A stretch of DNA of 64,000 nt from positions 248,001-312,000 of the forward strand of contig NZ_QOIN01000028.1 in assembly GCF_003323715.1 (NCBI RefSeq). Direction: 5' to 3'. Positions 1-64,000 of the stretch are shown here, one piece after another. The notes under the pieces are model-generated. The model ran no database searches. It was not told where the DNA came from and saw only the letters and a list, made by a program, of their open reading frames with translations. This DNA comes from Streptomyces diacarni. GTDB lineage: Bacteria > Actinomycetota > Actinomycetes > Streptomycetales > Streptomycetaceae. How positions within the stretch are numbered: the stretch's first letter is position 1; each line of letters opens with the position of its first letter. The position numbers and the translations under genes were made by a program.

Positions 1-783
1 GGCCTGCTCAACCCGGCGTCCGGCAACGGCTGCGCGGGCCTCGGCAGCGGTTCGGAGGGTACGGGCGGTACGGGCGGCGGCTCCGGTTCGCACGAGGGAC
101 GACCGAGCGGGCAGAGCCCCCAGGGCGGCCGCGGTGACCAGGTCACCGGAGGCGGCAGCGGCGGCAACGGCGCCCACGCGGGCGGCTCCTCGCACAGCTC
201 GCCCGGCGTCGGCTCGGGCAACGACGTACAGGTTCCCGTCGACGTGCCGGTCAACGTCTGCGGCAACACCGTCGACGTCGGCGGGGTCCTCAACCCGGCG
301 CACGGCAACGGCTGCGCCGACCCGGAGGCGCCCGGGCCCGTCGACCCCGGCTACCCCGAGGAGCCGGGCAAGCCCGGTGAGCCGGAGAATCCGGGGAACC
401 CCGGTGAGCCCGAGACCCCGCACCACCCGGAGAACCCGGGAAACCCCGGAAATCCGGGCGACCCCGGAAATCCGGACGACCCCGAGCACCCCGGGCAGCC
501 TGACGAGCCGGGTGGGCCCGACCGGCCCGGGAATCCGGACGAGCCCACGTCACCGGACTCGCCGCAGACACCCGACCAGCCCGGCAGCACCGGCGAGGTG
601 CACGCGGCCTCCCAGCCCGTGCCCGCGGCGGAAACCCCCGACACAGCCGACGCCGAAGCCCACGGCGAGCTGGCGCACACCGGTGCCGGGTCGCAGCTCG
701 GCGTCGCCGCGCCGCTCAGCATGGGTCTCCTCGCCGGGGGCTACGTGCTCTACCGTCGCTCCCGCGTCGCCACTCGCCGCTGA
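1..783 (+). CDS. Long chaplin, sortase-anchored (5' end outside window)
   Basis: The reading frame is open from base 1 to the stop at 781-783 (260 residues visible), so the signal peptide and start of the first chaplin domain are missing. The first chaplin domain ends with NPASGNGC; a Ser/Gly/His-rich spacer follows; a second complete chaplin domain (about residues 77-105, VPVNVCGNTVDVGGVLNPAH then NGC) carries the two conserved cysteines. Next is a roughly 75-residue Pro/Gly/Glu/Asp linker with collagen-like PGxP steps, then a sorting signal: LAHTG (the Streptomyces LAXTG sortase motif), a hydrophobic stretch and a basic tail ending RRSRVATRR. Long chaplins are linked to peptidoglycan by class E sortase and help coat aerial hyphae with amyloid fibrils. 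Assignment is secure; which of ChpA/B/C it corresponds to cannot be told. Confidence 0.93.
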   Translation, partial: GLLNPASGNGCAGLGSGSEGTGGTGGGSGSHEGRPSGQSPQGGRGDQVTGGGSGGNGAHAGGSSHSSPGVGSGNDVQVPVDVPVNVCGNTVDVGGVLNPAHGNGCADPEAPGPVDPGYPEEPGKPGEPENPGNPGEPETPHHPENPGNPGNPGDPGNPDDPEHPGQPDEPGGPDRPGNPDEPTSPDSPQTPDQPGSTGEVHAASQPVPAAETPDTADAEAHGELAHTGAGSQLGVAAPLSMGLLAGGYVLYRRSRVATRR

Positions 784-1020
784 CCCGGCGGGCGCCCGCG
801 CCCGCCGGGCAGTGAGACGGCACGCGCTCCGCTGCGACGCGCTGGTGGCCGGCGAGCGACCATCCGGGCAGTGAGCAGGCCGGACCGGGGAGCGGGCCGT
901 GCCCGGAGCGGGAAGCCGGCGGCGCCCGGAGCGGGAAGCCGGCCAGTGCCCGGACGGGCGTGGGCATCGCACAGGAACGATCGTGCCCGGGGACGGGAAC
1001 GACTAGCGCCCCGGGCGACC

Positions 1021-1100
1021 GGAACGAGGAGCACTCAGCCGAAAGGGAACAGTGCTCGGCGAAAGGGAGCAGTGCTCAGGGCGGAACGAGCAGTGCTCAG
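1021..1100. repeat. Short repeats around AGTGCTC
   Basis: Between the chaplin and the next terminator, AGTGCTC (or its inverse GAGCACT) recurs at about 1029, 1050, 1070 and 1091, spaced roughly 20-21 bp, in a purine-rich setting. The rest of 784-1109 is GC-rich with GGAACG/GGAAGC-type repeats and no credible gene. Function unknown. Confidence 0.5.
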
Positions 1101-1109
1101 GGCAAAAAG

Positions 1110-1138
1110 GGAGCGGGCCCCGGCGAGGGGCCCGCTCC
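1110..1138. terminator. Hairpin between chaplin and DUF5703 gene
   Basis: A perfect 12-bp stem (GGAGCGGGCCCC with GGGGCCCGCTCC) closes a 5-nt loop. It follows an A-rich run (AAAAA at 1104-1108), which reads as a T-run for transcripts on the minus strand, so it best serves the minus-strand DUF5703 gene and could act both ways. Confidence 0.75.
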
Positions 1139-1205
1139 TGCGCTGTCCGGCGGCGGCGCCGTCATGTCCCCGGCTCGGAGTCCGGCGCTGCGGCGTCCAT
1201 GGTGA

Positions 1206-1394
1206 TCACCAAGTGGCGCGCAGCTGACGGATGATACGGCGACGCAGTCGCACCCGGCGGCTCCCGTCGGGGTACAGCCTGGTCCTGGCGAGCTCCCAGT
1301 GCCCGTACTCGGCGTGGTCGGTGAGTAGTTGGGTCGCGGCCTTGCGGGACACACCGCGGGGGACGTACACGTCGCGAAATTCGTATTCCGGCAT
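1206..1394 (-). CDS. DUF5703 family protein
   Basis: A 62-residue basic protein beginning MPEYEFRDVYVPRGVSR and ending RRRIIRQLRATW. It matches the small actinobacterial DUF5703 family, which has no known function. The first ATG of the frame is at 1403, but family members begin at MPEYEF, so 1394 is preferred. It is divergent from the gene at 1442, and the 47-nt gap must hold both promoters. Family call is confident; role unknown. Confidence 0.8.
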   Translation of the reverse strand: MPEYEFRDVYVPRGVSRKAATQLLTDHAEYGHWELARTRLYPDGSRRVRLRRRIIRQLRATW

Positions 1395-1428
1395 CCCCAC
1401 CATTGTGCGCGCGGAGCCCGTCTGCCGA

Positions 1429-1434
1429 TAGCGT
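1429..1434 (+). promoter_or_regulatory. Predicted -10 (TAGCGT), leaderless start
   Basis: TAGCGT lies 7 nt before the ATG at 1442 and there is no Shine-Dalgarno sequence, which predicts a transcript starting at or next to the start codon. The -35 region is not recognisable. Confidence 0.45.
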
Positions 1435-1441
1435 CTGCACT

Positions 1442-2218
1442 ATGTCTGATGCTGCGCAGCCCACCGCTGCCGACGTACGCGCCGCCGCCGAGGCGGTCAA
1501 AGCCGCGCTGGACCGGCACCTTGAGGCCGTCGAGCGCCGCGCGGGTGAGTCCCGGGCGTCCGCGGGGGCGGACGCCGACGCCGGTGACGGGGAGCGGAGC
1601 GAGGCGTCGGCGGAGCAGGACACCGCCGGACTCGACTCCGCCGTCTACGCCGCGTTCGACGAACTCGCCGCCGCTGGAGAGGCCTACGACGAACTGCTGT
1701 ACGAGGTCTACGACGAGGTCACCCCCTTCGAGATCCCCGGCGGAGACACGCTGCCCGCCTACGCGGGGCCGGAGACGCCCAGCGCGCTGAGCGTCCTGAT
1801 CCGCAGGGACTACACCATCGCCGAACCGCAGCGGATGCTCGCCCAGGCGGAGCGGGTCACCGAGCTGGACCCGGAGTCGGCGGAGGACGAGCGGGTCGAG
1901 GGTGCCTCGGCGGGTGGTGGCGTGCACGCCGCGCTGGGTGTGCTGTTCGGCGAGTACGAGCCGGACGAGATCGCGACCCGGCACAAGGAGTTCGGCCTGG
2001 AGGAGGGTGACTCCACGCTGTGGGTGACCGCGGTCGACGAGCCCGGCGAGCCGGGTGAGTGGCTCTCGGCCCCCTTCGACCAGGCGGACCCGCAGCACGT
2101 CGTCTGCCGTTTCGATGTCAGCTCCGTCTTCGACGAGGACGAGGAGGATCTGCTCGTCGAGACGGCGGACGAGCCCGGCTCGGCGGCCGGCGGCGGGGCC
2201 GGGACCCAGCGCCGGTAG
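1442..2218 (+). CDS. Conserved Streptomyces hypothetical protein
   Basis: A 258-residue acidic protein. The start at 1442 (MSDAAQPTAADVRAAA) is chosen over upstream in-frame starts because a -10-like hexamer sits 7 nt before it. The N-terminal third is Ala/Glu-rich and probably helical; the middle contains YAAFDELAAAGEAYDELLYEVYDEVTP-type acidic helices (written here only in part: YDELLYEVYDEVTPFEIP); the C-terminus is acidic and ends in a Gly/Ala tail. No signal peptide, membrane segment or catalytic motif is seen. It resembles an actinobacterial hypothetical family without assigned function. Confidence 0.75.
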   Translation: MSDAAQPTAADVRAAAEAVKAALDRHLEAVERRAGESRASAGADADAGDGERSEASAEQDTAGLDSAVYAAFDELAAAGEAYDELLYEVYDEVTPFEIPGGDTLPAYAGPETPSALSVLIRRDYTIAEPQRMLAQAERVTELDPESAEDERVEGASAGGGVHAALGVLFGEYEPDEIATRHKEFGLEEGDSTLWVTAVDEPGEPGEWLSAPFDQADPQHVVCRFDVSSVFDEDEEDLLVETADEPGSAAGGGAGTQRR

Positions 2219-2820
2219 CCCGGAGCCTCGCCTCCGCCTCCACCCCGACCGTCGCCCCCCCGTCTCCCTTCGGTCCCCTTCCTCCCCTACTCCGCCTACT
2301 CCGTGCTCCGTCTGCACCGCGGTCCTGCGGCCCAGGCCGGGGTTTTCCCCTCTGCGGATCCGGCCGGGGCCTTACGCCTTTGCGGGCCCCGGCCGGGGCT
2401 TCCCTCTTGGGAGGCCCGGCTCCGGGGCCTCCCTGCTCCTGTGGACCCGGGCAGCGGCATCCCGACTGGGGCGCCGACCGCCACATCCCTGTCTCCCGCC
2501 GTCACCGTCTCGGCCGTCACCGTCTCGGCCGTCACCGTCTCCGCCGTCCCGGTCTGCGCCGTCCCCGGTCTGCGGCGCGGACGGGGACGGCTCCGGGCCC
2601 CGCCGTCACCACCCGGCCCGCGCCACCGCACCGGCGCATCCAAGTGCGCACTCCAGCACGGAGCCCTGTCCTGCCCCGCCCGCTCCGGGCGGAGTGGGCC
2701 GCAGCAGGTCCGGCCCCGCGACCGGAGACTCCGTGGTCGGACCGGGCTGGACCGGGCTGGACCGGGCCACGGCCATGGAAGACGAGCGCGTGCGGCCGGT
2801 GCCGGGGGCGCGGCGCGCGC
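2219..2820. other. 600-bp gene-poor, repeat-rich spacer
   Basis: This convergent interval between the hypothetical gene and the RecD2-like gene holds no credible coding sequence on either strand. It contains degenerate GGCCCCGGCCGGGG-type inverted segments (about 2340-2430), a 15-bp tandem repeat CCGTCACCGTCTCGG-like at about 2500-2550 (three copies) and a 10-bp tandem GACCGGGCTG at about 2739-2765 (three copies). Open frames running through it on the plus strand are GC-bias artefacts. Confidence 0.6.
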
Positions 2821-5016
2821 TCAGTCCGTGGAGCCCATGTCCCCCTCGCCGACCTCGTCGGCCTCCGCCGCGCGCGCCGACTCCGTGAGCAGGACGCGCA
2901 GACGCGTCACCCGTTCCGGGGCCGGGCCCGAGACGACGGCGCGGGGGAGGGCGTCACCGGCGCCGTGGACGACGGAGAGATGCTGCTCGCCGCGGCCGAA
3001 CGCGGTGTAGACCCATGCGCGGGACAGCGCCTCCGTGGCGTCTCCCGGCAGCACCACGACGGCTGCCGGCCAGCGCAGGCCCGCCGCCTGGTGTGCTGTC
3101 ATCGCCCAGCCGTGCCGCAGGGTCTCCGGCACCCGGTCGGGCGGGACCGTGAGCGTGCGTCCGTGGCAGCTGAGGTGGAGCCCTTCCTCGTCGGCGGAGG
3201 CCACCGTGCCGATCTCGGTGCGGCCGGGTGCGGGGGAGTGGGCGACGCGGTCCCCGGGGTCGAAGCCGGCGAACCGGCCCGGGCCCGGGTTGAGCCGTTC
3301 CTTGAGGGCGGCGTTCAGCGCGCGGGTGCCGGCGGAGCCGCCGTGTCCCGGCGTGATGACCTGGGTGTCCTCCGTGGGCACGCCGATGGCCCGGGGCACC
3401 GAGTCGGCGACGAGCTGCACCGTGCGGTGGACCGCCTCGCCTGCATCCTGCACGGGGACGATGACGACTTCCTTGCCGGGGGCCTCCACCTGCAGCAGCT
3501 CACCGACGCCGATGCCCGACACCAGCTCGCCGACGGGGCCGGGGTCGGGCGTGCGCGAGGCGACGTGCGGGCAGTACCGGGCCGCGACCAGGTCGCCGAA
3601 CACCTGTCCGGGCCCTGCCGCGCCGAGCACTCCCGGATCGCCGCTGAGCACCAGCCGCGCGCCGTCCGGCAGGGATTCCAGCAGCGCCGCTGCGCCTTCC
3701 GCGTCGAGCTGCGGGGCGTCGCACACGGCCAGCAGATCCACCGCGAGCATCCCCTCGGCGTCCCGCTCGGGGCCCTCCGTCCCGGCCAGGGTCCCGGCGA
3801 CCGTGGCGCAGCCGGTATCCGCGACGGTGTGGGCGCCGGACTCACCGCCCTGACCGCCCTGACCGGTCTCACCGTCCGCCTCGTCCGTCTGCGTGGCCGC
3901 GGTGGCGGCCGCTGCCGCTGCCGCCGTGCCGGCGGGGCCTGTGACCGCTTCGACGAGCCGCGTCATGCGGGCTCGTCCGTCATCCGTATGGGTGAGGGCC
4001 CAGGCGCGCAGCCCGAGCCGCCGCGCCGCGACGACGAGCGCGGCGATCTCCGCGCGGGACGCCTCGCCCCCCGAGTGGGTGACCAGCCCGCTGCCTGCCG
4101 CGGTGGCGATGAGCTCTTTCGCGGACGGGGAGGGCGCCGCCTCGGCCGCGGCGGACCAGCCCGGCGCGGCGGACTCGACCGCCGTGTCCGCCGTGTCCGC
4201 CGCTCCCCGCCCCTGGTGCGCCGTGTCGAAGGTGCTCGCGATGCGGGCGAGGGCGTCGGCGAGGCTCTCCTCCGCCAGTGCGTAGCGGTCCAGGCCGAAC
4301 AGCATCCGGACGGGGCGCTGCTCTTCGCCGGCCTCTTCCTCCGCGCCCTGCCCGGAGCCCCGCCCCGGGGTGGAGGGAGTGGGGCCCGCGTCCAGTGCGT
4401 CCTCGAACACGAGGACGGCGCCCGCGTCGACGGCCTCGCGGACCGCCTCCTGGGGGTCGGGCAGTGCGTGCCGGGCCAGGCCCTCGGCGAGGGCCGCCGG
4501 TTCCTGCACCGTGTCGCCCCGCAGCGCGGCGCGCTCCAGCAGCCTGACGACGAGCGCGACCGCCCGCCGCGCGTCCCCGGGTCCGGCCTCCTCGCCGAGC
4601 AGGGCGCGGGCGAATCCGTCGGCCTGCTCGGGGTGCACCCCCGCGACCGCCAGCAGCTGCCACGGGTCGGCACGCAGTACTTCCGCGGCGCCCTCACCGA
4701 GAGCCTCGACCACGCGCGGGGCCAGGGACTCGGGTGCGCCGCCTTCCGCCAGCAGGGCCCGCACCTCCTCGGGGACCACGATCCGGCCCCCGAGGAGGCC
4801 CTCCCCGCGCGCAGGGCGCGGCGCGGCCTGCCCGGCCGGGGCGCGCCCTGCCGGTACGCCCCCGGCGTCCGCGCGGTCCTGTGCGCCGCCGGCCGCCGGC
4901 CTGCGGGCCGGGGAGGCGGGCTGCTTCCGCTCGGTGAAGAAGGTGTCGGCGGAGCGCTCGCCGTTCTCCACCGCGCGGACGGCGGCGAGGAGTTCGGCTG
5001 TCCGGTCGTTGCTCAC
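2821..5016 (-). CDS. Degenerate RecD2-like helicase-fold protein with HhH region
   Basis: A 731-residue protein with the RecD2 layout: a helix-hairpin-helix-type region (about residues 95-165, LRADPWQLLAVAGVHPEQA), a linker, then a superfamily-1B helicase fold. The ATPase motifs are all eroded. Where RecD2 has GGPGTGKT there is THSGGEASR (about 310-318); the Walker B DE is CDAPQLD (about 425); GDPDQLPSVGPG is replaced by GDPGVLGAAGPG (about 455); and the MTIHKSQG motif reads MTAHQAAG (about 640). The fold is therefore recognisable, but ATP hydrolysis is improbable. The GTG start overlaps the stop of the aldo/keto reductase gene by 4 nt (GTGA). A PafBC-type promoter lies about 80 bp upstream inside that gene. 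A structural or DNA-binding role in repair is inference. Confidence 0.8.
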   Translation of the reverse strand: MSNDRTAELLAAVRAVENGERSADTFFTERKQPASPARRPAAGGAQDRADAGGVPAGRAPAGQAAPRPARGEGLLGGRIVVPEEVRALLAEGGAPESLAPRVVEALGEGAAEVLRADPWQLLAVAGVHPEQADGFARALLGEEAGPGDARRAVALVVRLLERAALRGDTVQEPAALAEGLARHALPDPQEAVREAVDAGAVLVFEDALDAGPTPSTPGRGSGQGAEEEAGEEQRPVRMLFGLDRYALAEESLADALARIASTFDTAHQGRGAADTADTAVESAAPGWSAAAEAAPSPSAKELIATAAGSGLVTHSGGEASRAEIAALVVAARRLGLRAWALTHTDDGRARMTRLVEAVTGPAGTAAAAAAATAATQTDEADGETGQGGQGGESGAHTVADTGCATVAGTLAGTEGPERDAEGMLAVDLLAVCDAPQLDAEGAAALLESLPDGARLVLSGDPGVLGAAGPGQVFGDLVAARYCPHVASRTPDPGPVGELVSGIGVGELLQVEAPGKEVVIVPVQDAGEAVHRTVQLVADSVPRAIGVPTEDTQVITPGHGGSAGTRALNAALKERLNPGPGRFAGFDPGDRVAHSPAPGRTEIGTVASADEEGLHLSCHGRTLTVPPDRVPETLRHGWAMTAHQAAGLRWPAAVVVLPGDATEALSRAWVYTAFGRGEQHLSVVHGAGDALPRAVVSGPAPERVTRLRVLLTESARAAEADEVGEGDMGSTD

Positions 5017-6068
5017 AGCTCGCTCCAGTCCTGGTCGGGGTAGCGGTGCACGGGTGCCGAGACGTCGTCCAGCGCCGCTCGGATTTCACCAGGAAGACTA
5101 AGGCCCTCCACTGACAACGCCTCCGTGAGCTGCTGCGGCGTGCGTGCGCCGACGATCGGCGCCGTCACGCCCGGCCGGTCGCGAACCCACGCGAGCGCCA
5201 CCTGGTGCGGGGGAAGTGCGAGTCCGTCGGCCGCCGTCGCCACCGCGTCCACGATCCGCCCCGCGGTCTCGTCCAGGTACGGCTCGACGAACGGCGCCAG
5301 CCGCTCGGAGGCGCCGCGCGATCCCGGGGGCGGGGGGCCTGGCTGCCGGTACTTGGCGGTGAGCACCCCGCGGCCCAGTGGTGAGGAGGGCAGCAGTCCG
5401 ATGCCGAGGTCGAGTGCCGCCGGCAGCACCTCGCGTTCGATGCCGCGCTGCAACAGCGAGTACTCCATCTGGGTACTGGCCAGCCGGTGCCGTATGCCCG
5501 GCGCCGCCAGTTGCCAGGTGCCCGCCTTGGCCAGCTGCCAGCCCGAGAAGTTCGACACTCCGACGTAGCGGGCACGCCCGCTGGTCACGGCGGTGTCCAG
5601 TGCCTGGAGTGTCTCCTCCAGCGGTGTGCAGGGGTCCCACGCGTGCACCTGCCACAGGTCCACGTGGTCGGTGCCGAGCCGCTCCAGTGAGGCGTCGAGC
5701 GCGGCGAGGAGGTGGCCGCGCGAGCAGTCGAAGCGGCGGTCGGGTTCCGGGACGTTGCCGGCCTTGGTGGCGATGACCAGGTCCCGGCGCGGCACCAGGT
5801 CGCGCACCATCCGTCCCAGCAGGTACTCGGCCTCCCCGTCGCCGTACACGTCGGCGGTGTCCACGAGGGTGCCGCCTGCCTCCCAGAACGCCTTGAGCTG
5901 GTCGGCGGCGTTGCGCACGTGCTGCTCGTGGCTCTCGCCCGACTCCGTACGGCCGCTGTGCGCACCGCCGGCGCCCGAGCGCCCGCCGCTGCCCCGCGCC
6001 CAGCTGAGGGTGCCGAGACCGATCCGGGATACGCGCAGGCCAGTGCGGCCGAGGTGCCTTAGCTCCAT
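5013..6068 (-). CDS. Aldo/keto reductase
   Basis: A 351-residue TIM-barrel NADPH-dependent oxidoreductase. The N-terminus MELRHLGRTGLRVSRIGLGT is typical; the active-site Asp/Tyr lie in DTADVYGDGEAE; the catalytic Lys is in IATKAGN; the catalytic His is in DLWQVHAWDP. The C-terminal NADPH-binding region follows. A Ser/Gly-rich insertion (about residues 24-48) lengthens the N-terminus. Substrate unknown. The downstream RecD2-like gene overlaps by 4 nt. The ATG lacks a Shine-Dalgarno but has a -10 TACGCT 8 nt upstream, so a leaderless transcript is likely. Confidence 0.9.
   Translation of the reverse strand: MELRHLGRTGLRVSRIGLGTLSWARGSGGRSGAGGAHSGRTESGESHEQHVRNAADQLKAFWEAGGTLVDTADVYGDGEAEYLLGRMVRDLVPRRDLVIATKAGNVPEPDRRFDCSRGHLLAALDASLERLGTDHVDLWQVHAWDPCTPLEETLQALDTAVTSGRARYVGVSNFSGWQLAKAGTWQLAAPGIRHRLASTQMEYSLLQRGIEREVLPAALDLGIGLLPSSPLGRGVLTAKYRQPGPPPPGSRGASERLAPFVEPYLDETAGRIVDAVATAADGLALPPHQVALAWVRDRPGVTAPIVGARTPQQLTEALSVEGLSLPGEIRAALDDVSAPVHRYPDQDWSEL
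5095..5117 (-). promoter_or_regulatory. PafBC/RecA-NDp type promoter for the RecD2-like gene
   Basis: Read on the minus strand the sequence is TTGTCAGTG, 8 nt, TAGTCT. This is an exact match to the damage-inducible consensus TTGTCRGTG-N8-TANNNT. It lies inside the 3' end of the aldo/keto reductase gene. The predicted start near 5087 gives a leader of about 70 nt before the GTG at 5016. Confidence 0.8.
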
Positions 6069-6076
6069 GGGCGTTG

Positions 6077-6082
6077 AGCGTA
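6077..6082 (-). promoter_or_regulatory. Predicted -10 (TACGCT) of the aldo/keto reductase gene
   Basis: TACGCT on the minus strand, 8 nt before the ATG at 6068; predicts a leaderless mRNA. Confidence 0.4.
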
Positions 6083-6141
6083 GTTGTGGCGGGCGTTAGA
6101 GTCCGTGGGGTACGGGACATTACTGATCAGTAGGGAGTTGG

Positions 6142-7206
6142 GTGCGGATGGGGATGCGACTGGGCATCAACCTCGGCTACTGGGGCGCCGGGATGGATGC
6201 GGACAACCTGGCCGTGGCCAAGGAGGCCGACCGGCTCGGTTACGACGTGTGCTGGGCGGCCGAGGCCTACGGGTCGGACGCCGCGACCGTGCTCACCTGG
6301 GTGGCGGCCCAGACCGAGCGGATCGACGTGGCCTCCGGCATCTTCCAGATCCCGGCGCGGACCCCGGCCATGACCGCCATGACGGCCGCGACGCTCGACT
6401 CGCTCTCCGGCGGCCGCTTCCGTCTCGGCCTCGGCGTCTCAGGACCGCAGGTCTCCGAGGGCTGGTACGGGGTGAAGTTCGACAAGCCGCTCGCCCGCAC
6501 CCGCGAGTACGTGGAGATCATCCGCAAGGCGATGTCCCGCGAGCGGCTGACCCACGAGGGCGAGCACTGGACGCTTCCGCTGCCCGGCGGCCCCGGCAAG
6601 CCGATCAAGCTGACCGTCCACCCCGAGCGGGAGGAGATCCCGCTCTACATCGCCGCGATCGGGCCCAGGAACCTGGAGCAGACCGGCGAGATCGCGAACG
6701 GCGCGCTGCTGGTCTTCTTCTCCCCTGAGCACGCCGAGGAGACGACGCTCCAGCACCTGCGGGCGGGCCGTGAGAAGGCCGGCAAGAGCATGGACGGCTT
6801 CGACGTGTGCCCCACCGTCCCGATGGCGCTGGGCGACGACATCGACGCGCTGGCCGATCTCTTCCGCCCCTACACCGCGCTCTACGTGGGCGGCATGGGC
6901 AGCCGCAAGCAGAACTTCTACAACAAGCTCGCCCAGCGCATGGGCTACGGCGACGAGGCCGCCGAGATCCAGGACAAGTACCTGGCAGGCGACAAGGAGG
7001 GGGCGGCCGCCGCCATCCCGCGCGACCTGATCGACTCCACCACGCTGATCGGTCCGAAGGAGCGCATCGCCGAGCGGATGCGCGCGTACGCGGACGCCGG
7101 GGTGACGACACTGTCGCTGGCCCCCGCCGGATTCACGCTGGACGAGAGGCTGGCCGCCCTCCGGGCCGGCGTCGAGGCCCGGGAGCTGGCGGGGCTGGCC
7201 TCCTAG
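6142..7206 (+). CDS. LLM class F420-dependent oxidoreductase
   Basis: A luciferase-like monooxygenase-family protein of about 354 residues. It has a (beta/alpha)8 fold with the N-terminal strand MRLGINLGYWG, an E-A-Y/G segment (WAAEAYGSDAAT), the SGGRFRLGLGVSGPQ loop typical of F420-using members, and a C-terminal ALYVGGMGSRKQNFYN segment. Three starts are possible: GTG 6142, ATG 6148 and ATG 6154. The Shine-Dalgarno AGGGAG at 6132-6137 best fits 6142 or 6148. Substrate cannot be inferred. It is divergent from the aldo/keto reductase gene and followed by two strong hairpins. Confidence 0.88.
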   Translation: MRMGMRLGINLGYWGAGMDADNLAVAKEADRLGYDVCWAAEAYGSDAATVLTWVAAQTERIDVASGIFQIPARTPAMTAMTAATLDSLSGGRFRLGLGVSGPQVSEGWYGVKFDKPLARTREYVEIIRKAMSRERLTHEGEHWTLPLPGGPGKPIKLTVHPEREEIPLYIAAIGPRNLEQTGEIANGALLVFFSPEHAEETTLQHLRAGREKAGKSMDGFDVCPTVPMALGDDIDALADLFRPYTALYVGGMGSRKQNFYNKLAQRMGYGDEAAEIQDKYLAGDKEGAAAAIPRDLIDSTTLIGPKERIAERMRAYADAGVTTLSLAPAGFTLDERLAALRAGVEARELAGLAS

Positions 7207-7270
7207 GTCCGCCGCACGGACGCCCGGCACACCCCGCGGTCTCCTCGAACGGGCCGCACCGGATATCCCG

Positions 7271-7313
7271 CGCCCCGCCCGTACGGAACTCATCGTCCCG
7301 TACGGGCGGGGCG
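7271..7313 (+). terminator. Terminator hairpin 1 after LLM gene
   Basis: A perfect 16-bp stem (7271-7286 with 7298-7313; CGCCCCGCCCGTACGG) closes an 11-nt loop, 64 nt after the stop. There is no T-run, as is usual in Streptomyces. Confidence 0.8.
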
Positions 7314-7330
7314 CGTCCCGTACGGGCTAC

Positions 7331-7360
7331 GGGGCCGCACCGTGTTCGCGGTGCGGCCCC
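7331..7360 (+). terminator. Terminator hairpin 2 after LLM gene
   Basis: A perfect 12-bp stem (GGGGCCGCACCG with CGGTGCGGCCCC) closes a 6-nt loop. It is the second of two tandem hairpins. The remaining 244 nt before the next gene hold no other gene; a relatively AT-rich patch at about 7505-7580 probably contains the promoter of the ferritin-like gene. Confidence 0.75.
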
Positions 7361-7604
7361 GGGGAAGGTGTTCGCGGCCGTGGTGGGGGCTCGGGGGTCT
7401 TCCCCGCCACGGCCGCCACGCAGCACAACGCCGGTCGGTCCGCGCGGTTACGCGGCGGACGCGAGGTTACGCGCCGGGTCGAGCACGCCTGATGCGTTCT
7501 GCGCAGAACGGCTCAGCATCTGTTGCCCCGAAGCGTACGTGGTATTTGACTCGTTCCTTGCGGATGTCGTGTTTTGTGGGAACTCGCGCACGGAGGTGGC
7601 GGCG

Positions 7605-8474
7605 ATGCTCTCGGCCAGGAGCCTGTTCACGGAAATCCTCGACAACGACGAGTCCTTCCGGCTCTTCTGTTCCATCGCCGCCAGCGGCGAGGCGCAGGGC
7701 GGCTGGGAGAACGGCCGTATCGCCGCGCTCGTCCCCGAGACCCAGCGCCCCCTCGCGCCGAAGATCGCCCGGCACGGTGCGGACGAGGACAAGCACGGCC
7801 GGATCTTCATGGCGCTGCTGAGCAAGCGGGGGCTTCAGGCGGCCGAGATCCCCGACGACACCGACTACACGATGATTCTCGAAGGCCTGGGCATCGGCCT
7901 GGCCCACGAGAAACTGCGCCGCGACGAGCCGCTGACCGAGCGGGACGTGCTCGCCTACCTCGCGCACAGCCGGGTCACCGAACAGCGGGCCGCCGAGGAG
8001 ATGGCCCTGTTGGCGAAGGTGGCGGGCGACCATCCCGACCTCGGCCGCGCGGTCACCATGATCGCGCGGGACGAGGACAACCACCTCGCCTACTGCCACG
8101 AGGAGCTGCTCAGGATGGCCCGCGCCGGGCACGGCCGCGCCATCCACACGCTCCTGCGGGAGAGCGCCATGGCGGAGATCACGGTCTACCGCGACGTCGG
8201 TCTCGCGGTGATGAGCCGGATGGCACGCATCCTGGGCTGGTCACGCGCCAGGTACACGCTCGTCGCGCTGGGCATCCACGGCCGGTACGTCTACGAGCGG
8301 CTGGGCGGCTGGCGGCGCCTGGTCCGCCTGCGGATGCCCGAGCGGCGCGACGCGCTGGGTACGGGCCGGGCGCAGGCGGCGGCAGCCGAGTCCGCCCGAG
8401 CCGCCGGGGCCGGACGGCCCGAGGCGGGGACCCGGTCCGGCGCCACCTCCCGCCCCGCCGGACCGGTCACCTGA
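7605..8474 (+). CDS. Ferritin-like di-iron domain protein
   Basis: A 289-residue mostly helical protein starting MLSARSLFTEILDNDESF at 7605, with GGAGG at 7592-7596 at good spacing. Carboxylate/His pairs expected of a di-iron four-helix bundle are visible: GADEDKHG in the first half and RDEDNHLAYCHEE in the second, with RVTEQRAAEEM between them. The C-terminal 50 residues are an Ala/Gly/Arg-rich tail. Homologues are annotated as ferritin-like domain proteins of unknown substrate. Convergent with corA. Confidence 0.8.
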   Translation: MLSARSLFTEILDNDESFRLFCSIAASGEAQGGWENGRIAALVPETQRPLAPKIARHGADEDKHGRIFMALLSKRGLQAAEIPDDTDYTMILEGLGIGLAHEKLRRDEPLTERDVLAYLAHSRVTEQRAAEEMALLAKVAGDHPDLGRAVTMIARDEDNHLAYCHEELLRMARAGHGRAIHTLLRESAMAEITVYRDVGLAVMSRMARILGWSRARYTLVALGIHGRYVYERLGGWRRLVRLRMPERRDALGTGRAQAAAAESARAAGAGRPEAGTRSGATSRPAGPVT

Positions 8475-8538
8475 AGCAGCCACCCCGAGTAGCCCCTGGT
8501 GCCGCGCCGGCGTCGGAACCAGTCCGTGCGGCGCCGGC

Positions 8539-9531
8539 TCAGAACCAGTCCCTGCGCTTGAAGATCCGGAACAGCACCACGCAGATGGCGGCCATCAGCA
8601 GGATCGTCGCCGGGTAGCCCCACACCCAGTGCAGCTCCGGCATGTGGTCGAAGTTCATGCCGTACACCCCGGCGATGGCCGTCGGCACGGCGAACATCGC
8701 CGCCCAGGCCGAGATCTTGCGCATGTCGTCGTTCTGGCGCACACCCATCTGCGCCAGATACGCGGACAGGATGTCCGTCAGCAGCCGGTCGATGGACTCC
8801 ACCTGCTCGTTGACCCGGGAGAGGTGGTCGGCCACGTCGCGGAAGAACAGGCGCGAGTCCTTGTGCACGAACGGCAGCCCCGCGCCCGTCAGCCGGGTGA
8901 CCGGGTCGGTCAGCGGCATGGTGGCCCTGCGGAACTCCAGGGCGCGGCGTTTGAACTCGTAGATGCGCCCGGCCGTGACCGCGCCGAGCGGCGCCTGACT
9001 GGCGAAGACGGCGGCCTCCAACTCGTCCAGGTCCTCGTGGAGCGCGGCGGCGACGTCGAGGTAGTGGTCGACGACGGTGTCGCTGACCGCGTACATCACC
9101 GCCGTGGGGCCGTGCCGCAGCACCTCGGGGTCCTCCTCCAGGCGCCTGCGGACCGAACCGAGCGGGTTCGCCTCGCCGTGCCGGACGGTCAGCACGAAGG
9201 AGTCGCCCACGAACACCATCAGCTCGCCCGTGCTCAGGGTGCCGGCCTCGTCGTCGTACGCGACCGGCTTGAGCACCAGGAACAGCGAGTCCGCGTAGAC
9301 CTCCAGCTTCGGCCGCTGGTGGGCGTGCAGGGAGTCCTCCACCGCCAGCGGATGCAGCCCGAAATCGCGGGTGATCCGGTCGAACTCGTCCTTCGCCGGC
9401 TCGTGCAGGCCGACCCACAAGAAGGCGTCGTCGAGGGAGCGGGCCCGGCGCAGCGCCGCGGAGAAGTCCTCCGGCTGCTCGGTCCTGTGCCCGTGCCGGT
9501 AGAGCGCGCAGTCGACGATCACCTCTCGCAT
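8539..9531 (-). CDS. corA: CorA-family magnesium/cobalt transporter
   Basis: A 330-residue protein with a large cytoplasmic alpha/beta domain, a long stalk helix (about residues 200-265) and two C-terminal membrane helices. The signature GMN is present in IAGVYGMNFDHMPE at the end of the first membrane helix; the second ends in the basic tail FKRRDWF. Members form pentameric divalent-cation channels in the plasma membrane. The start MREVIVDCALYRHG is the first ATG. Metal specificity (Mg, Co or Zn) cannot be read from sequence. Confidence 0.9.
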   Translation of the reverse strand: MREVIVDCALYRHGHRTEQPEDFSAALRRARSLDDAFLWVGLHEPAKDEFDRITRDFGLHPLAVEDSLHAHQRPKLEVYADSLFLVLKPVAYDDEAGTLSTGELMVFVGDSFVLTVRHGEANPLGSVRRRLEEDPEVLRHGPTAVMYAVSDTVVDHYLDVAAALHEDLDELEAAVFASQAPLGAVTAGRIYEFKRRALEFRRATMPLTDPVTRLTGAGLPFVHKDSRLFFRDVADHLSRVNEQVESIDRLLTDILSAYLAQMGVRQNDDMRKISAWAAMFAVPTAIAGVYGMNFDHMPELHWVWGYPATILLMAAICVVLFRIFKRRDWF

Positions 9532-9586
9532 TGTCCCGTGCCCGGGCCGCTGGACAACCCGGCAGCCGCATCCGGGCGGACTCGCT

Positions 9587-9592
9587 TAGGGT
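9587..9592 (+). promoter_or_regulatory. Predicted -10 (TAGGGT), leaderless start
   Basis: TAGGGT lies 6 nt before the ATG at 9599 and no Shine-Dalgarno is present. Confidence 0.5.
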
Positions 9593-9598
9593 TGCGGC

Positions 9599-10303
9599 AT
9601 GCCCACGCTCATCCTCGTACGTCACGGCAGGTCGACGGCGAACACCGAGGGACTGCTGGCCGGCCGCACGCCCGGGGTCGCCCTGGACGAGCACGGCCAG
9701 CGGCAGGCCTCCGGGCTGGTGCGCCGGCTCGGCGAGCTGCCCCTGGTCGCCGCCGTCAGCAGCCCGCTTCGCCGCTGTCAGGACACCCTCGCCCCACTGG
9801 CCGAAGCCCGCCCCGGGTTGCCGCTGCACACCGAGGAGCGCGTCAACGAGTGCGACTACGGACAGTGGTCGGGGCGCAAGCTCGCCGAGCTGAACGACGA
9901 GCCCCTCATGACCACCGTGCAGCGCCACCCCTCGTCCGCCGCGTTCCCCGGCGGCGAGTCGATGCGCGCCATGCAGCACCGCGCCGTGGAGGCCGTACGC
10001 GACTGGAACGCCCGCGTGGAGGAAGAACACGGGGCGAACGCCGTCTACCTGATGTGTTCGCACGGTGACGTCATCAAGTCGATCGTCGCCGACGCGCTCG
10101 GCATGCACCTCGACCTGTTCCAGCGCATATCGGTAGGACCCTGCTCGGCCACGGCCATCGCCTACACACCGCTGCGCCCGTTCCTGCTGCGGCTGGGCGA
10201 CACCGGGGAGCTCGGCTCCCTCGCGCCACCCGTCCCCACGGACGAGGAGAGCGGCCGGGAGAGGGGCGCGCAGGGCAACGCGACGGTGGGGGGCAGCGCC
10301 TGA
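9599..10303 (+). CDS. Histidine phosphatase family protein (MSMEG_4193-like phosphomutase)
   Basis: A 234-residue protein with the phosphohistidine motif LVRHGRSTAN at the N-terminus (His in RHG), the R-C pair in SSPLRRCQDT, the catalytic Glu region NECDYGQWSG and the second catalytic His in MCSHGDVIKS. It belongs to the actinobacterial MSMEG_4193 subgroup, which sits beside DUF3090, an SCO1664-type protein and mshC. That neighbourhood hints at a link with mycothiol or sugar-phosphate metabolism, but the substrate is unknown. Leaderless start predicted. Confidence 0.88.
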   Translation: MPTLILVRHGRSTANTEGLLAGRTPGVALDEHGQRQASGLVRRLGELPLVAAVSSPLRRCQDTLAPLAEARPGLPLHTEERVNECDYGQWSGRKLAELNDEPLMTTVQRHPSSAAFPGGESMRAMQHRAVEAVRDWNARVEEEHGANAVYLMCSHGDVIKSIVADALGMHLDLFQRISVGPCSATAIAYTPLRPFLLRLGDTGELGSLAPPVPTDEESGRERGAQGNATVGGSA

Positions 10304-10377
10304 GCATGATGATCGGTACGCACAGTAGGGTGCGGTAGTCCGAAGCCACTCAAGCTGTCGATCCAACGGAGCAGAAC

Positions 10378-10968
10378 GTGTCCCGTCAGGTGTTCCTGTA
10401 CGACCCGCCGGACCGGTTCGTCGCCGGTACCGTCGGGCTGCCTGGCCGCCGCACCTTCTTCCTCCAGGCCAGCGGGCAAGGCCGTACCACCAGCGTGGCC
10501 CTGGAGAAGGCGCAGGTCGAAGCGCTCGCCGAACGGATCGACGAGCTGCTCGACGAGGTGGTGCGGCGCTCCGGTGGCAGCGCTCCCGTCCCCGCCGTGG
10601 CGCCCTCCGAGGTCGACGACACCGCACCATTGGTCTCCCCCGTGGAGGAGGAGTTCCGCGTCGGCACCATGGCGCTGGCCTGGGACGGCGAGGGCGAGCG
10701 GATGGTCGTGGAGGCGCAGGCCGTCGTCGAGCTGGAGCCCGGCGAGGACGAGGACCTCGCCGACGCCGAGGAACGGCTGCTGCAGGACGATGAGAACGGC
10801 CCGCCGATGCTCCGGGTGCGGATCAGCGGCACCATGGCGCGGGCCTTCGCCAAGCGGGCCATGGAGGTCGTCAACGCGGGCCGTCCTCCGTGCCCTCTGT
10901 GCAGCCTGCCGCTCGACCCCGAAGGACACGTATGTCCGCGCCAGAACGGATACCGCCGGAGCGAATGA
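10378..10968 (+). CDS. DUF3090 domain-containing protein
   Basis: A 196-residue protein starting with GTG (MSRQVFLYDPPDRFVAGTVG). The C-terminus has a CPLCSLPLDPEGHVCPR pattern, a CxxC...C arrangement suggestive of metal binding. DUF3090 has no established function and is almost always found between the MSMEG_4193-type phosphatase and the SCO1664-type gene. The stop overlaps the next start (ATGA), indicating translational coupling. Confidence 0.88.
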   Translation: MSRQVFLYDPPDRFVAGTVGLPGRRTFFLQASGQGRTTSVALEKAQVEALAERIDELLDEVVRRSGGSAPVPAVAPSEVDDTAPLVSPVEEEFRVGTMALAWDGEGERMVVEAQAVVELEPGEDEDLADAEERLLQDDENGPPMLRVRISGTMARAFAKRAMEVVNAGRPPCPLCSLPLDPEGHVCPRQNGYRRSE

Positions 10969-11906
10969 GCGGCACAGCATCCCGGAGCGTGGCGCGACCG
11001 GCGGCCGAGGCGACCCGGCGGCTGATCGCGCAGGGCACGCTCACGGTCCACGGACAGATCACCGAGGCGTCGAACGCGGTGCTGTTCGGCACGGTCGAGC
11101 ACGAGGGGATCGTCCTCCCCTGCGTCTACAAGCCGGTCGCGGGTGAGCGCCCGCTGTGGGACTTCCCCGACGGCAGTCTCGCCCAGCGGGAGGTGGCCGC
11201 CTACGAGGTCTCGCGCGCCACGGGATGGGACCTGATACCGGCGACGGTGCTGCGCGACGGCCCCTACGGGACGGGCATGTGCCAGGCGTGGGTGGGGGAG
11301 CCGCCGGACGCGGGAGAGGCCGGTTCGGACCAGGGCGGAGGCGAGGCCGCCCCCGAGGACGCCGACCCGGAGGACGGCGCCCAGCCGGGCGGCGCCCAGG
11401 AGGACGGCGCCGGGGAAGGCCCCGCGCCGCTGCTCGCGCTGGTGGACGAGCAGGAGCCGGGGGAGGGCTGGAAGGCCGTCGGCTTCGCGGACGTCGGCGG
11501 CGGCAGGACAGCGCTGCTCGTCCACGCCGACGACCCCGCGCTGCGGCGGCTCGCCGTCCTGGACGCGGTGATCAACAACGGCGACCGCAAGGGGGGCCAT
11601 CTGCTGCCCCGCCCCGACGGCACTCTCTACGCCATCGACCACGGGGTCACCTTCCACGTCGACGACAAGCTGCGCACCCTCCTGTGGGGCTGGGCGGGCG
11701 AGGAACTGACCGGCGAGGCGGTCGAGGCGCTGCGCGGCCTCTCCGCTGAGCTGGCGGCGGGCGCCGAGCTGGCGGCACGGCTGGCCGAACTGCTGACGGA
11801 CGCCGAGGTGGAGGCCGTGCGGGGGCGGGTGGAGGCGCTGCTCAGCTCGGGAGCGCACCCCCTGCCCAGCGGCGATTGGCCCGCCATTCCCTGGCCCCCG
11901 GTCTAG
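10965..11906 (+). CDS. SCO1664 family protein (PI3/4-kinase-like fold)
   Basis: A 313-residue protein that begins MSGTASRSVARPAAEATRRL at the ATG overlapping the DUF3090 stop. Kinase-like features include VYKPVAGERPLWDFPDGSLAQRE (ATP-site Lys region, given as VYKPVAGERPLWDFP), DAVINNGDRKGGHLL as a catalytic-loop-like N-x-D-R-K segment, and YAIDHGVTFH as the metal-binding D. An acidic low-complexity insertion of about 50 residues lies at 118-168. Substrate unknown. It forms a coupled pair with DUF3090 just upstream of mshC. Confidence 0.83.
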   Translation: MSGTASRSVARPAAEATRRLIAQGTLTVHGQITEASNAVLFGTVEHEGIVLPCVYKPVAGERPLWDFPDGSLAQREVAAYEVSRATGWDLIPATVLRDGPYGTGMCQAWVGEPPDAGEAGSDQGGGEAAPEDADPEDGAQPGGAQEDGAGEGPAPLLALVDEQEPGEGWKAVGFADVGGGRTALLVHADDPALRRLAVLDAVINNGDRKGGHLLPRPDGTLYAIDHGVTFHVDDKLRTLLWGWAGEELTGEAVEALRGLSAELAAGAELAARLAELLTDAEVEAVRGRVEALLSSGAHPLPSGDWPAIPWPPV

Positions 11907-11960
11907 ACCTCGACGCCCGAACGGCGTGTATCCGCCCGGATACGGAACACCAGTCCGGGT

Positions 11961-11966
11961 TAGGCT
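11961..11966 (+). promoter_or_regulatory. Predicted -10 (TAGGCT) of mshC, leaderless
   Basis: TAGGCT lies exactly 6 nt before the ATG at 11973; no clear -35 or Shine-Dalgarno. Confidence 0.5.
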
Positions 11967-11972
11967 CAAGGT

Positions 11973-13202
11973 ATGCATGCCTGGCCCGCTTCCGAGGTCC
12001 CCGTCCTGCCTGGCCAGGGCCGCGACCTCGACATCCACGACACCGCGACCGGTGGTCGGGTGGCTCTCGCCCCCGGTCCTGTCGCCCGCCTCTACGTGTG
12101 TGGCATCACGCCTTATGACGCCACCCACCTGGGGCACGCGGCGACCTACAACGCGTTCGACCTCGTGCAACGCGTGTGGCTCGACACCAAGCGGCAGGTT
12201 CACTACATACAGAACGTCACCGACGTCGACGATCCACTCCTGGAGCGGGCCGTCGCCACGGGCACCGACTGGACGGCCCTGGCCGAGCGTGAAACCGCCC
12301 TGTTCCGCGAGGACATGACGGCTCTTCGGATGCTGCCGCCGAAGGACTACGTCGGCGCGGTGGAGGCCATCCCGAGGATCGTTCCGCTGGTCGAGCGGCT
12401 GCGTGACATGGGCGCCGCCTACGACCTGGAGGGCGACGTCTACTTCTCCGTGGAGTCCGACGCCCACTTCGGCGAGGTCTCCCGCTACGACGAGGAGACG
12501 ATGCGGCTGCTGTCCGCCGAGCGCGGCGGCGACCCCGAGCGGCCCGGCAAGAAGAACCCGCTCGACCCGATGCTGTGGGTGGCGGCCCGCGAGGGCGAGC
12601 CCCACTGGGACGGCGGCTCCCTCGGCCCCGGGCGCCCCGGCTGGCACATCGAGTGCGTGGCCATCGCTCTGGAGCACCTGGGCATGTCCTTCGACGTGCA
12701 GGGCGGCGGTTCCGATCTGGCCTTCCCCCACCACGAGATGGGTGCCTCGCACGCGCAGGCCCTCACGGGGGAGTACCCCTTCGCCCGCACCTACGTGCAC
12801 GCGGGGATGGTCGGTCTGGACGGCGAGAAGATGTCCAAGTCCAAGGGCAACCTCGTCTTCGTCTCGCAGCTGAGGCGGGACGGCGTCGACCCGGCCGCCA
12901 TCCGGCTCGCCCTGCTGGCCCACCACTACCGTGCCGACTGGGAGTACACGCAGGCGGTTCTGGACGAGGCGAAGGAGCGTCTCGCGCGGTGGCGCGACGC
13001 GGTCTCGCGCCCCGACGGTCCGCCCGCCGAGGACATGCTGGAGAGCGTGCGGGTCGCCCTCGCCGACGACCTCGACAGCCCCGCGGCGCTGGCCGCGGTG
13101 GACGCCTGGGCCGAGGAGCAGGCCACCCGTGGCGGCACGGACGAATCGGCTCCCGGGCTCGTCTCCCGGACGGTGGACGCGCTGCTGGGTGTGGCGCTGT
13201 AG
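11973..13202 (+). CDS. mshC: Cysteine:GlcN-Ins ligase (mycothiol biosynthesis)
   Basis: A 409-residue paralogue of cysteinyl-tRNA synthetase that joins cysteine to 1-D-myo-inosityl-2-amino-2-deoxy-glucopyranoside using ATP, the penultimate step of mycothiol synthesis. It carries the HLGH nucleotide-binding motif at residues 52-55, [16 protein letters not shown] with the zinc-ligand Cys, the zinc-site segment [15 protein letters not shown], and the KMSKSKGN loop (about residue 285). It lacks the long anticodon-binding C-terminus of CysS, and its length fits MshC. It is cytosolic. Convergent with the PAC2 gene. Confidence 0.95.
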
Positions 13203-13220
13203 CGTCCCGTTCCGCCGACG

Positions 13221-13255
13221 GCCCGGCGGTGCCGGTGAACACGGCGCCGCCGGGC
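13221..13255. terminator. Bidirectional hairpin between mshC and PAC2 gene
   Basis: A 14-bp stem (13221-13234 with 13242-13255, one G-T pair) closes a 7-nt loop and lies between two convergent genes. Confidence 0.75.
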
Positions 13256-13311
13256 CGCCGCGCGTTCGGGAGCACGCCGCGCGGCGCGCGTGCACGCGGT
13301 CGGAGGCCGGG

Positions 13312-14292
13312 CTACTCCTCGCCGTCCTCGTCGTTGTCGCCCGGCCTGGGTGGTTCACCGCCGGGCTTGGGCGGCGGAGGCTGCGTTCCGGACTCCCGGC
13401 GGTAGGGGGCGGTGCCCGGCGCGGTTCCGCCGTCGGGGGTGCCGTCGCGCCGGCGCAGGTAGCGTTCGAACTCCTTCGCGATGGCCTCGCCCGAGGCCTC
13501 CGGCAGCTCGGCGGTGTCCCTGGCCTCCTCCAGGGACTGCACGTACTCGGCGACCTCGCTGTCCTCCGCGGCGAGCTGGTCGACGCCCAGCTGCCAGGCG
13601 CGCGCGTCCTCCGCGAGCTCCCCCATCGGGATGCGCACGCCCAGCATGTCCTCCAGGCGGTTGAGGAGAGCGAGCGTCGCCTTCGGGTTGGGCGGCTGGG
13701 AGACGTAGTGCGGGACGGCCGCCCACAGGCTGGCGGCGGGTACCCCCGCGTGGGTGCAGGCCTCCTGGAGGATGCCGACGATGCCCGCCGGACCCTCGTA
13801 CCGCGACTCCTCCAGGTTCATGGTGCGGGCCAGGTCGGGGTCGGAGGTGACGGCGGTGACGGGGACGGGCCGGGTGTGCGGGGTGTCGCCGAGCAGCGCC
13901 CCCATCACGAGGACGAGTTCGACACCGAGTTCGTGCGCGAAGCCGAGGATCTCGTTGCAGAAGGAGCGCCACCGCATGCTGGGCTCGATGCCCCGCACCA
14001 GGACCAGGTCGCGCCGTTTGCCCTTGCCGTCGGCGTCCTCGACGCGGATCACGGACAGGCGCGTGGTGGGCCAGGTGACCTTGCGGACGCCGTCGTCCAT
14101 GAAGACCTGCGGCCGGTTGACCTGGAAGTCGTAGTAGTCCTCCGCGTCGAGGGCGGCGAAGACCTCGCCCTTCCACTCCTTCTCCAGGTGCGCCAGCGCC
14201 GTGGAGGCGGCGTCCCCCGCGTCGTTCCACCCTTCGAACGCGGCCACCATGACTGGGTCGACCAGCTCGGGAACCCCCTCCAGCTCGATCAC
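13312..14292 (-). CDS. PAC2 family protein
   Basis: A 326-residue protein starting MIELEGVPELVDPVMVAAFE. It has the PAC2 (proteasome assembly chaperone 2-like) domain over about residues 8-230, with FEGWNDAGDAAS near the start, a central VMGALLGDTPHTRPVPV and the later SLWAAVPHYVSQPPNPKA. The C-terminus is acidic and low-complexity. Bacterial PAC2 proteins have no settled function; the name does not prove a link to the proteasome locus 20 kb away. The 230-nt stretch upstream (14293-14522) holds no gene. Confidence 0.87.
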   Translation of the reverse strand: MIELEGVPELVDPVMVAAFEGWNDAGDAASTALAHLEKEWKGEVFAALDAEDYYDFQVNRPQVFMDDGVRKVTWPTTRLSVIRVEDADGKGKRRDLVLVRGIEPSMRWRSFCNEILGFAHELGVELVLVMGALLGDTPHTRPVPVTAVTSDPDLARTMNLEESRYEGPAGIVGILQEACTHAGVPAASLWAAVPHYVSQPPNPKATLALLNRLEDMLGVRIPMGELAEDARAWQLGVDQLAAEDSEVAEYVQSLEEARDTAELPEASGEAIAKEFERYLRRRDGTPDGGTAPGTAPYRRESGTQPPPPKPGGEPPRPGDNDEDGEE

Positions 14293-14522
14293 CCAGCGCC
14301 TCCTTAGCCTGCTGTCGCCTGTGCGGCGTGCCGTTCCGTCTGCCCCGCGCCGGTGGCCGCTTGTGCTGCCGCCGACGCGCTTGGTGCGGGCCCCAGCCTA
14401 CGGCGTGACGGTGCCCGTGCCGCAGCCCCCGCACGGCGCCCGTGACCGGCGCGCATCCAAGGCGGGCACGCCTGTCCCGGCAGTACATCGGACCTGTGGG
14501 CGGCGGGGGTTTCCGCCGGGGT

Positions 14523-15194
14523 TCACAGGGTCGAGCGCAGCCACTGCTCCACACTGGCGATGTGCACCGTGGACCAGGAGCGCGCGGCCTCCGCGTCGCG
14601 GGCGCGCAGCGCGGCGAGGATCTGCCGGTGCTCGTGCAGGGTGCGGCTGACGGCGTCCTGCTGGGTGAGCCCCCGCCACACCCTGGCCCGGGTGGTCGGC
14701 CCCGACAGGCCGTCCAGCAGCGAGCACAGCACGGTGTTGCCGCTGGCCGCCACGATGCGCCGGTGGAACTCCAGGTCGGCGGCGACCAGTTCCTCCACGG
14801 ACGGGTCCGTGCCCAGCGCGTCCAGCTGCCCGCCCAGCGCGTCCAGCTCCTCCTCGGCGATCCGTTGTCCGGCCATCGCCGTGGCGGCGGGCTCCAGGAT
14901 GCGGCGCACGGCGAGGAACTCCAGGACGGTGTCGTCGCGGTGGAAGTCGACGACGAAGCTCATCGCCTCCAGCAGCAGTTTCGGATCGAGACTGGTCACG
15001 TAGGTGCCGTCGCCCTGGCGCACGTCCAAGACCCTGATGAGGGCCAGCGCGCGGACCGCCTCGCGCAGGGAGTTGCGCGACAGGCCCAGCTCGGTGGCCA
15101 GCTCGCTCTCCTTGGGCAACCGGTCACCTGGGCCCAGCGCTCCCGAGACGATCATGCCCTTGATCTTCTCGATCGCCTCGTCGGTAACCGCCAC
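14523..15194 (-). CDS. FadR/GntR-family transcriptional regulator
   Basis: A 223-residue regulator with an N-terminal winged helix (about residues 1-68; PGDRLPKESELATELGLSRN) and a C-terminal FCD ligand domain with DxxH...H metal-site features (DLEFHRRIVAASGN and HRQILAALRARD). The start is taken as GTG 15194 because GGGAGG lies 4 nt before it; an ATG at 15212 is also in frame. It is encoded 36 nt downstream of the GH18-like gene and is probably co-transcribed. A palindrome lies just upstream (15207-15221). The effector, perhaps an organic or sugar acid, is unknown. Confidence 0.87.
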   Translation of the reverse strand: MAVTDEAIEKIKGMIVSGALGPGDRLPKESELATELGLSRNSLREAVRALALIRVLDVRQGDGTYVTSLDPKLLLEAMSFVVDFHRDDTVLEFLAVRRILEPAATAMAGQRIAEEELDALGGQLDALGTDPSVEELVAADLEFHRRIVAASGNTVLCSLLDGLSGPTTRARVWRGLTQQDAVSRTLHEHRQILAALRARDAEAARSWSTVHIASVEQWLRSTL

Positions 15195-15206
15195 GCTGCC
15201 TCCCAT

Positions 15207-15221
15207 AGACATCGGATGTCT
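15207..15221. promoter_or_regulatory. Palindrome upstream of FadR-type gene, possible operator
   Basis: AGACATCGGATGTCT is a perfect inverted repeat with 6-bp arms. It sits immediately before the regulator's predicted start and could be an autoregulatory GntR-type site. Confidence 0.4.
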
Positions 15222-15230
15222 GCTCGTCGA

Positions 15231-16364
15231 TTATGAACCGTCCGGCGCACACCAGCCCCGCCGGTAGGCCGTCCAGTCTTTCGCTGTCGCCGCGAAATCG
15301 ACATAGAGGGCGACGCCGAACCGCCCGCGCCCCGGTTCCTGGCGCCCCAGGCCCAGCCGGACCCCGCGCACCGCCGCCGCCACGGTCTCGGCCCCGGCAT
15401 GGTGCCCCATGCTGTCCGTGTGGAAGAACGGCAGGCCCATCAGGACGTCCACGTCGTCCGGCGCCGCCTGGAGCGCCAGTCGGGTCTGCCGGGCCACGTA
15501 GCCGCCGTACAGGCTCTCCACCGGAAGCCAGGTGTCGTAGGACATCAGTGCGATCTGGTCCACGCGCCCGGCCACCTGCCCGAAGTACCCCTGGGACCAC
15601 CACTTCCCCTCACCGGCGGTCGCCTCGCCCACCTGGTGCAGCCCGGGCAGCGGGTCGATCTGGTGCGCGGCCACCGACAGCATCCCGCCGCGCGCGTGCA
15701 CGGACCGGCGCAGCCTCTCCAGCAGGCGCAGGTAGTCGCCGTCGCCCGAGCGCAGCGGCTCCAGGTCGAAGTGCACCCCGTCGAACCCCGCGGCCAGTAC
15801 CTGGCGCGCGCCGGCCACGACCGCGTCCCGCGTTCCCCGGTCGGCCAGCCGGAGGCCGCCGCGCTGGTCCTTCCCGTACACCAGCCTGTCGCCCAGCCAC
15901 GCCTGTACGCGCACGCCGGGCATCTCCCGTTCGACCGCGCGCAGCAGCCACCCGGCGCGGGGGTGGCGGTCCGCCGGGAGGGAACCGTCGTGGGCGAGGG
16001 GCCCGGTGTGGACGTACAGATCGCGGATGCCCGTGCCGGCCATCCGCCGCTTCAGCGCCCGCAGGTCGCCCGCGTCCCTGCGCCCGTCGACCCAGGCGTG
16101 CCCCAGCCAGATCGCGTCACGGCCGCGGGTGCGGGCTTCGGGCTGCGGATCTCCCGTGTACGCGAGCCTCAGCGCGCTCGCGGCGGCCGCCACCGGCAGC
16201 ACGAGCAGGACGGTCAGGGCGAGCGCCGTCCAGGCCAGTGCCCGCCGCGCCCTGGTGCGCCCCGGCATGCGTACGCCGAGACGGCGGCGCCTTCTCTCCC
16301 GCGCCGCGGTTCCGGCCGCCTTCTCCACGCCCTCGCTCTGCCGTGCGCCCGCCCCGGTGCCCAT
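15231..16364 (-). CDS. Membrane-anchored GH18-like glycoside hydrolase
   Basis: A 377-residue protein from the ATG at 16364 (MGTGAGARQ); the frame is open upstream, but that stretch contains the glpD terminator. After a basic cytoplasmic segment there is one membrane helix (ALAWTALALTVLLVLPVAAA), then an extracytoplasmic (beta/alpha)8 domain. FDGVHFDLEPL matches the GH18 catalytic pattern DGxxxDxE, and IALMSYDTW resembles the GH18 beta-6 Met-x-Tyr-Asp segment. It may act on a chitin-like or peptidoglycan sugar; the substrate is unproven. Some family members are inactive, but here the DxE Asp and Glu are present. Confidence 0.7.
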   Translation of the reverse strand: MGTGAGARQSEGVEKAAGTAARERRRRRLGVRMPGRTRARRALAWTALALTVLLVLPVAAAASALRLAYTGDPQPEARTRGRDAIWLGHAWVDGRRDAGDLRALKRRMAGTGIRDLYVHTGPLAHDGSLPADRHPRAGWLLRAVEREMPGVRVQAWLGDRLVYGKDQRGGLRLADRGTRDAVVAGARQVLAAGFDGVHFDLEPLRSGDGDYLRLLERLRRSVHARGGMLSVAAHQIDPLPGLHQVGEATAGEGKWWSQGYFGQVAGRVDQIALMSYDTWLPVESLYGGYVARQTRLALQAAPDDVDVLMGLPFFHTDSMGHHAGAETVAAAVRGVRLGLGRQEPGRGRFGVALYVDFAATAKDWTAYRRGWCAPDGS

Positions 16365-16379
16365 GCCGGGGACAGTGCC

Positions 16380-16418
16380 ACGAGAGCCCCCTCGACGCGG
16401 CGTCGAGGGGGCTCTCGT
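16380..16418 (-). terminator. Terminator of the glpFKD operon
   Basis: An 18-bp perfect stem (ACGAGAGCCCCCTCGACG and its complement) with a 3-nt loop lies 27 nt after the glpD stop. It is one of the strongest hairpins in the window. Confidence 0.85.
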
Positions 16419-16445
16419 TACCAAACTGCCGAACTGGTGTACCGG

Positions 16446-18059
16446 TCAGCGCTGCTTGAGCAGCTCCTCGATCCGGCCGCGGACGTCGTCGGTGTCCAGG
16501 CCGCGGATCGTCAGCGTGGTGCGGCGACGCGCCACGTCGTCCACCGACTCGGCCCACTCGTGGTCGCGGGCGTAGACGACCTGCGCCCAGATCTCGGGCC
16601 CGTCCGGGTGGATGCGCTCGCCCAGCGACGGGTCCTCGTTGACCAGGCGGGCGATGTCGAAGGAGAGCGAACCGTAGTGGGTGGCCAGCTGGCGCGCCGT
16701 CAGCGGGTCCATCCGTACGCCCGGCTCGCGGTCGACCAGCAGCCGGTGCGCCACCGCGTTGGGGTTGGCGACACCGGGCAGCGGGGTGCGCCGCACCAGG
16801 TCCTTCACCGGCACCGCGTTTTCCATGGCCTCGGCGCTTCCTCCGCCGGGCAGCTTCTCCAGCTTGTCCATCACCGTGCGGCCGATGTGCCGGTAGGTCG
16901 TCCACTTGCCGCCCGCGACCGACAGCATGCCGCCCCGGCCCTCGGTGACCACCGTCTCGCGCTTGGCGGACTCCACGCCGCCGGGGCCGCCGGGCAGCAC
17001 CCGCAGCCCCGCGAACGCGTACGTCATCGCGTCGCGGTCCAGGTCCGCGTCCCGCACCGAGAAGGCGGCCTCGTCCAGGATCTGCTGGATGTCGGACTCG
17101 GTCGCGGTGACGTCGGCCGGGTCGCCGGTGTACTCCTCGTCCGTGGTGCCCAGCAGCAGCTGGTCCTCCCACGGCAGCGCGAAGGTGATGCGGTACTTGT
17201 CGATCGGGGTGGCCATCGCGGCGCGCCACGGCGACTTGCGCTTGAGCACCAGGTGGGCGCCCTTGGACAGCCGGATGGAGGGCGCCGCACCGCTGTCCTC
17301 CATGGTGCGCAGGTGGTCCACCCACGGCCCTGTCGCGTTCAGCACCAGGCGCGCGTTGACGCCGAACTCCGTGCCGTCCGTGCGGTCCTTGAGCTCCGCG
17401 CCGGTCACCCGGCCACCGGTGAAACGCAGCCCGGTGACCTCCGCGTGGTTGAGCACCGCGGCGCCCGACTCGACCGCGGCGCGGACCGTCATCACGGCCA
17501 TCCGCGAGTCGTTCATCTGGTGGTCGCCGTAGACCGCGACGGCCTTGAGGTTGTCGGTGCGCAGCGCGGGGTTGTCCGCCGCCGCCTTCGCCGGGGAGAT
17601 GACGCGGCCGACGCCGTCGCCGAACGCGGACAGCGCCGAGTAGGCGAAGACGCCCGCGCCGAGCTTGGCCGCGCCGTGCGGACCGCCCTTGTAGACGGGC
17701 AGGTAGAAGGTGAGCGGGTTGACCAGGTGCGGGGCCACGTCCTTGGCCAGCACCCGGCGCTCGTGATGGTTCTCCGCGACGAGTTTGACCGCGCCGGTCT
17801 GCAGGTACCGCAGGCCGCCGTGGACCAGCTTCGAGGACGCGGATGAGGTGGCGCCGGCGAAGTCGCCGGCGTCCACCATCGCGACCCGCAGCCCCGACTG
17901 CGCGGCGTGCCAGGCGACCGAGGTCCCCAGGATGCCGCCGCCTATGACCAGCAGGTCGTACGTCGCGTTCGCGAGCAGCCCTCTGGTCTCTGCGCGGCCA
18001 GGATTGCTGCCGGCAGTCGGGTGCGTCCCGAGGGTGGGGACGCTCTGCAGGGTGTTCAT
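16446..18059 (-). CDS. glpD: Aerobic glycerol-3-phosphate dehydrogenase
   Basis: A 537-residue FAD enzyme that oxidises glycerol 3-phosphate to dihydroxyacetone phosphate and passes electrons to quinone at the membrane. The FAD-binding motif is YDLLVIGGGILGTSVAWHAA (about residues 34-53), followed by DFAGATSSASSKLVHGGLRY, the conserved substrate/FAD region. The C-terminal DAO-type cap domain follows. The start ATG at 18059 has AGGAGA at the end of glpK, and the gap between the genes is only 5 nt. Third gene of a glpF-glpK-glpD operon. Confidence 0.96.
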   Translation of the reverse strand: MNTLQSVPTLGTHPTAGSNPGRAETRGLLANATYDLLVIGGGILGTSVAWHAAQSGLRVAMVDAGDFAGATSSASSKLVHGGLRYLQTGAVKLVAENHHERRVLAKDVAPHLVNPLTFYLPVYKGGPHGAAKLGAGVFAYSALSAFGDGVGRVISPAKAAADNPALRTDNLKAVAVYGDHQMNDSRMAVMTVRAAVESGAAVLNHAEVTGLRFTGGRVTGAELKDRTDGTEFGVNARLVLNATGPWVDHLRTMEDSGAAPSIRLSKGAHLVLKRKSPWRAAMATPIDKYRITFALPWEDQLLLGTTDEEYTGDPADVTATESDIQQILDEAAFSVRDADLDRDAMTYAFAGLRVLPGGPGGVESAKRETVVTEGRGGMLSVAGGKWTTYRHIGRTVMDKLEKLPGGGSAEAMENAVPVKDLVRRTPLPGVANPNAVAHRLLVDREPGVRMDPLTARQLATHYGSLSFDIARLVNEDPSLGERIHPDGPEIWAQVVYARDHEWAESVDDVARRRTTLTIRGLDTDDVRGRIEELLKQR

Positions 18060-18064
18060 TGCTC

Positions 18065-19609
18065 TCAGTTCTCCTCTTCGATCCAGCCCATGGTCCGCTC
18101 GACGGCCTTGAGCCAGTTCCGGTACTCCCGCTCGCGCGTGTCCGCGTCCATGCGGGGGGTCCATTCCGCGGCGCGCTTCCAGTTGGCCCGCAGCTCGTCG
18201 GTGTCCGACCAGAAGCCGACGGCCAGGCCGGCCGCGTACGCCGCGCCGAGACAGGTCGTCTCGGCCACCATCGGACGGACGACCGGGGCGTCCAGTACGT
18301 CCGAGATGGTCTGCATCAGAAGGTTGTTCGCGGTCATGCCGCCGTCGACCTTGAGCGAGGAGAGCTCCACCTCGGAGTCCTTCTGCATCGCGTCGACGAT
18401 CTCCCGCGTCTGCCAGGCGGTGGCCTCCAGCACCGCGCGGGCCAGGTGCGCCTTGGTGACGTAGCGGGTCAGGCCCGCTATGACGCCGCGCGCGTCCGAG
18501 CGCCAGTACGGGGCGAACAGCCCGGAGAAGGCCGGGACGAAGTAGGCGCCGCCGTTGTCCTCCACGGAGCTGGCCAGCGTCTCGATCTCCGCGGCGCTGT
18601 TGATCAGCCCCATCTGGTCGCGCATCCACTGCACCAGAGAGCCGGTGACCGCGATGGAGCCCTCCAGCGCGAAGACCGGCTCCTGGTCGCCGATGCGGTA
18701 GCCGACCGTGGTGAGCAGCCCGTTGTAGGAGTTGACCGGCTCGTGCCCGGTGTTCATCAGCAGGAAGGTGCCGGTGCCGTAGGTGGACTTCGCCTCGCCC
18801 TCCTCGAAGCAGGTCTGGCCGAACAGCGCCGCCTGCTGGTCGCCGAGCGCGGAGGCCACGGGCAGCCCCGCCAGGTCACCGGTCGCCTCGCCGTACACCT
18901 CGGCCGAGGAGCGGATCTCGGGCAGCAGCGCCATCGGGATGCCGAGCGAGGAACAGATCTTCTCGTCCCAGCTCATGGTGTGCAGGTTCATCAGCATGGT
19001 GCGGGACGCGTTGGTGACGTCCGTGACGTGCCTGCCGCCGTTGGGGCCGCCGGTCAGGTTCCAGATGACCCACGAGTCCATGGTGCCGAAGAGGATCTCG
19101 CCCTTCTCGGCGCGCTCGCGCAGCCCGTCCACGTTGTCGAGCAGCCAGCGGATCTTCGGACCCGCGAAGTACGAGGCCAGCGGCAGCCCGGTCTCGCGGC
19201 GGAAGCGGTCCTGGCCGACGTTGCGGCCCAGCTCCTTGCACAGCGCGTCGGTGCGGGTGTCCTGCCAGACGATGGCGTTGTGCACCGGCTTGCCGGTGGC
19301 CTTCTCCCACAGCAGGGTCGTCTCGCGCTGGTTGGTGATGCCCAGCGCCAGCACGTCCTGCTTGGTTATCCCCGCCTTCTCCATCGCGCCGCTCACGACC
19401 TGCTGGACGTTGGTCCAGATCTCGGCCGCGTCATGCTCGACCCAGCCCGGCTTCGGCAGGATCTGCTCGTGCTCCTTCTGGTCGACCGCGACGATCCGGC
19501 CGTCCTTGTCGAAGACGATGCAGCGGCTGGAGGTGGTGCCCTGGTCGATGGCCGCGATGAAGGGCCCGCCGCCGTGTGCGGAGGCGTGGGTCTCGTGGGT
19601 GTCGCTCAT
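18065..19609 (-). CDS. glpK: Glycerol kinase
   Basis: A 514-residue FGGY kinase that phosphorylates glycerol to glycerol 3-phosphate. Key segments: [16 protein letters not shown] (phosphate-1 loop), [23 protein letters not shown] (glycerol-contacting Arg-Glu), [14 protein letters not shown] and the C-terminal [14 protein letters not shown] (adenosine region). Length is typical. The start ATG at 19609 gives [15 protein letters not shown], a short variable N-terminus. It lies between glpF (85 nt upstream) and glpD. Confidence 0.96.
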
Positions 19610-19694
19610 GGTGTGTGTGCTCCGATGCGTCGTTGTGTCGGTCTGCCGGCCGGGGTGGCGGCCCGCCGCCTGGCGGGGCTCCCCGGGCGAGGGC

Positions 19695-20459
19695 TCATCC
19701 CCACGCGAGGTTGTAGACGCCCGCGGCGATCGCGGCGCCGGCCAGCGGCCCCACCACCGGGACCCAGGCGTAGCTCCAGTCGCTGCCGCCCTTGTTGGGC
19801 AGCGGCAGCACCGCGTGGATGATCCGGGGACCGAGGTCACGGACCGGGTTGATCGCGTAGCCCGTCGGGCCACCGAGCGAGAGACCGATACCGACGACGA
19901 CCAGCGCGGTGATCAGGGCGCCCATCCGCCCGAGGCCGACGCTGCCGTCGGCGTCCTTGACCAGGCCCTGCGTGAGGATCGCGATGATCAGCACGAAGGT
20001 GGCGATGACCTCGGTGAGGAAGTTCAGCAGCGGCTTGCGCACCTCGGGGGAGGTGAAGAAGACGCCGTGCACCTGGCCCGGGTTCGCGTCCTTCATCTCG
20101 GCGGCGTCGGGCTCGCGGAGAGTGACCTGGAACTGACTGTAGTAGGCCAGCCAGACGAGGACCGCGCCGATCATGGCGCCGAGCAGTTCGCTGCCCATGT
20201 AGACGGGCACGTCGCCCCAGGGGGTGTCGCCCTTGATGGCGAGGGCCAGCGTCACCGCCGGGTTCAGGTGGGCGCCCGAGGACTGCGCCACGTAGGCGCC
20301 GGTGAGCACCGCGAAGCCCCAGCCGAAGGCGACGGCCACCCAGCCGGCCTCGAACGCCTTGGAGCGCTTCAGGTTGACGGCGGCGCACACGCCGCCACCG
20401 AGGAGGACCAGCAGCATCGTGCCGAGGACCTCGCTCGTGAAGATGTCGGAGCTGGACAC
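19695..20459 (-). CDS. glpF: Glycerol facilitator (MIP/aquaglyceroporin)
   Basis: A 254-residue six-helix channel protein. The first selectivity motif is NPA ([13 protein letters not shown]); the second is NPVRD ([12 protein letters not shown]), where the D after NPxR marks the glycerol-conducting subgroup and Ala is replaced by Val. The start is GTG 20459, preceded by AAAGGAG at 7-nt spacing; longer open frame upstream is non-coding leader. It imports glycerol for GlpK. First gene of the operon; a GylR-type operator and promoter lie upstream. Confidence 0.94.
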
Positions 20460-20562
20460 CCGCGGACTCCTTTGTCCTGTTGTCTTTGGGGGTACCCCCG
20501 GCCGGAGGCTGGGGGAGGATAAACGGGTCGGGTCGGTAAGCCGGTCGTTTTCCCGTCCGGCG

Positions 20563-20577
20563 TTCGACAATGTCGAC
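20563..20577. promoter_or_regulatory. GylR-type operator upstream of glpF
   Basis: TTCGACAATGTCGAC, a near-palindrome that differs by two bases from the site in front of gylR (21566-21580). It lies just downstream of the predicted glp start point, a position suited to repression. Confidence 0.6.
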
Positions 20578-20589
20578 CGCTGAACGGCA

Positions 20590-20618
20590 ACTCTTCTCCT
20601 CTACGGAGGTCGCGTCAA
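20590..20618 (-). promoter_or_regulatory. Predicted promoter of glpFKD
   Basis: On the minus strand TTGACG (20613-20618), a 17-nt spacer and AAGAGT (20590-20595) form a reasonable sigma-HrdB type promoter. The predicted start near 20583 sits directly before the operator-like repeat. Confidence 0.45.
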
Positions 20619-20771
20619 GGGGCTGTGACGGATCACTCCCGGGTGCCCATCGTGCGCGCCCGCGCCCCGTCCGGCACGTCGGAGCGGGCCACCGGAGCGG
20701 GCAGGGCGGCCGGCGGGGCGGGCACGGGCCGACGGGGCGCCGCACCCCGGCGCCCCGTCGGCCGCGCCCCC

Positions 20772-21536
20772 TCAGAAGCGCCGCGCACCCAGGTCGCGCG
20801 AGACCGCGCGCGCCGTGTCCCTGACGGCCGCGACAAGCAACGGACGCAGGTCCTCGCCCTCGCAGACCCGCTCCACGGCGCCCGTGATCCCCACCGCGCC
20901 CACCGGCATCGCGCGCCGGTCGTGGATGGGGGCCGCCACCGAGGCGAGGCCGTCCCAGGTCTCCTCCACGTCGGACGCCCAGCCGCGCCCCCTGGTCAGC
21001 TCCAGGGCCGCCTCCAGGCCGTCCTCGCCGGTCACCGTCCGCTCGGTGAAGGCCTGCCGCTCCCCGTCCAGCGCCTCGCTGAGCGCCACCGGGTCGTAGG
21101 CCGTCAGCACCTTGCCCAGCGCCGTGCTGTGCAGCGGCTGCATGGCGCCCACCTCCAGCACCTGGCGGCTGTCGTCCGGGCGGAAGACGTGGTGCACGAT
21201 CAGCACGCCCTGCTGGTGCAGGACGCCCAGATAGACGCTCTCGCCGCTGGAGCGGGCCAGGTCGTCCGTCCACACCAGGGCGCGTGCCCGCAGCTCGTGG
21301 ACGTCCAGGTAGCTGTTGCCCAGACGCAGCAGCTCGGCGCCCAGCTGGTAGCGCCCCGTGGCCGCGTCCTGTTCGATGAAGCCCTCCTGCTGGAGAGTGC
21401 GGATCAGACCGTGCGCGGTGCCCTTGGCGAGGTCGAGCGCGGTGGCGATCTCGGAGAGCCCGAGCCGTCGCTCACCGCCCGCGAGCAGCCGCAGTACGGC
21501 TGCCGCCCGCTCCAGCGACTGGATGGTCCGGGCCAT
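20772..21536 (-). CDS. gylR: IclR-family glycerol operon regulator
   Basis: A 254-residue IclR regulator; this length equals that of the described Streptomyces coelicolor GylR. The N-terminal winged helix (MARTIQSLERAAAVLRLLAG, then LGLSEIATALDLAKGTAHGL) is followed by the GAF-like effector domain with VLEVGAMQPLHSTALGKVL and GWASDVEETWDGLASVAAP. The start ATG 21536 has GGGAGGA upstream; an ATG at 21593 in frame would place the operator inside the coding region and is rejected. GylR represses glpFKD and its own gene, with glycerol 3-phosphate-related induction. Confidence 0.93.
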   Translation of the reverse strand: MARTIQSLERAAAVLRLLAGGERRLGLSEIATALDLAKGTAHGLIRTLQQEGFIEQDAATGRYQLGAELLRLGNSYLDVHELRARALVWTDDLARSSGESVYLGVLHQQGVLIVHHVFRPDDSRQVLEVGAMQPLHSTALGKVLTAYDPVALSEALDGERQAFTERTVTGEDGLEAALELTRGRGWASDVEETWDGLASVAAPIHDRRAMPVGAVGITGAVERVCEGEDLRPLLVAAVRDTARAVSRDLGARRF

Positions 21537-21565
21537 CGGTCCTCCCTGACCTGCCGTTCCGTCAT

Positions 21566-21580
21566 TCGACAATGCCGAAC
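21566..21580. promoter_or_regulatory. GylR-type operator upstream of gylR
   Basis: TTCGACAATGCCGAA matches 13 of 15 bases of the glpF-proximal site. A minus-strand -10-like TACCGT (21582-21587) lies beside it, so it probably overlaps the gylR start point and mediates autoregulation. Confidence 0.6.
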
Positions 21581-21755
21581 GGTATCGCTTCATGTCGACG
21601 CGCCGGTAGTCGGGATCGAGCCGTGATCGTCCCGCGGAGTGTCCGATGGTCGGAATGTCGACCTGCGCTCTTGCGCCCGCCCGCTACGCTGACCGGGTGC
21701 GCTGCCTCACGGGCGCGCAAAGCCGACAGCCGTCGCAACCCAGGGAGCCTCTTCC

Positions 21756-24700
21756 ATGGCATCGAGTTCGAAGTCGCCGCTCAGCACGTCCGCATCCTCG
21801 GACCCCACCCGGGCAGACGCCCTTCGCCAGGCACTGGCCTCGCGGGTGGTCGTCGCCGACGGAGCGATGGGGACGATGATCCAGGCGCAGGACCCGACGC
21901 TGGAGGATTTTCAGCAGCTCGAAGGCTGCAACGAGATCCTGAACGTGACCCGCCCCGACATCATCCGATCGGTCCACGAGGAGTACTTCGCCGCAGGCGT
22001 CGACTGCGTGGAGACCAACACCTTCGGCGCCAACCACGCGGCGCTGGGGGAGTACGACATCACCGACCGCATCTTCGAGCTCTCCGAGAAGGGCGTGGCG
22101 ATCGCCCGCGAGGTCGCCGAGGAGTTCGAGACGTCCGACGGCCGGATGCGCTGGGTGCTGGGCTCCATGGGCCCCGGCACCAAGCTGCCCACCCTCGGAC
22201 ACGCCCCGTACGCCACCCTGCGGGACGCCTACCAGTGCAACGCCGAGGGCATGATCGCCGGCGGGGCCGACGCGCTGCTGGTGGAGACCACCCAGGACCT
22301 GCTGCAGACCAAGGCGTCGGTCATCGGCGCCCGCCGGGCCATGGAGGCCACGGGCGTGAGCCTGCCCCTGCTGTGCTCGGTCACCGTCGAGACGACCGGC
22401 ACCATGCTGCTCGGCTCCGAGATCGGCGCGGCCCTCACGGCGCTGGAACCGCTGGGCATCGACATGATCGGCCTGAACTGCGCCACGGGCCCGGCCGAGA
22501 TGAGCGAGCACCTGCGTCACCTGGCCCAGCACGCCCGCGTCCCGCTCTCCTGCATGCCGAACGCCGGTCTGCCGGTGCTGGGCAAGGACGGCGCCAGCTA
22601 CCCCCTCACGCCCCAGGAGCTGGCGGACGCGCACGACACCTTCGTCCGCGACTACGGCCTCTCCCTGGTCGGCGGCTGCTGCGGTACGACACCCGAGCAC
22701 CTGCGCCAGCTCGTGGAGCGGGTCCGCGGCATGGAGCAGAGCGCGCGCGAGCCGCGGCCCGAGCCGTCGGCGGCCTCCCTCTACCAGGCGGTGCCCTTCC
22801 GCCAGGACACCTCGTACCTGGCCATCGGCGAGCGCACCAACGCCAACGGCTCCAAGAAGTTCCGCACGGCCATGCTGGACGGCCGCTGGGACGACTGCGT
22901 GGAGATCGCCCGGGAGCAGATCCGCGAGGGCGCCCACATGCTCGACCTGTGCGTCGACTACGTCGGCCGCGACGGCGTCGCCGACATGGCGGAGCTGGCC
23001 GGGCGGCTGGCCACCGCCTCCACGCTGCCGATCGTGCTGGACTCGACCGAGATCTCCGTCATCCAGGCGGGGCTGGAGAAGCTGGGCGGCCGCGCCGTCA
23101 TCAACTCCGTCAACTACGAGGACGGCGCCGGAGCCGACTCCCGGTTCGCCAAGGTCACCAAGCTGGCGGCCGAGCACGGCGCGGCCCTCATCGCGCTGAC
23201 CATCGACGAGGAGGGCCAGGCCCGCACCGCCGAGCACAAGGTCGCCATCGCCGAACGCCTCATCGAGGACCTGACGACCAACTACGGCATCCGCGAGTCG
23301 GACATCCTCATCGACACCCTGACCTTCACCATCTGCACGGGCCAGGAGGAGTCCCGCAAGGACGGCATCAACACCATCGAGGCCATCAGGCAGCTCAAGC
23401 GCAAGCACCCCGACGTGCAGACGGTGCTGGGCCTGTCGAACATCTCCTTCGGCCTCAACCCGGCCGCGCGCATCGTGCTCAACTCCGTCTTCCTCGACGA
23501 GTGCGTCAAGGCGGGTCTGGACTCCGCGATCGTGCACGCCAGCAAGATCCTGCCGATCGCCCGCTTCGACGACGAGCAGGTCGAGGTCGCCCGCGACCTG
23601 GTCTACGACCGGCGCAGCGAGGGCTACGACCCGCTCCAGAAGCTCATGCAGCTGTTCGAGGGCGCCACCGCGAAGTCGATGAAGGCGGGCAAGGCGGAGG
23701 AACTGGCGGCACTGCCGCTGGAGGAGCGCCTCCAGCGCCGGATCATCGACGGCGAACGCAACGGCCTGGAGGCCGACCTGGACGCCGCCCTGGAGGAGCG
23801 CCCCGCGCTCGACATCGTCAACGACACGCTGCTCGCCGGGATGAAGGTCGTCGGTGAGCTGTTCGGCTCGGGCCAGATGCAGCTGCCCTTCGTGCTCCAG
23901 TCGGCCGAGGTGATGAAGGCGGCCGTCGCCCACCTCGAACCGCACATGGAGAAGTCCGAGGACGACGCGGGCAAGGGCACGATCGTGCTGGCCACGGTCC
24001 GCGGCGACGTCCACGACATCGGCAAGAACCTGGTGGACATCATCCTGTCCAACAACGGCTACCAGGTCGTCAACCTCGGCATCAAGCAGCCGGTGGGCGC
24101 CATCCTGGACGCCGCGGCCGAGCACAAGGCCGACGTGATCGGCATGTCGGGCCTGCTGGTGAAATCCACGGTGATCATGAAGGAGAACCTGGAGGAGCTC
24201 AACCAGCGCAAGATCGCCGACGACTTCCCCGTCATCCTCGGCGGCGCGGCCCTCACCCGTGCCTACGTCGAACAGGACCTGCACGAGGTCTACGAGGGCG
24301 AGGTCCGCTACGCCAAGGACGCCTTCGAGGGGCTGAGCCTCATGGACGCCCTGATGGACGTCAAGCGCGGCGTGCCCGGGGCCAAGCTGCCCGAGCTCAA
24401 GCAGCGCCGGGTGGCCAAGCGCACCATCGACATCCCCGAACCCGAGGAGAACGACGGCTCCATCCGGTCCGACGTGGCGGTGGACACGCCCGTGCCCACC
24501 CCGCCTTTCTGGGGCACCCGCGTCATCAAGGGCATCGGCCAGCACGACTACGCCTCCTGGCTCGACGAGGGCGCGCTCTTCAAGGGCCAGTGGGGGCTCA
24601 AGGAGTCCCGCAAGGGCGACGGGCCCTCCTACGCGGAGCTGGTGGAGGCCGAGGGCAGGCCGCGGCTGCGCGGCTGGCTGGAGCGGTTGCAGACGGAGAA

Positions 24701-25286
24701 CCTGCTGGAGGCGGCCGTCGTCTACGGCTACTTCCCCTGCTACTCCAAGGGCGACGACCTGATCCTGCTCGACGAGCAGGGCAACGAGCGCACCCGTTTC
24801 ACCTTCCCCCGCCAGCGGCGCGGCCGCCGGCTGTGCCTGGCGGACTTCTTCCGCCCCGAGGACTCGGGCGAGACGGACGTCGTGGGCCTCCAGGTCGTCA
24901 CCGTCGGCTCCCGGATCGGCGAGAAGACCGCCGAGCTGTTCGCGGACAACGCCTACCGCGACTACCTGGAGCTGCACGGCCTCTCGGTCCAGCTGGCCGA
25001 GGCGCTGGCCGAGTACTGGCACGCGCGGGTCCGCGGCGAGCTCGGCTACGCGGGCGATGACCCGAACGAGATGCAGGGCATGTTCGACCTGAAGTACCGG
25101 GGAGCGCGCTTCTCCCTGGGTTACGGTGCCTGCCCCAACCTGGAGGACCGGGCCAAGATCGCCGAGCTGCTGCGCCCCGAGCGGATCGGCGTCGAGCTCT
25201 CCGAGGAGTTCCAGCTCCACCCCGAACAGTCGACCGACGCCATCGTGCTGCACCACCCCGAGGCCAAGTACTTCAACGCCCGCTGA
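21756..25286 (+). CDS. metH: Cobalamin-dependent methionine synthase
   Basis: A 1176-residue modular enzyme that transfers methyl from 5-methyl-tetrahydrofolate via cobalamin to homocysteine. Modules in order: homocysteine/zinc barrel (about 25-330, with zinc cysteines in VGGCCGTTPEH near residue 306), pterin-binding barrel (about 345-620, AIGERTNANGSKKFR), cobalamin cap (about 640-730), cobalamin-binding Rossmann domain with the His ligand in GDVHDIGKN (about residue 753), and the AdoMet activation domain (about 890-1176, RPERIGVELSEEFQLHPEQS). All modules are intact. No cobalamin riboswitch is recognisable in the 160 nt upstream. Confidence 0.97.
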   Translation: MASSSKSPLSTSASSDPTRADALRQALASRVVVADGAMGTMIQAQDPTLEDFQQLEGCNEILNVTRPDIIRSVHEEYFAAGVDCVETNTFGANHAALGEYDITDRIFELSEKGVAIAREVAEEFETSDGRMRWVLGSMGPGTKLPTLGHAPYATLRDAYQCNAEGMIAGGADALLVETTQDLLQTKASVIGARRAMEATGVSLPLLCSVTVETTGTMLLGSEIGAALTALEPLGIDMIGLNCATGPAEMSEHLRHLAQHARVPLSCMPNAGLPVLGKDGASYPLTPQELADAHDTFVRDYGLSLVGGCCGTTPEHLRQLVERVRGMEQSAREPRPEPSAASLYQAVPFRQDTSYLAIGERTNANGSKKFRTAMLDGRWDDCVEIAREQIREGAHMLDLCVDYVGRDGVADMAELAGRLATASTLPIVLDSTEISVIQAGLEKLGGRAVINSVNYEDGAGADSRFAKVTKLAAEHGAALIALTIDEEGQARTAEHKVAIAERLIEDLTTNYGIRESDILIDTLTFTICTGQEESRKDGINTIEAIRQLKRKHPDVQTVLGLSNISFGLNPAARIVLNSVFLDECVKAGLDSAIVHASKILPIARFDDEQVEVARDLVYDRRSEGYDPLQKLMQLFEGATAKSMKAGKAEELAALPLEERLQRRIIDGERNGLEADLDAALEERPALDIVNDTLLAGMKVVGELFGSGQMQLPFVLQSAEVMKAAVAHLEPHMEKSEDDAGKGTIVLATVRGDVHDIGKNLVDIILSNNGYQVVNLGIKQPVGAILDAAAEHKADVIGMSGLLVKSTVIMKENLEELNQRKIADDFPVILGGAALTRAYVEQDLHEVYEGEVRYAKDAFEGLSLMDALMDVKRGVPGAKLPELKQRRVAKRTIDIPEPEENDGSIRSDVAVDTPVPTPPFWGTRVIKGIGQHDYASWLDEGALFKGQWGLKESRKGDGPSYAELVEAEGRPRLRGWLERLQTENLLEAAVVYGYFPCYSKGDDLILLDEQGNERTRFTFPRQRRGRRLCLADFFRPEDSGETDVVGLQVVTVGSRIGEKTAELFADNAYRDYLELHGLSVQLAEALAEYWHARVRGELGYAGDDPNEMQGMFDLKYRGARFSLGYGACPNLEDRAKIAELLRPERIGVELSEEFQLHPEQSTDAIVLHHPEAKYFNAR

Positions 25287-25318
25287 GCGTGCACGTCGTA
25301 GACTGATCGGTCCGGTAC

Positions 25319-25363
25319 AGGCCGGTCGTCCCCTTCCACCGGTAGGGAGGGGACGACCGGCCT
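25319..25363 (+). terminator. Terminator after metH
   Basis: A 16-bp perfect stem (AGGCCGGTCGTCCCCT, 25319-25334, with 25348-25363) closes a 13-nt loop, 32 nt after the metH stop and before the next gene's Shine-Dalgarno. Confidence 0.75.
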
Positions 25364-25389
25364 TGTCGTCCCTTTGGAGGTGTTCGCGG

Positions 25390-26091
25390 ATGGCCGGTAC
25401 AACCCCCGCCGTCACCACCCTTACGGGTGAAGAGCCCGCGCTGCAGGCCGTGCTGCTGGACATGGACGGCACGCTCGTCGCCACCGAGGACTACTGGTGG
25501 GACGCGGAGGTGGAGGTCTTCGCCGAGCTGGGCCACCAGCTGCTGGACGAGTGGCGGCAGATCGTGGTCGGCGGCCCCATGTCGCGCAGCGCCGGGTTCC
25601 TCATCGAGGCCACGGCGGCGGACATCGCCCTGGACGAGCTCAGCGTGCTGTTGAACGCCAAGTTCACCGAGCGCCTCGACAAGGGCGTCGAACTGATGCC
25701 CGGGGCGCGCAGGCTGCTGGCCGAGCTGGCCGCGCACCGGATCCCCGCGGCCCTCGTCTCGGCCTCCCACCGCACCGTGGTGGACCGCATGCTCACCTGG
25801 ATCGGGCGGGAGAACTTCGCCCTCACCGTCGCGGGGGACGAGCTGGTGCGCACGAAGCCCCATCCGGACCCCTATCTGATCGCGGCGCGCAGGCTGGGGG
25901 TCGATCCGGCACGGTGCGCCGTTGTCGAGGACACCGCCACCGGCGTCGCCGCGGGGGAGGCCGCGGGGTGCCAGGTCGTGGCCGTCCCCTCCATCGCGCC
26001 CATCGAGCCCAAGTCGGGGCGCACCATTGTGCGTTCACTCGAAGAAGTCGATCTCGAATTGCTGCGTTCCCTGATCATGGTCGCTCGCTGA
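25390..26091 (+). CDS. HAD-superfamily phosphatase (beta-phosphoglucomutase-like)
   Basis: A 233-residue HAD hydrolase starting MAGTTPAVTTLTGEEPA at 25390, with GGAGGTG 8 nt upstream. Motif I is LLDMDGTLVATE (nucleophile and acid Asp), motif II ALVSASHR, motif III the Lys in RTKPHPDPY, and motif IV VVEDTATGVAAGEAAG. The helical cap after motif I places it with small-sugar-phosphate phosphatases and mutases. The substrate is unknown, and no neighbour fixes its pathway. Confidence 0.88.
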   Translation: MAGTTPAVTTLTGEEPALQAVLLDMDGTLVATEDYWWDAEVEVFAELGHQLLDEWRQIVVGGPMSRSAGFLIEATAADIALDELSVLLNAKFTERLDKGVELMPGARRLLAELAAHRIPAALVSASHRTVVDRMLTWIGRENFALTVAGDELVRTKPHPDPYLIAARRLGVDPARCAVVEDTATGVAAGEAAGCQVVAVPSIAPIEPKSGRTIVRSLEEVDLELLRSLIMVAR

Positions 26092-26498
26092 ACGCCCGGC
26101 ATTTCGCCGCCAGCCGCATTGCCGGGCGCCCCGGGAAACACCGTCACGGGCGGGTGGCGGGCGGATTCCGTGAGCCGTCGGAGAAGGACGAATTCCGGTG
26201 TCCGCTGCCCGGATTGGTCCAGTGACGTTCGTCACGTTCGGCCCCCTCGACAAGCGGTCGCCTGTGTGGTGCTCCTGTGACTGGTGAGGAAAATGTCCTT
26301 CCCTTGTGTCCGCATTGATGGGGCGACGCCAAATACGTCCCGACGTCCGGATAGCGGACAGGAAGCCCGTGGTTCCTGTCCGTGAAAGCTCCCTGGTGAC
26401 CAGGGCTTCAAGGATTACCCGAGCGGACGATTAATGTCGGAGCACCGGCCATTCCACCTCCTGCAACAAACCCCGGCCGGGCGAGGAGATCGTCGACG
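26092..26498 (+). promoter_or_regulatory. 400-bp upstream region of the binding lipoprotein, with hairpin and palindrome
   Basis: No gene is seen. It is less GC-rich than its surroundings. A perfect 10-bp hairpin (CGGACAGGAA, 26355-26364 with 26373-26382, 8-nt loop) is followed 8 nt later by a perfect 15-bp palindrome CCCTGGTGACCAGGG (26391-26405). The hairpin may terminate the HAD transcript; the palindrome is a candidate operator for the downstream lipoprotein gene. Confidence 0.5.
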
Positions 26499-28091
26499 AT
26501 GAACCGTAAAACTCTGGTGCTGCCCGTGCTCGTCGGGCTTCTCGCGCCGGCTCTCGCCGCATGCGGGTCGGAAGAGGGCGGGAGCGCGGACGGCGAACCC
26601 ATCGTCGTCGGCACCACGGACCACTTCGCGGTCAGCAAGGGCGCCCCGGCCCCGTTCGACCCCGCGGCCGCGTACGACGTCGCCGCCTGGAGCGTCATGC
26701 GCAACACCTTCCAGACGCTGCTGCGCCTGCCCCGCACCGGCACCTCGCCCGAGATGGACGCCGCGTCCAAGTGCGGCTTCACCGACGCGCAGAACGAGCA
26801 GTACCGCTGCACCGTGCGCAAGGGCCTGACATTCTCCAACGGTAACGAGCTCGACGCCAAGGACGTCGCGTTCTCCCTCCAGCGGCTCCAGCGCATCAAC
26901 CACAAGGGCGGGCCCGCCGTACTCTTCAGCAACCTCGACCGCGTCGAGGCGCGAGGCAAGCGCGAGGTCGTCTTCCACCTGAAGAACCCCGACGCCACCT
27001 TCCCGTACAAGCTGACCACCCCCGCGGCCGCCATCGTCGACAGCCAGACCTACCCGGCCGACTCCCTGGTCCGCGGCTCCGAACTGACCGGCTCTGGCCC
27101 CTACGCGCTCGACCGCATCAACGCCAAGTCCGCCGTACTCACCAAGAACCCGCACTACAACGGCGACCTGGAGATGCACAACAACAAGATCGAACTGCGC
27201 TTCTTCGACACCTCGCGGTCCATGGAGAGGGCACTCAAGGCCGACAAGATCGACGTGATGGGCCGCACCATCTCGCCCGACCGGGTCAACCAGCTCGAAA
27301 ACGCCCGGGACAAGGGGATCGAACTGGTCGAACAGCCCGGCCAGGAAATCCGCTACCTCGCCTTCGACACCGACGACGACACCGCGGGCAAGAAGGCCGT
27401 CCGCCAGGCCATGGCCCAGCTCGTCGACCGCAAGGAAATCACGCGCGACGCCTACGACCGCAGCGCCGAGGCCCTCTACAGCCTCGTGCCCGCCGGGCTG
27501 ACCGCGCACCGCAACTCGTTCTTCAGCAAGTACGGGGAGCCCAGCAAGGAGAAGGCCGAGCGCATCCTGAGCGGCGCCGGCATCCACAAGCCCGTCGAGC
27601 TGACCCTCAGCTACACCACCGACCACTACGGCGACGCCACCGCCAAGGAGTTCGCCACCCTCAAAAAGCAGCTCAACGACAGCGGCCTGTTCAAGGTGGA
27701 GACCAAGGGCGTCGAGTGGAGCAAGTTCCGCCCCGCGGCCACCAGCGGCAAGTACCAGGTGTGGGGCTACGGCTGGTACCCGGACTTCCCCGACGCCGAC
27801 AATTTCATCGCACCCTTCTTCGAGAAGGACAACTTCCTCGGCTCGCCCTACACCAACCGGAAGATCCGCGACAAGATCGTCCCGCAGACCCGCCGGCAGA
27901 CCGAACGCACCTCGACCACCGAGGCCTTCGGACGCGCGCAGGACATCGTCGCCGAGGACGTGCCCGTCCTGCCGCTGTGGCAGGGCAAGCAGTACCTGGC
28001 GGCGGGCGACGACATCACCGGCGTCGAATGGGCGCTCAGCTCCTCCTCCGTGCTCCAGCTCTGGGAACTGGGCCGCGGCGAGGAAGGCTGA
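26499..28091 (+). CDS. ABC transporter substrate-binding lipoprotein (family 5, oligopeptide type)
   Basis: A 530-residue extracytoplasmic binding protein. MNRKTLVLPVLVGLLAPALA followed by AC is a lipoprotein signal with Cys22 as the lipidation site. The SBP_bac_5 fold is indicated by RKGLTFSNGNELDAKDVAFS (strand/helix typical of DppA/OppA), LTGSGPYALDRINA, KADKIDVMGRTISPDRV and the C-terminal YGWYPDFPDADNFIAP. These proteins deliver peptides or nickel-type ligands to ABC permeases, but no permease or ATPase gene is nearby, so it is an orphan here. Confidence 0.9.
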   Translation: MNRKTLVLPVLVGLLAPALAACGSEEGGSADGEPIVVGTTDHFAVSKGAPAPFDPAAAYDVAAWSVMRNTFQTLLRLPRTGTSPEMDAASKCGFTDAQNEQYRCTVRKGLTFSNGNELDAKDVAFSLQRLQRINHKGGPAVLFSNLDRVEARGKREVVFHLKNPDATFPYKLTTPAAAIVDSQTYPADSLVRGSELTGSGPYALDRINAKSAVLTKNPHYNGDLEMHNNKIELRFFDTSRSMERALKADKIDVMGRTISPDRVNQLENARDKGIELVEQPGQEIRYLAFDTDDDTAGKKAVRQAMAQLVDRKEITRDAYDRSAEALYSLVPAGLTAHRNSFFSKYGEPSKEKAERILSGAGIHKPVELTLSYTTDHYGDATAKEFATLKKQLNDSGLFKVETKGVEWSKFRPAATSGKYQVWGYGWYPDFPDADNFIAPFFEKDNFLGSPYTNRKIRDKIVPQTRRQTERTSTTEAFGRAQDIVAEDVPVLPLWQGKQYLAAGDDITGVEWALSSSSVLQLWELGRGEEG

Positions 28092-28199
28092 CGGCCGGCC
28101 CCGAGGCCCGGGTGGGCGTGGCCGTCGCGACGGGGGAGGGGAAGGGACGACGGCCGCCGCCAAGGGGGAAGGCGACGCCGCCGCCCGAATGCTGAGGCG

Positions 28200-28350
28200 A
28201 CGGCCGCCGGCCGGGACGTCGTGCCGCGAGCGGCTGCCGGCCGGCACGTCGGGCCGGGAGCCTTCCGGTGGAGACGTCGGGCCGGGAGCCGCTCCCCCTG
28301 GAGACACCGGGCTGCGGGGAGACACCGGGCCGCGAACGGCCGCCGGCCCA
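28200..28350. repeat. Imperfect GAGAC-(G/A)-C-CGGGC repeats after the lipoprotein gene
   Basis: The 278-nt spacer before the response regulator contains degenerate direct repeats: GACGTCGTGCCG/GCACGTCGGGCCGGGAGC/GACGTCGGGCCGGGAGC and GGAGACACCGGGC twice. No gene is supported. Confidence 0.4.
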
Positions 28351-28369
28351 CGCCGGCGGCCGCGAGCGG

Positions 28370-29041
28370 CTACGCGGAGCCCGGCCGGACCAGGCCGCTC
28401 TCGTACGCGTACACCGCCGCCTGCACCCGGTCGCGCAGCCCCAGCTTGGTCAGCACGTGGCCGACGTGGGTCTTGACCGTCGTCTCGCTCACGAACAGGT
28501 CGGCGGCGATCTCCGCGTTCGAGAGCCCGCGCGCCACCAGCTTCAACACCTCGACCTCGCGCTCGGTCAGCTGGTGCAGGGTGTCAGGCACCGGCTCCTC
28601 GCCCGAGGGCAGCTTGCCCGCGTACTTGTCCAGCAGCCGCCGCGTGATGCTGGGCGCCAGCATCGCCTCGCCCGCCGCCACCACCCGGATGGCCTGCACC
28701 AGCTCCCCGGCCGGCGCGTCCTTGAGCAGGAACCCGCTCGCGCCGGCCCGCAGCGCCTCCACCACGTACTCGTCCAGGTCGAAGGTGGTGAGCACCAGCA
28801 CCTTGGCCGGGCCGTCCTTGGCCGGGCCCGTGATCCGCCGGGTGGCCTCCACCCCGTCCATCCGCGGCATCCGGATGTCCATCAGCACCACATCGGGCTG
28901 GAGCGCCCGCACCTGATCCAGCGCCTGCAGGCCGTCCCCGGCCTCACCGACCACCGCCAGGTCCTGCTCGGCCTCCAGAATCATCCGGAAGCCGGTGCGC
29001 AGCAGCGGCTGGTCGTCCACCAGCAGTACGCGGATTGCCAC
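28370..29041 (-). CDS. NarL/LuxR-type response regulator (orphan)
   Basis: A 223-residue two-domain regulator. The receiver domain has the acidic pair in VLLVDDQPLL, the phosphoacceptor Asp in VVLMDIRMPRMDGVEA, the Thr in VLTTFDLDEYV and the Lys in GFLLKDAPAGEL. The C-terminal LuxR helix-turn-helix is LTEREVEVLKLVARGLSNAE, then SETTVKTHVGHVLTKL. All phosphorylation residues are present, but no histidine kinase is adjacent on either side, so the partner is unknown. Confidence 0.92.
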   Translation of the reverse strand: MAIRVLLVDDQPLLRTGFRMILEAEQDLAVVGEAGDGLQALDQVRALQPDVVLMDIRMPRMDGVEATRRITGPAKDGPAKVLVLTTFDLDEYVVEALRAGASGFLLKDAPAGELVQAIRVVAAGEAMLAPSITRRLLDKYAGKLPSGEEPVPDTLHQLTEREVEVLKLVARGLSNAEIAADLFVSETTVKTHVGHVLTKLGLRDRVQAAVYAYESGLVRPGSA

Positions 29042-29105
29042 AGGAACTCCTTCGGCGGGGCGGCAGCGGTCGCCCCATTCTCACCCAGGCGCCGGGGCGG
29101 CCCGC

Positions 29106-29978
29106 TCAGTCCCCCGCTTCGGGGGCCGCCACCTCCTCGGCCGCGCGCGGCTCCGGGAGCCGCGGCTGGATCATCAGCGGATACGGCGGGGGAGTGCCCC
29201 CGAACTCCGGGCAGTGCGCCTGGTGGTCGCACCAGCCGCACAGCTTGCCCGGCTTGGGCCGCCAGTCACCCGTCTCCGTCGCCCTGCTGATCGCGTCCCA
29301 CAGCGCCAGCAGCTTGCGTTCCGTGGCCCGCAGGTCGCCCTCCTGCGGGTCGTAGGTGAGCACGTCGCCGCTGCCGAGAAAGACCAGCTGCAGCCTCCGG
29401 GGCAGCACGCCGCGCAGCCGCCACAGCACCAGGGCGTAGAACTTCATCTGGAACAGCGGCCCGTCCGCGTACTCGGGGCGCGGCGCCTTGCCCGTCTTGT
29501 AGTCGACGATGCGCACCTCACCCGTCGGTGCGACATCCACCCGGTCGATGATGCCGCGCAGCCGCAGCCCCGACTCCAGCCGGGCCTCCACGAACAGCTC
29601 CCGCTCGGCGGGCTCCAGCCGGGTGGGATCCTCCAGGGTGAACCACCGCTCGACCAGCTCCTCGGCCTGCGTCAGCCACTGCGCCAGTTGGGCGCCGTCC
29701 TCGGCGAACAGCTCCGCCAGCTCCGGCCGCTTGGCCAGCAGCCGCTCCCACTCGCCGGCCACCAGGCCCCGGGCGCGGCCCGCGCTGCGCTCGGCCGCAG
29801 GCGCGTCGAAGAGTCTTTCCAGCACCGCGTGCACCACCGTGCCGCGGGTGGCGGCGGCGGAGGGTTTCTCCGGCAGTTTGTCGATCACCCGGAAGCGGTA
29901 GAGCAGCGGGCACTGCATGAAGTCCGCTGCCCGGGAGGGCGACAGCGAGGTCGGCGGTGTGGCCGCGCGGGTTTTCAT
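29106..29978 (-). CDS. RecB-family PD-(D/E)XK nuclease with Fe-S cysteines
   Basis: A 290-residue nuclease. The PD-(D/E)XK core is GIIDRVDVAPTGEVRIVDYKTGK, shown here as IIDRVD and VDYKTGK; the His of TVVHAVLERLF and the Q of FQMKFYALVLW complete the Cas4/AddB/RecB-like arrangement. Cysteines at MQCPLLYRF and CGWCDHQAHC (Cx2Cx5C) fit a 4Fe-4S cluster as in AddB and Cas4. It probably processes DNA ends in repair. The start ATG 29978 is preceded at 8 nt by the -10 of a PafBC-type promoter, which implies a leaderless, damage-inducible mRNA. Confidence 0.9.
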   Translation of the reverse strand: MKTRAATPPTSLSPSRAADFMQCPLLYRFRVIDKLPEKPSAAATRGTVVHAVLERLFDAPAAERSAGRARGLVAGEWERLLAKRPELAELFAEDGAQLAQWLTQAEELVERWFTLEDPTRLEPAERELFVEARLESGLRLRGIIDRVDVAPTGEVRIVDYKTGKAPRPEYADGPLFQMKFYALVLWRLRGVLPRRLQLVFLGSGDVLTYDPQEGDLRATERKLLALWDAISRATETGDWRPKPGKLCGWCDHQAHCPEFGGTPPPYPLMIQPRLPEPRAAEEVAAPEAGD

Positions 29979-29986
29979 GGGATAAG

Positions 29987-30009
29987 ACCCTAAGGCCCAC
30001 CACTGACAG
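29987..30009 (-). promoter_or_regulatory. PafBC/RecA-NDp type promoter for the RecB-family nuclease
   Basis: On the minus strand: CTGTCAGTG, 8 nt, TAGGGT. Only the first base differs from TTGTCRGTG-N8-TANNNT. The -10 ends 8 nt before the ATG at 29978. Confidence 0.8.
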
Positions 30010-30112
30010 CGGACACTTACCATCGACGGCAGACCCCTCGCACCGTACGGCAGGCCGATCCGGCAGGCGGCGCGGAGCGGCGGGACGCGAGGGAAGCAGC
30101 AGAGGGGAACCC

Positions 30113-31393
30113 GTGGCGGACGAGGACAACGACGGGAAGCCGCCGGCCGGTGGCTCCGGCCAGGGGACCGGCCATGGTGGGCCGTCCTCCCGCAAGCCGA
30201 CCCCCGGCAGACCCGCCCGCCCGAACCCGCCTGGCGGCGGCATCCTGATGGGACGCCCGTTCGGCGTCCCGGTCTACGTCGCGCCCTCCTGGTTCCTGGT
30301 GGCCGCGCTCATCACCTGGGTCTTCGGCGGCCAGCTCGAACGGGTCCTGCCCGAGCTGGGCGGCCTGCGCTATCTGATCGCGCTGTTCTTCGCCGTGGCC
30401 TTCTACGCCTCTGTGCTGGTCCACGAGCTCGCCCACACGGTCGCCGCGCTCCGCTTCAAGCTGCCGGTGCGCCGCATCCAGCTGCAGTTCTTCGGAGGCG
30501 TCTCCGAGATCGAGAAGGAGTCGGAGACGCCGGGGCGCGAGTTCGTCCTGGCGTTCGTGGGGCCGCTCTTCTCGCTGGTGCTGGCCGGCGTGTTCTACGT
30601 CGCGATGCGCGCCGTGGAGCCGGGCACCGTCCCCGGCGTCCTGCTGGCCGGGCTGATGGTCTCCAACCTGCTCGTGGCCGTCTTCAACCTGCTGCCCGGG
30701 CTGCCGCTGGACGGCGGCAGGATGCTGCGCGCCGTCGTGTGGAAGATCAGCGGCAAGCCCATGACGGGCACGGTCGCCGCCGCCTGGGTGGGCCGGGCGC
30801 TGGCCGTGGCCGTGCTGATCGGGCTTCCGCTGGCCACCCACGCGGGCGGGCTCGCCAGGGGCGGCGTCAGCGGTATGGACTCGCTGACCGACGCGCTGCT
30901 CGCCGCGATCCTGGCGGCCATCATCTGGACCGGCGCGGGCAACAGCCTGCGGATGGCCCGGTTGCGCGAGCGCCTTCCCGAGCTGCGCGCCCGCACGCTG
31001 ACCCGCCGAGCCGTGCCCGTGGAGACCGACACCCCGCTGTCCGAGGCCCTGCGCCGCGCCAACTCCGCCGGGGCCCGTGCGCTGGTCGTCGTCGACGGCA
31101 AGGGCGATCCGCTCTCCCTCGTACGGGAGGCCGCCATCGCCTCCGTCCCCGAGCACCGGCGCCCCTGGGTGGCCGTCAGTACACTCGCGCAGGATCTCAA
31201 GGAGGGCATGCGCGTTCCCGCGGAGCTGGCCGGGGAGGACCTGCTGGAGTGGCTGCGTGCCACTCCGGCGACCGAGTACCTGGTCGTGGAGGACACCGGT
31301 GAGATCTACGGGGTGCTGTCCACCGGGGACGTCGAGCGGGCGTTCGTCGCGGCCATGTCGAACCGCGCCGACCGGCGGGGCGCCCGTACCTGA
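30113..31393 (+). CDS. Site-2 protease family (M50) metalloprotease with CBS domains
   Basis: A 426-residue membrane protein from GTG 30113 (VADEDNDG), with an AGGGGA Shine-Dalgarno. After a Pro/Gly-rich cytoplasmic N-terminus come several membrane helices. The zinc site is VLVHELAHTVAALRF (HExxH, about residues 104-108) plus the third ligand in NLLPGLPLDGGRM (about 200). The C-terminal half (about 290-420) contains CBS-domain sequence, e.g. LVVVDGKGDPLSLV and YLVVEDTGEIYGVLSTGDVE. The family cleaves proteins inside membranes; CBS regions often sense adenine nucleotides. Substrate unknown. Confidence 0.9.
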   Translation: MADEDNDGKPPAGGSGQGTGHGGPSSRKPTPGRPARPNPPGGGILMGRPFGVPVYVAPSWFLVAALITWVFGGQLERVLPELGGLRYLIALFFAVAFYASVLVHELAHTVAALRFKLPVRRIQLQFFGGVSEIEKESETPGREFVLAFVGPLFSLVLAGVFYVAMRAVEPGTVPGVLLAGLMVSNLLVAVFNLLPGLPLDGGRMLRAVVWKISGKPMTGTVAAAWVGRALAVAVLIGLPLATHAGGLARGGVSGMDSLTDALLAAILAAIIWTGAGNSLRMARLRERLPELRARTLTRRAVPVETDTPLSEALRRANSAGARALVVVDGKGDPLSLVREAAIASVPEHRRPWVAVSTLAQDLKEGMRVPAELAGEDLLEWLRATPATEYLVVEDTGEIYGVLSTGDVERAFVAAMSNRADRRGART

Positions 31394-31547
31394 GCCCGTC
31401 CGGGCCGAGGGGAACTGGTCGCCGGGGCGAGGCGCCCGAGCCCCTCGGGGCCGAGGGATGCCGGGCGGCGGCGGGCCGCCGGGGTCCCGGAGCTGGTGGC
31501 GGCCCGTGCCCGGGTGGCCCAGCGCACGGCGGCAGGCCGGGACCGGC

Positions 31548-31553
31548 TAGGCT
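31548..31553 (+). promoter_or_regulatory. Predicted -10 (TAGGCT) of trmI, leaderless
   Basis: TAGGCT lies 6 nt before the ATG at 31560; no Shine-Dalgarno. Confidence 0.5.
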
Positions 31554-31559
31554 GTCGGC

Positions 31560-32468
31560 ATGTCCGAACCGACCGGTGCCGCCCGCCGTCGCGGGCCCTT
31601 CAAGGTCGGGGACCAGGTCCAGCTCACCGACCCCAAGGGCCGCCACTACACGATCACCCTCGAAGAGGGGAAGAGCTTCCACACCCACAAGGGAGCCTTC
31701 CCCCACGACGAGCTGATCGGTGTGCCCGAGGGGAGTGTCGTCCGTACCACCGGAAACGTCGCCTACCTCGCGCTGCGTCCCCTGCTCCCCGACTATGTCC
31801 TGTCCATGCCACGGGGGGCCGCCGTCGTCTACCCGAAGGACGCGGGCCAGGTGCTCGCCATGGCCGACATCTTCCCCGGCGCACGCGTCGTCGAGGCAGG
31901 CGTCGGCTCAGGCTCCCTGTCCACCTTCCTGCTCCGCGCCATCGGCGACCAGGGCATGCTCCACTCCTACGAGCGCCGCGCCGACTTCGCCGCCATCGCC
32001 CAGCAGAACGTGGAGCGCTACTTCGGCAGCCCCCACCCCGCCTGGACCCTGACCGTCGGCGACCTCCAGGACAACCTGTCCGACCCCGACGTCGACCGCG
32101 TCATCCTCGACATGCTCGCCCCCTGGGAGTGCCTGGAGGCCGTCTCCAAGGCGCTGGTGCCCGGCGGCATCCTGTGCGCCTACGTCGCCACCACGACACA
32201 GATGGCCCGCATGGTCGAGTCGGTCCGCGAGTTCGGCACGTTCAACGAGCCGCAGGCCTGGGAGACCATGGTCCGCAACTGGCACGTCGAGGGCCTCGCC
32301 GTCCGCCCCGACCACCGCATGATCGGCCACACCGGTTTCCTGCTGACCGCCCGCCGCCTCGCCGACGGCGTCGAGCCCCCGCTGCGCCGCCGCCGCCCCG
32401 CCAAGGGCGCCTACGGCGAGGACTACACGGGCCCCGGCAGCCAGTCCGGCGGCCGCGCCTCCTCCTGA
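31560..32468 (+). CDS. trmI: tRNA (adenine-58-N1)-methyltransferase
   Basis: A 302-residue SAM-dependent enzyme that methylates A58 in the T-loop of tRNAs as a homotetramer. The N-terminal beta-rich domain (about 1-75) precedes a Rossmann-type domain with RVVEAGVGSGSLSTFLLRAI (SAM motif I), LHSYERRADFAAIAQQN (acidic loop) and VDRVILDMLAPWE (motif IV). The tail is Arg/Gly/Ser-rich. Closest to the actinobacterial TrmI type. Cytosolic. Confidence 0.94.
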   Translation: MSEPTGAARRRGPFKVGDQVQLTDPKGRHYTITLEEGKSFHTHKGAFPHDELIGVPEGSVVRTTGNVAYLALRPLLPDYVLSMPRGAAVVYPKDAGQVLAMADIFPGARVVEAGVGSGSLSTFLLRAIGDQGMLHSYERRADFAAIAQQNVERYFGSPHPAWTLTVGDLQDNLSDPDVDRVILDMLAPWECLEAVSKALVPGGILCAYVATTTQMARMVESVREFGTFNEPQAWETMVRNWHVEGLAVRPDHRMIGHTGFLLTARRLADGVEPPLRRRRPAKGAYGEDYTGPGSQSGGRASS

Positions 32469-32704
32469 AGCCCCGGCCCGGCCCACGACGGGCCTCCCAC
32501 GACACGCCCACTGCCCCGCACCCGCCGCGAAACCGGGTGCGGGGCAGTCGCGTTGGGGCGCGGCAACGATCGGAAGGGGACCCGGACGTTCCGTGCGGGT
32601 GTGACCTGTGGCACCATGCGAGGCACCTCCTCCTCGCACCAGCTCCGCACTCCTCGCCGCTCCACACCGCACCCGTCGTCGCCCGCACACAGGAGTCACC
32701 CCGC

Positions 32705-33274
32705 GTGACGGAACTGCCGCACACCCGCTCCCGCACGGCTCACTGGCTCGCCACCGCCGCCGCCCTCGCCGCGGTCCTCGGGGCCACCGCGCTCCTCCAG
32801 CCGGCCACCGCCACCCCGGCTCCCTCCTCTTCCTCTTCCGGCGGCTCCTCCGCCCCGGCGCCCGATCCGGACCAGGCCCGCTACCCCCTCGACTGCGGGC
32901 GGGGCGGCTCGGGGACCGACGTACTCGATGCGGCGGGCGCCGACTTCGACGGGGACGGCACCGACGAGACCGTCGCCGTCGTCCGCTGCCGCGCCCACGG
33001 CGGCACCCCGCCCAGCGCCGTCTTCGTCCTCGCCCGGGCCGCCGACGGGGGCGCGCCCCGGGTCGTCGCCACCCTCGTCGAGCAGAAGGAAGGGATGTCG
33101 GTCGACGATGTGGCCGTCCGTGACGCCGGCATCTCCGCCACTCTCCTCGGCTACTCCTCCTCCGACGTGCCCCGCTGCTGTCCCGACAAGCGCCGCAAGG
33201 TCAAGTGGGAATGGCGCGAGGGGAAGTTCGTCCTGCGCGCCGCGCCGGTCGCGGGCGGCGGACTCAGCGTCTGA
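32705..33274 (+). CDS. Putative secreted protein, conserved in Streptomyces
   Basis: A 189-residue protein from GTG 32705, with AGGAG at 32690-32694. A Sec-type signal is visible: basic TELPHTRSRTAHW, then the hydrophobic LATAAALAAVLGATALL and a likely cleavage after ATA. A Ser/Pro linker follows, then a domain with ADFDGDGTDETVAVVRC, a DxDxDG calcium-loop-like motif seen in FG-GAP/VCBS-type proteins, and several cysteines (YPLDCG, VRCR, PRCCPDK) that could form disulfides. Function unknown. The 285 nt after it (33275-33559) hold no gene and must include the arc promoter. Confidence 0.7.
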   Translation: MTELPHTRSRTAHWLATAAALAAVLGATALLQPATATPAPSSSSSGGSSAPAPDPDQARYPLDCGRGGSGTDVLDAAGADFDGDGTDETVAVVRCRAHGGTPPSAVFVLARAADGGAPRVVATLVEQKEGMSVDDVAVRDAGISATLLGYSSSDVPRCCPDKRRKVKWEWREGKFVLRAAPVAGGGLSV

Positions 33275-33559
33275 GCCGGCGCTCGCGGCCGCCCGCGGTC
33301 CGCGGGGCCGGCGCCGCGCCGAACCGCCCGCCGAAGGCGCCGGGTGGCGAAACAGGGCCGCCCTTGAAGGGTGTTGAACATCTCGCCGTCGCAACCGGTC
33401 GCTTTCAGATGGTTGTGGATGGGTATTCCCAGTGCTGAGGGGAGTGCGCAAGGGTGAAGATCGGACACACCCCGACCGTCTTTGTGATCTAGGGGTTTCA
33501 ACCCGCACCGGTCCAGGTAGGGTCGAAGCGTCCAGCTCCCCCTGGAGGAGGTGAGGACC

Positions 33560-35323
33560 GTGGCAGCCCACGACGACGACACCAACCGCGGCATCCGGCC
33601 CGGTCGGGGCGACGACCCGTCCGGCCAGATCGCCTACCTTGAGCAGGAGATCGCCGTCCTGCGCCGCAAGCTCGCCGACTCTCCGCGCCACACTCGTATT
33701 CTCGAGGAGCGGATCGTCGAGCTGCAGACCAACCTGGCCGGCGTGTCCGCCCAGAACGAGCGCCTGTCGAACACGCTCCGTGAGGCGCGCGACCAGATCG
33801 TGGCCCTCAAGGAAGAGGTCGACAGGCTCGCCCAGCCGCCGTCCGGCTTCGGGGTCTTCCTGCAGGCCAACGAGGACGACACGGCCGACATCTTCACCGG
33901 CGGACGCAAGCTGCGGGTGAACGTCAGTCCGAACGTGGAGCTCAAGGAGCTCGAGCGTGGCCAGGAGGTCATGCTCAACGAAGCGCTCAACGTGGTCGAG
34001 GCCATGGAGTTCGAGCGCGCGGGAGACATCGTCACCCTCAAGGAAGTGCTGGACGACGGGGAGCGCGCGCTCGTCGTCGGCCACACGGACGAGGAGCGCG
34101 TGGTGCGGCTCGCCGAGCCGCTGCTGAGCGCCACCCTGCGGGCCGGGGACGCCCTCCTGCTGGAGAGCCGCTCGGGCTACGTCTACGAGGTCGTGCCCAA
34201 GAGCGAGGTCGAGGAGCTCGTCCTCGAAGAGGTCCCCGACATCGACTACACCAAGATCGGCGGCCTCGGCGGCCAGATCGAGCAGATCAGGGACGCCGTC
34301 GAGCTGCCCTACCTCTACCCCGACCTCTTCCGTGAGCACCAACTGCGCCCGCCCAAGGGCGTGCTGCTCTACGGCCCGCCGGGATGCGGCAAGACGCTGA
34401 TCGCCAAGGCGGTGGCCAACTCGCTGGCCAAGAAGGTCGCCGAGGTGACGGGCAAGCCGCAGGGCAAGAGCTACTTCCTCAACATCAAGGGCCCCGAGCT
34501 GCTGAACAAGTACGTCGGCGAGACGGAGCGGCACATCCGCCTCGTCTTCCAGCGGGCGCGCGAGAAGGCCAGCGAGGGCACGCCCGTCATCGTCTTCTTC
34601 GACGAGATGGACTCCCTCTTCCGCACGCGCGGCTCGGGCGTCAGCTCGGACGTGGAGAACACCATCGTCCCGCAGCTGCTCTCCGAGATCGACGGCGTGG
34701 AGGGCCTGGAGAACGTCATCGTCATCGGCGCCTCGAACCGCGAGGACATGATCGACCCGGCGATCCTGCGCCCGGGACGCCTCGATGTGAAGATCAAGAT
34801 CGAGCGCCCCGACGCCGAGGCCGCCAAGGACATCTTCTCCAAGTACCTGACATCCACGCTGCCGCTGCACGCGGACGACGTGGCCGAGCACGGCGGCAAC
34901 CTGGACGCCGCCAGCGACGCCATGATCCAGTCGGTCGTGGAGCAGATGTACGCGGAGTCCGAGGAGAACCGCTTCCTGGAGGTCACCTACGCCAACGGTG
35001 ACAAGGAAGTGCTCTACTTCAAGGACTTCAACTCCGGCGCCATGATCGAGAACATCGTCGGCCGCGCCAAGAAGATGGCCATCAAGGCCTACCTCGACCA
35101 CAACCAGAAGGGTCTGCGCGTCTCCCACCTGCTGTCCGCCTGCGTGGACGAGTTCAAGGAGAACGAGGACCTGCCCAACACCACCAACCCGGACGACTGG
35201 GCCCGCATCTCCGGTAAGAAGGGCGAGCGGATCGTCTACATCCGCACCCTGGTCACCGGCAAGCAGGGAGCGGACACCGGCCGGTCCATCGACACCGTCG
35301 CCAACACCGGTCAGTACCTGTAA
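33560..35323 (+). CDS. arc: Proteasome-associated AAA ATPase (ARC/Mpa)
   Basis: A 587-residue hexameric unfoldase that binds pupylated proteins and feeds them to the 20S proteasome. Start is GTG 33560, with GGAGGAG 9 nt upstream (GTG 33551 would overlap it). Order: N-terminal coiled coil that binds Pup (about 20-80, [17 protein letters not shown]), tandem OB domains (about 85-230), AAA module with Walker A GPPGCGKT (about 272-279) and Walker [10 protein letters not shown], arginine-finger region, and the C-terminal GQYL that docks on the alpha ring. Heads the arc-dop-pup-prcBA order. Confidence 0.96.
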
Positions 35324-35334
35324 AGAGGACCAGT

Positions 35335-35370
35335 CCGGCTGCGGGTTCCCGACGGGGTACCCGCAGCCGG
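35335..35370 (+). terminator. Terminator after arc
   Basis: A 12-bp perfect stem (CCGGCTGCGGGT with ACCCGCAGCCGG) closes a 12-nt loop, 12 nt after the arc stop. It separates arc from dop transcription, at least in part. Confidence 0.75.
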
Positions 35371-35552
35371 ATCGTTTCCCGGGGCGCCAAGGAAGTCCGC
35401 CCGGTGATCTGCCGCACCCGGCCCGCGCGTCATAGGCTCGTCACCACCGCCGAGACGCGCAGCGGGCGGGAGGGGGCCGCACGCGGAAAGGACGCGCAGC
35501 GGGACTTGAACGGCGGTCCACCGGCGGACCGCCGTCAGGCAAGGAGGGCAGC

Positions 35553-37064
35553 ATGACCGTACGGCGCGTAATGGGCATCGAGACCGAGTACGGGATCTCC
35601 GTGCCCGGGCACCCCAACGCCAATGCCATGCTCACCTCGTCCCAGGTGGTCAACGCCTACGCGGCCGCGATGCACCGGGCGCGGCGCGCCCGCTGGGACT
35701 TCGAGGAGGAGAACCCGCTGCGGGACGCCCGCGGCTTCGACCTGGCCCGTGAGTCGGCCGACGCCACCCAGCTGACCGACGAGGACATCGGTCTGGCCAA
35801 CGTCATCCTCACCAACGGAGCGCGCCTCTACGTCGACCACGCCCACCCCGAGTACAGCGCCCCCGAGGTCACCAATCCGAGGGACGCCGTGCTGTGGGAC
35901 AAGGCGGGGGAGCGGATCATGGCCGAGGCCGCCGAACGGGCGGCCGAGGTGCCGGGTACGAGCCCCATCCACCTCTACAAGAACAACACCGACAACAAAG
36001 GCGCCTCCTACGGCACGCACGAGAACTACCTGATGAAGCGGGAGACCCCCTTCTCGGACATCGTGCGGCACCTGACCCCGTTCTTCGTCTCCCGCCAGGT
36101 CATGTGCGGCGCGGGACGCGTGGGGCTGGGCCAGGACGGCAGCGAGCACGGGTTCCAGCTCAGCCAGCGCGCCGATTACTTCGAGGTCGAGGTCGGGCTG
36201 GAGACCACGCTCAAGCGCCCCCTCATCAACACCCGCGACGAGCCGCACGCCGACGCGGAGAAGCACCGCAGGCTGCACGTGATCATCGGGGACGCGAACC
36301 TCTCCGAGGTCTCCACCTACCTGAAGCTGGGGACCACCGCGCTGGTGCTCTCCATGATCGAGGACGGCTTCATCGCGGTGGACCTCGCCGTCGACCAGCC
36401 GGTACGCACCCTGCACCAGGTCTCGCACGATCCGACGCTCGCCCAGCTGATCACCCTGCGTGATGGACGCACTCTGACGGCGGTCCAGCTCCAGATGGAG
36501 TACTACGAGCTCGCCCGCAAGTACGTCGAGGAACGCTGGGGCGCGGACGCGGACGACCAGACGCGCGACGTGCTGGCCCGCTGGGAGGACGTGCTCGGCC
36601 GGCTGGAGCGCGACCCCATGAGCCTGTCCAGGGAGCTGGACTGGGTCGCCAAGCGCGAGCTGATGGAGGGCTACCGCCGCCGTGACCAGCTCGACTGGGA
36701 CGCTCCCAGGCTCCACCTGGTGGATCTCCAGTACGCGGACGTGCGCGGCGACAAGGGCCTCTACAACCGCCTCGTCTCCCGCGGCTCGATGCAGCGCCTG
36801 CTCTCGGAGGAGGAGGTCAAGGAGGCGGCCTTCAAGCCTCCCGAGGACACCCGTGCCTACTTCCGCGGCCGCTGCCTGGAGCAGTACGCCGACGACGTGG
36901 CCGCCGCTTCCTGGGACTCGGTGATCTTCGACCTGCCGGGTCGTGACTCTCTGCAACGGGTTCCCACGCTGGAGCCGCTGCGGGGTACCCGCGAGCACGT
37001 CAAGGAGCTGCTGGACCGCTGCCGGACGGCGGAAGAGCTGGTCAAGGTGTTGTCCGGGAACTGA
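35553..37064 (+). CDS. dop: Deamidase of Pup / depupylase
   Basis: A 503-residue carboxylate-amine-ligase-fold enzyme that converts the C-terminal Gln of Pup to Glu and removes Pup from substrates. The start [20 protein letters not shown] is typical. The insertion after residue 38 ([22 protein letters not shown]) is the Dop-loop absent from PafA. Conserved ATP/Mg segments include [20 protein letters not shown] and [20 protein letters not shown]. Upstream AAGGAGGGCAGC is a good Shine-Dalgarno. Pup here ends in Gln, so Dop is required. Confidence 0.96.
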
Positions 37065-37148
37065 CGCGAGGGCCGAATCATGGCTATTCGGTCCGCCGGG
37101 CGGGAATCATCGGGGTGGTTCCCGGACGTTGAAGCAACCAAGGAGCCG

Positions 37149-37171
37149 ATGTCAGTCCCGGCTTGTAGGGT
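37149..37171 (+). promoter_or_regulatory. Degenerate PafBC-type promoter upstream of pup
   Basis: ATGTCAGTC, 8 nt, TAGGGT: correct spacing and -10, with 7 of 9 bases of the upstream element. The predicted start near 37178 gives a leader of about 44 nt before the pup ATG. Confidence 0.45.
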
Positions 37172-37221
37172 CTGATCTTGTACGTTCCGCGTGCATCACC
37201 GAACCGAGCGGGGTGAGGGAA

Positions 37222-37440
37222 ATGGCGACCAAGGACACCGGCGGCGGACAGCAGAAGTCCACCCGCCACACCGAGGAGACCGAGGAGCAGGCGCAGGACG
37301 CGCAGGCTTCGGAAGACCTCAAGGAGCGCCAGGAGGCGCTTTCCGACGATGTGGACTCCGTCCTCGACGAAATCGATGATGTGCTCGAGGAAAACGCGGA
37401 GGACTTTGTTCGGAGTTTCGTTCAGAAGGGTGGCCAGTGA
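37222..37440 (+). CDS. pup: Prokaryotic ubiquitin-like protein Pup
   Basis: A 72-residue, acidic, mostly disordered protein beginning MATKDTGGGQQKSTRHTEET and ending QKGGQ. The C-terminal Gln must be deamidated by Dop before PafA links it to lysines of target proteins. The helix-prone central part (LKERQEALSDDVDSVLDEID) binds the Mpa/ARC coiled coil. Start ATG 37222 is preceded by GTGAGGGAA. A hairpin begins one base after the stop. Confidence 0.97.
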   Translation: MATKDTGGGQQKSTRHTEETEEQAQDAQASEDLKERQEALSDDVDSVLDEIDDVLEENAEDFVRSFVQKGGQ

Positions 37441-37441
37441 T

Positions 37442-37464
37442 TCTCCCTTCGAAGCGAAGGGAGA
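37442..37464 (+). terminator. Hairpin directly after pup
   Basis: A perfect 10-bp stem (TCTCCCTTCG with CGAAGGGAGA) closes a 3-nt loop and starts 2 nt after the pup stop. It lacks a T-run. It may attenuate read-through or stabilise the pup end of a pup-prcBA message. Confidence 0.55.
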
Positions 37465-37742
37465 GGTCCGGGTGGGCGGAGGTGCGTGCCGCCGACGGCG
37501 CCTGTCCCCGGCGGCCTTCGGGCGCCGCAGGGGCCGGGCCGGACGGCTCGCCACGGGAGCGCCGCCCGCGTGCGCGTACCCGAGCGGCAGGGCCGAAGAC
37601 CGCGCCCGGAGCATGTGGATCACGATCATGAGCCGGGTAAGGTCCGGGGCGTACCGTGCTTCAGCCGCGACGGAGTGCTGGGGCACCGAGAGGATCGGTC
37701 GGACGCCCGTCGGCGCGCGGCCGCCTATGTGGAAGGAAACGT
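37465..37742. other. Gap between pup and prcB without a convincing gene
   Basis: Some Streptomyces have a small gene between pup and prcB. Here the frames (for example the GTG at 37437 overlapping the pup stop) give only Arg/Ala/Pro-rich translations with no recognisable domain. AAGGA-like bases at about 37731-37738 serve prcB. Confidence 0.5.
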
Positions 37743-38588
37743 GTGGAAGCCGAAATTCGTAGCACCGGGCGTCTACCTGCTGCCTTCCTGACGCCGGGGT
37801 CGTCGTCGTTCATGGACTTCATGTCCACCCACGCGCCAGAGCAGCTGCCGGGCAACCGGTCGCTGCCGCCCGTCGAGGGCGCCGTCCAGGCGCCGCACGG
37901 GACGACGATCGTGGCCGCGACCTTCGCCGGCGGCGTCGTCCTGGCCGGGGACCGGCGGGCGACGATGGGCAACGTCATCGCGCAGCGCGACGTCGAGAAG
38001 GTCTTCCCGGCCGACGAGTACTCGGCGGTGGGCATCGCGGGCACCGCGGGCCTCGCCGTGGAGATGGTCAAGCTCTTTCAGCTGGAGCTGGAGCACTTCG
38101 AGAAGGTGGAGGGCTCCACGCTCTCCCTGGAGGGCAAGGCCAACCGCCTCTCCACGATGATCCGCAGCAATCTGGGGATGGCCCTGCAGGGGCTCGCCGT
38201 GGTCCCGATGTTCGCCGGGTACGACGTGGACAGGGACAGGGGCCGCATCTTCTCCTACGACGTGACGGGCGGCCGCTCGGAGGAGTACGGCTTCGCCGGT
38301 GTCGGCTCGGGCTCCGTCTTCGCCCGCGGCGCGCTCAAGAAGCTGTACCGGGAGGAGATGACGGAGGAGCAGGCGGCCACCGTCGTCCTCCAGGCCCTCT
38401 ATGACGCCGCGGACGACGACTCGGCCACCGGCGGCCCCGACCTGACGCGCCGCATCTACCCGATCGTGGCGACGATCACCCAGGACGGTTACCGCAGGCT
38501 CGGCGAGGACGAGGTCTCCGGGCTGGCCCAGGCGGTCTACGACGGCCGCCTCCAGCAGCCCAACGGCCCGCAGGCCCCGGCCTCCTAG
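37743..38588 (+). CDS. prcB: 20S proteasome beta subunit
   Basis: A 281-residue Ntn-hydrolase that forms the two inner heptameric rings. The start is GTG 37743 ([20 protein letters not shown]), with GGAAGGAAAC before it. A 53-residue propeptide precedes the catalytic Thr54 (APHG followed by [13 protein letters not shown]), exposed by autocleavage. Catalytic Asp/Lys and the DRRATMGN loop are present, as is the S/DG segment AVGIAGTAG. It lies 53 nt upstream of prcA. Confidence 0.96.
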
Positions 38589-38641
38589 GCCCGGACACCC
38601 CGGACATCGCATCCATACGGACAGGAAGGGACGGATAGCCG

Positions 38642-39379
38642 GTGTCGACGCCGTTCTATGTGTCGCCCCAGCAGGCAATGGCCGACCGCGCGGAGTATGC
38701 CCGCAAGGGCATCGCGCGTGGCCGCAGCGTGGTCGTGTTGCAGTACGCGGACGGCATCGTCTTCGTCGCCGAGAACCCTTCTCGGGCGCTGCACAAGGTC
38801 AGCGAGATCTATGACCGCATCGCCTTCGCGGCGGTCGGCAAGTACAACGAGTTCGAGAACCTGCGCATCGGCGGCGTGCGCTACGCCGACCTGCGTGGGT
38901 ACACCTACGACCGCGAGGACGTCACCGCACGCGGTCTGGCCAACGTCTACGCCCAGACGCTGGGCACCATCTTCTCCTCGAATGCCGAGAAGCCCTACGA
39001 GGTCGAGCTGATCGTCGCGGAGGTGGGCGCGGCCCCCGAGGACGACCAGATCTACCGCCTGCCGCACGACGGCTCCATCGTGGACGAGCACGGCTCGGTC
39101 GCTGTCGGCGGCAACTCGGACCAGATCGGCAGCTACATGGACCAGCGGCACCGGGAGGGAATGTCGCTGGGCGAGACGCTGAAGCTGGGCGCCGTGGCGC
39201 TGGCGCGGGACAGCAACGGCGGCGAGCGGGAGCTGTCGGCGGAGCAGTTGGAGGTTGCCGTGCTCGATCGGCAGCGCTCCCAGAAGCGCAAGTTCAAGCG
39301 TGTCCCGGCAGCGCAGGTGGCCCGTCTGCTGGAGGAGACGCCCGCCCCGGAGGCGAGGGAGGACTCCTCGGAGGAGTAA
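38642..39379 (+). CDS. prcA: 20S proteasome alpha subunit
   Basis: A 245-residue outer-ring subunit. It has the alpha-type N-terminus [20 protein letters not shown], which gates the pore, and lacks a catalytic Thr. The tail ([15 protein letters not shown]) is acidic and disordered. GTG start with GGAAGGGACGG-type Shine-Dalgarno. Co-transcribed with prcB. It receives the C-terminus of ARC. Confidence 0.96.
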
Positions 39380-39517
39380 CCGGCGACGGCCCGGGGCCCG
39401 GCGTTCGGCGCAGCGCTCCGGGCCGCGGGCGGCCACGCGCCGACGCCCGGCGGGTGTCGGGCTCGGGCGGCGCCGGCCGCTCACCGGATTTTCAGGTGCC
39501 CGGCGGCCGCCGGGTCG

Positions 39518-40576
39518 TCACAGTGTGGGGCGCGGGCCGGTCGAGCCGCGCTCCAGCAGGCGTACCGGCAGCCGGACCGGTCGGGGCGCCCGTCCTTCCA
39601 CGACGGCCAGCAGCGCCTCCATGCCGGCTGCCCCCACCTGCTGGGCCGGCAGTGCCACGGTGGTGAGTTCGGGCTCCACGGCGGTGGCCAGCGTCAGGTC
39701 GTCGAACCCGGTCACCGACATCTCCTCCGGCACCCGCACGCCGAGCCGCCGCGCGGCCTTCAACGCTCCGGCGGCCAGCAGATCGTCGTCGCACACCAGC
39801 GCGGTCGGGGTGTCTGCGTCGCTCTGCGCCAGCACCCGGGTGGCCGCGTCCAGCCCGCCCGCCACGCTCAGGGGCGCCCGTTCGGTGCGCACCACGGCGC
39901 CCCCGCCCGTCCGCAGGGCGCCTGCGAGGGCGTCCGCTCGCGCGGTGAAGGTCCAGGAGTCCACGTCGGCCGCGAGGTGGGCGACGTTCCGGTGACCGAG
40001 CGCGAGCAGATGAGCCGTCACCTGCCGCATGCCGTTCGCGATGTCGACGTTGACGGTGGCGTCGCAGTCCCCCTCGTCGCTGTCCAGCATCACCAGGGGC
40101 AGGCCCTCGCCGCGCAGGGTGGCGAGGGCTTCGGGGGCCATGGAGGAGGCGATGACGCCGTCCAGGGCGGTGCGGGCCGAGGCGAAGGGGTCGGGCGCCT
40201 TCTCGATGCCCTCGGGGGAGGGGTAGAGGACGATTCCGAAGTCGTGTGAGGTGGCGACCTCGACGGCTCCTTGGTGCACGGCGGCGAAGAACTCCCCGGT
40301 GAGGGCGGGGACGACGAGCAGCGCGGTGCGGGTGCGGCCGAGGCGCAGGGTGCGGGCGGCCAGGTTGGGGCGGTAGCCGAGGGTGCGGGCTGCGGCGCGT
40401 ACGGCCTCGGCGGTGCGGGGCGAGACTCTGCCCTCCCATTTGCCGCCGAGGACGAGCGAGACGGTGGCCTGGGAGACCCCGGCCGCGTCCGCCACGTCGT
40501 GTCCTGTGGGGCGCGCGGAGCGGGCCGCCTGGTGGCGGCGCGGGGTTCCGCCGTCTTCGGTGTGCTGTGCCGGCAC
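39518..40576 (-). CDS. LacI-family transcriptional regulator
   Basis: A 352-residue repressor. The start is GTG 40576 (VPAQHTEDGG), with AAGGAG 6 nt upstream. The N-terminal helix-turn-helix is TGHDVADAAGVSQATVSLVL (about residues 24-43), followed by the hinge GYRPNLAARTLRLGRT and a periplasmic-binding-type effector domain with CDDDLLAAGALKAARRLG and SVTGFDDLTLA. It is divergent from an MFS gene, with two TACGTA boxes between them. It probably controls that exporter; the effector is unknown. The pair interrupts the proteasome genes. Confidence 0.9.
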   Translation of the reverse strand: MPAQHTEDGGTPRRHQAARSARPTGHDVADAAGVSQATVSLVLGGKWEGRVSPRTAEAVRAAARTLGYRPNLAARTLRLGRTRTALLVVPALTGEFFAAVHQGAVEVATSHDFGIVLYPSPEGIEKAPDPFASARTALDGVIASSMAPEALATLRGEGLPLVMLDSDEGDCDATVNVDIANGMRQVTAHLLALGHRNVAHLAADVDSWTFTARADALAGALRTGGGAVVRTERAPLSVAGGLDAATRVLAQSDADTPTALVCDDDLLAAGALKAARRLGVRVPEEMSVTGFDDLTLATAVEPELTTVALPAQQVGAAGMEALLAVVEGRAPRPVRLPVRLLERGSTGPRPTL

Positions 40577-40609
40577 GGAAAACTCCTTCACCGCGGCTCG
40601 CTCGCATGG

Positions 40610-40635
40610 TACGTATGGCGAGCGCGTTATACGTA
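40610..40635. promoter_or_regulatory. Paired TACGTA boxes between lacI and MFS gene
   Basis: TACGTA occurs at 40610-40615 and again at 40630-40635, exactly 20 bp apart (about two helical turns). The second overlaps a -10-like TATACG (40628-40633) 7 nt before the ATG at 40641. Flanking bases CGCTCGC and GCGAGCG form an inverted repeat around the first box. Candidate LacI-family operator. Confidence 0.55.
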
Positions 40636-40640
40636 AAACT

Positions 40641-41981
40641 ATGACCGAGGGGTGGGGTGGAATGGCGACGGGCTACGCCGAACTGCTGCGGGCCAGGCAC
40701 GCGGTGCGCCTGCTGGCGGGAACACTGGTGGGCAGGCTGCCGAACGCCACGGGGCCGATCGCGATCGCGCTCTTCGTCCGCGCGGAGGGCGGCAGCATGA
40801 CGCTCGCCGGTGCGCTCTCCGCGTTCTACGGGCTCGCCACGGCGTTCGGCCAGCCGATGCTGGGCCGCCTGGTGGACCTGTTCGGGCAGCCCAGGGTGAT
40901 GCTGCCCGCCGCGGTGCTCTCCGCGCTCGGCGCCGGCACGCTCGCCCTCACGGGGGTCGGCCTGCTGCCGCTCGCCTGCGCCTGCGTACTGGTGTTCGGA
41001 GTGTGCACACCGCCGCTCGAGGGCGGTCTGCGGGCGCTGTGGCCCAGCGTGCTGCGCCGCCAGGAGCAGGTCCACACGGCCTACGCGCTCGACGCCGTCG
41101 CTCAGGAGGTGATGTTCGCGGCGGGACCACTGCTGGTGACGCTGCTGGTCGCGGGGTGGAGCGAGGCGGCCGCGCTGCTGGTGGTCAACGCGCTGGGAGT
41201 GCTGGGCGCCCTCTCGGTCGTGCTCTCGCCCCCGTCCCGCCGCTGGCGGTCGGCGCCCCGTACCCCGCACTGGCTGGGCGCGCTGCGCTCGCCCGGGCTG
41301 AAGGTGATGCTGGCGTCGTTCTTCTTCGTCGGCCTGGCGCTGGGCACGTTCGCGCTGGCCGCCGTCTCCTACGCGGACGACCACGGCGACACGCTCATCT
41401 CGACGTACCTGCTGGCGGCCCAGGGCGCCGGCGCGCTGGTGGGCGGCGTCGTCTACGGGGGGCGCGGCTGGCCGGGCAGCCACGAGGGCAGGCTGCTGGC
41501 GCTGGTGGGCCTGTTCGCGGCGGGAAATCTGCCGCTCGCCCTGGTGCCCGGTGTACCGCCGATGGTGGCGCTGGGCGCCCTGTCGGGATGCTTCCTGGCA
41601 CCGTCGCTGGCGTGTGCGTTCGTGGTCGTGGACCGGCACGCGCCGTCCGGCACGGTGACCGAGGCCTTCTCGTGGCTGGTGACGACGTTCGGCGTGGGCG
41701 CCGCAGCGGGCACCGCCGTGGTGGGCACGGTCCTCGAGACGGCCGGTACGGGGGCCGGATTCGCGCTGGCGGGGGCCGGGGGACTGGCGGCGCTCGGCGT
41801 CATGCTGGCGGGGCGGAGGGTGCTGCGCCCGCCGGAGGGTGACGCCCGCGGTGCGGTGACCGGCTCCCCGGCCCGGCCGCCGGGCGGGGAAACCCCGCAG
41901 CCGGAGGCGGAAACCCGAGCCCCAGGTGCGCAAACAGATCGGAACGGTGAGCCGGAACCCGGTTTCAGATCGTCTCTGTAG
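40641..41981 (+). CDS. Major facilitator superfamily transporter
   Basis: A 446-residue protein with about 12 membrane helices and a hydrophilic tail of about 45 residues. LVGRLPNATGPIAIALFVRA opens helix 1, and GQPMLGRLVDLFGQPRVMLP matches the MFS loop 2-3 motif G-x-x-x-D-x-x-G-x-x. Two starts are possible: ATG 40641, which sits 7 nt after a -10-like hexamer (leaderless), and ATG 40662 (MATGYAELLRARHA) with GAGGGG upstream. Likely a drug or small-molecule exporter under the divergent LacI-type regulator; substrate unknown. Confidence 0.87.
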   Translation: MTEGWGGMATGYAELLRARHAVRLLAGTLVGRLPNATGPIAIALFVRAEGGSMTLAGALSAFYGLATAFGQPMLGRLVDLFGQPRVMLPAAVLSALGAGTLALTGVGLLPLACACVLVFGVCTPPLEGGLRALWPSVLRRQEQVHTAYALDAVAQEVMFAAGPLLVTLLVAGWSEAAALLVVNALGVLGALSVVLSPPSRRWRSAPRTPHWLGALRSPGLKVMLASFFFVGLALGTFALAAVSYADDHGDTLISTYLLAAQGAGALVGGVVYGGRGWPGSHEGRLLALVGLFAAGNLPLALVPGVPPMVALGALSGCFLAPSLACAFVVVDRHAPSGTVTEAFSWLVTTFGVGAAAGTAVVGTVLETAGTGAGFALAGAGGLAALGVMLAGRRVLRPPEGDARGAVTGSPARPPGGETPQPEAETRAPGAQTDRNGEPEPGFRSSL

Positions 41982-41984
41982 GCG

Positions 41985-41990
41985 TAATGT
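41985..41990 (+). promoter_or_regulatory. Predicted -10 (TAATGT) of pafA, leaderless
   Basis: TAATGT lies 6 nt before the ATG at 41997, within 3 nt of the end of the MFS gene; no Shine-Dalgarno. Confidence 0.4.
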
Positions 41991-41996
41991 TCAGTC

Positions 41997-43358
41997 ATGG
42001 ACCGCCGAATCTTCGGGCTGGAGAACGAGTACGGCGTCACATGTACGTTCCGGGGGCAGCGGCGGCTGTCCCCCGACGAGGTGGCGCGGTACCTCTTCCG
42101 CCGTGTGGTGTCATGGGGCCGCAGCAGCAACGTGTTTCTGCGGAACGGCGCGCGCCTCTATCTGGACGTGGGCTCGCACCCGGAGTACGCGACACCCGAG
42201 TGCGACAGCGTGACCGAGCTGGTCACCCACGACAAGTCGGGGGAACGCATCCTCGAAGGCCTGCTGGTCGACGCCGAACGCCGCCTGCACGAGGAGGGCA
42301 TCGCGGGCGACGTCTACCTCTTCAAGAACAACACCGACTCGGCGGGCAACTCCTACGGCTGCCATGAGAACTATCTGGTGGCCAGGCACGGGGAGTTCTC
42401 CCGGCTCGCGGACGTCCTCATCCCGTTCCTGGTGACGCGGCAGCTGGTGTGCGGCGCGGGCAAGGTGCTGCAGACCCCGCGGGGCGCCGTCTACTGCGTC
42501 AGCCAGCGTGCCGAGCACATCTGGGAGGGCGTCAGCTCGGCGACGACGCGCTCGAGGCCCATCATCAACACCCGCGACGAGCCGCACGCCGACGCCGAGC
42601 GCTACCGCAGGCTGCACGTCATCGTGGGCGACTCGAACATGTCCGAGACGACGATGCTGCTCAAGGTCGGCGCCACTGACCTGGTGCTGCGCATGATCGA
42701 GGCGGGCACCGTGATGCGGGACCTGACGCTGGAGAACCCGATCCGGGCGATCCGCGAGGTCAGCCACGACATCACGGGCCAGCGGAAGGTCCGGCTGGCC
42801 AGCGGCCGTGAGGCCTCGGCGCTTGAGGTGCAGCAGGAGTACTTCGACAAGGCGCTGGACTTCTGCGACCGGCGCGGTATCCGCACGGGCCGGGTCGAGC
42901 AGGTGCTGGAGCTGTGGGGCCGGGCTCTGGAGGCGGTCCGCACCCAGGAGCTCGACAAGATCAACACCGAGATCGACTGGGTGATGAAGTACCAGCTCAT
43001 CGAGCGGTACCGGAACAAGAACAACATCACGATGTCGCACCCGAGGATCGCGCAGATAGACCTCGCCTACCACGACATCCACCGCCGCAGAGGGCTGTAC
43101 TACCTGCTGGAGCGCGGCGGCAAGGCGGCCAGGATCTGCAACGACGTGAAGATCTTCGAGGGCAAGTCGGTGCCGCCGCAGACGACGCGCGCCCGGCTGC
43201 GCGGCGACTTCATCCGGCGGGCCCAGGAGCAGCGTCGCGACTTCACGGTGGACTGGGTGCATCTGAAGCTGAACGACCAGGCGCAGCGCACGGTGCTGTG
43301 CAAGGACCCGTTCAGGTCGGTGGACGAGCGGGTCGAGAAGCTCATCGCGGGCATGTGA
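41997..43358 (+). CDS. pafA: Pup-protein ligase
   Basis: A 453-residue ligase that uses ATP to join the C-terminal Glu of Pup to substrate lysines. The start [18 protein letters not shown] carries the Mg-binding Glu pair (GLENEYG). Homology to Dop is clear ([40 protein letters not shown]), but the Dop-loop is absent. The C-terminal domain ([20 protein letters not shown], then [17 protein letters not shown]) is the Pup-binding cap. Only 15 nt follow the MFS stop. Confidence 0.96.
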
Positions 43359-43363
43359 CGTGA

Positions 43364-43397
43364 GCATGCGCGACGCGGGCACCCGCGTCGCGCATGC
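43364..43397 (+). terminator. Terminator after pafA
   Basis: A 16-bp inverted repeat (GCATGCGCGACGCGGG with CCCGCGTCGCGCATGC) separated by 2 nt starts 6 nt after the pafA stop. Confidence 0.8.
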
Positions 43398-43629
43398 CAC
43401 GGGAATGTGACGGACGTCTCCTCGCATGCGGTCCGTGGGCCGCACGGCCGGGCGCGGCCGCGTGCTCGCGAGCAGGTGGCGGGCGGATCGGGTCTCTTCC
43501 GGACGCCCTCCGGCGCTCCGGGTCAGCCTGGCATTGACAGGTGCCGGGAGTGTGCCGTGTCGTCGGCGGTGGCGGCCTCGTTGCCGGGTCGTAGGCTGAG
43601 GCACCGTACGCACACCCCTGAACCCGCGA

Positions 43630-44619
43630 GTGGAATACATGTTGCATTTTCCCGGGGGCTCGAACCCCCGTACCCCCCGAGCCTCCCGGGCCCTTTCGAG
43701 GAAGGGCACGCGCGGCATCGCCGCGCTCGTGGCCGTGCCGCTGCTGGCCGTCTCGGCGGCGGCCTGCTCGGACGACGGCGGGTCCGACTCCAAGCCCCCG
43801 GCCGTCAGCGGGTCGTGGGGCAAGAAGCCCAAGATCGACAAGGGGGCCGGAGACCCGCCGTCCGACCTGAAGACGAAGGTGCTCAAGAACGGCGACGGGC
43901 AGAAGGTCCACAAGGGCGACGCGGTCAGCGCGCACTACGTGGGCCAGCTGTGGAACGGCAAGGAGTTCGACAGCAGTTGGAAGCGTAAGGCCCCCGCCAC
44001 CTTCCAGATCGGCACGGGGAAGGTCATCAAGGGCTGGGACGAGGCGCTGGTCGGCAAGAAGATCGGCAGCCGGGTCGAGATCGTCGCCCCGCCGAACAAG
44101 GGCTACGGCAAGAAGGGCCAGCCGCCCACGATTCCCGGCAACTCCACGCTGGTCTTCGTCGTGGACCTGGAGAAGATCGCGCCGAACAAGATCGACGGCA
44201 AGCCCGTGGCCAAGCCGCAGAACCCGCAGCTGCCCAAGGTCAGCACGAAGATCGACAAGGACAAGGCGCCGTCGGTCGAGATGCCCAAGGGCAAGGACGA
44301 GGCCCCGGACGAGCTGATCAGCGAGACCGTCGTCAAGGGCGACGGCAAGAAGTCCGTCGACGAGAAGAGCACCATCCTGACCCACTTCACGGCCAAGGCG
44401 TGGAAGGGCGGCAAGCAGCTCGACGACACCTGGGCACAGGGCGGCGCGCCCCAGGAGATCCCCGTCGCGCAGATCCCCGGCTGGGGCAAGGGCCTCAAGG
44501 GCGCCAAGGCGGGCAGCCGCGTGGTGGTCTCGGTGCCGCAGAGCGAGTTCCCCAAGGAGCAGCGCAAGCAGTTCAAGGACGGCGTCGTCTTCTCGGTCGA
44601 CATCCTCGAGGTGAAGTGA
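43630..44619 (+). CDS. FKBP-type peptidyl-prolyl isomerase lipoprotein with two FKBP domains
   Basis: About 329 residues. A basic N-terminus (SRKGTRG) and hydrophobic stretch end at VSAAAC, giving a lipoprotein Cys at about residue 46. FKBP domain 1 (about 85-190) has HYVGQLWNGKEFDSSW, GTGKVIKGWDEALVGKKIGS and PPNKGYGKKG; domain 2 (about 225-329) is more divergent (HFTAKAWKGGKQLDDTW, IPGWGKGLKGAKAGS). Members fold secreted proteins. The start is uncertain: GTG 43630 or ATG 43639. A 6-bp GC hairpin (43653-43670) lies just inside the coding region. The 270-nt gap upstream holds only the pafA terminator and promoter sequence. Confidence 0.88.
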   Translation: MEYMLHFPGGSNPRTPRASRALSRKGTRGIAALVAVPLLAVSAAACSDDGGSDSKPPAVSGSWGKKPKIDKGAGDPPSDLKTKVLKNGDGQKVHKGDAVSAHYVGQLWNGKEFDSSWKRKAPATFQIGTGKVIKGWDEALVGKKIGSRVEIVAPPNKGYGKKGQPPTIPGNSTLVFVVDLEKIAPNKIDGKPVAKPQNPQLPKVSTKIDKDKAPSVEMPKGKDEAPDELISETVVKGDGKKSVDEKSTILTHFTAKAWKGGKQLDDTWAQGGAPQEIPVAQIPGWGKGLKGAKAGSRVVVSVPQSEFPKEQRKQFKDGVVFSVDILEVK

Positions 44620-44772
44620 CCGCCTCGAGGTGAGGCGCTCGCCTCGGGGCGGGGCGGCTGCCTCGCCGTGAGGGGTGAACGCCCGCACCGGTCCGGCCGG
44701 TCTGCGCGCCGCGGCCGCGTCCGTGGCAGACTGGCGCGGTTGTCCCGCAGATTCGTTCGTAGGAGCAATTTC

Positions 44773-45147
44773 GTGAGCATCGACAAGCCCGAGGTCGACT
44801 TCCCCGAGGGCGCCCCGCCCGCCGACCTGGAGATCCAGGACCTGTGGGAGGGCGAAGGAGCCGAGGCCAAGGCTGGCGACAACGTCTCCGTGCACTACGT
44901 GGGCGTCTCCTTCTCCTCGGGTGAGGAGTTCGACGCCAGCTGGAACCGCGGCAAGCCGCTCCAGTTCCAGCTCGGCGCAGGCCAGGTCATCGACGGGTGG
45001 GACAAGGGCGTCCAGGGCATGAAGGTCGGCGGCCGCCGCCGGCTGACCATCCCCGCCCACCTCGCCTACGGTGACAGCGGCGCGGGCGGCGGGCGGATCA
45101 AGCCGGGCGAGACGCTGATCTTCGTCTGCGATCTCATCGCCGTCTGA
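44773..45147 (+). CDS. FKBP-type peptidyl-prolyl isomerase (cytosolic)
   Basis: A 124-residue single-domain FKBP from GTG 44773 (VSIDKPEVDFPEGAPP), with AGGAG 7 nt upstream. Active-site segments: VHYVGVSFSSGEEFDASWNR, LGAGQVIDGWDKGVQGMKVG, and AYGDSG, with the FK506-pocket Trp and Tyr/Asp conserved. No signal peptide, so it acts in the cytosol, unlike its neighbour. Confidence 0.94.
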   Translation: MSIDKPEVDFPEGAPPADLEIQDLWEGEGAEAKAGDNVSVHYVGVSFSSGEEFDASWNRGKPLQFQLGAGQVIDGWDKGVQGMKVGGRRRLTIPAHLAYGDSGAGGGRIKPGETLIFVCDLIAV

Positions 45148-45201
45148 CAGCAGGGAAACAGCAGGAAGCGGCGGCCGGAAACGGGCGCCGTTACCACACG
45201 G

Positions 45202-45239
45202 GCCGGGAGTTCCGCACCTCGCGGGGCTCCCGGCTTTTG
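45202..45239 (+). terminator. Classic intrinsic terminator after FKBP gene
   Basis: GCCGGGAG pairs with CTCCCGGC (45202-45209 and 45227-45234), with inner CCGC/GCGG pairing, followed by TTTTGT. It is one of the few hairpins in the window with a real T-run. Confidence 0.88.
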
Positions 45240-45305
45240 TCGACGGCCGCGCCAACGGTACGGTCGAGGGTCCAGAACAGCATCACAGAGGGCACGAGGG
45301 AACCC

Positions 45306-46322
45306 ATGGCGATTGCCAAGGCCGAGCGGCTGATGAATCTGGCGCTGTGCCTGCTGGGGGCCCGCCGCCCGCTCACCAAACGGGAGCTGCGCGCCTCCAT
45401 CGAGGCCTACGTCGAGGCCTTCGGCTCGGGAGGGGCCGGTGTGGTCCCGGGCGGGGAGGGCGCCACCGGCTCCACCGAGTCCTTCAGCCGCATGTTCGAA
45501 CGGGACAAGGACGACCTGCGGGAGCTGGGCCTGGTCATCGACACCGTCGAGAACGTCGACGGGGAGACCGCCTACGTCGCCCGCCGCGACAGCAACCGCC
45601 TCCCGCCACTGGCTTTGGACGCCGCCGAGGCCACCGCGCTGGGGCTCGCCGCCCGGGTCTGGCAGCAGGCCCGCCTGGCGTCCGCGGCCAGCGGAGCCCT
45701 GCAGAAGCTGCACGCCGCGGGCGGTATGCCGCCCGGGGCCGTCCCCGAACAGGGCGGGGAGCGCCAGCTCGGCACGCTGGAACCGCACATCCCCGCGCGG
45801 GAGGCCGCGTTCGAGCCGCTCATGCTGGCCTGCCGCGACCGCCGCCCCGTCGTGTTCGACTACCGCAAGTCCAACGCCGCCCGCTCCGAACGGCGCCAGG
45901 TCGAACCCTGGACGCTGGAGTGCTGGCGCGGGCACTGGTATCTCGCGGGCTGGGACAGGGGCAGGCAGGACGAGCGGGTCTTCCGCCTCTCCCGGATCAC
46001 CGGGACCGTCCGCTCGCGGACCGGTGCCTTCTTGGCTGCCGTACCCGATCAGGTGACGGTGCGGGAGACGGTGGAGCGCTGGGCGGGCGAGGGCGCAACC
46101 AGCACCGCCCGCATCAAACTCCGCGAGGGCGCGGGCTACCCGCTGCGCGCCCGGGCGCTCGCCACCCGGGAACTCGATGACGGGTGGGACGAGTTGGAGA
46201 TTCCGTACGGGCACGGCCTGGACGCCTGGCTGGTCGAGTTCGGCCCCGATGTCGTCGTGCTGGAACCGGCCGAGCTGCGTGCCGACGTCATCGACCGGCT
46301 GCGCGCCGTCGCCAAGGGCTGA
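45306..46322 (+). CDS. pafB: DNA-damage transcription activator subunit PafB (HTH-WYL)
   Basis: A 338-residue regulator with an N-terminal winged helix (MAIAKAERLMNLALCLLGAR, then KRELRASIEAY), a WYL domain (about 170-250; RPVVFDYRKSNAARSERRQV and WYLAGWDRGRQDERVFRLSR) and a C-terminal WCX extension. PafB and PafC form a heterodimer that activates RecA-NDp type promoters in mycobacteria after DNA damage; the WYL domain senses a nucleic-acid signal. Followed after 15 nt by pafC. Named for its position after pafA; not needed for pupylation. Confidence 0.93.
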   Translation: MAIAKAERLMNLALCLLGARRPLTKRELRASIEAYVEAFGSGGAGVVPGGEGATGSTESFSRMFERDKDDLRELGLVIDTVENVDGETAYVARRDSNRLPPLALDAAEATALGLAARVWQQARLASAASGALQKLHAAGGMPPGAVPEQGGERQLGTLEPHIPAREAAFEPLMLACRDRRPVVFDYRKSNAARSERRQVEPWTLECWRGHWYLAGWDRGRQDERVFRLSRITGTVRSRTGAFLAAVPDQVTVRETVERWAGEGATSTARIKLREGAGYPLRARALATRELDDGWDELEIPYGHGLDAWLVEFGPDVVVLEPAELRADVIDRLRAVAKG

Positions 46323-46337
46323 GGGGAGGAGAACCGC

Positions 46338-47300
46338 ATGGCCGTGAACGCGATCGACCAGACCCGCAGGATGCTCTCGCTGGTCACCTACCTCAAGGAC
46401 CGCCCGGGGGCCCGGGTCGAAGAGGTCGCGCGCGCGTTCGGCATCAGTGCCGACGAGCTGATCTCCGACCTGAACGTGCTGCCCATGTGCGGTACGAGCT
46501 TCCGTGGTGGGGACCTGCTGGAGATCGACACCGACGGCGAGCGCATCTGGTGGCGCAACGCCGACGCGCTGGGTGCCGACACGGCGCAGCCGCTGCGGCT
46601 GGCCGCTGACGAGGCCACCGCGCTGCTGGTCGCGGCCCGCGCCGTGGCCACCCTCCCGGGGCTGCGCGAGAGCGACCGGGACGCGCTCCAGCGTGCCACC
46701 GCCAAACTGGAGTCGGCCGCGGGGGAGACCGCGGGGGCCAGCGCCCGGCTGTCGGTCACCTTCGAGTCGGAGGGCGGCGTGTTCGCCGACGTCGACCGGG
46801 CCATCGCCGAGCGCCGCAGGCTGTGGATCAAGTACTACTCGCCGGCCAGGGACGAGCTGACCGAGCGCGAGGTCGACCCGATCCGCCTCTTCGCCGTCGG
46901 GCACACCTACGTCGAGGCCTGGTGCCGGCTCTCCGAGGCGCGGCGTACCTTCCGGCTCGACCGGGTCGCCGAGATCGAACTGCTGGACGAGCGGGCCGAC
47001 CCGCCGCCGATAGAGCCCCGCGATCTGAGCGCCGGGCTCGTGCAGCCCGCGGCCACCGATCCGGAGGTCGTCGTCGAGGTGGGGCCCGGCGGGCGCTGGG
47101 TCGCCGAGTACTACCCGTACGACAGCGCCGAGGAACTGCCCGACGGCGGTCTGCGCATCACCCTGCGCACCCCGGACCCCGCCTCCCTGCGCCGCTTGGC
47201 CCTGAGACTGGGGCGCGACGGGCGCATCACGGCCCCGGCGGACCTGGCGGCCAGCGCCCGGGAGGCCGCCGGAAAGGCACTGGCCGCGTACGACGCGTAG
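46338..47300 (+). CDS. pafC: DNA-damage transcription activator subunit PafC (HTH-WYL)
   Basis: A 320-residue partner of PafB. Same order: winged helix (MAVNAIDQTRRMLSLVTYLK, EEVARAFGISADELISDLNV), WYL domain (about 150-215; RRLWIKYYSPARDELTEREV and YVEAWCRLSEARRTFRLDRV), WCX domain. ATG 46338 has GAGGGGAGGAGA upstream. Operon with pafB. Three good target-type promoters occur elsewhere in the window. Confidence 0.93.
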   Translation: MAVNAIDQTRRMLSLVTYLKDRPGARVEEVARAFGISADELISDLNVLPMCGTSFRGGDLLEIDTDGERIWWRNADALGADTAQPLRLAADEATALLVAARAVATLPGLRESDRDALQRATAKLESAAGETAGASARLSVTFESEGGVFADVDRAIAERRRLWIKYYSPARDELTEREVDPIRLFAVGHTYVEAWCRLSEARRTFRLDRVAEIELLDERADPPPIEPRDLSAGLVQPAATDPEVVVEVGPGGRWVAEYYPYDSAEELPDGGLRITLRTPDPASLRRLALRLGRDGRITAPADLAASAREAAGKALAAYDA

Positions 47301-47409
47301 GCCGTGGTGGCTCCGCCTCTGTCGGGCGTCGGCCGCGGAGGAGGGGGCCGCGGAGGAGGGGGCCGCCGAGAGGCGGAACCGGTGGTTCGGCAGGCCCGCG
47401 GTGACGGCC

Positions 47410-47415
47410 TAAGCT
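47410..47415 (+). promoter_or_regulatory. Predicted -10 (TAAGCT), leaderless start
   Basis: TAAGCT lies 7 nt before the ATG at 47423; TTCGGC at 47386-47391 is a weak -35 at 18-nt spacing. Confidence 0.45.
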
Positions 47416-47422
47416 GGCGGGC

Positions 47423-47653
47423 ATGCTCTGGCCGATGTTCTTCCTGGCGCTCGCGTTCTGCGGGATCGCCGTTCTCGGGGTCCTCGCCGTCCGTGTGGGA
47501 CTGGAGGTGCGGCGCTTCTCGCGCGCCGTCGGTGACAGCTCGGAGCGGATCACACGGGCGGCGGAGAACCTGGAGCGCGCGGCGCAGCCGCTGGCGGCAC
47601 GCGGTGGCCGCGTGCACGGCACGGGTGGCGCCGAGGACCCGGAGGCAAGGTAG
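47423..47653 (+). CDS. Small single-pass membrane protein, unknown function
   Basis: A 76-residue protein: an N-terminal membrane helix (MLWPMFFLALAFCGIAVLGV), then an amphipathic helix rich in Arg/Glu (VRRFSRAVGDSSERITRAAE) and a Gly/His tail. Resembles small actinobacterial proteins encoded between pafC and tatA. The coiled second half could mediate oligomerisation. No function is known to me. Confidence 0.72.
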   Translation: MLWPMFFLALAFCGIAVLGVLAVRVGLEVRRFSRAVGDSSERITRAAENLERAAQPLAARGGRVHGTGGAEDPEAR

Positions 47654-47903
47654 CCGCAGGGGTACGGGAGGCGCCGCCGGTATCGCCGCCGTACAAGGCG
47701 GTCTCCAGGTGAGCGCGGAGGAGCGGTAGGCTGCCTGATGTCGCGTCGATGCGGCCTGGAGCGCGCAATCGGGTCGATGCACGGGGATTGCCCGGTGTTC
47801 ACTCCGCAGGGTTACGATCGATTCGGCACGTCAGCACGATGCAGCCAGTCCGATTCATCCGGCAGGTACAGCAACCCGCCGCCCGGCGAGAAGGTAGTGG
47901 CAC

Positions 47904-48191
47904 ATGATCGCAGGTTTGAAGCCCATGGAGATCGTACTGATTCTCCTTGTCATCCTGCTGCTGTTCGGCGCCAAGAAGCTCCCGGACATGGCCCGTTCGC
48001 TCGGCAAGTCGGCCCGCATCCTCAAGAGCGAAGCCAAGCAGATGAAGAAGGAAGGCTCCTCCTCCGACAGCGACGCGGACAAGCGTGGCGACGCGAGCCA
48101 GTCGACGGCGAAGACCATCCAGGCGGCGCCGGGCGACGTGGCGACCTCGCGCCCCGTCTCCGAGCCGGCCGACCAGGCCAAGCAGGGCTGA
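47904..48191 (+). CDS. tatA: Twin-arginine translocase subunit TatA
   Basis: A 95-residue protein with a short N-terminal membrane helix ([20 protein letters not shown]), the FGxKKLP hinge and an amphipathic helix ([20 protein letters not shown]), followed by an acidic disordered tail. TatA multimers form the pore for folded, twin-arginine-signal proteins. GAGAAGG is 10 nt before the ATG. Upstream of tatC by 103 nt; no tatB is here. The 250 nt before tatA hold its promoter region and no other gene. Confidence 0.95.
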
Positions 48192-48294
48192 GCGGCCGGC
48201 CAGGCGCGCCGACCCTCTTCCCGCCCGTCGCCCGGTGCCGGCCGAGCGGCGGCGGAGAACGCTGTATCCGACACTTCGAGACCGAGGATGAGGG

Positions 48295-49272
48295 TTGCTC
48301 AAGTCTGCCCGTAAGCAGGGTCAACAGCAGAAGGACCCCGAGGGGCGCATGCCGCTCGCGGACCACCTGCGGGAGTTGCGCAACCGTCTCATGAAGTCGG
48401 TGCTGGCCATCCTCGTCGTCACGATCGTGGCGATGGTCTACTACAAGCAGATCGCCGACTTCCTGATGAACCCCGTGCGGGAGTCGGTCGGCTGCAGCAA
48501 GGGTTTCGGAGAGGCCGCCAAGGAGGGCGAGACCTGCGCCGAAATCACCATCAACGGCCTGATCGCACCCTTCACGATCATGCTGAAGGTGGCGCTGACC
48601 GCGGGCGTCGTCATCGCCTCGCCGGTCTGGCTCCACCAGCTGTGGGGCTTTCTCGCGCCCGGGCTGCACAAGCACGAGAAGCGGTACGCGCGCTCCTTCG
48701 TCGGCGCCGGTGTGCCGCTGTTCGTGGCCGGGGCCTACCTCGCCTACCTGATCCTGCCGAAGGCCGCCGAGACGCTGCTGGACTTCAGCCCCGAGGGTGC
48801 GGGCAACCTCATCCCGCTCGACGACTTCCTCAACATCGTCACCCGTCTGGTGATCGTTTTCGGCCTGGCCTTCGAGCTGCCGCTGCTGCTCGTCCTGCTG
48901 AACTTCGGCGGCGTGCTGACCGGCAAGCGGCTCCTGGGCTGGTGGCGCGGCATGGTCATCGGGATCACCGTCTTCTCCGCCGTCGCCACCCCCACGGGTG
49001 ACCCGCTGACGATGGTCGCGCTCGCCGCGCCGATCGTGGCGCTGTACTTCAGCGCGGTCGGCATCTGCCTGTTCAACGACCGCAGGCGCAAGCGCGACGA
49101 CCCCTACGCCGGTCTCGACGACGACGAGGCCGCCCCGCTCGACCACGCCCCGGAGACCGTCGGCGCCTCCGACGGCCTGCCCGCGCCCCGCCCGGCCGCC
49201 GAACCCGACACCGGCGGGGACACGGGCAACGGCGAAGGACCCCGGCGCGGCGGTTACGACGACATCACCTGA
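48295..49272 (+). CDS. tatC: Twin-arginine translocase subunit TatC
   Basis: A 325-residue protein with six membrane helices. The N-terminal signal-binding face is MPLADHLRELRNRLMKSVLA, and the first loop contains the conserved Glu region. ASPVWLHQLWGFLAPGLHKHEKR and the later PTGDPLTMVALAAPIVALYF are typical. A 60-residue acidic cytoplasmic tail is longer than in E. coli. TTG start at 48295. Receptor for twin-arginine signals. Confidence 0.95.
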   Translation: MLKSARKQGQQQKDPEGRMPLADHLRELRNRLMKSVLAILVVTIVAMVYYKQIADFLMNPVRESVGCSKGFGEAAKEGETCAEITINGLIAPFTIMLKVALTAGVVIASPVWLHQLWGFLAPGLHKHEKRYARSFVGAGVPLFVAGAYLAYLILPKAAETLLDFSPEGAGNLIPLDDFLNIVTRLVIVFGLAFELPLLLVLLNFGGVLTGKRLLGWWRGMVIGITVFSAVATPTGDPLTMVALAAPIVALYFSAVGICLFNDRRRKRDDPYAGLDDDEAAPLDHAPETVGASDGLPAPRPAAEPDTGGDTGNGEGPRRGGYDDIT

Positions 49273-49419
49273 GCGACTGCCGACTGCCGACCGCCTGTGA
49301 CGGGTGCGGCACGGTTGCCCGCCCGCTGCGGCCCCGGGTGCCGGGGGAGGCCGCTCCCCTGACCGGTCGCGCGGCCCGGGCCGCTGCCACGTGCCATCAG
49401 CCGGTAAAGATCGTGAGTT

Positions 49420-49442
49420 GTGTCGGTGGTGGCCGGTAGGCT
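49420..49442 (+). promoter_or_regulatory. PafBC/RecA-NDp type promoter of the helicase gene
   Basis: GTGTCGGTG, 8 nt, TAGGCT: only the first base departs from TTGTCRGTG-N8-TANNNT. The -10 ends 10 nt before the ATG at 49453, so the leader is at most a few bases. Confidence 0.78.
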
Positions 49443-49452
49443 CGTACATACG

Positions 49453-52263
49453 ATGACCGAGGATCTGTCCCCAGCAGAGCGGTACGCGGCGGCGCGCGAG
49501 CGAGCCGCGGAGCAGGCCACCGCTCTCGCCCCCTTCCGTGACATGTACGACTTCGATCTGGACCCCTTCCAGATAGAGGCGTGCCAAGCCCTCGAAGCAG
49601 GAAAGGGAGTGCTGGTCGCCGCGCCGACCGGTTCAGGCAAGACCATCGTGGGCGAGTTCGCCGTCCACCTGGCCCTCACCCAGGGCCGCAAGTGCTTCTA
49701 CACGACGCCCATCAAGGCGCTGTCGAACCAGAAGTACAACGACCTGGCCAAGCGGTACGGCTCCGACAAGGTCGGCCTGCTGACCGGTGACAACAGTGTC
49801 AACTCCGAGGCGCCGGTCGTCGTGATGACGACCGAGGTGCTGCGGAACATGCTGTACGCGGGCTCCAAGTCGCTCCTGGGCCTCGGCCACGTCGTCATGG
49901 ACGAGGTCCACTACCTCTCCGACCGCTTCCGCGGCGCCGTGTGGGAAGAGGTGATCATCCACCTCCCGGCGTCGGTGACCCTGGTGTCGCTGTCGGCGAC
50001 CGTCTCCAACGCGGAGGAGTTCGGTGACTGGCTGGACACCGTGCGCGGCGACACCCAGGTGATCGTCTCCGAGGAGCGTCCCGTGCCGCTGTGGCAGCAC
50101 GTGCTGGCCGGACGGCGGATGTACGACCTGTTCGAGGAGTCGCGGGACAAGCGCGAGGTCAACCCCGACCTGGTGCGCATGGCCCGGATGGAGAACAGCC
50201 GGCTGCCCCGCGACCGCCGCAGAGGACGGCCCCAGCGGGAGGCCGACCGGGAGCGGGAGCGCCGCCAGCGCGCCCGGATCTGGACGCCGAGCCGCCCCGA
50301 GGTCATCGACCGGCTGGACGCGGAGGGGCTGCTCCCGGCGATCACCTTCATCTTCAGCCGTGCGGGCTGTGAGGCCGCCGTCCAGCAGTGCCTGTACTCC
50401 GGGCTGCGGCTGAACGACAACGCGGCCCGGGCGAAGGTCCGCGAGCTCGTCGAGGAGCGCACCAAGGACATTCCCGACAAGGACCTGCACGTCCTGGGCT
50501 ACTTCGAGTGGCTGGAGGGCCTGGAGAGGGGCATCGCCGCGCACCACGCGGGCATGCTGCCCACCTTCAAGGAGGTCGTCGAGGAGCTGTTCGTCCGCGG
50601 GCTGGTCAAGGCGGTCTTCGCGACCGAGACGCTGGCGCTGGGCATCAACATGCCGGCCCGCTCGGTGGTGCTGGAGAAGCTGGTCAAGTGGAACGGCGAG
50701 CAGCACGCCGACATCACCCCGGGCGAGTACACCCAGCTGACCGGGCGCGCGGGCCGGCGCGGCATCGACATCGAGGGCCACGCCGTGGTGCTGTGGCAGC
50801 GCAGCATGGACCCGGGCGCGCTCGCGGGCCTGGCGGGCGCGCGGACGTATCCGCTGCGGTCCTCCTTCAAGCCGTCGTACAACATGGCGGTCAACCTCGT
50901 CTCGCAGTTCGGCAGGCACCGCTCGCGTGAGCTGCTGGAGACGTCGTTCGCGCAGTTCCAGGCCGACCGCTCCGTCGTCGGCATCTCCCGGCAGGTGCAG
51001 AAGAACGAGGAGGGCCTGGCGGGCTACCGCGCCTCCATGACCTGCCACCTGGGGGACTTCGAGGAGTACGCGGGGCTGCGCAGGCAGCTCAAGGACCGTG
51101 AGACGGAGCTGGCCAAGCAGGGCGCCAACCAGCGCCGGGCGCAGGCCGCCGCCGCGCTGGAGCGGCTCAAGCCGGGTGACGTCATCCACGTGCCGACCGG
51201 CAAGTTCGCGGGGCTCGCCCTCGTGCTGGACCCGGGGGCGGGCGGCGGCCGCGGCTCGGGGCACCGCAGAGGGTACGACGGCGGTGCGGGCAGCGAGGGG
51301 CCGCGGCCGCTGGTGCTGACCGCGCAGCGGCAGGTCAAGCGGCTGGGGCCGATCGACTTCCCGGTCCCCGTCGAGCCGCTGGAGCGGATGCGCATCCCCA
51401 AGTCGTTCAACGCGCGCAGCCCCCAGTCGCGGCGCGATCTGGCCTCGGCGCTGCGCACGAAGGCGGGCCACCACGTGCCCGAGCGGCACCGCAAGCAGCG
51501 TTCGGCCGCCGCTGACGACCCCGAGATCGAGCGGCTGCGCAAGGCCATCCGCCAGCACCCCTGCCACGGCTGCGACGAGCGCGAGGACCACGCCCGATGG
51601 GCCGAGCGCTACCAGCGGCTGCGGCGCGACACCCGCCAGCTGGAGCGGCGCATCGAGGGGCGGACGAACACCATCGCGCGCACCTTCGACCGGGTCTACT
51701 CGCTGCTCTCCGACCTCGGTTACCTGACGGGCGACCACGTCACCGACGACGGGCGGGTGCTGGCCCGGCTCTACGGCGAGCTGGACCTGCTGGCCTCCGA
51801 GTGCCTGCGCGAGGGCGTGTGGGAGGGGCTTCCGCCCGCGGAGCTGGCCGCCTGCGTGTCCGCTCTGGTCTTCGAGGCGCGCAACGGGGACGACGCGCTG
51901 CCGCCCAAGATGCCCGGCGGCCGGGCTCGCGCCGCGCTGGGCGAGATGGTGCGTATCTGGGGGCGGCTGGACGCGCTGGAGGAGGACCACCGCCTCAGCG
52001 CCGCCGAGGGCGTCGGCCAGCGCGAACCGGATCTCGGCTTCGCCTGGGCCGCCTACCGCTGGGCGGAGGGCCAGGGGCTGGACGAGGTGCTGCGCGAGGC
52101 CGACATGCCCGCGGGTGACTTCGTGCGCTGGTGCAAGCAGGTCATCGATGTGCTGGGGCAACTGGCCGCCGCGGCGCCCGCGTCGGGCACGGTGGCCAGG
52201 AACGCCCGCAAGGCGATCGACGGCATGCTGCGGGGCGTGGTGGCCTACTCCAGCGTCGGCTGA
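49453..52263 (+). CDS. Ski2/HelY-like superfamily 2 helicase
   Basis: A 936-residue DEAD/DEAH-type helicase of the Ski2/Mtr4/HelY group. Walker A is APTGSGKT (residues 57-64), motif II MDEVHYL (about 150), motif III LSATVSN; the second RecA domain has FIFSRAGCEAA, HHAGMLP, TETLALGINMPAR and TGRAGRRGID. The C-terminal half carries a KOW-like insert region and a Cys/His pair (HPCHGCDEREDH, about 703), then the DSHCT-like helical end. It probably remodels RNA or DNA with a 3'-5' polarity. It follows tatC as HelY does in mycobacteria and has a PafBC-type promoter. Confidence 0.93.
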   Translation: MTEDLSPAERYAAARERAAEQATALAPFRDMYDFDLDPFQIEACQALEAGKGVLVAAPTGSGKTIVGEFAVHLALTQGRKCFYTTPIKALSNQKYNDLAKRYGSDKVGLLTGDNSVNSEAPVVVMTTEVLRNMLYAGSKSLLGLGHVVMDEVHYLSDRFRGAVWEEVIIHLPASVTLVSLSATVSNAEEFGDWLDTVRGDTQVIVSEERPVPLWQHVLAGRRMYDLFEESRDKREVNPDLVRMARMENSRLPRDRRRGRPQREADRERERRQRARIWTPSRPEVIDRLDAEGLLPAITFIFSRAGCEAAVQQCLYSGLRLNDNAARAKVRELVEERTKDIPDKDLHVLGYFEWLEGLERGIAAHHAGMLPTFKEVVEELFVRGLVKAVFATETLALGINMPARSVVLEKLVKWNGEQHADITPGEYTQLTGRAGRRGIDIEGHAVVLWQRSMDPGALAGLAGARTYPLRSSFKPSYNMAVNLVSQFGRHRSRELLETSFAQFQADRSVVGISRQVQKNEEGLAGYRASMTCHLGDFEEYAGLRRQLKDRETELAKQGANQRRAQAAAALERLKPGDVIHVPTGKFAGLALVLDPGAGGGRGSGHRRGYDGGAGSEGPRPLVLTAQRQVKRLGPIDFPVPVEPLERMRIPKSFNARSPQSRRDLASALRTKAGHHVPERHRKQRSAAADDPEIERLRKAIRQHPCHGCDEREDHARWAERYQRLRRDTRQLERRIEGRTNTIARTFDRVYSLLSDLGYLTGDHVTDDGRVLARLYGELDLLASECLREGVWEGLPPAELAACVSALVFEARNGDDALPPKMPGGRARAALGEMVRIWGRLDALEEDHRLSAAEGVGQREPDLGFAWAAYRWAEGQGLDEVLREADMPAGDFVRWCKQVIDVLGQLAAAAPASGTVARNARKAIDGMLRGVVAYSSVG

Positions 52264-52604
52264 GGCCCGCCCGCCCGCGCTCGCTCGGGCGGGCCGCGCC
52301 CCCGCAGGCCCGCGCCCCCGCAGGCCCGCGCCCCCGCAGGCCCGCGCCCCCGCAGGGGCGCGGGGAACGGCGCGCCAAGCCCCAACCCACCCGCGCACCG
52401 CAGACGACGAGCAGGGGCACCCCCTTACCGGCGGAAGCCGGGAAAGCCGACGGCAATGCCGGCTGACGCGTAGCTCGCCGCGGCCGGCAACCCACGGTCG
52501 CCAACCGGGCCGGGCCCGGCGTCGCTCCGGAATACCGGGGGTCCGGGTCCGGGCCCGCCCGCGGCCCGGAGCACCGCTCCGTCAAAGCGCACCCGCTCCG
52601 GCGG
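52264..52604. other. Intergenic region between helicase and SIP genes
   Basis: No gene is supported. It includes the 16-bp tandem repeat (52295-52358), then unstructured sequence with palindromic CCGGGCCCGG-like bits near 52505. The region separates convergent genes. Confidence 0.6.
52295..52358. repeat. Four tandem 16-bp repeats (CGCGCCCCCGCAGGCC)
   Basis: Three perfect copies and a fourth with its last two bases changed, directly followed by GGCGCGGGG. Each unit can pair with the following GGGGCGCGGGG tract, so alternative hairpins are possible. Confidence 0.85.
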
Positions 52605-53474
52605 TCACGCGGCGGAGGGCCGGCCCTCCTGTTCGGCCTCGACCTGGGCGTTCCACTCGCGCTTGGAGGCCTGCCAGTTGTCCTCGTCCGCGCCGAGGCG
52701 CCAGTATCCGGAGATGGACAGCTGCTCCCTGGCGATGCCGCGCTCGAGGCGCAGGTGGCCGCGGAGTTCCTTGACGAACCCCGCCTCGCCGTGGACGAAG
52801 GCGAGCACGCGTCCCTCGGGGAAGTCCAGTTCCCGCACGGCGGCGACGAGGCGTGCGCCGACCGGCGCCGTGCCCCGGTGCAGCCAGACGACCTCGGCGC
52901 CGGGCGGCGCGGCCAGCGGCTGTTCCTCCTCCACCCCGGCGACCTCGATGAACGCCCGGACGGGTGCCCCCTCGGGCACTCGGGCCAGCGAGGCGGCGAT
53001 GGCGGGCAGCGCGCTCTCGTCGCCGACGAGCAGGTGCCAGTCCGCTTCGGGGCTGGGGGAGTAGGCGCCGCCGGGGCCGAGGAAGTACACCTCGTCGCCG
53101 GCGGCCGCCGACCGTGCCCAGGGGCCTGCCAGGCCTTCGTCTCCGTGGACGACGAAGTCGATCGTCAGCTCGCCGGTGGCCGGGTCCCAGGCGCGCACGG
53201 TGTAGGTGCGCATGGCGGGCCACTGGTCGCGCGGCAGCTCGGCGCGGATGCGCTCGATGTCGAACGGCTGCGGGTAGGTGACTCCGGGGGCCGGGAAGAG
53301 CAGTTTGACGTAGTGGTCGGTGTGCTCACCCGCGGGGAAGCCCGTCAGGCCCTCGCCTGAGAGGACGACCCGCACCATGTGCGGGGTCAGCTGTTCGGTG
53401 CGGACCACGCGGGCGTGGTGGAGCTGTGGCTTCCGGCGGGCCGGGCGGGCTGGAGCGGCCTGGCGGTCTGGCAC
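52605..53474 (-). CDS. Siderophore-interacting protein (ferric-siderophore reductase)
   Basis: A 289-residue flavin reductase-like protein. Start is GTG 53474 (VPDRQAAPARPARRK), with GGAGG just upstream; a TTG 18 codons earlier lacks one. The FAD domain contains MRTYTVRAWD (RxYTVR) and GPWARSAAAGDEVYFLGPGG; the C-terminal NAD(P)H domain (SIP) ends ISGYWRLGADEDNWQASKRE. These enzymes reduce iron in imported siderophores in the cytosol. An iron box lies 58-76 nt upstream, so DmdR/IdeR repression is expected. Confidence 0.93.
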   Translation of the reverse strand: MPDRQAAPARPARRKPQLHHARVVRTEQLTPHMVRVVLSGEGLTGFPAGEHTDHYVKLLFPAPGVTYPQPFDIERIRAELPRDQWPAMRTYTVRAWDPATGELTIDFVVHGDEGLAGPWARSAAAGDEVYFLGPGGAYSPSPEADWHLLVGDESALPAIAASLARVPEGAPVRAFIEVAGVEEEQPLAAPPGAEVVWLHRGTAPVGARLVAAVRELDFPEGRVLAFVHGEAGFVKELRGHLRLERGIAREQLSISGYWRLGADEDNWQASKREWNAQVEAEQEGRPSAA

Positions 53475-53531
53475 GGGGCCTCCATGGACGGATGCGGGCA
53501 CGGGCAGAGGGCGCAACGGAGAGACCGTAAC

Positions 53532-53550
53532 TTAGGTATGCCTAACTTAA
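53532..53550 (-). promoter_or_regulatory. DmdR/IdeR iron box
   Basis: TTAGGTATGCCTAACTTAA matches 15 of 19 bases of the IdeR/DmdR consensus TTAGGTTAGGCTAACCTAA. It lies between the exonuclease stop and the SIP start. Confidence 0.8.
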
Positions 53551-53593
53551 CAGACGCGTGTCCGCATGATCATCGAAGGCCCGGCCCGGCAGG

Positions 53594-54631
53594 TCAGCCC
53601 GCCAATGTGGTCAGCAGCCGTTGCAGCGATCCGCCGAGCCCCCACCGCTCGGCCAGCTCCGCCAGCCGGTCCTTCTCGCGTGCGGTCCGCGGCAGGGCGA
53701 GGTCGGCGTCGGGGAGCGCCACGTCCCGGGCGACGCGCACCACGGTGGGCGCGACGTCCAGGTAGGCGGCGGCCTCCGTGAGCTTGGTGCGCTGCGCCGG
53801 GGTGAGCCGGGAGACCGGGTCGGCGGCAGCGGCGCGGATGCCGTCGAGGTCGCCGTACTGGTCCAGCAGCTTCGACGCGGTCTTCTCGCCGATGCCGCGC
53901 ACGCCGGGCAGGCCGTCGCTCGGGTCGCCGCGCAGCACCGCCAGATCCGCGTAGCCGGCGCCGTCGACCCCGTACTTCGCGGCCAGCGCGGCGCCGTCGT
54001 AGACGTCGAGGCTGCCGACGCCCTTGACGGGGTAGAGCACGCGGACGGCGCGCGCGTCGTCGACGAGCTGGAAGAGGTCGCGGTCGCCGGTGACGATGTC
54101 GACGGGGCCCGCGGCACGGGTCGCCAGGGTGCCGATCACGTCGTCGGCCTCGTACCCAGCGGCGCCGAGGCGGGCGATCCCCACGGCGTCCAGCACCTGC
54201 TCGATCACGGGGACCTGGGGCCCCAGGGTGTCGGGCGTCTCTTCCGCGTCGGGGCCGCCCTCGACCTCTTCGGCGACGCGGTGGGCCTTGTAGGAGGGGA
54301 TCAGATCCACCCGCCACTGGGGGCGCCAGTCCGCGTCCATGCAGGCCACCAGCGCGTCGGGCCGGTGGTCGTGGACGAGCCTGGCGATGAAGTCGAGCAG
54401 TCCGCGCACGGCGTTGACGGGGGTGCCGTCGGGGGCGCGGACGCTGTCGGGGACGCCGAAGTAGGCGCGGAAGTAGAGCGAGGCGGTGTCCAGGAGCATC
54501 AGCCGGGGGCCGCCGGGCCTCTCGGGGGCCCCCGCTGTGCTTGCCGTGTTTGTTGCGCTTGTTGCTTTTGCCGTGTTCGATGTGTTTGCTGCGTTCGCCG
54601 GAGTGATGGTCACGGCCCGATGATGCCGCAT
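53594..54631 (-). CDS. 5'-3' exonuclease (PolA exonuclease-domain family)
   Basis: Up to 345 residues. The FEN-like domain begins at about residue 44 (LMLLDTASLYFRAYFGVPDS) with later metal-site segments CMDADWRPQWR, GYEADDVIGTLA, DIVTGDRDLFQLVDD and the H3TH loop LPGVRGIGEKTASKLLDQYG. It is a free-standing exonuclease without a polymerase domain. The start is uncertain: ATG 54631, GTG 54613 or the ATG of MLLDTAS (54499). The extra N-terminus is an Asn/Thr/Ala-rich stretch of lower GC that homologues, as I recall them, lack. Confidence 0.88.
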   Translation of the reverse strand: MRHHRAVTITPANAANTSNTAKATSATNTASTAGAPERPGGPRLMLLDTASLYFRAYFGVPDSVRAPDGTPVNAVRGLLDFIARLVHDHRPDALVACMDADWRPQWRVDLIPSYKAHRVAEEVEGGPDAEETPDTLGPQVPVIEQVLDAVGIARLGAAGYEADDVIGTLATRAAGPVDIVTGDRDLFQLVDDARAVRVLYPVKGVGSLDVYDGAALAAKYGVDGAGYADLAVLRGDPSDGLPGVRGIGEKTASKLLDQYGDLDGIRAAAADPVSRLTPAQRTKLTEAAAYLDVAPTVVRVARDVALPDADLALPRTAREKDRLAELAERWGLGGSLQRLLTTLAG

Positions 54632-54896
54632 GGCGCCGACAGTGCGTGCGTGGCGCGGATGGGCCTCCGCGGGGGACGTGGGGCGCGTGGGGCGTGAGCG
54701 GAGGCGGTGCGTCCATTTTTGCCGGTATGAACCGCGTCACTACCGGTTTGGAAGTTGAAGTTTCGAGCAGGAGCACCCTGGCAAGGCCTTCGTGTAGAGT
54801 GCATCTTTCCGGTATGCACCGTTTGCAGCGATTTACACCGCTCGAACCGAAGCGTGGGGGTGTGCCGGTACCTGTTGTCAAGACAAGAAGGTGAAT

Positions 54897-56018
54897 GTGT
54901 CCAGGCTGAGAGCCGAACACCTGTACAAAGTGTTCGGGAGGAGAGCGGACCAGGCAGTAGCCAGGCTGGAAGCCGGCACCGACCGCGAGGAACTGCGTGC
55001 CCAGGGCACGACCGCCGCCGTGATCGACTCCTCCTTCGAGGTTGAGGAGGGGCAGATATTCGTGGTCATGGGGCTGTCCGGCTCCGGTAAGTCCACGCTG
55101 CTGCGGATGCTCAACGGCCTCCTCGAGCCCACCGCGGGACGGGTCCTGTTCGACGGCGAGGACCTGACAGCGCTCCCCGACCGCGAGCTGCGCGAGGTAC
55201 GAGCCCACAAGATCAGCATGGTGTTCCAGCACTTCGCGCTCTTCCCCCACCGCAGCGTGCTGGAGAATGCCGCCTACGGCCTCGAAGTGCAGGGCGTCCC
55301 GCGCGAGGAGCGCGACAAGCGCGCCACCGAGGCACTGGAACTGGCCGGGCTCAAGGGCTGGGAAACGTCCTGGCCCGACGAACTGTCCGGCGGTATGCAG
55401 CAGCGGGTCGGCCTTGCCCGCGCGCTGGCCACCGACGCGGACCTGCTCTTGATGGACGAGTCGTTCAGCGCCCTGGACCCGCTGATCCGCCGTGACATGC
55501 AAGACCAGCTCCTCCAGCTGCAGAAGACGCTGAAGAAGACCATCGTCTTCATCACCCACGACCTCAACGAGGCCATGCGCCTGGGCGACCGCATCGCCGT
55601 CATGCGCGACGGGCGCATCGTCCAGATCGGCACCGCCGAGGACATCCTGGTCCGCCCGGCCACCGACTACGTCGCCTCCTTCATCCAGGACGTGGACCGT
55701 TCGCGGGTGCTGACCGCGGGTTCGATCATGGACGAGGCGAAGGCCGACGCGGCCGCCGCACAGGGCCGCGGGCTCGGCAAGGCGCCGACGGTCCCCGCGG
55801 AGACCCCGCTCGCCGAGCTGTTCACCCCGTTCTCCACCAGCGAGGACGCGATGATCGTCACCGACGAGGCGGGCACTCCCGTCGGCGTCGTCGACCGGGA
55901 GCGGCTGCTGGCCGCTCTCGCCGAGGAACCCCGCGTTGACGCGGCCGCCGCGGTGCCCGCCGCCGGCCCCGCGGTCCAGGAGACGAGCAAGGACGCCGGG
56001 GTGAGAGCACGTGCCTGA
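54897..56018 (+). CDS. Glycine betaine/proline ABC transporter ATPase
   Basis: A 373-residue OpuAA/ProV-type ATPase. Walker A is GLSGSGKS, Q-loop VFQHFALFPHRS, signature LSGGMQQRVGLARAL, Walker B LLLMDESFSALDP, H-loop FITHDLNEA. The N-terminal extension (VSRLRAEHLYKVFGRRAD) is typical for the family. The C-terminus holds one CBS-like half (MIVTDEAGTPVGVVDRERLL) instead of a full tandem pair, so ionic-strength sensing may differ from OpuA. Start: GTG 54897 (AAGAAGG upstream) is preferred to GTG 54891. The end overlaps the permease start by 8 nt. Confidence 0.93.
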   Translation: MSRLRAEHLYKVFGRRADQAVARLEAGTDREELRAQGTTAAVIDSSFEVEEGQIFVVMGLSGSGKSTLLRMLNGLLEPTAGRVLFDGEDLTALPDRELREVRAHKISMVFQHFALFPHRSVLENAAYGLEVQGVPREERDKRATEALELAGLKGWETSWPDELSGGMQQRVGLARALATDADLLLMDESFSALDPLIRRDMQDQLLQLQKTLKKTIVFITHDLNEAMRLGDRIAVMRDGRIVQIGTAEDILVRPATDYVASFIQDVDRSRVLTAGSIMDEAKADAAAAQGRGLGKAPTVPAETPLAELFTPFSTSEDAMIVTDEAGTPVGVVDRERLLAALAEEPRVDAAAAVPAAGPAVQETSKDAGVRARA

Positions 56019-58626
56019 GTTCCACCCCGGAAACTGGGTCGAGGACGCCGTCGACTGGCTGCAGACGCACCTCGGCTGGCTCTTCGACTTCATCAACACG
56101 GTTCTGACCGGGCTGTACGACGGGATCAACGCCGTCCTGGGCGGCGGCGAGCCGCTGCTGCTGGCCGGCATCTTCGCCGTCATCGCGTTCTGGCTGCGCG
56201 GGCTGGCCGCCGGTGTCATCGCCTTCGTCGGCTTCGTGCTCATCGACACGTTCCAGTTGTGGGACGAGGCGATGCAGACGCTCTCGCTCGTCCTGGCCGC
56301 CGCCGTCATCACCATCGTGATCGCGGTGCCCACCGGCATCTGGGCGGCGCGCAAGAAGTCGGTCAGCGCCGCGGTGCGCCCGGTGCTCGACGTCATGCAG
56401 ACGATGCCGGCCTTCGTCTACCTGATCCCCGGCGTGATGTTCTTCTCCGTCGGCACGACCCCGGGTCTGCTGGCGACGATCATCTTCTCCATGCCGCCCG
56501 GCGTCCGGATGACCGAACTGGGCATCCGGCAGGTCGACGGAGAGCTGGTGGAGGCCGCCGAGGCGTTCGGTACCACGCCCAAGCACACGCTCACGCGCGT
56601 GCAGTTCCCGCTGGCGCTGCCGACGATCATGGCCGGTGTCAACCAGGTCATCATGCTCGCGCTCTCCATGGTCGTCATCGCCGGTATGGCCGGTGCTCCC
56701 GGCCTCGGTGAGCGGGTCTACGCCGCCGTCACCCAGGTCCAGATCGGTCTGGGCGTCGAGTCGGGTGTCGCCGTCGTCATCCTCGCCATGTACCTGGACC
56801 GGATGACCGGCGCCCTCAACCTGCGGGTTTCGCCGCTCGGCCGCCGCGCCGCGGCGAAGGCGACCGCGATGATGGGCCGGATGCGCTTCGTGCGCTACAA
56901 GCCCGGTTCGGCCGTCGCGCTGTGCGGCGTCGTCGTCCTCGCACTGGTCGCCGGCGGCATGAACTTCGCCGACTCCGGCTCCGAGGAGCAGGCCTCCGGC
57001 AGCACGAACGTCGGCAAGGGCAAGCAGCTCAACATGGGCTACATCCCCTGGGACGAGGGCATCGCCACCTCCTACCTGTGGAAGGAGGTGCTGGAGCAGC
57101 GCGGCTTCAAGCCCAACCTCAAGCAGCTGGACGCGGGCCCGCTCTACACCTCCCTCGCCCAGGGCGAGACGGACTTCCAGACGGACGCCTGGCTGCCCAC
57201 CACGCACCAGCAGTACTGGGACAAGTACGGCTCCAAGATGGAGAAGCTCGGCGACTGGTACGGCCCCACCTCGCTGGAGCTGTCCGTCCCCTCCTACGTC
57301 AAGGGCGTGAAGTCCCTGGCGGACCTCAAGGGACAGGGCAAGAAGTTCAACGGCAAGATCATCGGCATCGAGTCCAGCGCCGGTGAGATGAAGATCCTCA
57401 AGGAGAAGGTCCTCAAGGACTACGGCCTGGAGGGCGAATACAAGGTCGTCTCCTCCAGCACCTCCTCGATGCTCTCCGAGCTCAAGCGCTCCATCCAGAA
57501 GAAGGAGCCGGTCGTCGTCACGCTGTGGTCCCCGCACTGGGCCTACAACGCCTACGACCTGACCAAGCTGAAGGACCCCAAGGGTGCGTTCGGCAAGGGT
57601 GAGAAGCTCTACAACGTCGGCCGCAAGGGCTTCGCGAAGGACAACCCGATCGTCGCCAGCTGGCTGAAGAACTTCCACCTCACGGAGAAGCAGCTCACCT
57701 CCCTGGAGGACAAGATCCAGGGCGCGGGCAAGGGCCAGGAGCAGAAGGCCGTCAAGGACTGGCTGAAGGGCCACCCGGGCTTCGTCGACAAGATGGCGCC
57801 GACCCCCGGCGGCGAGAAGAAGCAGGGCAAGGGCGCAGGCAAGGCCGTCCAGATGGGCTACTTCCCCTGGGACGAGGCCATCGCGACGACCTACCTGTGG
57901 CAGAACATCCTCGAGGACCGCGGCTACAAGCCGAACGTCAAGCAGCTCGACCCGGGCCCGCTCTACACGGCGCTGGCGCAGGGTGAGATGGACTTCCAGA
58001 CGGACGCGTGGCTGCCCACCACCCACGAGCAGTACTGGCGCAAGTACAAGGACAGACTGACCGACGTGGGCTCCTGGTACGGGCCGACCTCGCTGGAGCT
58101 GTCCGTGCCCGAGTACGTCAAGGGCGTCGACTCGCTGGAAGACCTCAAGGGCAAGAGCGACATGTTCGGCGGGAAGATCACCGGCATCGAGTCCAGCGCG
58201 GGCGAGATGAAGATCCTCAAGAAGGTGCTCAAGGACTACGGCCTGGACAAGGAGTACAAGGTCGTCTCCTCCAGCACCTCCTCGATGATCTCCGAGGTCG
58301 ACCGTTCGGTGAAGCAGAAGAAGCCGGTCGTGGCGACCACCTGGTCCCCGCACTGGGTCTACAGCAAGTACCCGTTGAAGAAGCTCAAGGACCCCAAGGG
58401 CTCCTGGGGCAAGGGCGACCACATCCACGTCACCGCCAAGAAGGACTTCAAGAAGGACTTCCCCGAGCTGTACGGCTGGCTGAAGGACTTCCACATGTCC
58501 GAGGACGACCTCGGCTCCCTCGAGGCCTCGATCCAGAGCGGCGGCAAGGGCAAGGAGAAGGAGTCCGCGCGCAAGTGGCTGGACTCCCACCCGGGCATGG
58601 AGGACAAGCTGGCCCCGGTCAAGTGA
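56011..58626 (+). CDS. Glycine betaine ABC permease fused to two tandem substrate-binding domains
   Basis: An 871-residue fusion. Residues about 1-290 are the permease: several membrane helices and the EAA-type loop ELVEAAEAFGTTPKHTLTRV. A further helix (VALCGVVVLALVAGGM, about 305-325) leads to two OpuAC-like binding domains: first at about 338-600 (MGYIPWDEGIATSYLWKEV from residue 342), second at about 611-868 (MGYFPWDEAIATTYLWQNI from 615), an exact 273-residue period. Both keep the Trp-rich sites (TDAWLPTTH, WSPHWAY/VY) that form the betaine cage. Linkers are Lys/Gly-rich. As permeases are dimeric, each transporter would carry four binding domains. Confidence 0.93.
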   Translation: MPEFHPGNWVEDAVDWLQTHLGWLFDFINTVLTGLYDGINAVLGGGEPLLLAGIFAVIAFWLRGLAAGVIAFVGFVLIDTFQLWDEAMQTLSLVLAAAVITIVIAVPTGIWAARKKSVSAAVRPVLDVMQTMPAFVYLIPGVMFFSVGTTPGLLATIIFSMPPGVRMTELGIRQVDGELVEAAEAFGTTPKHTLTRVQFPLALPTIMAGVNQVIMLALSMVVIAGMAGAPGLGERVYAAVTQVQIGLGVESGVAVVILAMYLDRMTGALNLRVSPLGRRAAAKATAMMGRMRFVRYKPGSAVALCGVVVLALVAGGMNFADSGSEEQASGSTNVGKGKQLNMGYIPWDEGIATSYLWKEVLEQRGFKPNLKQLDAGPLYTSLAQGETDFQTDAWLPTTHQQYWDKYGSKMEKLGDWYGPTSLELSVPSYVKGVKSLADLKGQGKKFNGKIIGIESSAGEMKILKEKVLKDYGLEGEYKVVSSSTSSMLSELKRSIQKKEPVVVTLWSPHWAYNAYDLTKLKDPKGAFGKGEKLYNVGRKGFAKDNPIVASWLKNFHLTEKQLTSLEDKIQGAGKGQEQKAVKDWLKGHPGFVDKMAPTPGGEKKQGKGAGKAVQMGYFPWDEAIATTYLWQNILEDRGYKPNVKQLDPGPLYTALAQGEMDFQTDAWLPTTHEQYWRKYKDRLTDVGSWYGPTSLELSVPEYVKGVDSLEDLKGKSDMFGGKITGIESSAGEMKILKKVLKDYGLDKEYKVVSSSTSSMISEVDRSVKQKKPVVATTWSPHWVYSKYPLKKLKDPKGSWGKGDHIHVTAKKDFKKDFPELYGWLKDFHMSEDDLGSLEASIQSGGKGKEKESARKWLDSHPGMEDKLAPVK

Positions 58627-58658
58627 CCGGCGCCGCGGTCTGATCCCACCGCCTTCGG

Positions 58659-58702
58659 GACGGCCCCGCGCCGCGTGCGAGAGCACGCGGCGCGGGGCCG
58701 TC
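58659..58702 (+). terminator. Terminator after the betaine transporter
   Basis: A 20-bp perfect stem (GACGGCCCCGCGCCGCGTGC and its complement) capped by a GAGA (GNRA) tetraloop, 33 nt after the stop. Confidence 0.9.
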
Positions 58703-58747
58703 CGGCGTTTCGGGGGGCGCGGTAATGCGCATGACGGACCGCGAGGG

Positions 58748-58842
58748 GGCGCCTACCGTCGTACGCGTGCACGAACGCACCTCCCGGTGCGAGGACGACG
58801 GTTACTCCTTCGGCGGATTCCACAGGTTCGATTCCTGGCGCC
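58748..58842 (+). ncRNA. tRNA-like/Y RNA-like folded element (speculative)
   Basis: Directly before the TROVE reading frame, CAGG-TTCGATT-CCTG (58823-58837) is a consensus tRNA T-arm. A GGCGC/GCGCC pair (58748-58752 with 58838-58842) could close it, an 8-bp stem ACCGTCGT/ACGACGGT (58755-58762 with 58795-58802) encloses a 6-bp hairpin (58776-58791). The D-arm is not canonical, so it is not an ordinary tRNA. Bacterial Y RNAs mimic tRNA and are often encoded next to TROVE genes, but this could equally be chance or relict coding sequence. Confidence 0.2.
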
Positions 58843-58857
58843 TGGACGGCGCGCTTC

Positions 58858-60210
58858 GTGGCCTGGCTGCGGGACGACGCGCAGCTGCGCTCCGCCGCGC
58901 TGGTCGCCGCCGCGCACGCCGTCTGGGCGCGGCTGGCCGAGGGCCGGCACGGGGACGACCGGGCCATCGTGGCCGCCGCCTGCCGGCGCGCGGACGCGCC
59001 GGGCGAGTTCCTCGCCTACTGGACCGCCACGTTCGGCCGCGCCGTGCCCAAGCCCGTCAAGCGCGGACTGGCCGACGCGGTGCGGTGCCTCTACACCGAG
59101 AAGGCGCTGCTGAAGTACGACACCGACGCCCACGCCTTCCGCTTCGCCGACGTGCTCGAGTTGACGCACGCCGCGCCGGACCCCGACAAGCCCTGGCAGG
59201 GCGAACTGTTCCGCCACGCGCTCGACCGCCGGCACGGCCGCGGCGAGCACGTCCCCGAGGCGCTGCCGACCGTCAGGGCCCGCGCCGCCCTCATGGCGTT
59301 GCCCGAGGCCGAGCGCGCGTCCGTGGTAACCGGCGCGTGCGGTCCCGGGACCCTCGCCCGCGCCGGCATGACCCGGGAGGCCCTGGCCGGCTGGCTCCAG
59401 GGCCCGATGGACGCCGCCTCCTGGGAGGCCGTGCTGCCGTCGATGGGCCTCATGGCGCAACTTCGCAACCTGCGCAACCTCGACCGCGCGGGGATCAGCG
59501 ACCGGGCGGCGGCGCAGGTGATCGACCGGCTCACCGACCCGGAGCAGATCGCCCGCTCGCGGCAGTTCCCTTACCGCTTCCTGTCCGCCTACCGTGCCGC
59601 GCCGTCGCTGCGCTGGGCGCGGGCGCTGGAGAAGGCGCTCGCCGCCTCCACCGCCAACGTCCCCGCGCTGCCGGGCCGTACGCTGCTGCTCGTCGGCACC
59701 TCGGCCTCGATGCGGGGCACCGTCTCGGCGCGCTCGAAGGTCACGCACGCGGACATCGGCGCGCTGATCGGGGCGACGCTCGCCCAGCGCGGTGAGCGGG
59801 TGGAGATGTTCGGGTTCGCGGGCGGCCACTCCCGGCACGAGCTGCCGGCGGGCGGCGCGGTCCTGAAGGCGATCGAGGCCTTCTGCGCGCGGCTGGGGGA
59901 GGTCGGCCACGGGACCGAGACGGTGGCAGCGCTGCGGGCCGCTACGAAGGCCACGACCGGGTCGTGCTCGTCTCGGACATGCAGGCGTTCCGACACCCGG
60001 GCGGGGAGGCGCGAGGCGGGCGTCTCGGTCTCCGAGGCGGTGCCCGCCTCCGTGCCGCTCTTCGGCGTCAACACCACCGGGTACGCGCCCTCGGCGCTGG
60101 ACCCGTCGCGGCCCAACCGTTTCGAGATCGGCGGCTTCTCGGACAAGCTGTTCACGATGATGGAGCTGCTGGTGGACGGGGAGTCGGCGCGCCGGCCGTG
60201 GGAGGGGTAG
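58858..60210 (+). pseudogene. TROVE-domain (Ro60/Rsr) gene, truncated and frameshifted
   Basis: About 450 codons with clear TROVE sequence: VAWLRDDAQLRSAALVAAA at the start, AYWTATFGRAVPKPVKRGLA, LKYDTDAHAFRFADVLELTH, HAAPDPDKPWQGELFRHALD and MGLMAQLRNLRNLDRAGISD. The usual N-terminal 80-100 residues are missing; the frame is open upstream (TARF before VAWLR) but has no start. The von Willebrand-like domain has GTSASM where DxSxS is expected, so the MIDAS Asp is lost. From 59943 to about 60000 homology (YEGHDRVVLVSDMQAF) continues in another frame and then returns, indicating two compensating indels. Ro60 proteins bind misfolded and Y RNAs. Possibly a pseudogene, or sequencing errors. Confidence 0.65.
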
Positions 60211-60226
60211 CGACCGCCCGAGGGGT

Positions 60227-61186
60227 TCAGGCGCCGTGGAAGGCGGGCAGCACCTCGTCCGCGTAGACGCGGAAGAACTCCTCATGGCGGGAGCCGATCT
60301 GCTGGACGTACACCTCGTCGAACCCGGCGTCGACGTAGCTGCGCACCCGGGCCCTGTGCTGCTCGGTGTCGGGCCCGCACACCATCTGGTCGGCCACGGC
60401 GTCCCGCGAGACCAGCGACGCGGCGGCCGCGAAGTCCTTCTGGCGGGTCAGGGTGGAGGGCACCTGGCCCGGCAGCAGTTCGTTGGCCCACAGCCGGTGG
60501 GCCTGGTCCAGCCCGTCTCGTTCGGTCGGCGCCCAGCACACCTTCATGCCGCCCTGCACGGTCCGCTGTCCGCCGCCCGCGTCGCGGTAGCGGTCGACCA
60601 GGTCGCGGCTGGGGGAGGGGGTGCAGAAGGCGTCGCCGATGCGTGCGGCCAGCTCGACGGCCTTGGGGCCGAACGCGGAGACGGAGATCGGCACGGGCTG
60701 TTCGGGCACCGTGTAGAGGCGGGCGTCGTCGACGCGGTAGTAGGTGCCGTGGTGGGTGGTGCGCTTGCCGGTGTGCAGTCTGCGGATGATCCCGACGGCC
60801 TCCTCCAGGCGGGCCAGCCGTTCGCCCGGCGGCGGCCAGTGCTGGCCGAGGATGTGTTCGTTGAGCGCCTCGCCGGATCCGACGCCCAGGGTGAAGCGGC
60901 CCTCCAACTGCACGGCGGCGGTCGCCGCCGCGTGGGCGACGATGGCCGGGTGCATCCGGAAGGTGGGGCAGGTGACCGCGGTGCCCACCGGCAGCGAGGT
61001 GGCCTGGGAGAGCGCTCCGATGACGGACCAGACGAAGGGGCTCTGGCCCTGCGCGTCCATCCAGGGGTGGAAGTGATCGGAGATCCACAGCCGCTGGAAG
61101 CCGGCTTCCTCGGCCATCTGTGCCTGGCGGACCAGTTCGCGGGGTCCGAATTCCTCGCAGGAGAGAAAGTATCCGATGCTGACCAT
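60227..61186 (-). CDS. LLM class F420-dependent oxidoreductase (FGD-like)
   Basis: A 319-residue luciferase-like protein starting MVSIGYFLSCEEFGPRELVR (an upstream ATG at 61213 is in frame). ISDHFHPWMDAQGQSPFVW matches the F420-dependent glucose-6-phosphate dehydrogenase-type active-site segment, with TCPTFRMHPAIVAHAAATAA and GVGSGEALNEHILG following. It is probably F420-dependent. Substrate unknown. Ends 17 nt from the convergent TROVE gene. Confidence 0.87.
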   Translation of the reverse strand: MVSIGYFLSCEEFGPRELVRQAQMAEEAGFQRLWISDHFHPWMDAQGQSPFVWSVIGALSQATSLPVGTAVTCPTFRMHPAIVAHAAATAAVQLEGRFTLGVGSGEALNEHILGQHWPPPGERLARLEEAVGIIRRLHTGKRTTHHGTYYRVDDARLYTVPEQPVPISVSAFGPKAVELAARIGDAFCTPSPSRDLVDRYRDAGGGQRTVQGGMKVCWAPTERDGLDQAHRLWANELLPGQVPSTLTRQKDFAAAASLVSRDAVADQMVCGPDTEQHRARVRSYVDAGFDEVYVQQIGSRHEEFFRVYADEVLPAFHGA

Positions 61187-61272
61187 GCACCCATGAGTAC
61201 CTTTTCCGCCCATAACGAAACAGAACGGTCAGGCCGTCACCTTCCCTGCGTATGAGCTGCCTTATGCCCTGC

Positions 61273-61320
61273 GTGCTCCCGTGCTCCCGTGCTCCCGTGC
61301 TCCCGTGCTCCCGCGCTCCC
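61273..61320 (+). repeat. 8-bp tandem repeat (GTGCTCCC), six copies
   Basis: Five perfect units and a sixth with one change (GCGCTCCC), ending 4 nt before the predicted -10 of the downstream gene. The array therefore occupies the -35 region. Confidence 0.92.
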
Positions 61321-61324
61321 CGCC

Positions 61325-61330
61325 TAGAGT
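61325..61330 (+). promoter_or_regulatory. Predicted -10 (TAGAGT), leaderless start
   Basis: TAGAGT lies 8 nt before the ATG at 61339; the upstream tandem repeat occupies the place of the -35 element. Confidence 0.45.
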
Positions 61331-61338
61331 GGGGCCTC

Positions 61339-62067
61339 ATGACGTGCCGGTCGGTCGTGTCGCTCGTTCCCTCCCTCACCGAGGCGGTGGCCGCCACCGC
61401 GCCCGGTCTCCTCGTCGGCGCGACGGACTGGTGCACGCACCCGTCCGGCCTCGACGTCACCCGGGTGCGGGGCACCAAGAACCCGGACGTGGCGGCCGTC
61501 GTCGGACTGGCCCCGGGCCTGGTGCTCGCGAACGAGGAGGAGAACCGCCCCGAGGACCTGCGCGCCCTGCGGGAGGCGGGGCTGCGCGTGATGGTGACCG
61601 AGGTGCGCTCGCTGGAACAGGGCTTCGCCGAGCTGCACCGGGTGCTGACCGAGGGCTGCGGCCTGTCGCGCCCTGAGTGGCTGGACACCGCCGAGCACGC
61701 GTGGGCGCGGGCCCGCGCCCGCCTGGACGTACGCGCCGTCGTCCCCGTCTGGCGGCGGCCGTGGATGGTGCTGGGCAGGGACACCTTCGCCGGTGCCCTG
61801 CTCGCGTACCTGGGCGTGCACAACGTCTACGCCGCACACGCCGAGCGCTACCCGCGGGTACCGCTCCCCGAGCTCGCCGAACCCGGCCGCGCCGACGTGG
61901 TCGTCCTGCCCGACGAGCCCTACAGGTTCACGGCCGACGACGGCCCCGAGGCCTTCCCCGCCACGCCCGCCGCGCTCGTCAGCGGCCGGCACCTCACCTG
62001 GTACGGGCCCTCGTTGGCCGAGGCACCGGACGTCCTCGGCGCCGCGCTGTCGGCCGCGCTTGTCTGA
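61339..62067 (+). CDS. BtuF-like cobalamin/helical-backbone metal-binding protein, cytoplasmic
   Basis: A 242-residue protein starting MTCRSVVSLVPSLTEAVAAT. This is the BtuF-type start (VSLVPSLTE), and GATDWCTHPSG, VRGTKNPDVAAVVGLAPGLV and VLPDEPYRFTADDG are conserved. It lacks a signal peptide or lipobox and has no permease nearby, so it is probably a cytosolic relative rather than a transport protein. Start chosen at 61339; the frame continues up to an ATG at 61252 through the 8-bp repeat, but no ribosome site supports that. The role is unknown. Confidence 0.8.
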   Translation: MTCRSVVSLVPSLTEAVAATAPGLLVGATDWCTHPSGLDVTRVRGTKNPDVAAVVGLAPGLVLANEEENRPEDLRALREAGLRVMVTEVRSLEQGFAELHRVLTEGCGLSRPEWLDTAEHAWARARARLDVRAVVPVWRRPWMVLGRDTFAGALLAYLGVHNVYAAHAERYPRVPLPELAEPGRADVVVLPDEPYRFTADDGPEAFPATPAALVSGRHLTWYGPSLAEAPDVLGAALSAALV

Positions 62068-62160
62068 GCCGCCGTTCCGCGTGCTCGGCGAACCGGCCGC
62101 GCAGGGTCCGCGCGCCAGCGCCCCCGCCGGCCGCGCGCCAGCGCCCACGCGGGCCGCGCG

Positions 62161-62889
62161 TCAGCACTCCTGGCTGACCCGCTGCGCTCGTGCCGCCGTC
62201 ACCAGGGCGGCCATCACCCGCAGATCCTCGCCGGCCTCGGGGTGCCACTGGAGGCCGAGCACGAAGCCGTCGGCGTCCGGCAGCTCGACGGCCTCGACGG
62301 TGTGGTCGCCGGTGGCGTGGGCACTGGGGACGAGCCCTTCGCCGAGCGTGTCCACCGCCTGGTGGTGGTAGGTCGGCACGGACACGGTCTCCTCCTCGTC
62401 CAGCACCTTGGCCAGCAGCGTGCCCGGGACCGGCCTGACCTGGTGTGCGCCGAAGACCCCCGGGGCGCCGCGGTGGGCTTCGGTGGTCGGCATGTGCTGG
62501 ACGAGGGTGCCGCCCAGGGAGACGTTGAGCAGCTGCATGCCCCGGCAGACCGCGAGCAGCGGCACGTCGCGGGCCAACGCCTCGCGGGTGAGGGCCAGCT
62601 CCCAGGCGTCCCGTTCGGGGTAGGGCGGCCCCGTGCGCGGGTCCCGGTCGGCGCGGTAGCGGGCCGGGTCCACGTCGGGGCCGCCGGCGGTGACGAGCCC
62701 GTCGAGGCGGGAGAGCAGATCGGCCGCCGCGGCGGGGTCCTCGTCGGGCGGGAGCAGCAGCGCGCGGGCGCCCGCGCGCTGCGCCATGCGGTGGTACGCC
62801 GCCGGCAGGAGGGCCGCGGGCAGGTGCCAGTCGCCCCAGCGGGCCGAGGGCTCCAGGTAGGTGGTGATGCCGATGAGGGGCGGTGTCAC
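62161..62889 (-). CDS. Gamma-glutamyl amide hydrolase-like class I amidotransferase (peptidase C26)
   Basis: A 242-residue protein of the PuuD/peptidase C26 family. TPPLIGITTYLEPSARWGDW opens it; DGLVTAGGPDVDPARY is the oxyanion region; the nucleophile Cys is in LAVCRGMQLLNVSLGG; the His and Glu are in GLQWHPEAGED. It hydrolyses gamma-glutamyl bonds of amine conjugates. It is 55 nt downstream of an ethanolamine-type permease on the same strand, which suggests it acts on gamma-glutamyl-ethanolamide or a similar product (inference). Confidence 0.88.
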   Translation of the reverse strand: MTPPLIGITTYLEPSARWGDWHLPAALLPAAYHRMAQRAGARALLLPPDEDPAAAADLLSRLDGLVTAGGPDVDPARYRADRDPRTGPPYPERDAWELALTREALARDVPLLAVCRGMQLLNVSLGGTLVQHMPTTEAHRGAPGVFGAHQVRPVPGTLLAKVLDEEETVSVPTYHHQAVDTLGEGLVPSAHATGDHTVEAVELPDADGFVLGLQWHPEAGEDLRVMAALVTAARAQRVSQEC

Positions 62890-62944
62890 GGTTGCTCCAG
62901 GTGCGGGTCGCGGAACACGGGGGAGGGTACGCGGCCGGGCGCTC

Positions 62945-64000
<1,056 letters not shown>

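Follow-up and report, generated by a model that had tools for sequence, protein, structure and literature searches.

Three repair-type genes of a Streptomyces Pup-proteasome region very probably share a genome-wide RecA-NDp promoter class, with PafBC as predicted activator

Genes for a RecD2-like protein, a RecB-like nuclease and a HelY-like helicase lie dispersed over one 64-kb stretch of the Streptomyces diacarni genome (64,000 nucleotides, hereafter the window) and raise the question of whether a shared promoter marks them as a unit of their own or ties them to something larger. An earlier note had proposed that all three have the same promoter architecture, with only a weaker further match at pup, and that their products could act in a single end-processing pathway. 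A motif scan of the window, a Pup-proteasome region of 68–75% GC in which Pfam also places proteasome subunits, confirmed the first of these points: the 22-base core TGTCRGTG-N8-TANNNT with at most one mismatch occurred at four places only, as an exact copy at each of the three genes and with one mismatch before pup (Table 1). Chance would give 0.24 such sites in the window (mean over shuffles), and 0 of 100 shuffles reached four. The core with zero or one mismatch was the useful search form; a strict version of 23 bases, beginning with an additional T and allowing three mismatches at most, returned 37 window matches against 14 expected, mostly noise.

Table 1. Coordinates of genes and promoter sites in the window.
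Feature	Position	Strand	Basis
RecD2-like protein (731 aa), Walker A absent, Walker B altered	2821..5016	-	PF14490, fold, motifs
Aldo-keto reductase gene hosting a promoter	5013..6068	-	PF00248
Exact core site, recD2-like gene	5095-5116	-	motif scan
RecB-like PD-(D/E)XK nuclease gene	29106..29978	-	PF12705 E 3e-39
Exact core site, recB-like gene	29987-30008	-	motif scan
One-mismatch core site before pup	37150-37171	+	motif scan
pup, 72 aa, ATG 50 nt after -10 element	37222..37440	+	N-terminus and length as in most relatives
pafA, Pup ligase	41997..43358	+	PF03136 E 2e-165
pafB (WYL, WCX), predicted activator half, start codon ambiguous	45237..46322	+	PF13280, PF25583
pafC (HTH_PafC, WYL, WCX), predicted activator half	46338..47300	+	PF19187 E 2e-29, 102 bits, cut-off 32
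Exact core site, helY	49421-49442	+	motif scan
HelY-like Ski2-type helicase gene	49453..52263	+	Hel308-type NCBIfam matches below cut-offs

Site counts and target genes

The host genome (7.66 Mb in 80 contigs) holds 37 exact core sites versus 0 for the reversed pattern, a crude control with which the window shuffles agree; this rules against a random density of the motif and supports the proposal of a shared damage-type promoter class. Three of the 37 copies fall within one 64-kb stretch, denser than even spacing (Poisson P = 0.004, for a window picked for that density). Summed over 16 same-genus genomes, host included, there were 771 sites versus 10 for the reversed pattern, and 185 of 197 genomes across the class hold at least one site, often few. 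As Streptomyces promoters generally have TANNNT as their −10 element (PMC8079986), the sites might be read as ordinary housekeeping promoters that resemble RecA-NDp by coincidence, the one inside a reductase gene being a by-product of coding. The excess of exact over reversed sites, the shuffles and the codon pattern described below all speak against that reading, which we find scarcely credible.

Families were sought with Pfam and NCBIfam for 33 of the 37 genes behind the sites (L003, L006, L024 and L025 were left out). Family calls placed 15 of the 33 among repair, recombination or replication genes, 8 in other families (including a sigma factor, TerD, YjbR and the helicase-like L011 and L027) and 10 in no family. 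Beyond the window trio, the repair-type targets comprise DnaE, AlkZ-like, Ogt, YoaA/DinG-type, XseA, SbcD, UDG, PcrA, RuvC, RadA-type, HhH-GPD and DnaX; the RadA-type call derives from Pfam domains, and several target matches are to genes truncated at the locus end. The L024 target is presumably RecA, judged by eye. The L003 site has no convincing gene, and some of the 37 host sites may be chance sites. A regulon special to the three window genes is rejected by the 37 sites and by the 12 other repair, recombination or replication genes behind the same motif; by sequence, the regulon is real, genome-wide and far larger than three genes.

Several sites stood out for other reasons. Several genomes of genus g37 (family f19) have far more exact sites than genomes elsewhere, among them G268 and G248 with 198 and 118, respectively, and a reversed control of 0; in these two an ATG or GTG follows at 6–9 nt after only 20 and 17 of the sites, and the excess may reflect either an expanded regulon or a repeated element bearing the motif. 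In the host, the sites of L011 and L012 (G000:C7:163420 and 164761) lie 1.3 kb apart on one strand, the former before a DUF3670/SNF2-type protein and the latter before a small protein to which Pfam assigns no family; the pair may mark an uncharacterised cluster induced by damage. Another exact site (L023) precedes a small protein that by eye resembles the SCO6735 macrodomain, with no Pfam match, and a further one (L036) precedes a 793-aa protein without an NCBIfam match.

PafBC as the predicted activator

We identify the window motif as RecA-NDp because its core matches the consensus given in PMC5656591, tTGTCRgtg-8-TannnT. In mycobacteria, target activation by PafBC runs through this motif (PMC6789036), and RecA-NDp promoters are present in Streptomyces at recA and at SCO6735, a UV-inducible macrodomain gene (PMC5087735). 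An initial search in S. venezuelae suggested a lack of conservation there for the PafBC motif of M. smegmatis, and a PafBC-type response in Streptomyces was called still to be shown in 2022 (PMC9380542); the 771-to-10 count in 16 same-genus genomes bears on this view of non-conservation.

The pafBC genes, which the earlier note did not name, lie at 45237–47300, in the same window as the three sites. The pafB name rests on the PF13280 and PF25583 domains and on the position of the gene between pafA and pafC. The host genome has five HTH_PafC matches, and another PafC-like protein could be the activator instead of the PafBC of the window. Across the class, 189 of 197 genomes had an HTH_PafC match, as did 5 of 14 control genomes; nine HTH_PafC-bearing genomes had no exact site, and one genome (G157, 78% complete) had 13 sites and no HTH_PafC match. 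With HTH_PafC in almost all genomes of the class, co-occurrence of PafC and motif says nothing about control.

Two other damage or stress regulators, LexA and ClgR, were considered as owners of the sites. LexA sites are given for ruvC, recA and dnaE2 of S. venezuelae (PMC9380542), ClgR reportedly recognises the recA P1 region of mycobacteria (cited in PMC5656591), and a LexA-type match with two mismatches lies at 30250–30263, some 240 nt upstream from the recB-like site, although matches of this grade number 56 in the window versus 42 expected. The conserved letters, however, form the asymmetric RecA-NDp motif and no palindrome, and within 300 nt of the three sites there was neither a LexA-type palindrome with at most one mismatch nor a ClgR-type palindrome with at most two. 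This lack of nearby palindromes weakens both candidates, and we hold either to be a very unlikely owner of the sites.

Placing the three genes in one genome-wide RecA-NDp class of 37 exact sites, predicted to be activated by PafBC and with pafBC itself in the window, is very probably the right reading. By analogy with mycobacterial PafBC (PMC11804915, PMC6789036), damage would give rise to single-stranded DNA that is bound by the WYL domains of PafBC; PafBC would then join RNA polymerase, which carries the housekeeping sigma factor, at promoters where TGTCRGTG (about −26) replaces the −35 element and TANNNT is the −10 element. We infer, with good support, that PafBC would control the window sites.

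Start-codon spacing and predicted leaderless mRNAs

Two start codons in the window had to be corrected: the recB-like gene probably begins at the ATG at 29978, not at 30023, 8 nt after the −10 element, and helY probably at the ATG at 49453, 10 nt after the −10 element, not at the GTG at 49420, which overlaps the promoter. The architecture described as identical in the three genes therefore stood as to the motif but not as to its placement, with two sites 8 and 10 nt before the start and the recD2-like site inside another gene and followed by a predicted leader.

The RecB-like protein carries VDYKTGK and CGWC...C, and the catalytic D...DYK residues are present, so that its product is predicted to be a nuclease with intact-looking catalytic residues; it scored 55.9 bits with the AddB equivalog TIGR02786, below the cut-off of 486.5, and at 305 aa is not a full-length AddB. 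The recB-like gene rv2119 of M. tuberculosis is named as one of a small number of repair genes that a recA mutant overexpresses when treated with mitomycin C (PMC8151990). Within the genus, the recB-like site was exact in 29 of 30 loci and had one mismatch in the other, with the ATG 7–8 nt downstream in all 30; these loci are the best-scoring 30 of 100 genomes with a match, host included, and lean to close relatives. Outside the genus, a site with at most two mismatches was found in 24 of 32 families, a level that letter shuffles reach in 3%, and the start lay 6–8 nt after the best site in 29 of the 32 (one genome for each family with a usable match; f3, f6, f10, f13 and f36, with none usable, were left out).

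The HelY-like protein carries APTGSGKT and DEVH, and its product would be a helicase with intact-looking ATPase motifs. Among 30 same-genus loci, the best-scoring of 41 genomes with a match (host included, all in the genus and leaning to close relatives), the helY site was exact in 13, had one mismatch in 11 and two in 5, and was lacking in 1; the ATG followed 8–10 nt after the site in 29. The fourth window site, at pup, was best matched with two mismatches in 17 and three in 2 of the 19 relatives (of 20) in which pup was placed. These sites mostly read TGTCRGACC, 36–84 nt from the start, with TAGGGT in 19 of 19, a conserved but diverged form of the promoter that makes pup a candidate member of the class.

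Close spacing is common among the host sites. At 23 of the 37, a coding-like ATG or GTG frame began 5–10 nt after the −10 element (one of these, L034 at 6 nt, has a rival second start at 52 nt), and 14 were without it; motif-less TANNNT hexamers in the same loci showed close spacing in 19 of 118. In five genomes from two other families (four of f33 and one of f40), 49 of 73 sites had a coding-like start 4–12 nt downstream, and 46 coding-like starts fell at 6 or 7 nt; the 73 were taken from 82 sites, one genome (G222) giving 20 of its 29. Counting any ATG or GTG at 6–9 nt gave 22 of 37 host and 54 of 73 other-family sites, and twelve control windows of equal width gave 1–5 and 4–14, respectively. 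Across the 16 same-genus genomes, 466 of the 771 sites had such an ATG or GTG.

In S. lividans the mean distance from the −10 element to the transcription start is 6.3 nt (mostly 5–7), and 17% of its transcripts are leaderless (PMC8079986). Because of this average, the mRNAs of the recB-like gene and of most of the regulon are predicted to begin 0–3 nt from the start codon and hence to be leaderless, at about three times the average frequency, a figure that compares spacing here with measured ends in S. lividans. The helY mRNA would have a borderline leader of 3–5 nt, and the recD2-like mRNA would start within the reductase gene, its leader being about 70 nt long. The nearest precedents found for such geometry, leaderless and intragenic, both come from M. 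tuberculosis, where the lexA mRNA is reported to lack a leader and a RecA-NDp site to fall within the annotated start of a gene (PMC2897130). In the portions of the literature searched, we did not find close start-codon spacing stated as a feature of the PafBC class, and this spacing, with the leaderless mRNAs that it predicts, appears new there.

The RecD2-like gene, its neighbourhood and related systems

PF14490 matched the product of the recD2-like gene above the cut-off and UvrD_C_2 just below, and TIGR01448 gave 106 bits, below the 500-bit cut-off. An AlphaFold2 model built with 40 orthologues (pLDDT 75, pTM 0.72) had Deinococcus radiodurans RecD2 (3gp8) as its top-ranked Foldseek match (E 1e-23, TM 0.74 by target length), and the protein shares the fold and HHH domain of the RecD2 SF1B helicase (3gp8, 3gpl, 3e1s). 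The motifs differ: where RecD2 has GGPGxGKS at Walker A, the Streptomyces protein has GGEASRAE or similar. With the full RecD2 that the host encodes elsewhere (834 bits) as alignment reference, GxxxxGK[ST] was present in 0 of 73 Streptomyces proteins (72 orthologues plus that of the window), the Walker A lysine position held A, T, S or E in all 73, and the DE of Walker B had become LD or similar in all 73. These losses support the earlier description of an inactive RecD2, as far as Streptomyces is concerned, and the protein would act, if at all, as a DNA- or partner-binding scaffold. In the literature searched, a Walker A loss across the Streptomyces RecD2-like proteins appears to be new.

Inactivity is not the general state, which was ruled out by relatives in other families: these scored 174–418 bits with the profile, above the canonical RecD2 of the host (123 bits), and 17 of 20 keep Walker A. 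The three losses among them may be independent cases, on which the tree does not decide. In family f17, the relatives in G194, G136 and G168 contain in-frame stops, which suggests gene decay in part of that family.

Among named relatives, the nearest found was S. reniochalinae, whose RecD2-like protein is 88% identical, and all 80 of the relatives kept bear Streptomyces or Streptomycetaceae names. Among the 120 best matches listed, most were named 'helix-hairpin-helix domain-containing protein' and a few 'ATP-dependent RecD-like DNA helicase' or 'exodeoxyribonuclease V'; the helicase or exonuclease activity that the latter names imply is unlikely, given the motifs.

The promoter site of this gene lies within the reductase gene, 78 nt before the GTG at 5016, and the reductase gene overlaps the recD2-like start by 4 nt (GTGA), an overlap found in all 74 placed loci. 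In 73 of these 74 loci, window included, the site was exact at a fixed register, and L054 had two mismatches. The loci came from 80 kept of 337 plus the window, 81 in all, of which 74 were placed without using the motif; the seven skipped were five with a start near a contig end, L053 with short upstream sequence, and L048, for which the script found no overlap and which nevertheless carries an exact site. Five reductase codons under the promoter end in A or T in 0.92–1.00 of loci, against a mean of 0.071 at the other 177, which is hard to square with a by-product of coding; on the side of that reading, codon −9 (nine before the stop), outside the promoter, also ends in A or T in 0.91 of loci. 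Taken by itself, codon −9 is perhaps a signal for the recD2-like start.

Outside Streptomyces, none of 20 other-family relatives had the site within two mismatches in the stretch examined, a count in which the G120 upstream sequence is cut off and G137 was read in the wrong frame. In the Streptomyces lineage the gene has lost its ATPase motifs and carries the promoter, and an intragenic site kept with A/T-ending codons is new in the literature searched. The idea that the three genes are consistently co-regulated fared accordingly by lineage: within Streptomyces it is good for the recD2-like and recB-like genes but weaker for helY, and beyond the genus the recB-like site holds and no recD2-like site was found in the stretch examined.

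It remains to weigh the proposal that nuclease, helicase and dead RecD2 scaffold form a private end-processing pathway with the promoter as its own signature. The three genes do fall, together with pafBC, inside a stretch of 50 kb, and in 11 non-Streptomyces genomes RecB-like and RecD2-like matches (the latter at least 170 bits) share one contig, 8–23 kb apart by eye; in the other nine of the 20 such genomes they are on different contigs. The genes thus appear to belong to an old genome-maintenance neighbourhood around pafBC, which is a hint of shared function and no more, as neighbourhood and co-regulation are no proof of physical interaction. Against a private pathway stand the many sites elsewhere in the genome, the 20 of 20 other-family relatives without the recD2-like site and the full RecD2 encoded elsewhere, and we consider it unlikely; a single pathway for the three products is unsupported.

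The preferred reading, membership in a genome-wide RecA-NDp class, has known relatives. Like the mycobacterial PafBC/RecA-NDp regulon, the class combines the same motif and spacing with repair-gene targets (PMC5656591, PMC6789036, PMC11804915), and pafBC sits beside pafA and Pup-proteasome genes; unlike it, the class is spread across Streptomyces and has a recD2-like target under an intragenic site. The Streptomyces recA and SCO6735 promoters (PMC5087735) are of the same promoter type in the same genus, but they concern single genes, and we found neither a genome-wide set nor a PafBC link described there. The kind of regulon is known, with new features. Deinococcus has another LexA-independent damage regulon, IrrE/DdrO, with leaderless mRNAs noted there; it differs from the RecA-NDp class in working by repressor release, with another regulator and another motif.

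We somewhat favour the view that the PafBC regulon is leaderless across actinobacteria and that Streptomyces has wired a dead RecD2 paralogue into it through an intragenic promoter. That paralogue is common in Streptomyces and has no name of its own, and the sites listed here make a PafBC-type, RecA/LexA-independent response directly testable in laboratory strains. If the leaderless reading is true, the activator would make transcription begin at the start codon itself for most of its targets, and damage-induced repair proteins would be translated from mRNAs that need no ribosome-binding site. In several families of actinobacteria, damage sensing would then be tied through one activator family to a distinct way of initiating translation.
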